From assembly GCF_910592395.1 (NCBI RefSeq), contig NC_088311.1:4962501-5026500 (forward strand): 64,000 bases of DNA, read 5' to 3'. Origin of the DNA: Lineus longissimus. Taxonomy: Eukaryota; Nemertea; Pilidiophora; Heteronemertea; Lineidae. The notes under the pieces were generated by a model that saw only the letters and a list, made by a program, of their open reading frames with translations, was not told the origin of the DNA and did not search any database. Shown one piece after another: positions 1 to 64,000 of this stretch (positions are counted from its first letter, which is position 1; each line of letters opens with the position of its first letter). A program made the translations under genes and the position numbers.

Positions 1-156
1 GCAATATTATAGTTACTTTAGTATAAAGCTACTTTGAAACAAATTAACGCTGGTCTGCTGAAGTACTCATCACCGGCTCATAAGTGATTAGATTCGCGTA
101 TTTTTTTCGTATTATCCCGTATTTCAAGACTTAGGCCTACACTAAGAGGGTCGATT

Positions 157-443
157 GTTGCATTTTCGTTGCAGACACTAACAGACAGGTTTTGCAACCC
201 CTACGAACGAAGAAGTACGAACGACGAATGTCTGCCTGTCGTGTCATCAAGCCATGTGCTAATTCATTTACGCGACACTCGTAAATCATTTTCTGTACTA
301 ATTTGTATGAGGAATCGGGGAAACTTTCGAAAAAAGTCGTCAATAGAGTACATTTCCATACTTCGTATTTCGTTGTTCGTAGCTCTTCGTAAGGGTTGCG
401 AAACCTGCCTGGTATATTCCGCTCTTGCAACTAAAATGCAAGG
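157..443. mobile_element. MITE-like foldback element with ~75 bp inverted termini
   Basis: The stretch from about 157 to 230 (TTGCATTTTCGTTGC, then GCAACCCCTACGAACGA) reappears as its reverse complement at about 365-443 (TCGTAAGGGTTGCG, then GCAACTAAAATGCAA). The two arms are diverged but align over roughly 75 bp around a ~135 bp centre. The open frames across it on both strands translate to similar strings only because the arms are complementary, so I do not call a gene. No clear target-site duplication was found. It lies upstream of ATG10; nothing else is recognised in bases 1-1102. Confidence 0.6.
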
Positions 444-1102
444 AGAACGGGTTAAAATGATGACCCAGTTAGCGTGTTCAATGGAATGGGGCGCTTGAAA
501 CAATCCGGGCGACACCATTTTACTTGTCCAAGGTATGGTATTGGAGTCCTGCAGAAAAGCCGGGAATTTCCCCATCTTGACACGAAAGGCGCGGGATGGG
601 ACGTTTTGGGATAAAATCAGGGGCTTAGATGGAGAAATCATTGATTACGAGTGAGCCATCCATTGTCATTGCGTGGTTGGATGTACACTAGAAGAACATT
701 TTATTTCCCTCCGATATCTGCCGCGCGCTCATTACTCCCATGATATAAAGTGAAGTTCAATTGCAAGTAAGGTTGTGGCACGTACGCTGCTGCAGTTTTT
801 TTTATGGGGGAGACGGCCTAATTAGAAATGCACGGTCGTTGAAAGTTCTGCTTTAGCTGAAATAAACTTCCTTGGTGGTGTTGATAATTTCTCAAAGTAT
901 CAATCAATGCTCATGTCAATGTAGCCCTTTATGAAGCCTCGATCCGCTACGCCGCAACATCATTTTGGGTTCGAAGTATTGGTTCAATGTCAATTGTGTG
1001 TGCTTTAGTGTAGTCAATTAAGTATAGAGTGCAGCACTGCCCAGCCCTAATTTGGCTTTTCCTCTCACGCAACAGCCCCCCTCCGCAGTCAAGGTTATAA
1101 GA

Positions 1103-2873
1103 ATGGCGTTTGGGTGCGTTTCCCAGCAGCAGTTCCAGGAAGAAATTCTACGAATTCAGGCCTTTTCTCAGCAAAATGACTCTTTTCCTTGGTCCGTCAG
1201 ATTTGTCCCGGCAAGTGCCTCCTTTTCTTATTACGTGGTATATGTGCTTGTTCTTTGTCATGTACTAAAGTAACACTTACACATGGGATACTCCACTGTA
1301 GTTGTGTATCGTGGTACAGGCTTAAAGCTGAACTGTCGATTTTTAGTCGAAATTCTTGCCATATGGTGATGGGAGAAAATCGGGTCCACTGTTAACACGG
1401 TTTCCAGATCGTTGTGAAACGCATGACTGCAGACTGGTCAGCGCCCAAACAAACTTGGTCTTATACATGCACCACCTCTTGGGCCTAATTGAGTCTATGT
1501 GATCATCCACGCTACCTTCACATTTCAAAGCTAACCTTAGTCTCTGGCTATTTTAGGGACTGCAAGAAGATGGATACTTATGCTGCAGGAGGCCAAGGGA
1601 GTGGAATGGTGATATTAGTCCAGATAGGATGGACAGCAATATTGAAGTCCCTGAAGAAGTGGGGAGTCAGAAAATAGTTGATGAAGTAGGTTTAGGTTGG
1701 GGGTTCGTCTGATCTGCTAAGCCGGCCCGTGATATGTACTGCCATAGGAAGGTCAGTGACTTAGGGATTAAAGCACCTTGCAATGCTTATAATCAGGAGA
1801 CCACAGGTTCAACGCATGTAAGTTAATGGCCCCAGCTTTAACTAAGTCACGTGATAAATGTATGATGACAGATTTTCCTTGCACTAACAAATCTTTTTGC
1901 TAATTCTTTAATCATTTTCAGGATTCAGCAGCCCTGGATATTCCTACGTCTGAAACGTGCAACTATGAGTATCACATTGTCTACAGTGCAAGCTATGGCG
2001 TCCCTGTGCTTTATTTCAATGCCTGTAAACAAGGTTGGTACCGTTCTATGAATTTATATGGGACCAATGACTTCGGTGTAGACTCCCCATCAGTGTTTTA
2101 ACTCCTGCTTCATGTGATCGAAGGAGATATCCAGAAATATTAATCAAGTAATCGATGAGATGGTGACAAAATAGAAGATCAAATTGAAATTGCTGTTACA
2201 GTGTTGTCAGATCTCGAAATTAAATGTACAGTGTAAAGGACGAAATTTCATGAAACTCTTGACTTTCCCTGCAGATGGCCAGCTATTGAGTCTTGAAGAC
2301 ATCTGGAGGAATGTGCCCCAATACCACCAAGATCGCTTGAGGCATGAGAAATGGACATTTATTACACAGCAGGTAAGACTGTACACTTTAAGATAACTCA
2401 ACCTTGGTGCTGCCACCTGAACATCACTACAGAATAGAATATAATAATAATGTCTTGTTTTCTTTTTTCTCTTTTCTCTCTAGGAACATCCACTTCTTGG
2501 CCGACCATTCTTCCAGGTCCATCCATGTCACACTTCAACGTTGATGAAGCAAGTTCCGGAGAAACCAAGGTGTGCAACGGATAAATGTTCAATCACAAAA
2601 TGGCTTGAGGAATATAGTAAACAAATAATGTAGGGCATAACTCTCACAAAAAGATTACAGTGCTGCTTTCTTATTAAAGCACTGCTTTCTAAAACTCTTA
2701 CTTGTTACTGCATTGTCATTGTTCTACTTCTAGTTGTTACGATACCACAATGTCAATCAAAAAAGACATTCAAAACTGTAATTATTTTCAGAAATTATGT
2801 TGTCAGCTGGCTGAGTGTTGTTGGACCAGTTGTTGGTATTGATGTTCCAATGTCATATAGTGAAATAGGGTGA
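1103..2873 (+). CDS. ATG10: ATG10, E2-like enzyme of the ATG12 conjugation system (complete, 6 exons)
   Basis: Exons are 1103-1210, 1557-1685, 1922-2033, 2275-2372, 2484-2569 and 2792-2873 (TGA), giving 204 residues against about 220 in vertebrates. ATG10 accepts ATG12 from ATG7 and transfers it to ATG5 in the cytosol, a step needed for autophagosome formation. Family landmarks seen in order are DGYLCC (exon 2), YEYHIVYSASYGVPVLYF (exon 3), LEDIW and WTFITQQ (exon 4), EHPLLGRPFF followed by HPCHT (exon 5), and VSWLSVVGPVVGIDVPMSYS (exon 6). Cys164 in HPC is the expected catalytic, thioester-forming cysteine. The ATG at 1103 leads directly into the N-terminal helix-like stretch. Exon 1 appears to end at a GC donor (CCG|GCAAGT); no in-phase GT donor was found there. 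All other introns are GT-AG. Codon phases agree throughout. Confidence 0.93.
1750..1825 (+). mobile_element. tRNA-derived SINE head, degenerate (possible)
   Basis: Inside ATG10 intron 2 a stretch resembles a decayed tRNA-like SINE promoter: TTAGGGATTAAAGCAC near 1761 in the A-box position and CAGGTTCAACGCA near 1804 in the B-box position, at roughly tRNA spacing. No intact cloverleaf, poly-A tail or target duplication was found, so it is not a functional tRNA gene. Chance similarity is possible. Confidence 0.3.
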
Positions 2874-4477
2874 AAGGTTTGTGATTCTGAATGGACCATT
2901 CAACAAAAACTGTCAGTAATGGTTTCAGCTAAAATAGGTAGGTGGTATAGGTCTTCATTGGTCAGCCTTGACAATAATAGTTGTTGGCAAATTAAAGAGT
3001 GGCCAGTGGGGCTGGATTAAATTGTCCACTAATGACCATTATGGCTTTTGATAATGAAAAGTTTACTTAACCTTTTGTAAATCAGTGACATGCCCCACGA
3101 AGGTCCACTGGTGGGGCTCGGCCAGAATGTCATTTTGCATAACCGCAGCTTAAATATAATGACAAAAGATGAAAAAGCACTAGCGGCCCTATCTAACTAT
3201 TCTTTATATTTTCAGAGATCTAATGCCGACCATGGCTTTCCACTAAGTCTGTCGGATAGGCCTGTGGTATCAGTTAGATGAAATGAGCGGGAGAGCTCTC
3301 CCAGTCAGCATGAAGAATGAACAACTTGGCTTAAAGGGACCATACAGGAAATCAACAATCTGAAATCTCTGTCGGTCCTTCTTTTGCATTTCAGTCCTTC
3401 TTTTGCATTACCTCTTAGACTTATGCGTGAATCTAAGAGTCAGTCTTGTCAATGCATGCAACAATGGCTTTGTTTGGGTGGCCATCTATACTGGAACTCT
3501 GCAACTATACATTGGTGATGACCTTGAGTATCTTGTGCCGTCATGCAGTGTTGTATTACAATGTAAGAACTTATTCTTGAAGGCATGGTCTGCAGTAATT
3601 TGCATTTGAATGGATTTTCCAATTCAAACTGTAAACCAAGTTATTGCAGAATTATTCATTTCGTCATCGAAATTGAAAATAAATCCAATAAATCCAATAA
3701 ATATTGATACATATTAACGAAGTTGAGTCGTCTTGATTCATGTGCGCATCAACTCGCGTAGTGCGTCGCCCGGCCTTATTGAGCAATCTGTGCCTTACAC
3801 GTATGTCAATTTTATATCCACTATCAGATTGTGACATAATGAAGCTCATAAACACCGCATTAAGTATTTATTCTACACATTTTGGCAAAAAATATGATTT
3901 GAAAAAAGAATATGACTAACGTATTTTCATAAAAACCTCGATTTTCTCCAAAAATATGCTCGGAACAAACCATTATCTCAATGGATGATTTCCTTGAGCG
4001 TCGCAACCTCATTCTCGGCATCCATGTCATTCTATTTCTCAATACTCTAGGTATTCCGGGTTCCGTTTTCCCCAATGATATATATCTGAAATAAAAGTAC
4101 CCGATATGTTCATGTCGATGCCTTTTCCATACATTCTCTTATAAAAACGGTGGTGTCACTTCACACATCACACCTCGCACGTTAGCACCTCGACCACCAT
4201 AATGAAAACATGAGCATGGTCTTCAAACTGCGCGACGACCAGTTTGGCAGTCGCCTGTTGCCTCACCAATGCATACCTTGCCTCAATACATTTTTTCCCG
4301 CTCTATTATTACCGGTATTAGCCACAGCATTACAAGACAATCGGGTTAGTCACGTGATCACAATGACGTCACATTTGCTGGATCTTGCCAGACGACAATA
4401 AATTCGATCGAGCTGCTACGTCTTGTGTCGTGTTTTATTTGCGCTCAGTGAATTATTAGGCCTACATCAGGAACACA
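2874..4477. other. ATG10 3' flank and thioredoxin 5' flank
   Basis: No gene is seen here. Three AATAAA hexamers spaced nine bases apart (3678, 3687, 3696) are candidate polyadenylation signals for ATG10. A TTATAAAA near 4139 and an AATAAA followed by GT-rich sequence near 4396-4430 look like an LTR fragment or simply the thioredoxin promoter area; I could not define ends. The open frames at 3090-3281, 3403-3609 and 4210-4401 show no family features. Confidence 0.5.
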
Positions 4478-7113
4478 ATGGTAGAGGAGATAGAAAGCGT
4501 GGTAAGAATGTATTTTTATGATTTTGCAGCTATCATCATTGTTGTGTGATTTTTTGGACCTCTGATTTAGGCGTCGAATTAGTGTATCCCAGTCTATCAA
4601 TTCAAATACACCAGTCTCGTTTTTTCACTTGCCGTTCGCTCACCCCGTTGCCCTCCAACTCGCTCATTTCTTTGTTGTGGGTTTATGGCAAAAGAGAACA
4701 AGACCTTTACATTATGTACACAAAATCGTCTGGATAATTTTTCATTCCTCGATTATAAGCTACTACTACTCTAGTCTTAAGCGCCCCAGTCTCAAACGAG
4801 CGGTTTATATCGCTGCGACATGCGGTCGTGATGTACCAGTTTCAACGCCGGTGTGACAGCGGATATAGTCCCCCTGGAGTCATAGTCCGGTAGCATTGTA
4901 TTTGACCAGTTAAGCAGCATGATCTATTGTACCGCTAACCCTAACCAAAACATTTAGCAATGCGGGCTATTGTTACACGGACTATCAGCCCTAGGACTAC
5001 TATCCCCGCCACACCGGGCTTTTCATATACATGTGTATAATTATACTGAGGACTTGAACCTAGGGTGACTTGCAATCCTATTATTACAACGACCTGAATC
5101 CACTCACGAATTGATAAAGTCTACGACCCGTGCCTTTGCTGTGCGCCTCTTTGGACAGAACGTGCTGGGTAACCACAGAGCATCTATTTGTTACCATGGA
5201 AACCTGCGACTCGCATAGATTTGAGAAGTCCATGATGGGTAAACATACAGGTAATGTCACTGTCATATAAGGTTCTCTGGAAGGAAATAATTATATCTTC
5301 GACTCTGATATTGATGTCCTACTGGATGTTCTGCTGTGATATGATTACTGTCTTACTCCCGCAGGAAGAGTTCCAGCAGTTTCTCCAGGATGCTGGCGAC
5401 AAACTGGTCGTGGTGGAATTCGGTGCTGAATGGTGTGGACCGTGCCGGTTGATGGGTCCTGTGTATAACGTGAGTTAGCTAAAAGTGCATGGTCAGTCCA
5501 GTGACGACCATGAAGAGAGTTTTCTTCACTGGGAGTCGGGGTGCTAAGTATAAACACCATTTAGGGATAATCCCTAGCGAGATTGATCAAAAGTACATCT
5601 ACACATTTTATGGAGAAATACTTTGATGAATATCATATTCTTTCTTGTAAGACGAACCGATTTTCTGTGCGACGAACTATTTTTTCCAGAACATGCGACA
5701 AAAATTATTGCCTGTCCCACAGGCGTCAGTACTAACGATCATCGTTACATGTAGTTCAGTAACAGATTAAGATCTCGGTTACTTGAAACCAGATAACAGA
5801 ATGAGTTGCCTTGGTTACTTAATGTGGCGATTTACCTTATGTGTCATATTGACAACCATTTTGGAGGAAACGAGATAATCATTTCGTGATGACATTATCG
5901 AACGTGCATAAATTCGTTGATGATAAAAATAGATAAGACTTTTGATGATTGGATATTGATTAGATTAATTTCCGATGAGGTCATGGCCAAGGTGACTGTC
6001 ATCCAACGCCATAGCTAGTTACTTGTAATTTACTCTTTTTTCACTCAAGGTCGATGGTCGAAAAGCAGTAGAAAATTACCCCCTGGAAAAATTGTCCTCC
6101 GTAATCAATGTATTCCGCTGACGGATTATAGCATGTGGTTCTATAGAAACCATGATTCATTTCCTCAGAGATAAAGCGCATAATGGAATCCTTTGTTTCC
6201 AAGACATTCTAGGACATTCCACACTTTTAATTGTGAACTAATCAGGCTTAGAGACCGTGTCCAACCGTGTTCAACTGTAACACACCGACTTTTATCTTCC
6301 AGCAATATTCCAAAGATCCGAAGTTCAAGAATAAAGTCATGTTTTTAAAGGTGGACGTTGACGAATTATCGGTAAGACACCACAGGCCTTCACAGAGAAA
6401 ATCTCATGATCAGGTGACGCTTGTTTCTAACTTACTGGCGGTACATGTAGATGTCAAAAATACACATTTATTAGCTGTCGTAAAGATGTCAAGAGAAATT
6501 GTAGTTTTACAACAGAGTAGTGTTTTTCCGGTAAGCTCATTTAATGACCACGCAGATAGATGGCATCACCTCCCCTCCTGAGTACATTGTAATATATAGA
6601 ATATGTAATCCATTATCCCGTCTAAAAATCTCGAAATTGGCGAACTCCTCGGCTGGCTTATCTCCAATTGTTCGTCGTCATTGCTGGCTGATCTCGCATT
6701 GTTCGTCGTTCCAGGAACTAGCAGAAGAAGTCGGTATTGCATGCATGCCCACATTTCTATTCTTCAAGCATGGGGAGCAGGTAGGTAATTGTATCCTGAG
6801 CTACAGGAGGTTACATTGTGGTCTGGTTCACACGATGGTAACGGTACATGTCACTTTTAAATTGTTCTCGAAGGGGATTCAGTTGGTAGTTCAGTTGCAA
6901 GCATTCGCTCCTGGATGAGGTGTTTGTTTATAAAGCGACACAAAATTGCTTGCCTTTCATCTCCCGTTTTAGGTTTCTCAACAGATTTTGATATAATTTT
7001 ACAATATACGTGCATAATCGAGCTTCTAGAAAATTGCTTCTTTCTTTCAGATTGATGACATGTCTGGCGCCAACAAGGATATGCTGTATCAAAAGATGAT
7101 AGATCTTCTCTGA
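4478..7113 (+). CDS. TXN: Thioredoxin, cytosolic (complete, 5 exons)
   Basis: Exons are 4478-4501, 5365-5469, 6303-6371, 6715-6780 and 7051-7113 (TGA), giving 108 residues with no targeting peptide, the normal size of animal cytosolic thioredoxin. It reduces protein disulfides and is itself reduced by thioredoxin reductase with NADPH. The redox site WCGPC has its cysteines at residues 32 and 35, the same numbering as human. The cis-proline loop is ACMPTF (Cys76, Pro78), followed by FLFFKHGEQ and a C-terminal helix. VMFLKVDVDEL forms the central strand. The first exon encodes only eight residues, a layout also seen in vertebrate TXN. The buried acid usually Asp26 is Glu here (VVVEFGAEW). All introns are GT-AG and in phase. 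An AATAAA at 7665 is the likely polyadenylation signal. Confidence 0.96.
4847..5019. mobile_element. Short MITE-like inverted repeat in thioredoxin intron 1
   Basis: The left arm (from 4847: GCCGGTGTGACAGCGGATA, then GTCATAGTCCG) is matched by the reverse complement of the right arm ending at 5019 (CCCGGTGTGGCGGGGATAG, then CTGATAGTCCG). Arms are about 45 bp, the whole unit about 173 bp. The loop holds CTAACCCTAACC, two telomere-like units. No coding capacity. Confidence 0.5.
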
Positions 7114-8744
7114 AGGGTGCACCATCAGGACAATACATGTAGCTTTAGAATACCTTCTTGTAGCATGATACACGTTGCATGTACACAGACTAATCCGTTT
7201 GGAGGAGAGGGGGTGGGGGGTGGGGGGGGGGGCGATACTGATTCTCCTGGGTGAAAACCGTCCTAAAAAAAATGCGGATTTCAGGCAGAACTTCCGATCT
7301 TAACAGCCTTTGTCATAACAAACGAGTAATCCGTCCAATGAGGCATGGGAAACGCGCTTTCCAGTCGAAACGCAGCAATAACGAATTTACCAGGGAGCCA
7401 GCATTCTCGTTGTGTGAGTGTTTTGCTATAAACGAGTATATACATATATTTCAGAATGAATTTCCAATTGGGATCGCAAACTCTAACGCCATGAGGTGAT
7501 TTTACGTTTTACCGGGGTTTCCTTACTTCTTGCGAAAGGCGAATGAGGTTACTATTGAAATGTATAAGACAATGCATCACTCACGTGCATTCACAAGCAG
7601 ACTAACGATATACAACATGAATCCATCCATATTGAAATATTAGCTATAGACATGATAGAAGTGAAATAAATTCCGTTTAGTTTATTATCCTCTTCTTTCT
7701 TTGGTCGTCCCATCATCTCGTGCGAGCATGATCCTCCACACAGGAGCCTGAGAGCTAAACCTCAGGTTCACTAAATCGAACTTCAACAAAATCGTAACCT
7801 CCGATATGGAAGAAGTCTACTCTTCATCTTGGCGAAGACTCTCATTTTGTTGCCATGGATGTACACCATCAACAAGATGTTTACAGAGGAAATAATAAAA
7901 CAAGGGTCAAATGCAGCGATACTTTGTATTTAAAAGGTATAATATAGAGTTAACCGACTTTGCTTATACAGTTTGCACGGTATACACGGGCATGTGCAGG
8001 TGTATACGTGGCTTTCTGAAACCATGTGCCATGCAACCTTGGAAGCCCGGCCTGGGGAAGACTGTTCTAGCATGTTCTACCTTGGCGAATCTCTCCGTAA
8101 CGTGGGCCCACGGGACACTTGTGAGTCCGTTGCTGAAGGTGATTGCTGCAGTTATCCCGATCACTGCTCCGAGGGTTGGTCGGGCTGGTAGGCTGTTTAC
8201 AGAACGTTACATGTACGATATTCAAACACACTTTTGTAGCGAGCAAAACTATTGTTTTTGAAGATGTGCGTGCCGTTACTCTCCGTTTTCATATTTGAAT
8301 ATCAGCCTAACCGAATCTTGTGAGTACTACACTGGTAGAATATCGGTCTCAATTTGCCAGTTATTGCACATGTTTTCTTCATCACATGGAATGTAACAGT
8401 GATTCTCTGGCGGTTTCACAACTCCTTGTCTAGTGCCTTGCATTTGTTTACAAAACTTGCTTTTGTAATAGTACGTGGAGCATTTTCTCTCTAAACCCTT
8501 GATGACATTTTCTGGAAAGAAAGTGATATTTTATTCATCCCATCACGCTAAAAGAAGCATTCAGATCCCACCAAGTATAGCAAAGGGTGAAGATTTGGAT
8601 AACCAGAGAAATCTCAGTCATAATGGTATGAAGTTGTTTTGTTCATTAAAGAGTCAATATTATTTCAATTGATGACAAAACTTTGTTTCATAAGGTTTGT
8701 ATTAATATAATACGATGTAGCTATTCATTGTCATGTGGTCATTG
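7114..8744. other. Thioredoxin 3' region and intergenic DNA
   Basis: It contains the likely thioredoxin polyadenylation signal AATAAA at 7665-7670 and a G-rich run at about 7202-7233. The open frames at 7911-8261 and 7973-8191 (the second Cys-rich) have no recognised domain or supporting splice sites. I see no gene. Confidence 0.45.
7665..7670 (+). terminator. Polyadenylation signal AATAAA, probably thioredoxin
   Basis: It is an AATAAA hexamer about 550 bp after the thioredoxin stop codon, followed by T/G-rich sequence. The distance gives a plausible 3' UTR, but no transcript evidence is available. Confidence 0.45.
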
Positions 8745-9043
8745 GTTGAGCTACAGCGGGGGACCTCATACTCTCTGCGTTCAGATGGAGCCGCCCTGCT
8801 GATTGTTCCGCGCACCAAATGCAAGACATTTGGTGACGGAGTATTCTGCAGGGCTGCTCCATATACCTCTGGAATCAACTCCCTACGTCCATCCGCAAGG
8901 CGGATTCAGTGGTATCTTTCAAGGCCGTTTTAAAAACTCACTTATTCAGGCATGCTTTTTTCAACAGCGCCTGAGAGTCGAGGAAATTGTTTCCTCGAAT
9001 CAGGCGCTATATAAATATTTTAATTGATTGATTGATTGACAAT
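8745..9043 (+). mobile_element. CR1/L2-like LINE, 5'-truncated 3' end with stem-loop and (ATTG)n tail
   Basis: Read across one frameshift near 8860, this encodes the C-terminus typical of CR1/L2-clade reverse transcriptases: a LRS...VPRTKCKTFGDGVF segment, then LWNQLPTSIRKADS and FKAVLKTHLFRHAF, ending in a stop near 8970. The 3' UTR is a near-perfect hairpin at 8966-9008 (AGCGCCTGA...TCGAGGAAA-TTG-TTTCCTCGA...CAGGCGCT) followed by a short ATTG microsatellite to about 9043. A 3' stem-loop plus short tandem tail is the recognition structure of several LINE clades. The copy lacks all upstream domains, so it is a dead insertion. Confidence 0.8.
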
Positions 9044-9141
9044 GTATAGCCATACACGTATTGTCAATGCTTATAGTCATATAGCCATGCAAGTCATTAT
9101 TGTCACATATATAACAGCCATAAAAAAAATTTGCTACTTAC

Positions 9142-9291
9142 TGCTGTCCACCATCAGTACTAAAAGACATTGTCCAGAGCAGCTTTCCTTTCCATTCAAA
9201 GCTGTTGGTGATAATGCGCACAATCCTTCATCGAACCAGTCACCATTTCTTGCTTTTATTGATTCGCAGCTCCAACATTCAATGCTTCCAC
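9142..9291 (-). CDS. Isolated Ly6/uPAR-like exon of an unidentified gene (partial)
   Basis: On the minus strand a 150 bp open segment lies between a good acceptor (TTCTTCCAG at 9292-9300) and a consensus donor (GTAAGT, 9141-9136). Both ends are phase 1, as usual for extracellular modules. It encodes about 50 residues starting ECWSCESIKARNGDWF, then CALSP and ESCSGQCL. The opening C-x-x-C after a short strand resembles the first half of a three-finger Ly6/uPAR domain. No companion exons (signal peptide, C-terminal CN motif, GPI signal) were found within about 3 kb on either side. It may be a relic, part of a gene with long introns, or a chance open frame. Confidence 0.4.
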
Positions 9292-10218
9292 CTGGAAGAA
9301 AGCAGTTACTAAATATGTGATGGCATACAATCCCCCTATAACACAAAAAACCAGTCCTGCTTTATTCTGATTTTTTCTTCCTTGATATTCTACAATAAAA
9401 AATCTATCTCACCCTATCTCTTTGCTAATCGCAGAGTAAATTGTCGCACGTCGCTGCGATTAAATTGCTTGTCCGTGGTGCGTTTAGAGGCATAGGAAGG
9501 ATAACGAGAATAAATGAGAGAAAATGGACTTAAAATTTGTATAATTGATATTGTTTATTGTCTTGATACAAAAATAATCAAGTGCCGAATTCAATTCATC
9601 ATCGACATTGATTATGATTTGGCTCGTCAGTAATTTATTTATTGAATTTACCCGCAGACTAATACGACTTAGGAAGAATTATCATAAATGGCAAATATTG
9701 CACGTTTACATGTACATATGGAGGTCATTTACTGCTGGTATGAGCTCACAGAATTGAGAAGCAAAAGGAACGGAGAGGAATGCCTTTGACCCCTTCAATA
9801 ATTTTTTGACAAAATATTCCAGTGAACATGCACTACTTTATAACAGGTATAACGCTGCCCAATCGAAAGAATGTATACCGCTTACCAGCCATAATAGACT
9901 CGCCCGAATACTTTCTCAAACGAATTTTAGAAGGTTGAAATGCACGCCTTCCACCCCTCAATTTCACCAATCACAATAGATCGGGCGGGCCTATTGTTAC
10001 AGGAAATCTATTCCCCACGCAGTACGGTCGTCTCAGAACTAGGGCACAATGACATGAGTATACATTTCAATCGCCACAATGGCTTATATAGAAGTATGTA
10101 ATACCATCATTGAACACCATATGGTATTGAAGTGGTAACTCAAAGCCTAGCTTCAGCAATGATTGTTGTTACCTACAGTTATACTTCTGTTGTATTGGTC
10201 CTACAAGTTTGCGCATTT

Positions 10219-10435
10219 CACTTGATCACGTCAATTGAATTGAGCATTGGCTACACTTGATCACGTCAATTGAATTGAGCATTGGCTACACTTGATCACG
10301 TCAATTGAATATGAGCATTGGCTACACTTGATCACCTCAATTGAATTGAGCATTGGCTACACTTGATCACCTCAATTGAATTGAGCATTGGCTACACTTG
10401 ATCACCTCAATTGAATTGAGCATTGGCTACACTAT
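10219..10435. repeat. Minisatellite, six copies of a 35 bp unit
   Basis: The unit (start CACTTGATCACGTCAATTGA, end GAGCATTGGCTA) repeats at about 10219, 10254, 10289, 10325, 10360 and 10395. The third copy has one inserted base (period 36). Copies 1-3 read GATCACGTC and copies 4-6 GATCACCTC, so the array grew in two steps. Each unit contains the palindromes TGATCA and TCAATTGA. Confidence 0.95.
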
Positions 10436-10610
10436 CATGTGCATGTACGACTTGCAAGAGTACACGCGATTCACGGCGCTGTCGCTTGCCATGGTTAACG
10501 TGGAACATTTAATGTTTGTGAATTGACCAAAAGTAACATCGTGACATTATTGGACAAATCGAAAGCAGACGTACTTGGTCACTTAGAAAATAAGTACAGG
10601 TAGTTACTTG

Positions 10611-10890
10611 AACCCAACAATACGATGAACGTTTAAAGATTGCGCGGGTCGAAACTGTCGTTGGTACATTTGGTCATATACGAATGAGAAGATATTTGAA
10701 CTCGACAATAGGATAACCGTTTTAAGATAGCGCAGATCCGGCGATTGCATAGGACATTTTAAAAAAGGCGGTTCTGTGAACTCAACAATTTGATAAACGT
10801 TCAAAGAGAGCGCAGATCGAAAGCAACTCATGTACGAGTATGAAGGCGATCATATGTGAAACGAACAATAGGATAAATACTGGAACGATA
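10611..10890. repeat. Degenerate tandem repeat, about four copies of ~80-87 bp
   Basis: A diverged block of the form GAACTCAACAATAGGATAA, followed in the first three copies by CGTTTAAAGA and GCGCAGATCGAAA, recurs at about 10611, 10698, 10778 and 10858. Similarity is clearest over the first 45 bases of each copy. No protein is supported, although the array leaves a minus-strand open frame of 75 residues. Confidence 0.65.
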
Positions 10891-12166
10891 AGGGAAGTGT
10901 TAAGGGAATTTGACTTGACCATGAGTGTACATACCTTGTTCTAAAAGCATTAGTAATCCTATCGAATGGATAATCACCAATGTCAAGTTAACCGAGGCGG
11001 ACATTTCTCCAAGTAATGTTCAAAATGAATGGTTTAAAATTTGGAAAGCATCAACTTCTCATTTGACTATCCAGTTTAGACTTAATTCTAGCAGTGTTTG
11101 AAAACTGTCTGTGAATATTCTCATGATAATCATATAGTCCTGTTATAAAATGGGGAATTCATCACTGTCACTTAGTGTTTCAATCCACATGGGTGTTGTA
11201 TTGCTTTGTTAGTCCTAATTCAATATATATGCATGGATCTATCACCAGATCATTTCACAGAGGGACCATTGACACTTGACTCATAACTTTGCCAACTCTT
11301 CAGCTCTCCAACCAGATGTTGAACAAATTAGTTCATTTAGGCCTACGCTGATTTCAATCTGAGAACTTAGACCTTGGAATATGGTTCTAAAGCGATGTAA
11401 AGTGATGATAAATCTTCCAAAGAAATATTATCAACATGCTAAAATAAAGGACATGAATTTGATGTGCTCAGATTTGTTATCAATCTTTTGTGACATCGCT
11501 GCATGAATAAACATATTTCCGACGAAGAAAACATACATGTATATCGAACGGCATTAAGATCAATAATTTAACCTAAAACTAATCCGATATGAAACCTGTT
11601 TGACAATTCATGTTGAGCAAATGTAGTCTAAACATCCTCCCTGGCAATTTTCGTTTTAAAAAGCTTTGCTGGAACGGCTGCTTGATGTACATTATTTTGC
11701 CTGAAAACCTTTCCTCGATACGTGTGTTTCCGTGTGAGATTTTGGGCTAGGCAAGTTTAAGTTGACAAGATTCACTTGGAGATGTGTCGTGGACAATTTT
11801 GATCGAGATATAAAGATGGAGAGATCAGTCAAATGTTGATTGCAGTGTGCCGTGTGGCCCCACTGAAAGACCTAATAATTTTTACTATGGACAAAAATGC
11901 AGTCTCTCGCAGACAGTGACAGACACCGGATCAATATGATCAAATCACAACACTACTGACTCGGTTATATCATCAATTACCTCGCACTTTTCATGGCCTA
12001 AACCATCATGCTGTAAGTATCAACAAGTCTCCAATTGTCAAGAAAAACACTGGGCAGCACCGAGTAAACAAAAACGCAATTTCTAGGGGTGACTTATATT
12101 TCATGAAGAAACATACAGTAATTATAGAATTTGAGGAGAAGATGTTCAAAAAGGTTTGGTTTTTTA
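10891..12166. other. Intergenic DNA 3' of gene A
   Basis: It is AT-rich sequence with no recognised gene, lying downstream of the gene A stop codon on the minus strand. I see no well-defined repeat. Confidence 0.4.
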
Positions 12167-14817
12167 TCACTGCTTTGATTGAGCGGGCATCTCGCAGTAT
12201 CCATACGCCTTTTCGGCATCGTCCGTGTAACACCAGGGTTTACCGGCAGAATCTTGTTCCGTACACTTCTCGTACTTCACCTTCTTGTAGGTGAAGGGAA
12301 AGAAGCAGTTGCCTGTGGTTGACTTCACGTCTGAAATGTCAAGAAGAAAAGTCGGTCATTTACATGTAGCAGCTATACACGTACACAATGCATCATGCAT
12401 TCCTCATAATGCATCATGCATACATTGAAATCCTTACATTTTATTCATCATTGTAGTGTGCTGCACTCACACGTATAGTGCATTTGAGATATTCATGATG
12501 CATTGCTCAAAACTAGATCACAAGTATATAATGTATCCTCTTACTTTCTCTCACTTTCCCTTCTTTTCCACAAGCGTATTCCTTTCCTCCATGAGTCCAA
12601 GTGGCTCCTGCATTAACTTTCTTCTGTTCCTGTGTTAGACATATAGCTGGAATGAGTGATTGAAATTCAGGGATGAATTTTTCAAAATTATAGGAATAAA
12701 CAATGACATAAATGAGTGTTTCTGGGGCTAATCTTGATTAGAACCAGAAACGTTTAATTCAATCAACGTGCAAAGTTGTCATCTCACTATTGCACACGAA
12801 ATACTGCTAAGTTTCATCTAATTATGGGTGTCTAATGGGTGTCTTGAAGACAAAATGTATGTCGCTGATAACGGACACCAATCTTCATTACATGAGAAGA
12901 ATTTGAGACATAAATTTCAGTTTATGAGAATTCACGAGAGCAGGTTAAACAGGGTCCAACTTACCGATACAACGCCCCCACTTCTTGTCTACATCGTAAT
13001 CAGCAGAGGTTGCACACCATGCATCGTCATCAATACATTCGCCGTAGTATTTGTTGTTGTATTTGAAGGGGAAGACGCACTGACCTCCTTCTTTAGTCTT
13101 GACGGTAACTGGAGGTAACAAACAAATGAAAAAAATCTCAATACAATCAGACATAATCAATACATGTACATGTCGTGGTGTCTGCATAGGAGAAATTTGA
13201 TTTGCTAACATCTTTTATGATTCAGTTTGTTATACACATGGTGAACAGTGAAACAACCAATTGTACCCTTGATATAATCATTTGACAAGAAAAAAAATTG
13301 GCAGATAAAACCGGGCAGTGAACCAAGAAACAAGCCTCCTTCCGCCAAACCTTACTGCTAACAGCGATTGAGAAACTGGGCCCAGATGGTTGTTCCAATC
13401 CCTCCCGAACTATTCAAGTAAGATATTGAGCGCTTGCTGCGATTTTTTGCGGCCTTTTGCTTCTTTGCTTGCAAAGCAAACAGAACATGCAGCTGACCAT
13501 CAGCTCAGTAGGCTTTGCTCTGTACTTACTCTCCTTCACTACGTCAACTAGTGCATTCTCATCACAAAAGTATTTCTTTGGTCCATCAATCCACCATTCT
13601 CCGGCATTCTTTAATCTGCCCTGAACTTTACATTGAGCTGGAAAGGACATTACACACTATATGAAACAAGATTCAACGTTAATTAACACTGATGATACCA
13701 CGTTTGGCGAAATTCTTCACCATTTTTTACAACAAGGTATTACAAGGTTCACGAATACCTGTAGTTGCGAAAACTGTATGGTGGTCGGAAGGTGATGGTA
13801 ATAATTTGCTCAGTGATGCAACAGAATGTCCTAATGTCGGTGCAGCCCTGAATCTCATTTGTTTTCAGGGCTGAAGTATGCAGGCAAAGAATCAAGAATA
13901 GCCACATTCGCTTACGTGGGCAGTATCCCCATGTCGACCCGTCCTTGATGGTGCCGCACCAGGGTTTCTCCGTTGAAATCATACATTTCCCGTGGTAGTA
14001 TCCGTTGTAATAGTATGGGAAAACACAGCCAGATCCACCGCCACTACCTCCTGTGGTCATGGAGTAATCTGAAATGAGATTACGAAAGTTAGAAATCGTT
14101 ACAGTGGCTAATTTTCAATCTGTACGATGTAGAGTTGAAACAAAGTCAGCCTCTGTTTGATCAATGAGACGTGATCTCAATCGTTTTGTCAACATTTATC
14201 AACAGATCGGTCATTTAATCTATTTCATCGATAACATCAATTATCTTATATACATGTAGTTCTAGCCTACCTCCTGTCACATTGCCAATGGTTCCATCTG
14301 TGTTACAGAAGAGTTTCTGTCCGCCGAAAGTCCATGCATCACCGGGGTACTTTATCAAACCGGACACGGTTCGGCATGTAACTAGACAGAAGAAAATATA
14401 AAATGATTTCTTTCAGATTTCGGGTTTGAAATGACCGGTCTTATGTCGTGATGCAAAACCTAATTGAAGCTTCGGTCACAGGTTTATCGCTGCTCGCCAT
14501 ACGTATTGGTTCGTCAATCCTACCCACTGAGGGCAACTGAACCTGACGATCATCAACAATTTGGCAAAATAGCTCTAGTAAAAATGATTGTAATGGTGTT
14601 ATCATCACTTTGATCAAGAATGCATTAATTCAATATTACTTTCATCTACCTGGGCAATAGCCCCACTTTTGATCTTTGTCGTAATTCTCGGTTGTGCTGC
14701 ACCATTTCCCCCTATCTCCTCGTACACAATCCTCCTGCCAATGACTGCCATATAAGAACGGAATGACACACCCAGCTCCCCCGCCGCTGCCTCCTGTCGT
14801 CTCTGGATACATCGGGT
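12167..14817 (-). other. Gene A C-terminal block: four FN2 domains alternating with three Cys/Trp modules
   Basis: Exons are FN2 14650-14817, spacer module 14271-14381, FN2 13916-14068, module 13530-13637, FN2 12965-13108, module 12545-12646, FN2 12167-12330. FN2 domains carry the C-x-FPF-Y ... Y-x-x-C ... WC ... W-x-C pattern (for example CVFPFKYNNKYYGEC, then WCATSADYDVDKKWGRC). Spacers are 34-37 residues with C-x(8-11)-G-x-x-W-x(4-6)-FC or YAC, loosely like half a VWC domain. All internal exons are phase 1 at both ends. The last FN2 ends in EMPAQSKQ, a tail that gene B lacks. Confidence 0.88.
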
Positions 14818-17800
14818 CTGAAGAAGAAGAATATTAATAGAAGGTGGAACTTTAGGCATATGTATCCATACCCAATGTGTTGAGATCTTACACGAGAATC
14901 TCAGTAAGCTCAAGGTAAAGTAGCCTGTCATCAGCATAGCATCAATAGCATCTGTCCTCATCAATCCCATTCCACACTTAAAACGACTTGAAACAACGCA
15001 AATCATCAATGACCACCCCTATTTAAAACTGCGACCCCTGGGTCATTAAATTGGTAAAAAGTAATGTTTTTCCGCGTTGGACGACAAAGCAGTCGGGCAC
15101 ATCTTCAGATGGAAGAAGAAGCTATACATTTTTTTATCGAGATCGAGGGCATGTAGTTTCACCACACCTTGAAAGCATTTCTTGGTTGGCTCATGCCATT
15201 TTTCTCCCTTCTTGCACCCTGAAATATACACAAAGCAAATAAACACTGATTGAATGAGTTAAAGAGATTGAAAGGCAACCAAGATAATTCCTTCTCTAAG
15301 CGTTAACCCTGGAGACTGCTGCTGTAATTTTGGGGACGCATGGGCGTTACGGGCGTTCTTTTTTCTGATAAATCAGGTGAAGGCCAGCATCATTACTGGC
15401 AGAGCTTTATAGTAACATCGAAAATTCCTCTTTTGACCATCGGCTTGGTAACCAGAAATATGACATGCATGCTACCGCAAATCTAGAACACACGGCAGCC
15501 GTAAGTTTATCAGGACTTTTTCACTTTCGAACTATACGGATGCTTCTGACATTTCAGACAGTGAAAGAAGATTATTTGCGGAACTGTAAGAAACGTATAA
15601 GCAAATTCACATAACGTGTACTTGTATATACATGTCGTGTAGTGTAGTTTTGCAGATAGAAGGCACATTGGATTTACATGTATGTGAAATCTTCCAACTT
15701 GAAATTGGGCGTTTTGCACGTACAACGTGTACATGTACACCATCATTGTATGTAATTTAAAACAAAGTCACACGTGAAAAGTGCTTGACCTTCGCTGCAC
15801 ATACTCACGATTTTCACAGCGGTTCATCTTCCATTCCTGGTCAGACTGACATCCTGTTTTGAATAGAAGTTTTAAAAATGAATAGTGCATGAAGTTTATT
15901 ATTTTCAAGAGGTTTAACAACTGAGTGCTTGTTTTCTAAGCATTATGTTACATTTAGCACATATTTAATCCTTACTGTGTATCAGTGTCATAGAGTATAT
16001 GCACTGCCACACACCACGGTGATTGATACTTTTATTCCACCTGGATATTTTGTCCATACACAACCTGATTGTAACATACAGAGAGCACCATCTCAACTAC
16101 AAAAAAACCCAAACGTCTCGTAGACATACAAGAAAGTCTACGAAATTCTAATTTCACGAGGTACACATCACAATTCGTCCACTTACTCGGTACACATTTC
16201 TTCTTGGCTTCATCCCATTTATCAGCTCCTCCACATACTGGAATATAATGCAAAGGACTCAGATTTAAGTTAATTGCTGACCGTGCTATAATATATTCAC
16301 GAAACATTCCTCTTGTGATCAACACTGCTATTGCATTTTTAGCTTATCTTATGCCAAGGAAAGGTTAAAGATGTGTTTTCAGTCTGGTATCGACCTAAGC
16401 AAGTGTGGCTTAATCTATACTTGACTTAACCAAGCTCCAAGTTAAAACCTATTGATTTCGACTCAGATCGATACTTACAGTCAGTGCATTTGTGTAATTG
16501 GTTATCCCATAACATGTGACCAGTACAACCTATAGTCGAAAAGAAAAAAGACTTGGGTGTTGTATAAATACGTAAACCTGCCTGTGAGGAGGCGGCCTTT
16601 GCCAATCGCTGCATGGCTAATGCAAATTGAAGTCTCTGAGAACACACATGCTGACAGAGCTCTAAGAGCGAGATTGGACCTATTTGGGGGGAGAGGGCGG
16701 CTTAGATGATACAAATGAACACGCCATATTTTTTTTGAACGAGACATACCACACCTCCATTCGCCGGGCCGCATCAGGAAGCGTGGTTCCAGAAATCGTC
16801 AGAAAATCTGTCCTCATCAGTTGTGTTCACTATTGTTCTCTCTTATGACCTGTTCCTTCATATGCCATTCTTAAAAACATCATGCAGACATGCTCATTAT
16901 TCAAAGAGTTGCTGACTGATGAAGTGAACGAAACAAACTGAACAACCGCATGTTGACTTACGGTCGACACATTTGCGTTGCATTTTGTCCCATTTGGTGT
17001 TTACATCGGGGCAACCTGGAAAGGAAATCGTCATGAATGTTATTGTCGAGGACTCTGCAGCAGTGCTGGTATTACCAATTACACAAGAACTTCAGTGTGG
17101 GTGCTGTCAGGTCAGTACAGGACAGCAGTATAGGACTGGTCATGGTGGTGGAGAAGACCAAACAAATTAACATCGTTCCTGTCCCTTGAAGGTGTGGGTT
17201 TGATCTAAGTTTACATCACTTCGTCATGTTATCAACTGATAGAGAAGGCAACTAATTTTGATAGGTTTATTCGTTTCTTCCTACATTCTGTAACAATGAC
17301 AAATCACCCATTTTCGTTTTTAGAAGCTTTCATCTAGCTGATCCCAATCTCGTATTTAAGTAAATTATTGGATGGCCAGATTTGGATAACTTTAGCTGTC
17401 ACAGCGAGTGTACTTTGCCAGGATTCCGTGACCTTTCTGAGGAGCCTAGTCTACTCACGTGGGATGCATGCTGATTTAACAGTTGACCACTGTGTGTCTT
17501 GGTTCGGGCATCCTGTAATGTGAATGAATAGAATAACGCTCAAATATTACGATCGATAGACATTTCACCTCAAAATTTTATTATGAATTCTGCATGTTGA
17601 TGCCCCGGGTTTAATGTATACAGGCAACATAAAATCACGCATCAACGCCTCAGAGAAGGTAGAATCGCTTCAAAATTTATTTTCACATACAAGCAAATGT
17701 GATTCCAAACTTCTCGTTCACCAGTAACCTTAGTTCTTTTTTATAACAGGTTAATAAGCTTACTTACGTAGGTTGCATTGCTGGCCTTTCCATTTGGTTT

Positions 17801-20800
17801 GAACGTCAGGACATCCTACAATAATTTAAGTGTATGACAATTAAATTTATTAAGAAAAACTATATAGCACAGAGCATGCGTAAACTGCAAAATTTCTGCA
17901 CTCTATATTTTTAAAATTCGCAAAAATTTCTGAAACAGACAAAAATAAATGAGGTATTCACAGTGTCTGATCTGTCTAACTTTGCTTCAATAATAAAAAA
18001 AAAATCGGTCCACTTACTTGGAATACATGATTTACCATCCCATTTGGTGTCCACATCGGGGCAATCTGGAATATGGGTATGGTATCATTTGATATACTAA
18101 GGGGGCAACTATTAAAGCATTTTACAATACACGTAATTTCTTTTCGGGATTTTCGACCTTAATTTGGATCGAGTGTCAAGAATCCGCATCTTTTAGTTCA
18201 TCAGTATAGTGCCAATCAGCTTATGAATGATGGTGTATGCTATCTGAATACAAGACTGAAAGATTAAAATCTCGTGTTTATTGGCTTACAAATGCCCCCT
18301 ACAAGAGACGAGTGGCTCTTTGTCTCTCCGACTTTGACACCCAACTACGACCATATCAATAGATCAGCCAGAGGTCCTTGGTGTCGCCGCGTGGGAAACG
18401 CCCGGTGAAATTGTTTGCAAACGCAAGGGAACCCTCTATCTGTAATCTATAACCAGCGTATTCCCTATTCAAGCTGGTTATAGTCGGGTGCTACACAACT
18501 GAAGGGATAGTGGATCCAAGTGAACGATTGTTGTGTACATATTATACGGAGGTCAACTTATACTCACACAGAACACATTTAACTGACTTGGTATCCCACT
18601 TTTCTTCTGCTTTGGGACATTCTAAACACAGAACAAAAATTTGTTTTATTAAAATTCATTCTTCATAAAACAATAAACAAGGCTTGCTTGCAGCCGAGTC
18701 GGCATAACACCATTCAAACTTTGAAATAGAGGCTAGTTCAATGGCCATAATCAAACACAATCTGTTATTCGAGACACAACGTAAATACATAATGATATTT
18801 TTTTAATTTTATGATACGAGTCCATATATTTTGTCAGCATTCACTGCTAACTCCAAGCCAATGCTACGTCTATTATACATATATATAGAAAGGAAATACA
18901 AAATATTCTCACAGTATACTTACTTGTCTGGCAAGAATGTCCATTTCCATCGAATCCATCATTACACTTACAGGCGTACATTCCATTGACTGCAGCACAA
19001 CTAGCATCTTTATTACAAGCGGGGAAGGCTACTTTCTTCAAGACCCCTTGCCCTGTGCATTGGTACTTGGTTGCACAGTCTGCCAATACCACCGATTTGC
19101 CACTCTGAAATGAACAATTACAGCTATGAAAGTGAAAGCATTTTATCAGCCTATATACATCATCATTTTCATAGGAGATGGATGATGCTGCTCAAGGAAG
19201 GCCCATTGGCCCATTCGAGACTATCGTATCAGATGAGTACTGCAAGGTTGTAAGCGGAATTGCATGTGCTGAGGCAGTAGAAGCGCAGCGTGATATTTCA
19301 ATAACCCTATGATCAGGGCATGCCAGGGACCCACTATCATCATGACTACAGGCGACACAATTCGTGATGAGGGATATATAGGAGCATAGGGCAACGGCAT
19401 GGACAATCAGAGCGACCTCAAACCAATCTCAAAGCAAAGCGTTGCGTGACTGCTGGTAAGGCATACATGGGTACTGTAGTAGCATATTATTGACAGACTC
19501 TCTCAGTCTAGTCCCCAAACATCTGACAGGTCTCATTAAGATGACACGGCGACAGTGAAACGGATTTTTGTAACGATCTTGAACTCACGTCGATATGCTG
19601 TCCGTCACTGACATCACAACCGCACTGCGCTGGAGGTACACAGTCATTTCCAAGTCTGAAGAAGCCATTGTTGCATGTGCAACCATCCTCGGGCTCTCCA
19701 CTGTCACAGTCTTTTGGGGAAGTCCTCTGTTGACAGGTCTTTTCACATGCAGGGTACATCTTTGGGGAGTAGTGAGCATTTGCTTCACATTTCATTGCTG
19801 GATAAAAACATACAGGTCAGGCGTTGTCAATGATTTCGACACAGATGGATGTGTGGTCGTACAATCTATTTTTCGATTATCACTTTGTTAGGAAATGTAC
19901 GTTATCACGTAGTCACACTAAAATGGATGTACTCTTGTTTAACGTCAATTTAAATTGTCATGTTCATAGTCATTCATAAAAATTCGTGCAGTTCGAAAAA
20001 TGACACTTACGACAGAAGTTAGCTCGTCTCCAACTATTTCCAGCACCCTGTTTGGCACATTCATCGGCAAAGGCAGCCAGATTCTTACAGACCACCTCAG
20101 GAACATCCTTGGCTGCAGTCGCCTGCTTAGAGTAGAAACAGGCGTCAAATTCACAGCTGTCTTTGAAACGCTGTACATCCACTAATGCACTGGTGATACA
20201 TGAACCGAATGGACCGTTCTTGCTTGAGATGTAGCCACAGTGGTCATTGTTCACGACTTTTGTGGCCCAGGCTACAGTGCAGTCTCCATTGACATCCGCT
20301 GCTTTACAATTTCTGTGGAAGACAAAAATGGTCATGAAGAAAACCCACACAAAGACACATAAATATGAACCAGATACTTGGAAAATACTAGACATAAAAG
20401 CGACATGTGATATATCGTAGGAAGTTGAGGGAAACATTCAAATTTGAAGCAGTACAGTACACCGAGCGTACCACTCCCAACATATTTATTATATGACTGA
20501 TCTATCTATTTGCATTTGTTCCCTCCAGAGTAACCGACATGACCATTCGTAATGACCTCATGACAAGCACCTTCTTATGGTACTACATTGTATTACTTGT
20601 TTCACGATTGACTACATTTTAAGGTAAATAGGAACTTTTTCCAAGTCAGCGCCCATCGTTGAAGAGTTAGGTGACAGATTCACCCCAACAGATCAAGCCC
20701 GAGTATTACACCTACCCTTGTGTCTGCAGACCAGAATCATCAGGAATCGACCAACTCTCGGAGAAAGTCAACTTGTTAGTCGGCTTTTTCGTTCTCTTTG

Positions 20801-23800
20801 CAACTAAGTCATCTCTTCGGTCGCCATTGCATGTTCCACACATTCCTTCGACTTTGCTTCCCAGTTTTGAGGAAAGGTAGGTCTCAATGAAAGTGTTCCT
20901 GTATGAAGTGACTATACCGCAAGCTCTGGCATCAACGCTGAACTGACGGTTAGCGAAGGAGATCGTAATTGGTGTTCCCATGTTCGTTTGGATTTGCATT
21001 GGGAACTTGCTCTTTGTCCTGTCAATACCATTTATCTACAGAATAGATATTTGAAAAGTAATAGCAAAAAAGTGGGCAACAATGTCTTATCTGTATTTAC
21101 TAGCAGTTTATACACAGTTTTGTTCAGGTGATCTTAAATATTTCCCTATTTCTCTGATAGAAGCAATATGTCCTTGATGAGTTCATACGTGTTGGACTCA
21201 TAATAACGAAATTAAGATATTGATTAACTACACGTAATGTTTCATACCGTCAATCTACATGTACTTTTTTTCTCGGTTTGACGGGATACTTACATAGACT
21301 TTCATGGTTTTATCATTGTATCTGAAGGTCAGGTTCTCGATCATTATATCAACAAGCTTCACATAGCTCACGCGCTTGTTACCCAAATGAATGTTCTTTT
21401 CTTCAACGTTGAAGTAACACTTGGTGCGCTTGTCAGCACCGCTGAGCTTGGTGAACGTGTACTTGCATTTCCCCATGAAGTCGATTCGCGTGCCGTCATA
21501 TTGGAAATAATGGGGATCACCAGATGCATAACAACGACAAGTTTCTGTGGAGAGCATAGCATGATGTATTAAACATACAAATTATATCCAAATGGAACAA
21601 ATGTGATTTCGATAGATCAATAGTAGACAGCATTTCAGAATTTAAACAGAAACTATGGCTTGTCATTTTAAAGTGTAGTCACTTAAGATACACTTGACAA
21701 GTTGCAGATTGTTTGAAACAATGAAAATATGATAATACAAACTCCAATCATTGCCGGGTTAAAATACCCCGGCAATTGGCGGGCAAAACTAATCCGCATT
21801 AAATTTTCAAAGGTGTAAACGCAAATAAGCCGGGCCAGACCCGGCATTTTCTAATGGTGTAAACGGCGCCACTTGTTTTACTCATCGTTGCTGAGACAGA
21901 GTAGTGACAACTGAGACACTTACTAGTTTCACAAGTTCCGAACATAGCGTTGTATTTCTTCGGTGAAGCGCATTCTGCAAGGCAATAAGTAAAGTCCGTT
22001 CGTTAAGAGACCATCTCAAAATTCATTGATGTCGCAAAAGACCTCATAGAGTTTGTCTTTATCTTTACCCTCTCCCAAAGACTTAACATGGTGGTACATG
22101 GCATAATGGATGTTTCTACCAGATGCGTAAAGTAGTTGAAACTATCGAAATCCCGACACCCGCCTTCCACTCCCCCTGTAAAATCACACGATGATACCAA
22201 AATTAGCACTTTATGTATTTTGTGATACCAGTGAGATTGCCCTATGTTGCCAGTGCATTTCGTACATTTTTCTCAATTTCTAATTCAACTCATTAACGTG
22301 AGAGGGAATGTATCGTTGGGTTCTTCTCTCAACGCTGGCTATCTATTTCGCAAGTACACACGTCTCATCACGCTGGAAAACCCCGAGCTAACATTATAAT
22401 AACTTACTCGTGAGGTGTTTCATCAAAGATTAGGTGCACATGTAAAAAACTTACTTCCTACACATTTCTTTCCGTCCCACTTCTGACTTGCCAAACAACC
22501 TGACGAGAAGACATCGAAAATGAATCTATCGTAATATCTATTGGAACCTGAGATTCATAGCATGAGCATGAGTGTATGATACACTGCTGATAGAATTTAT
22601 GGTTTCATGAAGGCAAAAGTACTACGTAGAGTACTACTTCTCTTGTTCCAAACGCTATCGCCAAGGATAAACCTCGCTAAAACTACTACGCTGAAACCCA
22701 TCCTCTTTGAGACCAGGTCAATGTTCGGTTCCCTGGCATCATGATGGCGGGATCATGGATGGATTTGAATAAAGTAAGGATTACCAGCGTAAAACACATT
22801 GTTGGCTACTTACGGACGGCGCATTTTGTTCCGTCCCATCTCTGCTGGTAGTCGGGGCAACCTTGAAGTAACAATAGAGACGTTGTGCATCAATGACGCC
22901 TCCGACAACGACCTTAACGATTTTTGATGTACCAGAACAAAAGAAGGCCTTTCGATGTGGTGACACACCCTATGCTCACGAAGAGGAGCAAACGAATCTC
23001 TTGAGATTTTGTTGATTTAAAACTCGATAAAGTATGGAGTAGAAATTCAGAATGATGTCTTGTACTTACGATCAACGCATTGTTTAGATTGCTCGTTAAT
23101 CTTGAAGCCTGGGGAACATGCTGCATACAAAAAAAGACATGTCCGAGGATCAACAATTTATAGAGTTTTTAAAGTAAAAATTGAAAGAATATGAATGAGG
23201 CATGATAATAAGTTATAAAAACTTAGTTTTTTAATTCATTTGATTCATTAACTAAAATAGTGCTCAATAGTAGAGTTACACAAAATACATGAACTTCACA
23301 CAGTTCAGTTACATCAAAACAGGAATATGGTGATATTGGACAAAAGCAATCACACATAAACCATAAAACATCTGTAAAAAGCTTTTTTTTTGCATTTCTC
23401 GTCAAAGAAACCACTGGACAAGACAGTGTAACACACTGATATATCAGCAGTATGGACTGTGTGGAGATACATGTGGTATTACCATGTACCTTTGAAAATC
23501 TATTCTATCAGTTTTTGATGAATTTGTCATCGGAAAATCTGGGCCAACATGTATAGGCCTACTTATCGAACATTAAAGGTGAAAAAAATATTACTTACCA
23601 ATTGGATCTTGTTCTATAATAAATCAACAAGAAATCAACTTGAGAAGGTTAATTTATTGAAAAAAAGGCAATGGCAAATTATGGGAAGCATTTTGTATTA
23701 GACACTAAGAAGCTTTAAAAGTTCAGTTAACTCTAAGCGTAATTTGCATGCTACACAGACAAATACATGTATAAAAAGGACCATGCATACTCTTGAGAGA

Positions 23801-24941
23801 GATCACATAAATGATCAGCCTTGATCTCTACTTACGGGGAGGTACATATTTGGTTCCAAACACTTCGACTTCGCATAGGGTCAGGTGAACACCCCTCGAC
23901 TGAACAATCGACACGTATCTGCCGTCTTTCCTGCAGACGAATGTTGCTGTACCACCTTGTGGGACGGCGCCAGTTTTACTAGCACATACATCGGCAGAAG
24001 TAAACACGAGCTTCCTCCCGGGTCTAGGCTTGGTGTCCGAAACCACTATTTTGAAATTTGCCAACCTGTTTCCTGCAGAAAAACTGACAAAGATACATGT
24101 ATGGTTACCACTCATTAGATGCCGTATTTGCTTAGACTCTCCCCCAACATCACTCCATACCCTCAGTGATTGGTCGACACGGTAGCACGCAGTTATCGCC
24201 GTCAAGTCATCGCTGAATGCTGCGCTGGGATCGCACGATTCAATCTCCAGACAGCTTTCTTGTGAACAACTGCACGCAAGGGCATTGCATAGCAGAATAC
24301 ATCGCAGCGCCGGGGCTTCCGTCCGCGATCTAGGCCAGAAGCAGCCATGTTACAGGCCAGGCCGACTCACCACAGCAGTCTGCTCTGTTATAGAGTACCA
24401 CACGTTGGACTGATGATTTGGTCCCTAAATCTACCGACCACCAGTTGTTGTTGACCTTATCTCCAGCTTTGGCGCTGGTGTGCGAGCAGCTGTTACCGCG
24501 ATAATTCTTGTTCTTGTTTCCGTCAACAGCACGAGAGGCAGAACCTCCACAACATCCATCGATCTGCGTCGCTTTTTTTTTCAAGGCCAGATTGACCGAG
24601 CCTGGTTCAGCAACTGGAGTTAGAGATAGAGGTTGTGTTTATTTGGATATCACAGACGACGGAAATTTAGCCAGAAAAATGGCGAATTCAAAACGATTGT
24701 TCAAAACCAACCAAAGCTGAGTATCTAATTTTTAGAGCTGCATATCCGGAATGTTACTTCTGTCGATCTAATACATAGAGAGTGCATGTGATTGCTCGCT
24801 CAAATTCTTCAATCATAAATTCTCCTAGTCTAATCTGGTTTCACTACCGTATCTAAATGAATTAGCCATAAGTCTAATTATCTTACCGTCTACCAAGCTT
24901 GCGATGACCAAGATGGCCACCAGTGGAAGCGGCGTTCTCAT
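12167..24941 (-). CDS. Gene A: secreted F-type lectin / VWD-C8-TIL / EGF / mini-module / FN2 mosaic protein (complete model)
   Basis: The model has 29 exons from ATG at 24941 to TGA at 12167, 3,414 nt, 1,137 residues; every splice site is GT-AG and all phases agree. In order: signal peptide MRTPLPLVAILVIASLVDG (24887-24941); F-type lectin (24371-24613, 23836-24072); a 15 nt microexon (23599-23613); four mini-modules; VWD (21294-21544, 20716-21035); C8 (20011-20312); TIL (19589-19797); EGF (18924-19104); nine mini-modules; four FN2 domains alternating with three short Cys/Trp modules. The product should be extracellular, disulfide-rich and fucose-binding at its N-terminus. VWD-C8-TIL suggests assembly into multimers or gels, as in mucins and marine adhesives. 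It lies head-to-head with gene B, with which it shares everything after the lectin. The combination matches no named protein I know; function is inferred from domains only. Confidence 0.85.
15168..18621 (-). other. Gene A: nine consecutive one-exon Cys-Trp-Cys mini-modules
   Basis: Exons in reading order are 18568-18621, 18018-18065, 17768-17815, 17459-17512, 16962-17015, 16479-16529, 16187-16237, 15809-15853 and 15168-15218. Each is 45-54 nt, phase 1 at both ends, and encodes 15-18 residues of the form (G/E/D/V)C-x(4-5)-(K/Q/E/L)W-x(4-8)-C-x-x, for example DCPDVDTKWDGKSCIP and GCTGHMLWDNQLHKCTD. Each module has just two cysteines, enough for one disulfide, and one tryptophan. I know no named family with this signature. 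Order and length match gene B closely. Confidence 0.85.
18924..21544 (-). other. Gene A core: VWD, C8, TIL and EGF domains
   Basis: VWD begins ASGDPHYFQYDGTRIDFMGK and ends near CGTCNGDRRDD, where mucins and VWF have the CGLCG-type motif. C8 (KAADVNGDCTVAW through ANFC) is followed by TIL with the GEPEDGCTC signature and CGCDVSDGQHID. The EGF-like exon ends CKCNDGFDGNGHSC. Splice phases are 1-0, 0-2, 2-1, 1-0 and 0-1, identical to gene B. This is the standard VWD-C8-TIL unit of mucins, SCO-spondin and zonadhesin-like proteins. Confidence 0.92.
21748..21868. repeat. CCGGG-rich palindromic repeat in a gene A intron
   Basis: The stretch holds several complementary CCCGG/CCGGG blocks (TGCCGGGTTAAAATACCCCGGCA, split here as TGCCGGG and CCCCGGCA arms, then GCCGGGCCAGACCCGGC) and the phrase GGTGTAAACG twice. 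Similar ACCGGGT and GTGTAAACACC wording recurs near 34865-34990, suggesting remnants of one foldback repeat family. Confidence 0.4.
21924..23120 (-). other. Gene A: four mini-modules before VWD
   Basis: Exons in reading order are 23070-23120 (ACSPGFKINEQSKQCVD), 22814-22861 (RCPDYQQRWDGTKCAV), 22455-22499 (GCLASQKWDGKKCVG) and 21924-21974 (ECASPKKYNAMFGTCET). All are phase 1-1. The first and last replace Trp with Phe or Tyr. The lengths 51, 48, 45 and 51 nt equal those in gene B exactly. Confidence 0.85.
23836..24613 (-). other. Gene A: F-type lectin (fucolectin) domain, two exons
   Basis: The two exons (24371-24613 and 23836-24072) form a complete F-type lectin fold of about 160 residues. 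Landmarks are ASRAVDGNKN, NWWSVDLG, YNRADCCGNRLANF and, at the end, FVCRKDGRYVSIVQS with LTLCEVEVFG. The fucose-binding signature RxDx4R is intact (RADCCGNR). The matching His sits in SCSHT, 31 residues before the Arg against 26 in the eel lectin, because of a short insertion. Adjacent Cys-Cys in ADCC, which contacts the sugar in this family, is present. Fucose binding is therefore likely but untested. Confidence 0.9.
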
Positions 24942-27446
24942 ACTGAATATGAAGGAAAACAGGAAATACAAGGCACCGTACATTGTATGTATTTATTTCA
25001 AATTGCGTATACTTAGTGAAATAAGGATAAGAATACGTCCAGATATATTGTTGGTATCTCGAGGAATACAGATAACTCAAAATTTTGACATCATCGTCAC
25101 TATATTAAGGGAATAGGAAGATGTCGTGTCGATCAAGATGAACAATATCAGAAAGAAAGTATAAATAACACCATTGTTTGTAGATCGACATAGAATTATG
25201 TTGAGCCTGGCTTCCAACACTACCGTATCTTCTTCAAGGTCTGCCAGGGAAAAGTTTTACATAGTACATGTACACGTATGTGACTGTCGCACAATTTTCG
25301 CTCGCACTGATGAACTGATTAAAATATTTTTTTACATAGCGTGATGCCTGATTTTCTGGTAACCTGGCAAATCTTTAACTCCCAGGGATTTAAAAAATAT
25401 CTAAACGACTTTTTGGAAAATCGAGTGAAACATTATTAGACAGCAATAAGTAAAAATAAGACAATAGATACCTCAGACTTCGGTGTTGACCTATCTTTGA
25501 TGAAGATTAGGGACGGGTTGACGTCTGTTCCACCTGAACATCCAGTACAAAATGCCACGATATTTCCAAACCCACAAAATTGACATGAATTAATTAACAG
25601 TTGTTCCTTCTCAGATTTCCTCTTAATGTTTGCTCAACAAATTGTCCGTTTGAAAATTTGTCAAATAGTAAACACGCTGCATCTTGAGTTGACCAAGTCA
25701 AATATCGGAGGACGAATTCAATACAATCAGATCAGATGACGTGTATGGCAAGCCGTCTGTCTAATAATTAAGAAAACCAGGTTTTATTGAAAAAACCTGG
25801 TTTTCTTCTTAAAAAACTTAGTTTCATGGAAGAAAACATGGTTTTTATGAAAAAAAAACTAGGTTGTTTTAATTATTATAGTCAAATGGCTGGATGAAAA
25901 CATGGTTTTTTTTTTCTTTTTTCGAAACTTGGTTTTGAAAAGAAATCATGGAACCTACACTTTATCTAAAAAGAATATGTTATTTTTAAAAAACCTAGTT
26001 TTATGGAAGAAAACCTAGTTTTCTTGTTGAAAACACACTTTTCGGGAAGAAAACCATGTTTTCTTCTTAAAAACCAAGTTTCATGGAAAAAAAACATGTT
26101 TTCTTCCATGAAACCAGGTTTTTTAAGAAGAAAACCAGGTTCTTTTCAAGAAAACTAGGTTTTATTGATTATTAGACAGACGGCTTGCCATAGACGTGAG
26201 CTTTTCAGAAACATGTGCAGAAGAATAGCCTCGTACCGCTAACGATTTTTCCGATCATTATGAAGTAATCCGATAGGAATAACTCTGGCTTAAAGTATTT
26301 TTTCCTTATGGGTTTATTGACATGCAAAGTGACAAAATGCGATTTACAAGGAAAGACAGGTGTTGTTGTTTGCAAGCAATGCTCCACGTTGCAATCGAGG
26401 GGTGCATATTTGTGCTGTCCATTAACTATGGGTGAAGCTGATTGCGGAGGCGGGCAAATCCCCTCCCCAAGAAGTCACCAAAAAATGCGTTTTTGATCGT
26501 GATTTCAGTCGAAAAATTTCAAAACGTGTCATTTTGCCCACTCCCTCCAAGACCAGAAAACTAGTTAGGCCCCTGAAAGGTTTTTCAGTAGCTCAAAACC
26601 TTTATTTCCGAAAGTGAAGGCTGGACTCCTTAATTTTCACTGGTAAAACCCAGCGCTACATCCTTCAAATCACATGGAAGACTGAATGGTGTCGGTAAAC
26701 CTCGAACTTCATGTGCCGATTCGAACCATCCTGCTTGGTTGCCAGTCTCAATTGATCTTATCCTAGGAACGAGGTTATTCGACTAATATCTCAGTCAAAT
26801 ATATACTTTACAAACCGAACAAAGGAATTAAAGGTACATTGTTTTTTTTTCGATGTATGTGGTTTGAGATATACAATGTCTTTATTTCACTGCTCTTCCT
26901 TGGAAAAACACGGAAATTTTATATTTCGATGACGCCACACTTATGGCAGCCAATCGTACGTCATGTTACCAGAGCTACTAAAAAGAACACATAGTTGATG
27001 AAATATGTATACATATATAAAGGAAACTTAAATCTTCAATTGAAGGCACATTTTTATACACAGGATCGACCTGAATATCACCAAATGGTGACATACAGCA
27101 AGTAAACAATCATAATATCAAATCTATGGTTCACTGCTCTTGTGAGAATTATAATGAAATCGTTTTGAGTTTCGGCAAAATCTATCGTTCCGTTCAACAA
27201 AAAAAGCTATGACATATAGCTACCTTCAATTATGGTACGCCTCAATAGCAACATGTACTCCGAATTTCAATTTCAACCTTTAAATTTCAGTTTAATACCA
27301 TTTCTACAATCATTCATTGAAGTATAAAAAAAGTGTCGGGCGGTTTTCACTTTTTGAAACTCGACCTATACCGGCCACAACCTCGAGTTCTTCACCAATC
27401 ACGTGCGCCTGTAATTTCAAAAAAGTGTCAGTAACAACGAGCATCT
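24942..27446. other. Region between gene A start and SLC15 stop
   Basis: It holds the gene A promoter area, the MITE at 25739-26197 and the 3' flank of the minus-strand transporter. Plus-strand TTTATT (AATAAA on the minus strand) occurs near 26880 and elsewhere. No other gene is recognised. Confidence 0.45.
25739..26197. mobile_element. MITE with 32 bp terminal inverted repeats and an internal array of AAAACC/GGTTTT palindromes
   Basis: The left terminus 25739-25770 and the right terminus 26166-26197 are reverse complements over 32 bp with two mismatches; the core TGGCAAGCCGTCTGTCTAAT is identical. The interior (about 395 bp) has no coding capacity and is built of about a dozen short inverted units of the type AAAACCTGGTTTT, AAACATGGTTTT and AAACTAGGTTTT, spaced roughly 15-40 bp apart. 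No target-site duplication is obvious. Confidence 0.85.
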
Positions 27447-30400
27447 CTAGTCGAACTTCTCGTCTTCTTCATCCGCTCTGTAAGGACATATTGGCTCCTC
27501 CAACCTACAAGGATGCTCAAGGTGATACTGCCGCGCCAGGACGACGAAGGCCAGGGTGATCAGTAGAAGGAAGGCAGCATGACCGTAGTAGACGTATTCC
27601 ATATGAAAATCGTCCAAGTCTTTTGGATTAACTGAAGAGGGAAAAGCGAAAAGGTTCAGTCTTTTCATATTGGGGTCATGTAGCCTAAATCTCAAAGGAC
27701 CGCTGAATCAAATTTTACCCTTTAGGTGAAGAGGTAAAGTGTAGTACACTTACTAAAGTGTGTGTGAGGCACACCGATCATACTGTTTTGGCAGGGTCTA
27801 ATCGACAAGTGAAAATTGTCCCCGACTTCATTCTGAACATATACATGTATTCCCATTCTACAAGAATCTGCTCCATAAATACTGTGGAACACATTATTAG
27901 CAGACGTACATGCAAAGACTGGCTATTGCAGCACCTCAAGAAAGAGAAATTTGGCGTCAATGTACTTGGTAATGCTCGCACGTCTTGCTGCATAAAAGGA
28001 TGTGAACAGCAGCACCCAAGGGAGAACAAATTACTCGTCAAAGCAGTGGTGATTGGGACTTTACGTCTATCACATAGAAAGAAAGTAAAAACTGAAATTT
28101 CTCAAAATACAGTGTATTGATTTAATTTAATCTAACCTAAACCCTTAATTGATTAGATCGGCTAATTACGTACTTAATGAGCCAGATGCACCCGCATAAC
28201 AGAAGTATGCAAGAAAGTTGCCGAGTCCATACGTCGAAATGAACATGCCGATTGTAAAGCCTTGTAGTCCAGGTAAACTTTCAGTATTCGCAAATTCATA
28301 TGCTGGAAACGAAAATAAAGAAGAGATAATAACTTCTCTATGAGTATACATATCGTTGACGCAGATTTCAATGACTATATCTGGGCAAGATTGTACAAAA
28401 AGAGAAGGGCCTCAAAGTCCCAATAAAATGCCGTTCCAATCAACAAAAAGCTTGATCTTTCATTGGCGATTGATGCCTATCATTACCTTACATGACAACA
28501 TACCAGATATTTCTCCGAATTCTCCTATTCCCAAGATGATATATTGTGGCACCTGCCAAAATACAGATAAACCGTGGTGATTCTTGCGGAGAGTCTCTAG
28601 AATCCCAGCACAAAGGACTGCTATAGCGGCGCAGATAAGACCAATGCCTGAAAGGGAAAAGACATTGCGTTATGTTACAAAACGGGTTCTGTGCCAGGAC
28701 CCTGCTTCGTAAAGCAGCATGGCATTATCATATAACATTATCACTCTGCCGTCTCATTTTTGGGTCATCACCGGAACCTGGCTTTGTGAGATACTCCTGC
28801 AAAAATGTTCACCGTTTTACTAGTTTTCTATCTTGTAACTTATTACAATTGCATCTTATACATCAGGCCGTGTTTATAGAAATGAGCGCAGTCATGTTTT
28901 AATTTCTGTTGTAACCAAATTAAATATCCAAACCGTGCCTTCTGAAGTTGAAGCCTACTTCAATAGTATAGATAAATTGAACTGAGTCCGAAAGAATATG
29001 TTGCCTGCGGATACTATTAAATCATTTCAAAAACCAATTTGGCATTTTAATGGAAAAGATGAGTGTAAATCAAAACACATCTTAGTTTCCAAGTTCACCG
29101 ATCTTTTTATCTAGAAATTCTACAATTACCCATTCTGATCAATATATCCCGTCTATGTTTAGTGGTAGAAATATCCTCCGCCACTTGTCGTCTGAAATCT
29201 GTATCCAATGCGTCTACATTAAAGTCACTTGAAATGCTGCTTAGGTTCTTTCGTCTTCCTCCAAACTTGACATACTTGGCTACGCTGGCTTGGCGCACGA
29301 CCGATGCGGGCGTTGTATTTTCGATTCCGCCACCTTCGGTCCATTGCGCAATCTTGTCGTCTATTTCAGCCTCTGTGATGTCATCAGCTGTTTTCCGTCT
29401 GCACGAGAAGATTTCAAGTAGTGGCACATACACCACGAGGACTAACGTCGAAAACGTGTTCATGAAGGGCAAAGGTAGGTGGACGGTCATACCCTCTGGC
29501 TGTGATAGCTTTTCGAATTGCAGCATAAATATTGATATCTTCTGCAATTGAAAAAAATTAGTACAGTCAGTAAAAGCAATTTCATCCAATCAATGGAAAA
29601 TGTATACATATATGATGGAAGTTTGACTGGTGGAGTCTCAAATGAAAATGAGCACAGCCATTCGTTCAGAACGTTCAAAAATATACTGGGACGCTTTTCA
29701 AAGCCACTCAGTTCAAATGACCAACAATCATGACAATAGCTCCTTTTTAAGAATATATTCAAATGAGAAACAACGTTTTTATATTTACCTGGCCTAAATC
29801 TTCACAAGCTGCGGCGACAGTAATCAAGAAAGCCATACAGAACGATGGAAGATGTTACCAACCTGGTAAGCAACCGCCTCAAATATAGTGTACAAGGAAA
29901 GCAATGCGGCCATGAGGAGGGTAAGACGGAGAACTGCTCGTTTGTATGTATTCATTTGCTGTCGGTACTCCTGGTACACGCTGGTGTATGGCGAGAGTTC
30001 GCTCATTCTGCGGTCATGTCGATTGAAACAGAAGATGTAATACATATGATGTCCACCTGCAAAAGGACCAGATAGCTTTCTATCAATAATGTATGAACAT
30101 GTCACAAAGGTAGGTATAGGTTTTGGTTTGCATCTCTTAATAATAAATGTTCCTCTGTTTTCAAGACGGAGGACCAGTTATGATTTTTAACAGAGCCTTA
30201 ACGTACAAACAAAGTTTTGTAGTCAAATTCGACCGCTTGAAAATAATCGTTATTCACAGATTACTCAGATCGTCAACTGTAACTCATATTTCTGACTTTT
30301 AAGAAATCGGAACATCTTTTTCCCCTGTACGGGCTTTGTAAATGAATCATTAAACGATTTAGGGGACTTACCAGACGGTTCTAACATCTTGTACTTGGCC

Positions 30401-32298
30401 TTCCCTATCATGAAGATGAAGATACCTAGTCCCACAAACACGACTTGGAGAATAGATGCTCCAATTGCCAGGAGATCTTTGTTACACACTTCATCTAAAG
30501 GTACAGCTGTAGATATGACACTCATGTTGCGATGCGGCTTGCCAGTGGGTTCCCGATCAGACGGAACGTAGTTGACGAGAAACATGGAAATTGGGCAGAA
30601 AGCCAACAGCCTTCCTAGGTTGATGGCAAAAGTGTACCTATAGTGACAAAAAATATTATTTTGGGATTCCTAATTAAGATTTAATTCACATTCATATTCG
30701 TGAACATGGACAATTATCATTAACCGCATTCTTAAGATCTCATCAACTGTTGGTTGTTTTTGGCTTTGCTGTAGGTGTCACGATGAGGACATTTCAGTAG
30801 CAGGTCTTTGCATCACAAGGTGATATCAGTTGAAGTCGCAGTGTATTCTTTGTTCTCTAGCCCTTATTAATTTTTGTGGTATTTGATGATTCTCACTTTA
30901 AACACGTTCTTACCATCTGTAATACGACTGGATCTTCAGTGCACTACATGATGTATCGTGAAGCTGCCCGGCCCCGAATATGGTCACATTGGCTTTGATA
31001 AATCCAGTACCAAGAGCTATCAGAATCAGTGCGGTCACAAAGAGGAATGTCGCCACCTGTAAGGATGCAAATAATCAATGATTACCTGACTTTCTGGATC
31101 GACGTGTGATCAAGCTTCAATTTATAAAGAACTTACTAACTACGAAGATTACCTATTTCTCTTGAAGGAGTCTAGTTTGTTTATTTCATGCGATAATGAA
31201 TGCAGGAGGTATACGTTATCATCGGTAATTTTGAATTTGGTTTTGTCATCCAGTCAATCAATGTAGACACACACACCCTTCTCCATCGTCCTCCGGCCAA
31301 AACATACTCTCCCCGCTCACATACGTCTGAAAAACAAGGTTTTCATTTCCATGTGTAACTTTTAAGGTGTGCATATTTGTGTTGGTTGAAAAGCCTACAA
31401 CAACTTTTCAAAACTCAACATTGACCCCAGGCTTTATTTCTACGAGCAATGTGTACCCTCCATGCTTACCGGGATTGAAAATTTCGGTCCAATTCCAGTG
31501 TTGTCTACATAAACTAGAATGGCATAGATGAGTAGAATGACCATTCCAAAGAACTCCATGACGGTTCCAAATAGTATTGCCTTGTAACGTCCAAGGGCGA
31601 TGTCTCCGATAATTCCACCAATCAGCGGCAGAAAGAAAGCAACACCTAAAATACGCAATGCAGATTAACCCAGCTAATCAACGATTTCAATCGGTTTAAA
31701 TGATCAGAAAGAAACAAATTGGCCATTGGGTTGTTAATATCTACATTTACCTGTGTGGACATCTCCTCTTGAATACTAAAGTTCGTGTGGGCAGTTTTTA
31801 ATTTCATTACATGTATATCATGTAGCTTCTACGGAATCACCAAATCCTCGCACGAAATTTCAGAAATATGCTTACTAATTCCGATACAACGGGCTGCTCT
31901 AGTTACCAAAACGAATGCGGTAAGAATCCCCCAAAATATTTACCTGTAAATATGAGAATAATGGCCACCGCCTGGCTATCTGTATACTTCAGGGGGCTTC
32001 CATCCTTCATGTAAAACACGGCAGGAACGAGAATGTAGAAAGCAGCAGAATGGAGACTTTCATGCAGGACGATGCATGTCAGGCCAAAACTACGGTCAAA
32101 ACCGATAGGTTCACACCTCCTCGGGCCTTGAAATCTAATTGATTGGTCATCAGTGTTGTTACCATGACTCCTTGTTTGACCGTCAGCTCCATATGACATC
32201 CTCACCGAATCGCGTTTACCGGCGTTTTTTGCCAAACAGGTGTTCTCGCTGCTTCCATCGAGCAGGCCATCATGTTTCGTGTAGCTGCAGGACGCCAT
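27447..32298 (-). CDS. SLC15 / PTR2-family (POT) solute carrier, PHT-like, 9 exons
   Basis: Exons are 31944-32298, 31470-31645, 30914-31056, 30372-30637, 29863-30056, 29130-29541, 28504-28647, 28174-28302 and 27447-27631 (TAG), giving 667 residues with consistent phases. POT proteins couple proton flow to uptake of di/tripeptides or histidine through 12 membrane helices. Family marks are PLIGGIIGDIALGRYKAI (helix 2-3 loop), the signature GTGFIKANVTIFGAGQ, and the sequence following it (YYRWYTFAINLG), which resembles SLC15A3/A4 more than PEPT1/2. Deviations: the proton-coupling ExxER of helix 1 reads ESLHS (residues 80-84), and GADQ reads GAGQ. The N-terminus carries about 70 extra residues, and a long charged loop (EAEIDDKIAQWTEGG onward) sits between exons 6 and 7. 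The ATG at 32298 is the first in the open frame before helix 1. Transport activity is uncertain. Confidence 0.85.
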
Positions 32299-35237
32299 CG
32301 TACGGTGGCTGGGAAAGGACAACACATGATTTGTTTTTTTCAAAATAAAACATTTTTTTTGAGGAAAGATAATAACTCGATCACCTGAGATAGTATCTTG
32401 ATCGCTCGAGATGATGAGTCCATCGACCGAGATATTTCCTGAAAACAAGGGGGTGCAGTGTACCCTCCCCCTTCCCACGTAAAGCTCCCTTTTTGCAAAA
32501 AGTTGCTGATAAAAATAAAGGTACGTTTTGCGGCATGTTGCTGGAAACAGTTTTGATGTATATATTGATTAAAGTAGTACTTCAATCAGCGAATACCCCC
32601 CCCCCCTCCCATTACGTCCAATACAATAAACAACTAAACTCGAATTTTTAGTTCCAGCCTCACCCGAAATCCACCCCATTTTCCATCTTTGTTCGTTTTA
32701 AAATGACCATGGCGGCAAAAAACTAGATCCAAGGGGGACGTGGTTGGTGTGAGGTGATGGGGGCATCCTGGACTAACATGCCATACCATTCGCTACAATA
32801 AACAACTTGAATTGTTAGTTCAAGCCTCAACCGAAATCCACCCCAATTTCCATCTTTGTAGCGACTGGTATGGCATGTATAGGAGTGACCCTATTGGCGA
32901 TTTCGTGGAACTTAATCTTGCCTATCTTGGCTGCTGCCTTTAGTCTCCCTTTATGGGCCAGCGAAAACTGTAAGGCCTACAGCTGAATGAACGTTTTATT
33001 CCGCGGACAGAATTTTCAACCAGTCATGCCTTGGGTGTTTGAAATCCTAAATACATGTTATACTTATCAAGCTCTGTAGGAAGGTTGCTTGATTGCTAAT
33101 CAAAACCGTCTCGAGAAAGCGTGTGAGGAAAAGAAGGATGTTAATAGATTTTATATGATCATCTTACCTCAACATATGTTTCTAAATCAACAGTCGTTCA
33201 GGAGCTTCCCGCGATTCCATACAGCTGTTTTTCAGGGAATGTTCGTACAAGGAAGTCGTTCAAAACGTAGTTTGTTATTAATGTAAGCTCACATGGTTCT
33301 GTTAGAGGGTTTTACCAGATTTTACTTTGGTATAGGAATTTCAATGTGTATACCAGGAAGTTGGCTATAGGGCATGAGGTCAATGATGATAATTGATTAG
33401 TCATAAGTTTGACAAAGCCATGATAAAACTATTTTCACGAGAGCAGACTTGCCTCGTATCTCATCTGTCCCGTAAATATATGTACATTATATTTCTAATA
33501 CGATTAACGGTATAACATTTGGTACAAAGATTGAAACGGATTGTGGGAGACTGGACGTGCAGTACAGCTGGCACAAACATGCTTTACCTGTTCATGAGTA
33601 ACACACCAAATTCATTTTTTAGAATCTTTTTTTCTGGCTGTTTCCCTCCATTGTTTGGAATGCTAAAAAGCATAACAATGACACATTCCTCTCTGCATGT
33701 AATGGCCTCTCCAACTGTATGCACAAAAACACTCACAAATGCAGAAATTGGAATGTAGATATAATAGACATAATCATGGGTTGCATATCTTGATAACCTT
33801 GATAGAAAGTCGTGTCCGCTCCTTGAAGGCAGTGGAAATCTGCAGCAAACTTGACTGATGTTACAAGGAATATTTTCTACAGAGAACATCAGAAGACCTG
33901 ACCTGATAAACGGCCAATATTTCGTATTTACTGTTGCGTATCTCATAACAAGTGAAAGTTTATATCATGAACCAGTGTTTGCTATCGATGTTTATACTAA
34001 AATCTATATCGGAATCTTGATGCCTTTTACTGATAATGCATCCGAACTCAATCAAGTGAGCAACATATGCTCCAGAAATGTAATTCCAGTTCTGATCACA
34101 AGTGACACTCTTAATGCGGGCCCTGGTTGACGCCCACTGCTGAATGAAATATTGAACTGATTTATGGTTTAGTGGCTCTTGACTGCCAATGTCTTAGTGC
34201 ACAAATAGCGTGCGCTGAAATTACACCTGATGGCGCAAACCGCTAATATTTTCTGTACTGCTAACAGCAGCTGCGGCTGAATAGGGGCCTTTAAAGGTGT
34301 CGATTTTGTTTTATGAACGAAAATCAATGAAAAAAAATTGGATCAAATTCCAACCAATGAACATTCAGCTTTGAACACGCCAAATTGAAATTTGAGAAAA
34401 CCAACTGTTTGAGTAAAGGCGGCCAGCACAACCAAGTTAATTCAATAAAGCGACCTGAGCAAGCTGACGGGGCACATTCGGCCCCACACCACCAGTGGGA
34501 ACAGAAGACCCCCAAAACTCCATTATAAAAAGTATATCTGGATTTTTTTGACTCAACTAATTAAAAGGTAGGCTTTCGTGAATTTTACTACATATTCTGA
34601 TATGTTGACTAATGGATTACTTTTATTTTCCATTGCCTGTACAGCTCCATCGACCACCAAGAAAAGGTTTTCGTGGTGGTAGGTGATATCAAGATTTACC
34701 CTGGTGACCCTTTGATAAGACTGTAGAACCATGGGAATTTAGGTCAAGGTGCGATCGGGTTTTTGTTCATAGACAATAGACTGTGTATTGGGCAAGACCT
34801 GAAAGTGTGAGGCCGAGGTGAGGGCCAAATGGCGAACGGGGAAACACTAAAAAAACGTCACACCGGGTCTGTCCCTCCTCTCATGTCAGAGATAAAGTTA
34901 ACCGTTCATTACCGGGTTTGTCTAGACCGGGTCATACGATAAACACGCAAATTATCAGAGCTAGACCTAATTTCTTATGTGTAAACACCATTTATGTCAC
35001 AGCTTTATTCTCTCCTACCAATCGACTTTAATGAGAAATTTGGTGTAAGAAAATGACCAGCTGAGATGAACAGCAAATTTCTCCAGAATGGGGTTATAAT
35101 AAAGCGTGTGTTACTATGGAAATGGCTTGTCAAAAACGACAAGATTTCTTTCTCGATCTTTGCATATCAATCACAGGACCAGCGAATTACAGAGTGATGG
35201 AAGCAAATTCGACTTTTTTCCGTGCATTTTTTACAGA
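32299..35237. other. Region between SLC15 start and gene B start
   Basis: It contains the repeats at 32624-32878. A minus-strand open frame (33584-33946, 120 codons) is hydrophobic in part (YVYYIYIPISAFVSVFVHTV) but matches nothing I recognise and has no splice support. A TTATAATAAAG at 35094, about 145 bp before the gene B start codon, is a weak TATA-like candidate. The rest is unremarkable. Confidence 0.4.
32624..32878. repeat. Direct repeat with an inverted-repeat (small foldback) second copy
   Basis: ACAATAAACAACT...AAATCCACCCCATTTTCC at about 32624-32697 recurs at about 32798-32868. The second copy sits between short inverted termini, ACATGCCATACCATTCGCTA at about 32778 and its near-complement TAGCGACTGGTATGGCATGT at about 32858, forming a ~100 bp foldback unit. 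Confidence 0.6.
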
Positions 35238-38200
35238 ATGAAAGCGCCACTTGTTATAGCGATCATCGCGGTCATTGCCACCTTAATAGGAAAAGGTACA
35301 TCACAGTCAGGTAAGCAATAACACCCTTTTTTGGTTATTCAAAAGCACACATTTTTGAGGAGGCTCGCAGTTTAAACCAAAAAATAGTGAGTATAGATTA
35401 CCAGACGAAGATTATTACCTATACTCCACCAGGGTCATATAACGATCAACCGAAGGGTGCCACAGCAGCGAGGATGGTTACCAAAGTTGCTGGACAGCAC
35501 AGCCTAATGGACATGACTCCAAGTAGAACGTTTGCCTATATTTGCGAGAAGGAAATGACCGCAAGTAAGTTGATTTGTCGGTGCGCTACATATGCGTGTA
35601 TATACCCATTGTCGCTTTTCGATGTAATTTTTTTATTGATGGAAGTATTGGACACAATAGACACGGTGACTATAATTTTCCGGCCAGAAATATTTTTACT
35701 TTATGTTGTAATGTCAAATTCGTATTCAGATGTCGCAGGCGATGCACTCCCATCACTGTTGGTATAGCTTCTGTACGATGTATACGGTCTGGTAATATTT
35801 TTGGTTGCACATTTCAGAGCCAGAATGCAAAGATAATCCAAGGAGTAAGTACTATTTTGACAAACTTGGCAAATTATCATACATGATGCCGATATACGCC
35901 TGCGACTTGGCTTGCATTCGTTACCTATTTTATACTCTTGTTTTACCAATCTAACACCCGTTCTGAGTACTATTCAATTGATAAATATGCATATTGTCGT
36001 TCGATGTCATTCAGCATGTTCGATTTGAAAGGAAAAGGGGTTGGTGACACCAAGGTGTCCGATATCGTTACTTAATGTTCGGTAGTCTCATAGTATAGTT
36101 AACCGAGTGAATGATTTTTTATGTCCACATCAGTTGCAGATGCTACGGGCGCAAAATCGAAAAGTTCTGATGATGCAAAATCTACGGTGAAATGTCAAAC
36201 GGGCTTTGTTGGTCAGGCATGTAAATGTGACGTCAAATGTGACGGATCTTACTTCATCGATCAGGAAACTTGCGTTGCCTTTAACAGATACAGTGTCGGT
36301 GGTGTTAAGGTACGACCATTAGCCTGTCTCAAGGAAAATTTTCAATCATTCTCAATTTGTTCCTCAATATAAAAATCATTGCCTTACATGAATTGCACCT
36401 TCATTTTAAATTCAGATTATTTGTGCAAATCGAATACAAGCCAATTTCATTTCATTTAGAAGGCAATACACTTGGAGGAATAACAAACAAGGTTGTGTAT
36501 TGGCTTGATTCTCAGGAATGCATTACTTGATGGGAATCCTGCGGTATGTCAGTTTTGAATTGTTCTGGTACAGCGGCTACAAACAGCGCCAGTTTGACGT
36601 TACTAAAACTTGACCCGTTCGCTCGAGTTTTTCCCCTATTACGGATGGTACAAATGAATATCGACCACCAGCTTAACATGTTAAAATTCAATAATTCGCG
36701 TAACTTTTTTAAGGCTAAGGTGACCTGTATTGAGAAAGCTTGCGTGAAAAGTCGTATAAATCTTACCTCCGATGGATATGTTCCCGGCCCAACAGTGACA
36801 TGCCCTAAAGATTCTGAACTTGTATCATGTTCCATTTATTCTCCGTACGTATATTTCTCACCACATACTGTTCTCTGTTCGTTTGATTCAAATTACCGGC
36901 AATGAGATACCCGCGATTCTACTTTAATTACTTATAATAATTTTATTCGACCACTGTTTGCCCACTGAAACGAGAATTTCAGCATTACGTGTATGTCCGT
37001 CCTGAAAATAGCAGGACACCAGCCAGGCAGATAAGCATAAGGAACATCTTTAAACGGTATCAGTCAAATTTTGCGCTCAAATGTATAGTGACTGAAAGGA
37101 TTCTAAATGAAATGAAGTGGGAAAATCTAAGTTTGACTTGGTTGTAACATTTTGCTGTTAAGTGTGGAAAAATGTTCTGTAATGAATGAAAACAAAGCAA
37201 GTTTATTATTTTGTTTCGTCATTTCAGGTGGTCTCAATCTTACCCGTCTTTTATGACGACTAAAGTGACAGGCAACACTTGCGTTGGCCCCAGTCAATGC
37301 AAGAAATGTCGTGTCCAAGCAGTGTGTATTGCGAAAAAAGGTAAGTCACTACACACTATTCCTGGGGTAACCCCCCCCCCCCCCGCTCTCCAATGGTCTT
37401 TAACGCCCGACATTTATAGCGAAGCAATTCATCGTCGCCCAGTAATATTTCGATTTAGTGCAAAAATGACAATGACACCTCTTATTTCGTGATGCCTACT
37501 TCGATAATAGTGGACACAACAGACACGGTGACTATAATTTTTCGGCCAGAAATATTTTTACTTTATGTTGTAATGTCAAATTCGTATTCAGATGTCGTAG
37601 GTCAATGCATTCCCATCCCTGTTGGTAGCTTCTGTACGATGTATACGGTCTGGTAATATTTTTGGTTGCACATTTCAGAGCCAGAATGCAAAGATAGTCC
37701 AAGGAGTGAGTACTAATTTTGACAAGCTTGGCAAATTATCATACATGATGCCGATATACGACTGCGACTTGGCTGGCATTCGTTACCTATTTTATACTCT
37801 TGTTTTACCAATCTAACACCGGTTCTGAGTACATGTACTTATATTGTCGTTCGATGTCATTCAGCATGTTCGATTTGAAAGGAAAAGGGGTTGGTGACAC
37901 CAAGGTGTCCGATATCGTTACTTAATGTTCGGTAGTCTCATAGTATAGTTAACCGAGTGAATGATTTTTTTATGTCCACATCAGTTGCAGATGCTACGGG
38001 CGCAAAATCGAAAAGTTCCGATGATGCAAAATCTACGGTGAAATGTCAAACGGGCTTTGTTGGTCAGGCATGTAAATGTGACGTCAAATGTGACGGATCT
38101 TACTTCATCGATCAGGAAACTTGCGTTGCCTTTAACAGATACAGTGTCGGTGGTGTTAAGGTACGACCATTAGCCTGTCTCAAGGAAAATTTTCAATCAT

Positions 38201-41200
38201 TCTCAATTTGTTCCTCAAGATAAAAATCATTGGCTCACATGAATTTCACCTTCATTTTAAATTCAGATTATTTGTGCAAATCGAGTACAAGCCAATTTCA
38301 TTTCATTTAGAAGGCAAAACACTTGGAGGAATAACAAACAAGGTTGTGTATTGGCCTGATTCTCAGGAATGCATTACTTGATGGGAATCCTGCGGTATGT
38401 CAGTTTTGAATTGTTCTGGTACAGCGGCTACAAACACCGCCAGTTTGACGTTACTAAAACTTGACCCGTTCGCTCGAGTTTTTCCCCTATTACGGATGGT
38501 ACAAATGAATATCGACCACCAGCTTAACATGTTAAAATCCAATAATTCGCGTAACTCTTTTAAGGCTAAGGTGACCTGTATTGAGAAAGCTTGCGTGAAA
38601 AGTCGTATAAATCTTACCTCCGATGGATATGTTCCCGGCCCAACAGTGACATGCCCTAAAGATTCTGAACTTGTATCATGTTCCATTTATTCTCCGTACG
38701 TATATTTCTCACCACATACTGTTCTCTGTTCGTTTGATTCAAATTACCGGCAATGAGATACCCGCGTTTCTACTTTATTTACTTATAATAATTTAATTCG
38801 ACCACTGTTTGCCTACTGAAACGAGAATTTCAGCACTACGTGTATGTCCGTCCTGAAAATAGCAGGACACCAGCCAGGCAGATAAGCATAAGGAACATCT
38901 TAAAACGGTATCAGTCAAATTTTGCGCTCAAATGTATAGTGACTGAAAGATTCTAAATGAAATGAAGTGGGAAAATCTAAGTGTGACTTGGATGTAACAT
39001 TTTGCTGTTAGTGTGGAAAAATGTTCTGTAATGTATGAAAACAAAGCAAGTTTATTACTTGGTTTCGTCATTTCAGGTGGTCTCAATCTTACCCGTCTTT
39101 TATGACGACTAAAGTGACAGGCAACACTTGCGTTGGCCCCAGTCAATGCAAGAAATGTCGTGTCCAAGCAGTGTGTATTGCGAAAAAAGGTAAGTCACTA
39201 CACACTATTCCTGGGGTAACCCCCCCCCCCCCCCCGCTCTCCAATGGTCTTTAACGCCCGACATTTATAGCGAAGCAATTCATCGTCGCCCAGTAATATT
39301 TCGATTTAGTGCAAAAATGACAATGACACCTCTTATTTCGTGATGCCTACTTCGATAATAGTGGACACAACAGACACGGTGACTATAATTTTTCGGCCAG
39401 AAATATTTTTACTTTATGTTGTAATGTCAAATTCGTATTCAGATGTCGTAGGTCAATGCATTCCCATCCCTGTTGGTAGCTTCTGTACGATGTATACGGT
39501 CTGGTAATATTTTTGGTTGCACATTTCAGAGCCAGAATGCAAAGATAGTCCAAGGAGTAAGTACTAATTTTGACAAGCTTGGCAAATTATCATACATGAT
39601 GCCGATATACGACTTCGACTTGGCTTGCATTCGTTACCTATTTTATACTCTTGTTTTACCAATCTAACACCGGTTCTGAGTACTTATATTGTCGTTCGAT
39701 GTCATTCAGCATGTTCGATTTGAAAGGAAAAGGGGTTGGTGACACCAAGGTGTCCGATATCGTTACTTAATGTTCGGTAGTCTCATAGTATAGTTAACCG
39801 AGTGAATGATTTTTTTATGTCCACATCAGTTGCAGATGCTACGGGCGCAAAATCGAAAAGTTCCGATGATGCAAAATCTACGGTGAAATGTCAAACGGGC
39901 TTTGTTGGTCAGGCATGTAAATGTGACGTCAAATGTGACGGATCTTACTTCATCGATCAGGAAACTTGCGTTGCCTTTAACAGATACAGTGTCGGTGGTG
40001 TTAAGGTACGACCATTAGCCTGTCTCAAGGAAAATTTTCAATCATTCTCAATTTGTTCCTCAAGATAAAAATCATTGGCTCACATGAATTTCACCTTCAT
40101 TTTAAATTCAGATTATTTGTGCAAATCGAATACAAGCCAATTTCATTTCATTTAGAAGGCAATACACTTGGAGGAATAACAAACAAGGTTGTGTATTGGC
40201 TTGATTCTCAGGAATGCATTACTTGATGGGAATCCTGCGGTATGTCAGTTTTGAATTGTTCTGGTACAGCGGCTACAAACACCGCCAGTTTGACGTTACT
40301 AAAACTTGACCCGTTCGCTCGAGTTTTTCCCCTATTACGGATGGTACAAATGAATATCGACCACCAGCTTAACATGTTAAAATTTAATAATTCGCGTAAC
40401 TCTTTTAAGGCTAAGGTGACCTGTATTGAGAAAGCTTGCGTGAAAAGTCGTATAAATCTTACCTCCGATGGATATGTTCCCGGCCCAACAGTGACATGCC
40501 CTAAAGATTCTGAACTTGTATCATGTTCCATTTATTCTCCGTACGTATATTTCTCACCACATACTGTTCTCTGTTCGTTTGATTCAAATTACCGGCAATG
40601 AGACACCCGCGTTTCTACTTTATTTACTTATAATAATTTAATTCGACCACTGTTTGTCCACTGAAACGAGAATTTCAGCACTACGTGTATGTCCGTTCTG
40701 AAAATAGCAGGACACCAGCCAGGCAGATAAGCATAAGGAACATCTTAAAACGGTATCAGTCAAATTTTGCGCTCAAATGTATGTGACTGAAAGATTCTAA
40801 ATGAAATGAAGTGGGAAAATCTAAGTTTGACTTGGTTGTAACATTTTGCTGTTAGTGTGGAAAAATGTTCTGTAATGAATGAAAACAAATTCTAAAATAC
40901 CTTGGTACCGTAAAGTCAACTTTTAAATGGAAAATGCATAAGCCTCGTTCTGAGAGCGGAGTGTTTTGGACACGCAACCAAGATGCTCTACCAAAGTTCC
41001 CTCGGGTTGCACTAAAATGTGGAAACCATGCACACGTCACGTCAAAGGAATTTCACCTCACTTCAGAAGTTTGAGGCTCTCAAAACACTGCTTCAAACAC
41101 AAATCAGTCAAGGAAGCATCAACCACCCTAAGTTTTTTAATGAGCACTACACATATTTGCCGAGAAAAACGCTCCAAATAGCCCATTTGCGCGGATTTTA

Positions 41201-44200
41201 GCATCACTTGAGCGAGCCGATGCGGACTTCCTATGCGCGCTAACATAATGTAAACAACGGCGCTACCGGCGCTCCGGCCGGGCCGGCGATGGATGGAATT
41301 TGCCAAATTCGCACATATTCAAGTTATTTTCGTGGCCTATCTTTTTAAGTTTGAGGTATTTTAGAATAGAAATTGAACCCTCGGCTTCGGACCTTGGTTG
41401 CGTTACCAAGACACTCTCGGGTGGAGCTAAAATTTCGTCCAAACCCTCGCCTATCGGCTCGGGTTTGGACTGTATTTTAGCTCCACCCTCGAGTGTCTTG
41501 GTAACTCAACCAAGGTCCTCCGCCTCGGGTTCAATTCCTTAAGCAAGTTTATTACTTGGTTTCGTCATTTCAGGTGGTCTCAATCTTACCCGTCTTTTAT
41601 GACGACTAAAGTGACAGGCAACACTTGCGTTGGCCCCAGTCAATGCAAGAAATGTCGTGTCCAAGCAGTGTGTATTGCGATGAATGAAGAGCCGAAAAAA
41701 GGTAAGTCACTACACACTATCCAGGGGTAACCCCCCCCCCCCCCCTTTCCAATGGTCTTTAACGCCCGACATTTATAGCGAAGCAATTCATTCATTCGTC
41801 GCCCAGTAATATTTCGATTAAGTGCAAAAATGACAATGACACCCTTATTTCGTGATGTCTACTTCGATATGAGTGGATTTCAAAAACGACGGAAACCGAA
41901 CTGCCTAAGGTTTCAGTTTACCTTTCTTATGCATGTGTTTCATTTTTATGCACAAAGTGAATTTTCTTTGCAATTTGTTTCTTCCTCACCCTTCTTAACA
42001 TTCTCTACTAATACATTATTCATCTAGAGTATATTTCTCTTCCAGACTGTGCACCAGGCTACAGCCTGGATGTGAAAACAGATAGCTGTGTTGACCGTAA
42101 GTAACTATTCGCCTTTACTTGAATATTTCAAGTTCCTTCTTGTTACACTGAGGCGGACAGAGCTTTTATAAACCACAGGGTAAATGCATACAAGATTATT
42201 GCATGCATCATTGAAAAGCTATGCTTTTGTCTGAAGGTGCTTTTCTCTAGAATCTTCGTTGCAAGATTTGTTTTCCGTTGTCCAATACAGGGTATAGTCA
42301 GATTTGGATATTCCAACATCGACCTTCGTAGTGTAATTGACTTGCCCACCTAAACATGACAGTGGAAAAATGACAGAATGGTGACTACCATTGAAAAGCA
42401 ATGAAAAGATTTCGAAGCTTTTATATTACACATTACATAATATACGACGAATCATATATACACGATACATATTACATCCACGATACATATTCCAGTTTGT
42501 CCTGATTACCAACAGAAGTGGGATGGAAAGGAATGTGTCAAACGTAAGTAAACACTTGATCGGGAATGTGTGTGTGCGTGTGTTGGGGGGGGGGGGGGGG
42601 GGGGGTCATCGTGGTGCTTTGGATAAATTTCTCTATTACCTGAATGTCCATACATCTTTAGATCAATGTTGAGTAAAAAAAATTGGCAGATACCTCATCA
42701 ATGACTTTGGGGGAAAACCACGCTCAGCATTATTTTCTTATGGTAGTTCCGATGGACACTCGCAGTAAGTTTCGTATTCGGCACCTACTTGTTGTATGAG
42801 AGTATGTTCTCGTTCTTCAGGTTGCATCGCTAGCGAGAAATGGGACGGGAAGAATTGTGTTCTGAGTAAGTACGACAGTCCGCTCATTTATTGGGGAACT
42901 GTTGGTAAGCTTTTATCAGAATGATGTTTTTCTTCAGCCCTGACCTGAGCAAAAAATGGACGTCGACTTAAACGATCATGTCATTGGGCCCTTCTGTTTT
43001 CACCCTTTTCACTCGCCCAAAACATTATAGTGGGGCCTCCAAAGAAAGTTCTGGATAACTCTGCTCCTGATAAGTTGCGCTGGTGTGTACCGTTAAGGAT
43101 GATATATACTCCTATGTAAGCACTTGACGAGCCAAATGAAATCTCATTCGGTTATTCTTATTTTCTTCCAGGATGCCCGTTGCCGAATAAATACAATGTT
43201 GCCTTCAAAACTTGCGAAGAAAGTAAGCAGGGATTTCTTGGTATATACTGCATGTCCACTAACGTCGGACGATTCAATGAATTCATCATTGGATTTCAGT
43301 TATTTGCTAATGATTGACATTGTCTTGAACACCTCGAATATGAATCAATTCATCGCAGTATGCCGAGCAGCTAAAAACCGATACGTCTTTTATAAAACTT
43401 TGTGATAGATATCAGACCCATGCCGCACAATTTCAAACACATCACCTAACTATCTAGGGAATATAATTGTATATGACATCCATCCCACTCTCCATCTAGT
43501 ATGTAACTATGACCAAGTTACTACCTTGCTTATAGCTAAACCGTTTTATCTCTGTTCCGCTAATATCGGGATAGAGATAACGCGTTATTATCTCTTCACA
43601 TTTTTCACATTTTTCACATATTATGTGAAAAAAAATAACAATTATAAAGAAGTCTTGACGTATTTGACCGTCATGTGATTATCTGTAGGAATCTGCCGCT
43701 GTTTGGCCGCCGGGGATCCAAACTACATCCAATACGATGGGCAGAAAGTCGAATTCATGGGGAAATGTAAATACACCTTTACCAAGCTAAGAGGAGCAGA
43801 CAGTCACCAGAAGTGTTACTTTAATGTTGAAGAAAAGAATGTCGTTGCCGATTCTTCTGACTTGACCTATGTGAAGCTTGTTGATGTTCAGGTCGAAGAC
43901 ATGACCTTCAGATACAATGATCATACCAAGAACGTCTCCGTAAGTACCTTGAGCACGTTTTCATATTAGCTTTAGATATGCTGAGTATGACTAGGCTATG
44001 GAACCATGAAGCACAGTGATAGTCTATAGGACAGAAACGCAACCTGTCCCGTAGCCTGATTTCAATATTACCAAATGGCCCGTACATGTACGTAAAATAC
44101 TGATGAGGGTGATCCTGAAAGTTTATGCATCTATAGAAACAAGTTGGTGTATGAACCCATTTGATACGATTTTCTATTGATATCACAATTCTATGTTAAA

Positions 44201-47200
44201 GACATTTGTAAAAGATCGTCAAGTCCTTTATAATTGAGAAATGCATTGATGTTTAGTTGCTCTTATTGCTGTTGTTTCTATTGCAGATTAATGGAATCGA
44301 CGATACAAATAGTAAATTCCCAATGACCCTCAAAACAAAACAAGGGACCGATGTGATAGTCTCCTTTGCTAACCGCAAGTTCACGGTTGATGCCAGCGCC
44401 TGTGGTATGATCACATCGTACAGGGATTCCTTCCTCACAACAGACATCAAATCATCGCTGGGCAAACAGGTTGAGGGAATTTGTGGAACGTGTAATGGCG
44501 AAAAGAATGATGATCTCATTGGCAAAGGAATGAAGAAGTCAGGCAATTTCACAGTGTTTTCCTCGAGTTGGTCTGTTCCTGACGATTCGGGTCTCCCAGT
44601 CGAAGGGTAAGTAGACCTACACACCAGTTCCCGGGTCGAAATCCGTATAATATTGTGTGATTCTTTAATAAGATTCACAGAAAATTTTTCACAGCTTACA
44701 TACATGTACCTTCGTTGCAAGTTTTTTGACAGATTCTCAGTTACAAACCTCACAAAAATCTTGAAACGAATGTACATGACCCAACAATAAAACCATGTCG
44801 GAAGATATAACTAGCCAATCGAATAAAACCGTCGAGTCCTCTCTACGTACATCTGTATCATTACATATACCTACTTGACCCAAAGGAACACGCCACCATG
44901 CGGCAACTTAGCGACAGTTTTTCTAATGTGCGTAATCGCCGTCCCTTGGCTTTTGAAGGCACTGTACATCGGCTGATGTAAATGGTGACTGCTCAGTTGC
45001 CTGGGCCAAGAAAGTGCAGAACAGTAACCACTGTGGTGCCATCACAGACACGAACGGTTCATTCAAGACTTGCATCGCCAGTGGAAGCGTCGATGTAGAC
45101 AAGTTTAAGGAAAGCTGTGAATACGATGTATGTTCTGCCTCGAAAGGTAGCACGGCGGCTAAGGATGTACCCCTAGTTGTCTGCAAGACCTTGGCTGCAT
45201 TTGCTGATGCCTGTGCCGCACAGGGCGCTGGGGGTGTTTGGAGGAGCACCAGTTTCTGCCGTAAGTTACATTGTAAAATCATGCATAGAGCCTATAATAC
45301 CGCGTACTCTTGTCTTTTTGTCATGGAAACAGGCCCTACTTCATGTAAATGTATATCAAAGGTAATGGCGGCGAGTAATTTGAAGCCTGACTTCGTACAT
45401 GTATTGTGGAAAAGAATCTGAACTTCGCAGTCATGCATGCAGTCACAAAACACGAATGCCCCCTCTCACATCACCACTAGGATTCACACCCGAGGCAGTA
45501 CCAATTCGTTCAACCATAAGCTGTTATTCTTTTATCCCCACTAGCCCTGAAATGTGAAACAAATGAATACTACTCCCCAAAGAAGTATGCTGGGTGTGAA
45601 AAGACTTGCGAGAACAAAATGGTATCCACGAAATGCGCCAAGGGCGAACCTGAAGATGGTTGTACGTGTAAGAATAGCTATGTCAGACTAGGGAATAAGT
45701 GTGTTCACCCGAGGGAGTGTGGATGTGAAGTCGGCGATGGTCAGCACCTTGATGTAAGTAAAATGAGGAAACGAGTGACTATATTCCGACGATTACACTC
45801 GGTAAAATGCGATGTTACAAAGACGTGGTTAAAACATAAACTACGTTAGTATTACAAAGAATAAAAAGAACCCCCTCAGTGAATCAGAAATTCAAATTGT
45901 AGATTTCACGAACTGAAAAACAATTAACAGAATTCCGATGGCTTTCACAAGGAATGCATTTTTATTACGAAGTTTGCCACAGTTCCCTAACAGTCACAGT
46001 GAATGCTAGTCATTCTAGTAAGTACATGTAGCAACATCGAAACCATGTATTAGATTCCCAATTCATGCTCATTAGTCCTCCTGATAATGAAGTGTCGTTA
46101 TTATCAAACCTATTTTCAGAGTGGCGAATCTGTGGTACTGGTCGGCTGCAAAACCAAGTACGAATGCTCAGCTGAAAGCGTGTTGAAGAAAGTCGATTTC
46201 CCCGCCTGCCATGATGATGCGACTTGCTCTGTCGTGAAAGGAGCGTACGCCTGCAAGTGTAATGATGGATTTGATGGGAACGGACATGATTGCAAGTCGA
46301 GTAAGTTCAGTACAGTATGTGTCGGATGAAACTGTAAACCGTAGTCCATTCTGGCTGAGTGTATGCCAAGCAAGCCAAGGATGCAATACGCAGATGAAGT
46401 GACATTTCCCGCTGTCAAATGTTCACAGATAAGAAGCTATCAATTATAATCGTATGATGATGCCGATTGTCTCAGTACCTGCTGCGCGGCATGATTAACG
46501 GACTTTGATTCTTAAAACCCAACTTTCAATGGCAAATAATATACTGTAGGTTCTTTTGGTAAACTCGACAGTATGCATCAGTAACGCCAGCAAATATCTC
46601 ATTCTATCAAGTAGCGATTTCTTTGTCAAATACGAACGTCTTTAAGACAGCAATTAGGCACTAAAAGAAACGATACCATGAATCATGAACTGCACACCTT
46701 ACAAACTGTTTGTGTTATAACACAGAATGCCAGAAAGCTGAAGAAAAGTGGGACACGAAGTCATCTAAATGCATTCTCCGTGAGTATGCGTTTTACTTTC
46801 ATCTTTCATCGATTGGGTAAGCAACCTTTTTTTTACAACAACGAAGCCTTCCCCAAGGTCTGGTATGAACACAGTGACAGTCGTCATGGCAAACAACCTA
46901 AAAATGTAGTGTATAGCATGAGGTTGCCTGTCCGAACGCATTTTCCATTACACTCATCGTGGGTTGGGTTAATTCTCTGATTGTGTGGCCTGGTTTTCTA
47001 TGATTTCTAATTACCGATTCCTTTTCCAGGTTGCCCTGACGAAGACACCAAATGGCATATCAAATCAATCTCGTGCATTCCTAGTAAGTTGACTTATTTT
47101 AAAACAAAGCCGTGCGCGGTAGTCATATTATTACAATGATATTTAGTGATATAATCGACACAGATGTGGTACACTGTACATGTATATCTATATTATTTCC

Positions 47201-50200
47201 CATGACCGGTGAGGCCGAAACAAAATTTGAACACACAATTGTATACCGAATTGTTGACCTCCCTTGATTTCAATTAAATTTCAAATGAATATTTTCTCAA
47301 TGTCATCGTTCTACAACCCTGATGAAAGAAATCTATACATGTACAGATTTTCCCGCCTGCTCACAAAGGTCAAATCATTTACAGGATGCCCCGATATTCA
47401 GACTAAATGGGACGGCAAGATATGCGCACTGAGTGAGTAAACTATAATTATTCTGGTTTCAATAGCTTCATCTTCATCTTCTTCTTTTTCTTCTTCTTCT
47501 TGTGAATAACAAAGGAAAGGTTAAAATTTCGTATTTGGATTATTCTGATAGGCCAGCAATCACAGATAAAAAACTGCAGTTGTTGAATCATAAAATGACT
47601 ATAATGAAGACTTTTTTTCAATTGCCGAATGCTATGTAATCTATTGCCCATGCGCTTGCTTCATTTCGTGTCAATAAATTCCAATGTTAAAATCGTATAA
47701 AACTTATCTGTTGTTCCATATCATCTCCTAGGGTGCCCTAACCAAGACGAACAGTGGTCCAGCGTGAAGTCAGCGTGCATTCTACGTAAGTAAACCCAAT
47801 AAATTATCTGCCGAAACGTACCGTAATATGTGCTGTGATCGCAAGTAAGTACCGGTTAATACTGTAATGATGTTGATGGTATCTATGATACGACAAGCTA
47901 AATGCTCATTTGAATAAGCATCTTATAATATTCCTTTTTTTCAGGTTGCCCCGATGTTAACACCAAATGGGACCAGATGCAAGGCAAATGTGTTGACCGT
48001 AAGTATTGGCTGAAACATATATTGTGTTCTTTGTTACTTTGCAAGTGTATTGATGACAAACTGTCTATGGTAATGATGTATATACATGTACACTGTAGTT
48101 TCCAAAAAAATATTAAATGCCGTCCTGTAGTAATGTCATCCTATTTCTTAAATATTCGCTTCTTTGACACCATTTCTCGACTTATGGTAGATGATTATCT
48201 TGGGCTGACTAGCTCCTAAGTCTTAGGATCGCGCACACATAATCCGCCATCCAAATGTGGGATTATGTCTTCAAATTTAGGATAGCACGACACTCCACCA
48301 GCTGTTAAAAGAAGATTCATATCAGGAAGACAGGGCATGGTACGAGAATTACGGTAAAATGTACATGTTTGTTTTATTTTCTTTCGTTCTCAGGATGTGC
48401 GAGTCATATGCAATGGGATAACCAACAGAAAAAATGCACAAGTCGTAAGTATGATATAAAACAGTGACTTTGAAATAAGCAAAACATTGTAAATCAAACT
48501 TCAAAATAAAATCATAAAATCTCTTCCTCAACCGCCTCATCGATAATGAAGCCATTTAATTTTTTTTTAAAGGAAACACCTTTTACCTCTAAATTATCTC
48601 AAATTTGAAGGTAAACAATGTCAAATCGTCAGTGTTTCCCTCCGGGTGATGGTAGTAACGTATCTGTTGCTGTTTTTCCAGGATGTGCGGCAGCTGACAA
48701 GTGGGAAGAAACCAAAAAGAAATGTACACCCAGTAAGGAGGCATTGCAGTGTTTTACTTCAGTAATAATCGGTGGTACCAATTTTGGTACATGTGAATGA
48801 TTGAAGAGATCCTTGGCATTCGTTAAGGTGGCTGTAGGTTCGACCATTGGTGAGGTTGTAGTTTGGACTATCGGCGGGCCAACACTATTTCATATATGTT
48901 TTCGTAAGAAAGACACGTTACCTTTACTAGCATCCCTCCATTCGAGAGTAAATATGTTTATCGCTGGCATGGTAGAGATGAATCAATGATGTGAAGGGAG
49001 GCAAAGAGCGCTGGTTACTTTGCGGCAGCCCGACTGTTATACTATTACAAAAGCCGTTCAACTGGATAACGAGGTTGACGAACCTGTGGATATGGCTACA
49101 AGAAGAAGGCCTGCTAATTGCTGTACCAGGACAAGAACGATAGAATACAACAAACCGTGTCTGATAATTGGATTTATTCAATTTTCAGGATGTCCATCCC
49201 ACCAGGATTGGAAGACTGACAAATGCGAAAACAGTAAATAGTGTTTAAACGCTTGACATGCCTTTTATCATGGACCAAATATACTCGAAACTGGTTTCGA
49301 AACAAAATGGATGCATTTTCGAATGTCATACAGTCATGTAATCATCACTTCAAATTTCACCGGTGTAATTTGACATGATATATTTCGCCTATCACATAAA
49401 GCAACACCGTAGTAGGCCCATAAGGTCAAGAAATTATCGAGTGTTGTAGCCTTATAACTCTTGGCACTTACTTCGATCAACTGTTTTAATGTCTAGGTAT
49501 TTCTGTTCGGATATATCATGCATTGATTGTAGCATGGCATCATATCTATTCTATTGTAGAATGCCCAACGGGAGAAAAATGGCACGATCCGACCAACAAA
49601 TGCTTCCAAGGTACGGTCGATGTTTTGTAAGATTTGACTGCAAAGACTTTCATGTTATAACTAACACAAACTTCCAACTTCCGAGCCAAATACAGTATAG
49701 GTAGATTCATCGTCCACTCTACCATTTTAAGTCTCAAGGGTTTCTAGCATTTGAAAAAAACGTTGACTACCACGATAATCAGATGATTTCTTGCATCCTC
49801 TACCTTAAGTTATCTATGTAATCATCTGTGCTGGGCTAATGCATCTTACTACGGTCAGAGGCAAAACAAAAGGAACTTTTCTCTTAACACTTCTGCACTG
49901 ATTTGCTGGTGTATGGTATGGTATGGATCAGAATCGTACGTTACCGAATTCTCCACCCAAATATGTTCCACCACGTCTGGTGTCGTGTTTTTTTGTGGGT
50001 CTTAAGCCAAAGCTGGAGGGGTTCAAACATATCAGTTGTATTTCTGTAACTGCCTTTCACCCCTTTCAGACGTCATCTATCCAAAGACAGAGGGAGGCAA
50101 TGGCCAGGAGGCTCCCTGTGTTATACCTTTCTTGTATGGCAGCAAATGGCAGGAGGACTGTGTACAGGGAAAAGAGAAGATGTGGTGCTCAACTACGGAA

Positions 50201-53200
50201 AACTATGATGCGGACAAAAAGTGGGGTTATTGCCCTGGTAAGAGAAAACAGTTTTTTTTCCCCAGTGATCAGTCGGTCAAATATTTTGCTGCTAAATCAC
50301 CTGAAATGGTTCGATCACTGATTGCAAACATCAAGGAGAACGAAAATAAGAGTAACAATGCCTAGTTATGGCAATCCTTGCATTGTCATGTCAATATTCG
50401 TAATATGACACTTGTATCGTAAAACATTTTTCAGTTATGTGCCGAACCAAGGGTGGACTGATCAAATTCCCTGGCGATGCCTGGACGGATGACGGGAAGG
50501 GAGTATTCTGTGACACCGATGGGACCATTGGAATGATTACTGGAGGTAGATTTTTTGAAGGGTTATCCAATCCGTGTTCACATCGTGTGCCAGGGATTTG
50601 TTCAAGCAATTTTCTGTCAAAGTCATTTTAGAGGGCTGATGAAAGGTACTCCATCTTCTAAGGCCCCGGATCCATCATTTCTGTTGATTATACCAGTATT
50701 GATGGTGATATTTTGGAATAATAGTTTTATGGTTCTTGGTCATCTTGTTCTCACTAACAAACCAAATTAAATACTATAGAGGAATATAAGTTTCAACAAT
50801 AAAATAAAAATCTGTGATATTTTTTAGGCGAACTGTATGTTTATCCATTTCATGTCAAGCTTTCCAGGACTTAAGGAACTTCACTTTCATTTCAGAATTC
50901 TCGTTAACGACAGGCGGTGATGGCGGTGGAGCTGGGTGTGTATTCCCATACTTATACAACGGACGCTACCACGGAAAATGCGTGATTTCCACCACATTGC
51001 CTTGGTGTGGCACTCTCAAGGACGGCTCAAAGTGGGGATACTGTCCACGTAAGCACATTATTTGCTGATAAACCCACAATGATTTCAGCCAATTAACTTG
51101 GGCTACTCTAAAACTCTTATGATCACCCAAACAATTAATTTGTGATGATTTCTTTTGATTGGAGGCTAGGTGGTAATGTTTTGCAGGCCTGAAAAGTTAC
51201 TTGATAGAACTAAGGCGATATCAGTATAGCTATAACGCATCCTGAAATGACAAGTACTAATTGTGGAGAGTGGTAATCCTTACTCTTCGTTCCAGCTCAA
51301 TGTATGCCAAAGGACGGGAGTAGGAAGAATGCGGGAGACTGGTGGATGGAAGGACAAATGAAGTACTTCTGCGATGAGAATGCAGTCATCGAGGAAATTA
51401 AGGATCGTAAGATGTTGTTTCTTTTTACACTCAACTTACGTGGCTTAAATAATGCGTGCATTATTGGTTAGAGTTTACTCAGATGTCACTCGTATCGGCA
51501 ATGCTTTAGTTTTTTTCAAACATGTGCCTGTAAAATACATATGTACAATAAAATATGCAACTTATATATATCTGGTACAATGTATATAAATTCCAATGAT
51601 GCAGCTTAAGACAATGGCAACTCACATACAAAAAAGATACGATAAGTTTCGGCGATGCACCAAGGAATAGAAAGTGCTTCATCTCTGCTTCGTATTGAGA
51701 TGCCATATGCATGTACCGTCAATATTTCAAAACGATATTTTCTATTGCTATAATTGATGTTATGTTTACCTCTAGTTTCAATCAAGACGAAGGACGGTGT
51801 TCAATGCGTCTTCCCATTTAAATACAACAGCAAGTTCTATGGTGGATGTACTGGTACGACCCCCTGGTGTGCCACCACTGCTGACTACGACGCCGATGCC
51901 AAGTGGGGCCACTGCGCTGGTAAGTTGGGCGCGGGGAGAAGGCCATAGTGAGCTTTCGCTATGCCGTCCGATATATCACATGTTGCATGAGTACACACGG
52001 TCACGCTGCTTTATAGATGACCGCACCACATCGGAAATCCATACCCCACGCTAGTACAGTCATCGAGTGTGCACCGTGGTACAGTGTTTTTATTTGGATT
52101 AGCTAATCCATTGACTGGGACCAAAATATTATATAATAGTACCCAGATGTCAGATCTTATCATAAACAACCGTTGTCCCTGGAACGATAAAAGTGGACTT
52201 TGACCAGTCCATTCAAAATTCGATATCTAAAAAAAAACAGGTCGCATCATTGGTTTCTCTTTATCATTATAGTCACATGCCTTACCCAGGATAAGAAGAA
52301 GGTGAATGCCGGAGCCACTTGGTCACATGGAGGGAAGGAGTACGCCTGTGGGAGGGATGGAAAAGTCAGAGCAAGTAAGATAAAACAAAACGTTCATTGA
52401 CTCTTATTACAAATCATGGTTGAGTGTCATCGACAATTCTGATAAGATTTAGACCAGGTGGTTCAGAATGTGACACATGCGTCCAGGATCAATAATACAA
52501 GGGCTCATTTTGATACATCAGGCTTAAAAATACGTTAGACATCGCTTCCCATGGTACTTTATACTGTCAGGCATGTCTCAAAGTGCTTGGGTATTTACTA
52601 CTCTAGATATAGGCCTTCACACTGCGGTTAAAGTTCATGGGGAGTACCAGAGTACGCTGGCAGTGGCCCTTAAATCACTTTGACTAATCATCCACATTGA
52701 CGGACCATTTGCACCAGCTAAGTATCCAATGCCAGCAACTCCTTCTTGCCACTTCATAAAAATACAAGGCATTATCATTTGAGCTTTGACGAGGGTAAAT
52801 ACTTAAGCTATAACCGCTTCATTGATTACTTCTAAATCGACACAAAGGTATATGTACATGAAAGACTAAAACATTACGTCATGGTCATCGCATGATTGGT
52901 GCCGCCAGCCTATTGTCTAACCCTATTGAACATGTTGAATGGCCATTGTGTGGAAACCGATTTGATCAATTTGCTTTGGTTCATTGAATTGACTAGTGCG
53001 AAACCTGATTGTAGTAGATGTTTGTCATGTTCTTTATTGGGTTGTGTGTAAGATTTGTATTATCAACCAAATAAATCAATTCTCCACTGGCATTCATAGC
53101 ATTCGTGTCGGCGTGTGTGACTGTCCAGTGTGCATGCAGGCCATGTACTACAAACTAGTCTTCACAGCGTGCTTACTTTGGTGCCGGACTTCGTTTGGAG

Positions 53201-53371
53201 AAACTAACATTACTTTTTATTCATATTGCAGACGTGAATACCCCACCTGGTAACTGCCTTTTCCCGTTCAGCTACAAGGGTAACACGTATGAGAAGTGTA
53301 CAGAGGTTGGTTCTGCCGGTAAACCCTGGTGTTTTATCGATGAAGCCGAGAAAGCCTACGGATACTGTTAG
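35238..53371 (+). CDS. Gene B: secreted VWD-C8-TIL / EGF / mini-module / FN2 mosaic protein with a triplicated Cys-rich head (complete model)
   Basis: The model runs from ATG at 35238 to TAG at 53369-53371 in 39 exons, 4,446 nt, 1,481 residues, all GT-AG and in phase. In order: signal peptide MKAPLVIAIIAVIATLIG (35238-35310); a C-type-lectin-like tail piece (35397-35564); three copies of a four-exon Cys-rich unit; four mini-modules (42046-42096, 42496-42543, 42821-42865, 43172-43222); VWD (43689-43939, 44287-44606); C8 (44959-45260); TIL (45545-45753); EGF (46120-46300); nine mini-modules; FN2 block (50070-53371). It is predicted extracellular and heavily disulfide-bonded. From residue 533 on it matches gene A exon by exon; before that the two are unrelated. 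Differences in the core include GDPN for GDPH in VWD. Role inferred only: matrix, mucus, adhesive or immune scaffold. An AATAAA at 53578 probably ends the transcript. Confidence 0.85.
35397..35564 (+). other. Gene B: partial C-type-lectin-like exon
   Basis: This 168 nt exon (phase 1-1) encodes 56 residues whose end, SLMDMTPSRTFAYICEKE, resembles the C-terminal strand of a C-type lectin domain (W/M-x-D ... FICE). The front half of a CTLD and the usual carbohydrate motifs (EPN/QPD, WND) are absent, and only one cysteine is present, so it is unlikely to fold as a normal CTLD. An alternative acceptor nine bases earlier keeps the same frame. Confidence 0.4.
35651..37512 (+). repeat. Gene B tandem duplication, unit 1
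   Basis: This is the first of three ~1.85 kb tandem copies including introns. It holds exons 35818-35844 (27 nt), 36134-36309, 36714-36844 and 37228-37340, with phases 1-1, 1-0, 0-2 and 2-1, so a whole unit inserts in frame. It encodes 149 residues: an EPECKDNPR-like linker, a segment with CQTGFVGQACKCDVKC, then VTCIEKACVKSR, then VTCPKDSELVSCSIYSPWSQ and GNTCVGPSQCKKCRVQAVCI. The last part matches the pattern of the PCSK9 C-terminal Cys/His-rich repeats (C-x(4)-L-x-x-C-S ... TCV ... V-A-x-C). This copy is the most diverged of the three. Confidence 0.9.
37513..39363 (+). repeat. Gene B tandem duplication, unit 2
   Basis: Exons are 37679-37705, 37985-38160, 38565-38695 and 39077-39189. The protein is nearly identical to unit 1, and the introns are also nearly identical, including a poly-C run after the last exon. 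It shares more single-base differences with unit 3 than with unit 1 (for example AAAGATAGTCC, TCCGATGATG and GTTGGTAGCTTC), so units 2 and 3 separated last. Confidence 0.9.
39364..41874 (+). repeat. Gene B tandem duplication, unit 3, with intron insertion
   Basis: Exons are 39530-39556, 39830-40005, 40410-40540 and 41574-41701. Its last intron carries an extra ~650 bp (40890-41541) absent from units 1 and 2. Its last exon has 15 additional bases, encoding five extra residues (MNEEP) after VCIA, and keeps frame. After 41874 similarity with the other units stops and the mini-module exons begin. Confidence 0.9.
40890..41541. mobile_element. ~650 bp foldback insertion in the third unit of gene B
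   Basis: Alignment with unit 2 shows a clean insertion between GAAAACAAA and GCAAGTTTATT. It opens with TTCTAAAATACCT and carries the reverse complement AGGTATTTTAGAA at 41354-41366. From 41371 to 41536 lies a long hairpin with arms of about 77 bp (AATTGAACCC...GGACCTTGGTTG...TTACCAAGACACTC...GGGTGGAGCTAAAAT and complement) and a short loop. There is no coding capacity. It may be one element or two nested foldbacks. Confidence 0.8.
42046..43222 (+). other. Gene B: four mini-modules before VWD
   Basis: The four one-exon modules read DCAPGYSLDVKTDSCVD, VCPDYQQKWDGKECVK, GCIASEKWDGKNCVL and GCPLPNKYNVAFKTCEE. All are phase 1-1 and each is the positional counterpart of a gene A module of identical length. 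The last two bases of each donor-side codon carry into the next exon, so any module could be added or lost without a frameshift. Confidence 0.85.
42583..42605. repeat. Homopolymer G run (>20 bases)
   Basis: It is an uninterrupted G tract directly after a short GT-rich stretch, in the intron after the second mini-module of gene B. Length in the assembly may be unreliable. Confidence 0.9.
43689..46300 (+). other. Gene B core: VWD, C8, TIL and EGF domains
   Basis: VWD exons (43689-43939, 44287-44606) carry AAGDPNYIQYDGQKVEFMGK and CGTCNGEKNDD. C8 (44959-45260) runs from CTSADVNGDCSVAW to STSFC. TIL (45545-45753) has KGEPEDGCTC and CGCEVGDGQHLD. The EGF-like exon (46120-46300) ends CKCNDGFDGNGHDC. 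Lengths of 251, 320, 302, 209 and 181 nt equal the gene A exons base for base, although the residues have diverged substantially. Confidence 0.92.
46726..49610 (+). other. Gene B: nine consecutive one-exon Cys-Trp-Cys mini-modules
   Basis: Exons are 46726-46779, 47030-47083, 47385-47432, 47732-47785, 47945-47998, 48394-48444, 48682-48732, 49189-49233 and 49560-49610. Each encodes 15-18 residues, such as GCPDIQTKWDGKICAL, GCPDVNTKWDQMQGKCVD and GCAAADKWEETKKKCTP. The order corresponds one to one with gene A; only the second differs in length (54 against 48 nt). Position-matched modules across genes are more alike than neighbours within a gene, so the array predates the duplication. Confidence 0.87.
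50070..53371 (+). other. Gene B C-terminal block: four FN2 domains alternating with three Cys/Trp modules
   Basis: FN2 exons are 50070-50237, 50896-51048, 51776-51919 and 53232-53371; spacer modules are 50435-50545, 51296-51406 and 52273-52374. The FN2 domains show CVFPFKYNSKFYGGC, WCATTADYDADAKWGHC and similar. Spacers read C-x(8-11)-G-x-x-W-x(5)-VFC, YFC or YAC. The protein stops immediately after the final GYC of the last FN2. Confidence 0.88.
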
Positions 53372-53577
53372 ATATACCTTTTTCTCTTTGCATACAACGA
53401 AGCGTGAGGAATGAGATTTTTATAACGTGGTTCATTGTTACAATTTAAGAGTGAATTAAAAATACCTCTTAACTGTACATTGATCGACCGAATAATATAA
53501 TGTCTCATCCCTTATCGACTTCTAAATGAAAATTCATCCGGTCAACGAATGGGTGCATATGTATGTAGTTAAAGATA

Positions 53578-53583
53578 AATAAA
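53578..53583 (+). terminator. Polyadenylation signal AATAAA, probably gene B
   Basis: It is an AATAAA about 205 bp after the gene B stop codon. It lies in the short gap separating the convergent ends of gene B and the LAR-like gene. Confidence 0.5.
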
Positions 53584-53664
53584 GTTGATCAATAATCTCA
53601 AACCGCGTTTCTTAATTCTTTTAGAGTATTTCAATATAAATTATTGAAAGACTCTGATTCTTTC

Positions 53665-53745
53665 GAGTCTACGAATTAGAGCGTCGGCGTCATGATTGAG
53701 GGGCTCGGGGTCGACCCCAAGCCAAATGACTGTTTCTTTCTCCCA
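53665..53745 (+). mobile_element. tRNA-derived SINE-like fragment (possible)
   Basis: TTAGAGCGTCGGCG near 53677 resembles a Pol III A box, and CGGGGTCGACCCC near 53707 a B box, at tRNA-like spacing. The acceptor stem cannot be closed, so this is not a tRNA gene. It sits between two convergent genes. No tail or target duplication was identified. Outside this patch nothing else is seen in 53584-54137. Confidence 0.35.
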
Positions 53746-54137
53746 CGGGACAAATTCAATTAGGCACTTTCCAGTTGCTCCTTAAAACCCTGGACGTTTT
53801 CCATGCAGTCTGGCACAATGATCCCGAAATTGCTTTGAGTGATGAAAATACTTTACAGTAGAAAAGTACACTATGGCTTTCTATTGATCATTATGATAAT
53901 AGATCGAATCAAATTCTCGCCTACGAGGTTGACCAACCCTTCAAGATGGTTCAAACTGAATAGAACTACAGTCATCAGTACAGTTTACGTGGACACATGT
54001 ATATCTTTATTGAGTGTCTATTGATAGTGCTTACAAAGAGTGAAGATAACAGAGAAAAATGTAGCAATCATACAAGTATATGAGTCCGCTGATCTTGCAT
54101 GTACAAAATTCTATGGTTCCCGGTTATGTTAATCGTG

Positions 54138-57100
54138 TTAAACATTTGAAGCATTCAGTTCATCCTTCTCCGTCAAAGACTCCGCGCTCTCGTGGTGCTG
54201 CTTCTTCCGCAGACATGCAACATCAAATGGCGGCTGGCCCATTACACAAAGGGGTTGCTTATTACTGGACCCCGAAGATGCACTCCGCATTCCGCAGCAT
54301 ATGAAAATTGACAGGTTTACGCAGATCAGCAGGAATATGTAGACACCGGTCCTTTTGCTTTCCCCATTATCCTTCCCGTCATTTCCATTTGGGTTGACGT
54401 TGAAAAGATAAGAGTATGGGCTGTCTGACCACAGATTCTGAAAGAGGCATTGGACTATCATCACAAGGAACCGATACACTTAACACATATCGCAAATACA
54501 AATCCGTCAACCGACTCACGCCATAGTCCTCGACCACCTGATCATTCGATGATAACTGGCAAATCTTCTGATTTCTCTCCAATGTTATCCAAGAGTTATT
54601 TTTAATCATGATTTGTACATTATGCAATTACGGCAAATAAGTTGATGTCTTAAATGGTTAAACAATTTGCTCTCAAAAATTAAATCTCAATGGCCAATTC
54701 ATGTAATTCCTATACCTAAGCCGGAGGGTGTTAGTCAAAGACTTTATGATGTCAGTGATGATTGCTTGAATTGTGTAAATATCGAATTGTTCTTTACAAT
54801 TTATTCAAATTTCTTCTTTTACCTTATGTAGAGAGAACACCCTTACAAATACTACATATTCAGGTGCGCCTTTTATTGGTTTGTTCTTAAAGCCTCCGTA
54901 CGTCTTTCCATCGCCAAGAACAAATTCATCCGGTCTCTTCTTGAAGCTTGCAGCCACATAAGGCTTCATCATGCGACCCTCGAAGTTATCGGGAATATCA
55001 ATCAATTTGTCAGGCTGGAAATGGATAATGATTTAAAGTTTATAAAGTTCCTCGTCCTTTATTTCATTAAAAGTATATCATCACGATATCCATGCAATTG
55101 AATCAATGTATCGGTTTCGAACCACAATAGTCTCGCTCGAATTTTTTTCTCTTAGTAGATTTTGAGAGGGATGTAATGCACTCCTTTCACCTCTCAATTT
55201 CACAAGCCAAATACGATTCCTGAGAAAGAAATCGGCGGAAATCGGCGGATTTGCCAGATAATGTTATCATAAATTTCATCTGCTGCAAATATTGTGTGAT
55301 GGAGTCTTCTTGGAAAGTCTCGCTTTTTAGGAGTGAGGGTTCTGGATGCCATTCCCTTATAATCTTGATGGCATGAAAAGCAATTTCAGACCATCCCCTA
55401 CGAATACAGTACATTTATATACAGTACGAGTTATTAAATCAATATAATATGCTTATATCAAGGAATCCCATTTCTAACCAATATTTATAATTTTTAATGA
55501 AACTGTAAGAAAGCACCCGGCATCTGGCCATGGCTGGATGCAATACTTTTTGTTGGACACGTACGTGTGTTGTGTCGATATGCTCCGATAGGAGTGTCTG
55601 AGACAGGTAGGAGGGCACCACTATCAGGAACATGTGACTGATTTTGCCGTTCTTGGCGGAGACGACGGGGAACTCCACTTCTATGGTTCTAGTTACGTCG
55701 TCGAAATTCTTGGTATGTGGTTGACCTTTCACAATCGGGGCTAAAACAAAGACAACAAAACTGGGTCGAATATTTTTCAGGACATTCGTATTGTAAGTGC
55801 AAACCTTTCGGGTAGTTGGATTTGATAACGGCTCTCAAATGGTGGTGTCACATTGTTTCATATAACGTTAAACGTTTTCACATGTGAGCAATATGTATGC
55901 GATATTCCCGGCATCTGATATATCTTTAGTTGACCACACAATGGCTAAAGCAACCATGACACGCTCAGAAGCCTCGCTACGAGAAATATTGCACTGGTCT
56001 GGCACTGAAACGGTAGGCCTTCATTTTGTCAAGAGACTATACGCGCTGACATGGTGTCTGGAAAATGATGGTTGTACCTCTCATGATTACTTGTGTCAGT
56101 TGGTTTTCAGAGAATCAACATGTGTGGATCAATTTGAATCAAAGAGAGGCTTCATCGGAAATTTAATCGCATTTTTTGGTAAAAATTAACGATGATCTGA
56201 CAAACCTGCTACGTCTGTTTTGATGTGAATGGCAAACACGCTGCTATTATGCGTGAGGTAATTGACAGTAACATTGATGTCATACAGGGCATTCGGTCGT
56301 AAGTTTTTGATGGTAAACTCGGTGACGTTGCGTGACAGGACTTCATGGAATGGGCCATCATGGATCTCCTCTAGGTGATCATATTCATTACGAAACTTAA
56401 GGTATCCAGAATATGCAAGCTGGAGAATGGAATACTGAGAATCTTATTGAAATTGAGCAATTAAATCAATAACATTTGATAATTATTTACGACAATGAAA
56501 TGCTATCACCTCAAACTTTCTAATTAAAGTGGAATTATTCACCTTATCTGGTTTTATATAGTGGTAATGAAAAATTCAAGATTATTCCTCTCTATTCAGC
56601 TGCGTTAACTCAGAATCCCAGAGTTTTGCTATTGCAACTAATGAAATAATAAACTTATTTCGCGGAGATGCACCATCAGTCAAATGACAATATCAAGGGA
56701 TCAAATTATTAAAAAACCTACCGTGTAATTCTTGAAGCCCTCGGAAATGGGCGGAACTATGACAACTCTGGTTATGTTAGATGTCGTGTTCTTCACGATC
56801 AGATCTTGGACCATCTCATTCAGAACTGAAAAATATACGACCAGCTTTGCTCAGATTTATTTATCATTCAGCCTTCAAGACGAAAAGCACGCACTAACGT
56901 TATGCAATGGCCACACCATAGCAGTATAATGATTTAAATGCCGTTGAATTGAAAACATATATGAAACTACATGTATAAATAAATCTTATAAGAAATACTG
57001 TGCCATTACCTGCGAGTTCAGCCCCAGCCACCACAGTTTGGGAAACCGGTCCGTACGTGCCATCTGGAGCTTGAGACTGTATCTTAATGGCGTAGGGAAG

Positions 57101-60100
57101 ATGTTCCTCCAACCGGTGGATAACTGCACTGGTAGCGCCTTGCACCTGATATGCAGAGGAAATATACAAAAGTCTGTAACATGTTCATCAAGCCTGTGTA
57201 ATGGCCGGTGGTAGCTGCAAAGGATTTGTGTCCAAAAACGCAGTGTTTGGTGTAGCGAAAAACACACAGATACGACGCTTCAGAGCTGGAAAAACTGCGG
57301 TCATTAGCTTGCCCTCATTAGCCTCCAGCCAGTTTAGCAGGCACTCAGTGAGCAGTCAGTAGTCTTGTCGGTAGCCTTCGTCAGAAGCCTGCAGTATAAC
57401 TAGCCCGCAGTCAGTACAGCCTTCCACAGTCAGTAGCCAGTCAGTTACTGTCAGAGTAGCCTGCAGTCTGTTGTTGCACTCATTAGCTTGCAGTCAGCCT
57501 GCGATCAGCAGTCCACCCCCAAATTAGTAGTGGCCTACCTCTATCGATGACCATGTGTGTCCCTGATGATCGTCAGCACTATCAGTTGTCAAGTTGAAGT
57601 TCCTTAGTCGATGGTAATAGATCTTGTAGGCAGAAACGGGATAATCCGGGGGATCCCAACTCACGCCAAGGGACCAGTAGGTCAGCCGGGAGATTTTGAT
57701 ATTTAAGGGCGGATCCGGTTCTGCAAACGTATAATTAACTTACCACTCAGGTACATGTAATGGTGAAAGTTACGACATGCGAAGACTATTACTATTTTCG
57801 GAATTTTTTTTTCGTACTTTCCTTTATAAAAGTGTTGTCCTGTCAACCCTAGTCAACATAGCGGCCTATATGATTTGTACTCAACGGGGCGAATATCAAT
57901 TTGATGATGGGTAAGAAATGTCTGAATTACTGTCTCTATATATGCATTTGTACCATGTTTATTTTCAGTTGTGTACTCGATTTTTGTGGGCCACGCGATA
58001 TCATATTGACTAGATTCGCAGTTATGGGATCTGTACTTACTTCGTCCATACGACCTGAACACCAACTTCCTGCTCCAATCAGTCAGACCCTTCAACGTTA
58101 CTCCCCGAATCTGAAACACATAGTCCGTGTTAGGCTTGAGGTCATGAACAACCGCACTTCTAAACAGAGCGGTAGCCTTAACGACCTGGTCTTTACTTGG
58201 GTGAACACGCGGGTAATACATGATCTCGTGGGTGATGATACGCTCTTTGAGTCGACTTGGGGGCGCCCAGTTTAATTGGACTGTCGTGTCATCTATAGCC
58301 ATCATTGTTAGGTTTCTTGGAGGAGTGTTTGCTGGTAAAAAGTAAGTGGACTTCAAATCAATACAAAAATATTAGTTGATATGACGAGATAGTAAGGTCA
58401 GACTTCGAGATGAGGAACTTAATTAGGTTGTTAGATGCTGCACGTGAATGATAAAATCAGTTTTTATAAAAAAGGTTCAGCTTTTCGCGAGTGAGCCTAA
58501 AAGTGAAAATTACAAAAACCTCAATACCTGATCGGAACGTTTTCACTTTCATTGGTGCACTAGGATTCCCAGCCCTCTTTCTCGTAACTCCCCAGATTCT
58601 AACCGAGTAGACCGAGGAAGCCTCCAAGCCCGTTACCGTCAACTCTGTTTCATCAGGTATCCTGGTTCGAGTGTTGAATCCAGTGGGCTTGCCATCGTCA
58701 TCAAGACCTTTGGTTTCAACCACATAGGCACGAATTATACCACTCGTTCTCCCATCTTCAGAACGCGGACGGCTCCAGCCGATCCTTATCGCGGTAGAGT
58801 TGATGATATGGACGTGGACATACAGCGCCCTTCCAGGAACTAAAGGAGATTCAGTGTTACATATTAACATGTGCATCCAACAGGAATCTAGAATCATTCG
58901 ATTCGACGATAGTTATCTGCATAAAAATCAAAGAAAGCAGTATATACCGTATACGTTAGAGGCAGACCTACCATATTCTTCCGTCTTGACCATAAGTGTG
59001 TCCGTCCGTTGCCCCATTCCGTGCGTGGTCCTTGCGGCCACCTGGATCTTATGAACCGTACCCTCGGTGAGGTCCCTCAGTGTGTACTCCGGATTCGGCC
59101 CAGTCACAATCGTCGCCCGAGACCGTGATTTGGTAAAGTTCTCAAAGACGAACAACTCGTAGCTGACAAGTGTGCCGGTGTAGGTCTCTTCAGGGGCATC
59201 CCATGTAAGTCTGATTGTGTTCGGGGTGATCTCGGCGGCTGTCAGGTTAGTCGGGGCCGCTGGTACTGAAGAGAAGAAACATACAGCCTGTTTTTCACTT
59301 GCGGTAACAAGGCATAAATGTGATAAAGCTTCCACATTCTTGGTCTTTATCAATCATAAGTACATGTACATGTACATGTATCACGTATTCGTAAAAAGTT
59401 AATCTATGCGTAGATAGTTTTTGGTATAAAAACTTGGGAACCGGCAATATGGCCCCTGACCGAGGCCGAATAAGACCATGAAGTACATTGTAGATGCTTA
59501 CAGTGGGTTTGATGCGGCACGACCACGTCTCCTTATTTGGATTATTCCTACCAATTGGAAGGTAGAGTGGATTATCAAAATTTCGGGTTTTTTTAAAAGC
59601 GTATCGTGCTCAACCTTCATTTTGACATATTTTTTCATACCACTGCTGAACTGGCACCTTAGTAAATTTCTCATCCATCATCTACATATCATCACAATAC
59701 CTTAGCTGGAATCGAATGAACTGAAAAAGAAAAGCTTAGATAACGAATACTTACGGATCATATTTACATCTTGGCCTTAAACGGGAAGAGAGATCATACT
59801 TTTGTTAATTACGTAGAATTAGTTAACTGAGGACCTGTAGTTGTACACAAAATAAAAAAAAACCTTACCCAGGTCAACGTTGGGGTGATTTCGGAACGAA
59901 ATTGAGGTAAACTATTGACACGATTGAAACTGAAAATGGTGTATTTGCACCATGCACCTGCTAATGTCTATGTACAACCAAATTACCGCAGAGGCCGAGC
60001 GTAATTTCAAGCTCGACCGCAGCAGAAAAACACCGCAGTGGAATCCGACATTTGCTCATCAGTTAGCAGCTGCACGTGCACTATTAGATCCTTGATTTAC

Positions 60101-61696
60101 TTACGTGATACATTTAGAAAGGCCGGGTCAGAGAACACTATCCCTGCCGTGTTTTCCGCTGCACATTCATATATTCCGTTCATGCTTTGATCAATACCGT
60201 GCAATTTGAGGGAACCTGCAATAGCAATGGTGATATAAAATGCCTACTTTCAAAAAACGTATGACTTCAATGGAGTATTTGGTGAATTGAAAAAGGAAAA
60301 AAAAGTCTTTAGTGTTAAAATTCTCAAAAAAAAATTCCAGATCTTTCAAAAAATCTGAGTTTAGGAACGATCGTCGTACCATCTGGAAGTACATCCATCC
60401 ACGGATTACTATCATCTACGGGAACATGGTCCTTCATCCAGTGGATATTGGGCCGTGGGTGCCCAGTGGCCTCACAGCTCAATGTATGATATGCCTGTCC
60501 TATCCGAAGATTAGTGGAAGCTGGTTGCCTGGTAATGGCCGGGTAGTCCAGTGGTAATGTTCCTGCAAAATGTTGAGCAATTGCACAAAGATCTGAAGAT
60601 ATAGGACGTTTCTGGGGGATACTCGTATCCCAGTATGACAGACGGCAAAGATGATAACGTACGTTATCCATTGATAAACGCTAGCTCCGTAGAGGAGTTC
60701 ATATTACTAGTTTATAAAAGAAAAGCTCGCTTAGTTTCTGCTGTTACAACTAGTTTTCTTACCGGTATATCGGAATTGAGTAAAATTGAAGTAATTTTCC
60801 GGCCTGGCCCTCATGGTTTTATTTAAATTGTATTGATGAAAAGATGTGTGAGGTTCACCCGTCAAAGCTAGTGAAACTAGGATGAACTGCTCGTGCATTT
60901 TTGTGAAACTTTGCGTAACACTTTCGTTTCTGGATCAATATTTACCATTTTCATATACTCTTATCCGTGTCCTTCTGTATCGTATCTTTGTCGCCGAGAA
61001 TCGCGCAGTGCACAAGACATCTTGGTCGTTGTACTCCGCATACGTTACGGGCGAAATACGCAGCACCGACCCTAGGGGATTCTGAAACAGTTTGTAGCCA
61101 TGACCGTCCTGTTTGACAACGGCTTCCTTTAGAATGAACCAGATAGCAGGTCTGGGGGTTGTTTTCACTGTGCACACGAAATACAACGTGCCGCCATTTT
61201 TTACTCTAGGCGATGCTGGAGCTAGGTTAAAATCAGATCCTGGAGTGCTTGATTCTGAAAGGACATGATTGACACTAGGTACTATAATGTATACTTGATA
61301 AGGATTTAGTCTCAAAGTTTCTTTTAAGCACTACAGAAGAAACTCAAAAACTGAATCCGCCTGAAATTATATATTTTTCTGTTGTTAGGTCCTGCTGAGA
61401 CGCCGGCATTGATGAATCTGCCCACTCTCTTTATGAACCGATAGCAAAACAAAATTGTTCACTTTACGTGATAGAATGTACAGTGTAAATGTAACAATGT
61501 AACTGACCAGATGGGACTAGTACTTGTCATTGTTTTTAAGTATTGCTGAAATGTATGACGAATCAATAACGTACTCTTTCAAGCGCCGATACTAATGGAA
61601 ATGAACAATTTGTTTAAATTAATGTGACTTACCAAAAAAAGATACGGTCCTGTAAACTCCAAAGGAAAGGATTATGAAAAAATAAAGACCCAACAT
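54138..61696 (-). CDS. LAR-type receptor (Ig/FN3 ectodomain, one TM helix) without phosphatase domains, 14 exons
   Basis: Exons are 61633-61696, 60946-61254, 60380-60562, 60105-60215, 58972-59265, 58528-58839, 58041-58331, 57539-57720, 57010-57145, 56722-56825, 56206-56419, 55565-55740, 54823-55014 and 54138-54437 (TAA), giving 955 residues in consistent phase. In order: signal peptide MLGLYFFIILSFGV; Ig1 (GSVLRISPV); Ig2 (CEATGHPRPNIHWMKD, YECAAENTAG); five FN3 domains; the membrane-proximal region specific to LAR/PTPRD/PTPRS phosphatases (VEFPVVSAKNGKISHMFLIV, then EFVLGDGKTYGGFKNKP, then SPYSYLF); TM GVYIFLLICVNLSIFICCGM (about 887-906). Only about 50 cytoplasmic residues follow before the stop, ending ASNV, a class I PDZ-ligand pattern. 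The usual Ig3, the furin site and both phosphatase domains are absent. It should be a cell-surface adhesion receptor or decoy. Confidence 0.87.
57300..57515. repeat. Degenerate short tandem repeat built on CAGTCAGTAGCC
   Basis: In an intron of the LAR-like gene, variants of CAGTCAGTAGCC, CAGCCTGCAGT and CATTAGCTTGC recur about 15 times without fixed spacing. It is non-coding. Confidence 0.65.
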
Positions 61697-64000
61697 AATT
61701 AGTTCGAAATAGCATCCATCACAACAAGTTTGAGCTACAGCATCGTATTATGCACGTCTGTTGCAGGCAATTATCAAACAAATGGAAATGCGTATACCAC
61801 GACAGCGACTGTACACGCACATAATAAATGGAAACTACTTGGCGTAATGATAAATAGGAAGCGTTTTGTTTACAGCTATTTTACGGGATAATTGCTGTAA
61901 TTTTGGCTGGATGAGGGATAGTCACTGTTATGCCGTACGAGACAATTATTGTATCGCTGAGCAATATGCCATTTCCTACGAGATTGGAGTATTTGGGAAC
62001 ACCTTGTCCTTCAGTATTGTATTGAAAACTGATCAGTAACAAGCGACATATCGATATGTTTTTAGTTTTAGCCCCCTGGTGGCAGAGTAACCTACCGTCA
62101 CCCCTTCCATTTGCCAGATAAACTGCGAATACGGCAACCAAAATTAGTTATGCATGAGAGATTTCGCGTCCAAATAAAATAATCTTGTCTCCACCCGAGT
62201 CGCGGCGCCTCTACAGAGTACGCGTCTTTTACTTCAGGTGGCGTGGTGGTCGTCGGCCGTGAATTTTGGTATGGATTGAACGTTACAAAAGTTTGGCCTG
62301 TTCCTCAGTTTCAGGTCGGGGGCTTCCCATGATTTTGGCATTTTCACCATCGCAAACTGAAGATCAGCAGTTCTCTCCGCACACGCTGAACGAATCACCA
62401 TGATTTCGGACGCGCGTAACATGACATAATCGGATGGGATTTTGTATGTGCCCGCTGTGATGGCCGCTGGGGGTTCTGGAGTGTGGGGGCTGACCCAGCG
62501 GGGCAAGTTTAGACAGGGATACAGAAAATACTACCATGTTGATCTGCCAATATCCATATGCTACCAGGTTCTTATAGCATTAGCGGTAATCTGCAGGTTT
62601 CCGATGATCGCCTACTTTAATATCGAGGAATATCCGGTGTGGCAGCAGCTGTAGTCCTTTCTCGATGAGTTCAATCCTCGCGTATTTCATTGCCCGTGAG
62701 CAGATTCCAACGAAGACTAATCCTTATAAAACGTAATAGGCATGCCTTGTAACGTGTACTTGTGGGTCACAAATAAGTCGAATAATTCACTGCATATCGA
62801 ATAAACTATACATGTACTGTACATGTATTTTGTCGTGCTGCATGTGGTGACGATGAAGTGTGTCTAAAAAGAAATGGATATCTTCATTCCACAAAATTAT
62901 TCAATGAAGGAATTTTTTTGTATCTGTTTTCAATTACCAACACTTAACTGAATACTGCATTTTCCACACTGGCATGATTTGTATAACGGATCCCCGCGGT
63001 TAACCATGTGCGCTAAAAACAGTCTTTCACCAAGACCAGTGTTGGACAAATTCACCTAATTTTGAAAAAGATTATCATTCAAATAACATGTAATTGGAAG
63101 ATTAATAGATTTCCAGCTGATTCGTGCGTGGTTCAATATACCTGGCCCACGGGCCAGCCTCCCAGATGGCCAATCCCGTATTGATCCACGTGTTGCAGGG
63201 TGGACAGGTACATGTATTTCACCTGTGACCTAGGCATCAGAGTAATGCAAGATTTTAATACCTTCTTGATTTTAAACCGGATTAGGCCTATCACAAATTC
63301 GTGCAACGACAATGCAATTTATTTTAATAGATTTCCTTTTTATAAAAATCAACCAGGCTTTCTCTTGTTGAAAATACAGAGAAACAAATACTTATATCGT
63401 CCCATTTGGATAATATCAACAACCCAGTGTGCTGGAGACAAAAAGCCTGCATTGAAGCTTTAAACAAGTGAACAAAAGAACAAAACGTGAACAGTAATTA
63501 TATCTATTTAATCAGGTATTTATGAGTACGTATCCAACTCACTGATAATGAATGAAACTCGTGACTTCAGGCATCATCCGAGTCAGATGGCTATTGACGC
63601 TGTTTAGATTGTCCCACAGGTGTTTTATAGTATTCAGATATCCATCAACCCTCAATGGTTTAGCAGTGGAAAAACTGACTTGATTCGCGTTGAGTAACTC
63701 CTGTACATACTATGTCATCCTTGAAGTGGACTTGATGATGAGAAAGACATGAGACTCGATTTGCGGTCCCGGACTGATGACTCTTCATCCGCTTTGAATG
63801 GATGGTGGTATAGATGACAGGGAAAAGACAAGTGTTTGTTGTGTTACTGGTTATGAGTAATCCAAGAATCGTGCCGTCATCGGACATTTCTGCTCCAATA
63901 TTCAGACATCGTTGTTTACGATTTTGATGTTTTCAACCTGGGGGCCATCAGGGGAATAACCGATTTGGCGATACAAAAAAAAACAATTTTGGTGTTTTTC
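61697..64000. other. 5' flank of the LAR-like gene and unassigned sequence
   Basis: No exon with family similarity was found. Open frames at 62234-62506 (-), 62442-62654 (+) and 63200-63463 (+) have no recognisable motif and no splice support. The region contains several TACATGTA palindromes and would include the LAR-like promoter. Confidence 0.4.

Follow-up and report, generated by a model that had tools for sequence, protein, structure and literature searches.

Proteins with VWD-C8-TIL modules are held to be cohesive components of the adhesives of sea stars, flatworms and limpets; the relevant passages of PMC9382459 describe sea-star Sfp1 and Sfp2, flatworm ap1 and limpet P-vulgata_3 as secreted, as combining these modules with glycan-binding domains and, in the case of Sfp1, as self-cleaving. 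Excerpts of PMC11237159 report that the amphibian PRIT glue proteins have lost a VWD supradomain and acquired tandem heads by exon duplication. In a different nemertean, the proboscis, which makes a sticky mucus, shows up-regulation of fucolectin, VWF and mucin homologues (PMC9132205, in part).

Here we describe two genes of the ribbon worm Lineus longissimus, A and B, that appear from their sequences to be paralogs encoding secreted multidomain proteins. In both, a signal peptide is followed by a head, Cys-pair mini-modules, one VWD-C8-TIL-EGF assembly, nine further mini-modules and alternating FN2 and X segments; this is an unusual combination of familiar parts. Among solved structures, A is matched best by FCGBP, fucolectins and the FN2 modules of fibronectin and MMP. 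FCGBP chains top its PDB matches (8rde_A, E 8e-196; 8r0t), and A and three relatives share GDPH with the D assemblies of FCGBP, gel-forming mucins and VWF; unlike those proteins, A and B have a single assembly that is followed by an EGF-type exon, B has GDPN, and a further member of the family, D, has no assembly. The NCBI name for A and three relatives is zonadhesin, which is laid out as MAM domains and tandem D assemblies; A and B resemble it in their VWD and TIL modules but have one VWD and no MAM in their Pfam lists, with FN2, mini-modules and, in A, an F-type lectin instead. The secretion of the sea-star, flatworm and limpet adhesive proteins has been shown, whereas that of the Lineus proteins is predicted, and "fibronectin type" has no occurrence in the main text of PMC9382459. 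The remodelling of the PRIT proteins is of the kind seen in the Lineus family, but their heads are IgGFc-binding domains in another phylum, with expression and presence in glue shown in the excerpts of PMC11237159; the Pfam lists of A, B and D contain no IgGFc-binding domain, the hallmark of FCGBP and PRIT.

Gene models

The window, that is, the whole stretch of DNA analyzed, comprises 64,000 nt of Lineus longissimus (GCF_910592395.1, NC_088311.1, positions 4,962,501-5,026,500, forward strand); feature coordinates count from its start. The spliced models agree letter for letter with NCBI predictions: gene A (minus strand, 24941..12167; 29 exons, 1137 aa) with P0001 and gene B (plus strand, 35238..53371; 38 exons, 1425 aa) with P0004. 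The shortest intron is 202 nt among the 28 in A and 159 nt among the 37 in B. In A (29 exons) as in B (38 exons), reading frame and phase run without a break from first exon to last, the junctions carry AG and GT, and the pairing of head with scaffold recurs on other contigs, both in the V-headed D and in lectin-headed members; an annotation artefact, in which head exons and scaffold belong to separate transcripts, is thus very improbable.

The sequence-only reading had described A and B as a divergent pair. Their strands do point outward in opposite directions, but a separate gene of the POT/PTR2 transporter family lies between them (27450..32310, limits approximate, minus strand). It was identified with PF00854 at E 8.7e-10 on two joined reading-frame pieces; single pieces gave no Pfam match and no useful PDB match.

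A shared exon scaffold

Gene A (all features on the minus strand) begins with a 55-nt signal-peptide exon (24887..24941) that has an ATG, a hydrophobic leader and a GTAAGA donor, ends in phase 1 and coincides with the start of P0001. Downstream of the head are the mini-modules m0-m3, four 1-1 exons (21924..23120: 23120-23070, 22861-22814, 22499-22455, 21974-21924), and the core (18924..21544: VWD1 21544-21294, VWD2 21035-20716, C8 20312-20011, TIL 19797-19589, EGF 19104-18924). Nine further 1-1 exons encode m4-m12 (15168..18621), and the gene closes with FN2a-Xa-FN2b-Xb-FN2c-Xc-FN2d (12167..14817, stop at 12167). A carries VWD, C8 and TIL in order, with an EGF_3-type exon directly after TIL, and its alignment with FCGBP spans residues 229-655. 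In the full protein, VWD and TIL exceed the Pfam cut-off and EGF_3 falls just under it; C8 is absent from that list and is matched on its single reading frame only (E 1e-11).

Gene B (plus strand) has the same parts: a 73-nt signal-peptide exon ending in phase 1 (35238..35310), 17 of whose 18 residues are common to member D; m0-m3 in four 1-1 exons (42046..43222); the core (43689..46300: VWD1 43689-43939, VWD2 44287-44606, C8 44959-45260, TIL 45545-45753, EGF 46120-46300); m4-m12 in nine 1-1 exons (46726..49610); and FN2a-Xa-FN2b-Xb-FN2c-Xc-FN2d (50070..53371, stop at 53371). In P0004, VWD is above the Pfam cut-off, TIL is below it and C8 is unlisted; the cores of A and B nevertheless align without a gap over 418 residues (62% identity). 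Four PF00040 (FN2) stretches are found in each of A, B and D.

As first read from the letters, the two genes share 25 consecutive exons in identical order and phase; 22 of them are equal in length, including the five from VWD to EGF (251, 320, 302, 209 and 181 nt in both). The exceptions are m5 (48/54 nt in A/B), Xb (108/111 nt) and the last exon (164/140 nt). Translated matches between exons reach E 4e-50. The residues have diverged, also as first read, to 65.7% identity over the 945 aligned residues of the shared exons; with dS 1.67 and dN 0.231, synonymous sites are near saturation and the scaffold is under purifying selection.

The statement that nothing matches upstream of this scaffold was not confirmed: the signal peptides encoded by the first exons of A and B have 8 of 18 residues in common. 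A comparison of the sequence upstream of the two genes (24942-26200 with 34000-35237) gave nothing better than E 0.19.

The F-type lectin head of gene A

The head of A consists of two 1-1 exons (23836..24613: 24613-24371, 24072-23836) followed by a 15-nt microexon, also 1-1 and present in P0001 (23599..23613). Its early identification as an F-type lectin is borne out by Pfam (PF22633, E 4.1e-19; PF00754, E 1.8e-8) and by the PDB (3cqo_A, FBP32, E 4.8e-32; 1k12_A, a lectin, E 6.3e-15; also 3le0). The motifs given for F-type lectins in the passages of PMC5712786 are HX24RXDX4(R/K) for fucose and h2DGx for the cation. All four lectin-headed members have H-X31-R-X-D-X4-R and AVDGN; the cation motif is thus present, and so are the His, RXD and final Arg of the basic triad, with a His-RXD spacing of 31, seven residues above the published motif. 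The head of A thus differs from described fucolectins in a loop that is seven residues longer and in its fusion to a D-assembly/FN2 body.

The V unit of gene B

The head of B contains three copies of a four-exon unit that we call V: unit 1 at 35818..37340 (35818-35844, 36134-36309, 36714-36844, 37228-37340; as in P0004), unit 2 at 37679..39189 (37679-37705, 37985-38160, 38565-38695, 39077-39189) and unit 3 at 39530..41701 (39530-39556, 39830-40005, 40410-40540, 41574-41701). The triplication noticed at the outset is clear: the three Cys-rich copies differ at 0-2 of 447 aligned coding sites versus 21-42 of ~1400 non-coding sites. The final exon of unit 3 is 15 nt longer, and the intron preceding it has an insertion of ~650 bp. 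The head exons had been said all to begin and end in phase 1; this is true of the three in A, but those in B run 1-1, 1-0, 0-2 and 2-1, so that each complete V unit is 1-1. The exon blocks of A and B that were gained, copied or lost in the family likewise open and close in phase 1.

A "PCSK9-like" nature of the unit was not borne out by sequence. PCSK9 is represented in both the Pfam and PDB libraries; the V unit has no Pfam match at E<=10, and no PCSK9 chain is among its PDB matches at E<=10 (single sequence and two-sequence profile), the single match being an antibody at E 0.4. The predicted structure has pLDDT mostly <50, and two-fold internal symmetry was rejected when 97 of 1000 shuffles scored equally well. 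The open stretch at 35346..35564 (plus strand), previously read as a partial CTLD-like exon of B, is not a credible exon of the gene: its inclusion would leave only 35 nt for the first intron, it is missing from P0004, and neither Pfam nor the PDB gave a match at E<=10.

Family members and remodelling

A search for further members of the scaffold family, proposed in the sequence-only reading, identified at least six including A and B, all in Lineus, with two head types: the F-type lectin in four (A and three relatives on another contig) and the V unit in two (three copies in B; one in D, on another contig). The protein searches reached candidates of similar length sharing 5-residue words, the best 7983 and 8000 by shared words being scored, so further members may be missed. 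The metagenome protein P0102 has only FN2 in common with the family by its Pfam list. Six of the first 18 signal-peptide columns are invariant in all six members. Within the lectin-headed group of four, three members differ little from one another (cores 95-97% identical); between A and the lectin-headed C, heads are 64% and cores 69-70% identical. The V units of B and D are 82% identical as aligned.

The number of mini-modules, the number of FN2 (3-5) and the presence of the whole block from m0 to EGF vary among members, and remodelling therefore reaches the body as well as the heads. Sequence comparison thus points to a family in which exon blocks were gained, copied in tandem or lost. Having two head types, it is a small set rather than a broad recognition repertoire. 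Structure models are poor (mean pLDDT 46.2 and 34.3) outside the mini-module array of D, which folds in the model into nine consecutive hairpins (pLDDT mostly 71-82 per block).

Origin of the two heads

Diversification of a scaffold family by head exchange had been proposed. A family with two heads on one scaffold is what we find; exchange itself is not demonstrated, and the rooting is non-significant. Rooting the tree of the core on VWD assemblies from outside the family, those of Pinctada included, puts B deepest in both of two runs (AU 0.76 and 0.80). The alternatives with C deepest (AU 0.33 and 0.25) or A deepest (AU 0.10 and 0.06) are not rejected by AU, although bp-RELL excludes the latter. 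Since AU rejects none of the rootings, the tree is compatible with an F-lectin head that was gained, lost or replaced. A as the sister of B was considered and is unsupported in the core (identity 0.69-0.70 for A-C versus 0.62 for A-B); m8-m12 point the opposite way (0.70 for A-B versus 0.58-0.60), which implies different rates or histories for core and tail.

A history without exchange, in which the scaffold first had V units or no head and an F-lectin cassette was inserted once, in the ancestor of A and its three relatives, is a real possibility, a little short of probable. The deep position of B agrees with it, as does the similarity of A/C head identity to core identity, expected of joint descent. 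A tblastn search of the B head interval up to E 5 gave no convincing F-lectin remnant, the best matches (E 0.10, 0.18 and 0.33) all falling on the m0 exon and the rest at E 1.3 or worse. Against insertion, the core of B, the block missing from D, evolves relatively fast, which alone is enough to draw B toward a distant outgroup, and the tail, for want of an outgroup, is unrooted. Separately, a non-lectin stretch of P0045 matches 35246-35404 at E 0.12, over the B signal exon and the CTLD-like stretch.

True replacement, in which the F-type lectin is ancestral and the B/D line swapped in a V unit, later triplicated in B, between the signal exon and the first mini-module, is somewhat doubtful. 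The lectin is present in four of six members, the invariant signal-peptide columns span both head types, and the A and B heads occupy an identical 1-1 boundary; the V head is older than the B/D split, and the copies in B are much younger, D having one. However, the rooting does not decide, and the three near-identical lectin-headed members count as one lineage. An ancestor with both heads in tandem, one of which was lost in each line, is improbable: the two cassettes are both 1-1 and able to stand together, but no member of the six carries both, the lectin search of B was negative, and tblastn of the A head interval gave no convincing V-unit remnant (best E 4).

The VWD cleavage motif

The first strand of VWD has GDPH in A and its three lectin-headed relatives (4/4) and GDPN in B. 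The same change, H4082N, inhibited cleavage in D10 of FCGBP, as described in part of PMC10880436. The FCGBP Gln that assists cleavage is 12 residues past the His; by residue counting rather than structure, each of the five members with a VWD has Met at this place, and cleavage may thus be incomplete even in A. VWD of the lectin branch is probably self-cleaving, judging by GDPH, and by analogy that of B would be uncleaved.

A broader interpretation, which we advance as speculative and rather unlikely in full, is that head type tracks the fate of the VWD switch in a nemertean-specific secretion platform with one body and alternative heads: the lectin branch would keep GDPH, and the V-headed members would be disabled (B) or coreless (D). 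The V unit would then represent a novel family of Cys-rich domains, its three copies in B being kept alike by selection or gene conversion.

Proposed function and significance

We favor, with reasonable though limited confidence, the view that this family of paralogs remodelled by exon blocks supplies multivalent cohesive or glycan-binding parts of a mucus or adhesive secretion. The F-type (fucose) lectin head would be a putative glycan binder, the VWD assembly a structural unit that is probably self-cleaved in the lectin branch and uncleaved in B, and the mini-modules presumptive disulfide-stapled spacers. The main text of a lineid mucus proteome paper (PMC11768458) counts against a mucus role, with no occurrence of zonadhesin, von Willebrand, VWD, fibronectin or mucin. 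A role in soluble immune recognition, the proteins being lectin-type pattern-recognition molecules rather than structural, would be suggested by the description of F-type lectins as self/non-self recognition proteins in part of PMC5712786, and the lectin head by itself would suffice; but D assembly, mini-modules and FN2 account for most of each protein, and the VWD-C8-TIL relatives described elsewhere in animals are mucus or adhesive components, so we consider this role unlikely.

The family offers a clean natural case in which symmetric-phase exon blocks are added, copied and dropped while the body of a secreted protein stays in register. The VWD self-cleavage motif is present in its two states, GDPH and GDPN, in paralogs ~10 kb apart in one genome; because B naturally carries a substitution made in the laboratory in FCGBP, the pair could be used to test what Asp-Pro cleavage does in mucus-type proteins. 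The genes also add named candidates to the components of ribbon-worm mucus and proboscis secretion, which has been little studied.

Two paralogous genes with a common scaffold

Gene A on the (-) strand (29 exons, from the ATG at 24941 to the stop at 12167) and gene B on the (+) strand (38 exons, from the ATG at 35238 to the stop at 53371) were modeled from splice sites; neither model contains an internal stop, and both agree letter for letter with NCBI predictions (P0001 for A, P0004 for B). In a protein search, A is identical, residue for residue over 1137 positions, to an NCBI protein annotated 'zonadhesin-like [Lineus longissimus]'. Comparing the translated (-) frames of one half of the window with the (+) frames of the other gives 94 match rows at E ≤ 0.01 that include one colinear series (strongest E-values 3e-35 to 4e-50); the rest are scattered or cross-module. 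The 25 exons common to A and B are, in order, the Cys-pair mini-modules m0–m3, the core (VWD in two exons, C8, TIL, and EGF), m4–m12, and FN2a-Xa-FN2b-Xb-FN2c-Xc-FN2d. The sequence-only reading had proposed such a scaffold in register, and it holds: phase is equal in 25/25 exons and length in 22/25. The proteins share 65.7% identity over 945 aligned residues, with dS of 1.67 and dN of 0.231; thus, A and B are old paralogues, each under purifying selection.

A POT/PTR2 transporter-like gene lies between the two (27450–32310, (-)), and a foldback element of ~460 bp with terminal inverted repeats and 20-bp internal repeats is located upstream of A (25739–26197). A dispersed repeat flanks the A/B region on both sides (9860–9967 and 55095–55203, 74% alike). 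The window also contains a thioredoxin-domain exon (5377–5475, (+); PF00085, E 2.2e-8), a tandem repeat (10219–10433; six 35-bp units, 98% matches) and, downstream of B, a receptor-like gene matched three times by FN3 and once, below the cut-off, by an Ig-type domain (57856–61330, (-)).

Heads

The head of A (-) consists of the signal exon, two F-type lectin exons, and a 15-nt microexon, the last three being phase 1-1. In B (+), the signal exon is followed by three Cys-rich V units of four exons each (27, 176, 131, and 113 nt; the last exon of unit 3 is 128 nt). The earlier claim that all head exons begin and end in phase 1 is therefore correct for the three exons after the signal exon in A; inside the V units of B the phases are mixed, and only a complete unit is 1-1. 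The CTLD-like stretch that had been read as an exon of B does not survive, because it would need a 35-nt intron, compared with minima of 159 and 202.

With the 15 extra nucleotides towards the end of unit 3 left out, the three pairs of V units in B differ at 2, 0, and 2 of 447 aligned coding sites and at 42/1407, 21/1402, and 40/1396 non-coding sites (Fisher p = 0.001, 0.004, and 0.0015); the units are, therefore, recent copies whose coding parts are kept alike by selection or conversion. The copies might instead be an artefact of assembly, but this is unlikely since the published genome is described as a HiFi assembly with fragments of 12–20 kb (PMC8593623), longer than the 6.2-kb block of repeated units. 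An intron of unit 3 carries an insertion of ~650 bp (40890–41541) that ends in a 172-bp hairpin (41368–41539, 82.6% self-complementary). The V unit has no match in Pfam at E ≤ 10 and no meaningful match in the PDB; the only relative found by protein searches is in D (P0104), and in a structure model of D the V-unit region is too uncertain for its fold to be judged.

Family members and remodeling of the body

Protein searches identified six members in total, all in L. longissimus (6/6): A and B share a contig of 25,598,605 bases, a second (19,406,143) carries three copies with lectin heads (the trio), and D (634 residues) lies on a third of 17,976,742. With just the scaffold as query, a search recovered five members and two weak partial matches from 3272 candidates. 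The signal peptide of D matches that of B in 17/18 residues and is followed by one V unit, m4–m12, and four FN2 modules; m0–m3 and the VWD-to-EGF core are absent. The mini-modules before/after the core number 4/9 in A and B (from the exon lists), 4/14, 4/6, and 13/6 in the trio, and 0/9 in D. The 13 that precede VWD in one trio member, P0002, include 12 that are near-identical, a recent-looking expansion; the number of FN2 modules ranges from 3 to 5. These differences in mini-modules, FN2 modules, and core indicate that the family has gained, duplicated, and lost blocks along the entire length. Exon phases are from A and B only; judging by their protein sequences, the other members probably use the same exon boundaries. 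The proposal of a scaffold family diversified by exchange of heads is thus half right: there is a family with two head types, but the remodeling runs along the whole body. The main point of the initial observation is sound, and several of its details are wrong.

In unrooted trees, B groups with D, and A and the trio each form a lineage of their own, which makes three. Core identity puts A closer to the trio (0.69–0.70) than to B (0.62), whereas in m8–m12 the order is reversed (A-B 0.70, A-trio 0.58–0.60). With assemblies from Pinctada (three), a metagenome (one), and amphioxus (one) as outgroup to the core tree, and again without amphioxus, B was deepest in 2/2 runs; the AU test rejects neither alternative, and bp-RELL excludes A as deepest. 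Odd-one-out sites in the core number 70 for B, 34 for A, and 37 for the trio (68, 35, and 41 with another trio member); in the tail (m4, m8–m12, FN2a, Xa, Xc, and FN2d) they number 21, 26, and 37 (23, 23, and 39). Four comparisons that overlap one another give p = 0.0005, 0.002, 0.012, and 0.07 for the contrast between core and tail. Allowing core and tail their own branch lengths improves the fit by likelihood ratio (19.8, 6 df, p = 0.003) and by AIC; BIC does not favor it. Thus, the core of B evolves fast relative to its tail; this core sits within the block that is absent from D.

A changed cleavage motif in B

The motif at the start of VWD is GDPH in A and the trio and GDPN in B. In D10 of FCGBP, an engineered switch from GDPH to GDPN (H4082N) inhibited self-cleavage at Asp-Pro, and variants that stayed uncleaved had lower heat and protease stability (PMC10880436); because B carries the same change, its VWD is predicted not to be cleaved. 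At 23 GDP/GDS-x-Y sites in the proteins compared, x is His in 19, Asn in 3 (including B), and Tyr in 1, so the state in B is uncommon but not unique. The place of the assisting Gln of FCGBP is Met in 5/5 VWD-bearing members, a caution for cleavage of A.

Possible function and significance

The best solved matches of A in the PDB are FCGBP, fucolectins, fibronectin, FN2 modules of MMPs, VWF, and mucins (55 distinct sequences at E ≤ 0.001). On the basis of its motif, the lectin head may bind fucosylated glycans. Among non-family proteins listed in the search, the highest identity to A (53%) is that of P0016, another Lineus protein, in which the ligand-binding domain of a Cys-loop ion channel (PF02931, precomputed list) is joined to F-type lectin domains. 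The mini-module array of D is modeled as nine successive hairpins (block pLDDT mostly 71–82), suggesting a stiff spacer. VWD-C8-TIL proteins of other animals are held to be the cohesive part of adhesive footprints, and one is described as self-cleaved (PMC9382459); amphibian glue proteins of the same superfamily are reported to have dropped the VWD part and gained extra copies of head exons (PMC11237159), a pattern close to that of D and B. In another nemertean, homologues of fucolectin, VWF, and mucin, though not genes of this family, are reported as up in the proboscis, described as a maker of sticky mucus (PMC9132205). The main text of one proteome study on lineid mucus makes no mention of such proteins (PMC11768458), which counts against a mucus role. 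Taken together, the solved matches, the adhesive and glue proteins, the proboscis data, and the modeled array lead us to favor a role in mucus or adhesive secretion.

A literature search (F-type lectin with VWD, FN2, zonadhesin-like, exon shuffling, Nemertea) found no description of this family, and its proteins are already in NCBI as predictions. Either head type may be the older. The novelty lies in the extent and bounds of the family recovered here, the remodeled body of D, and the changed motif in B.
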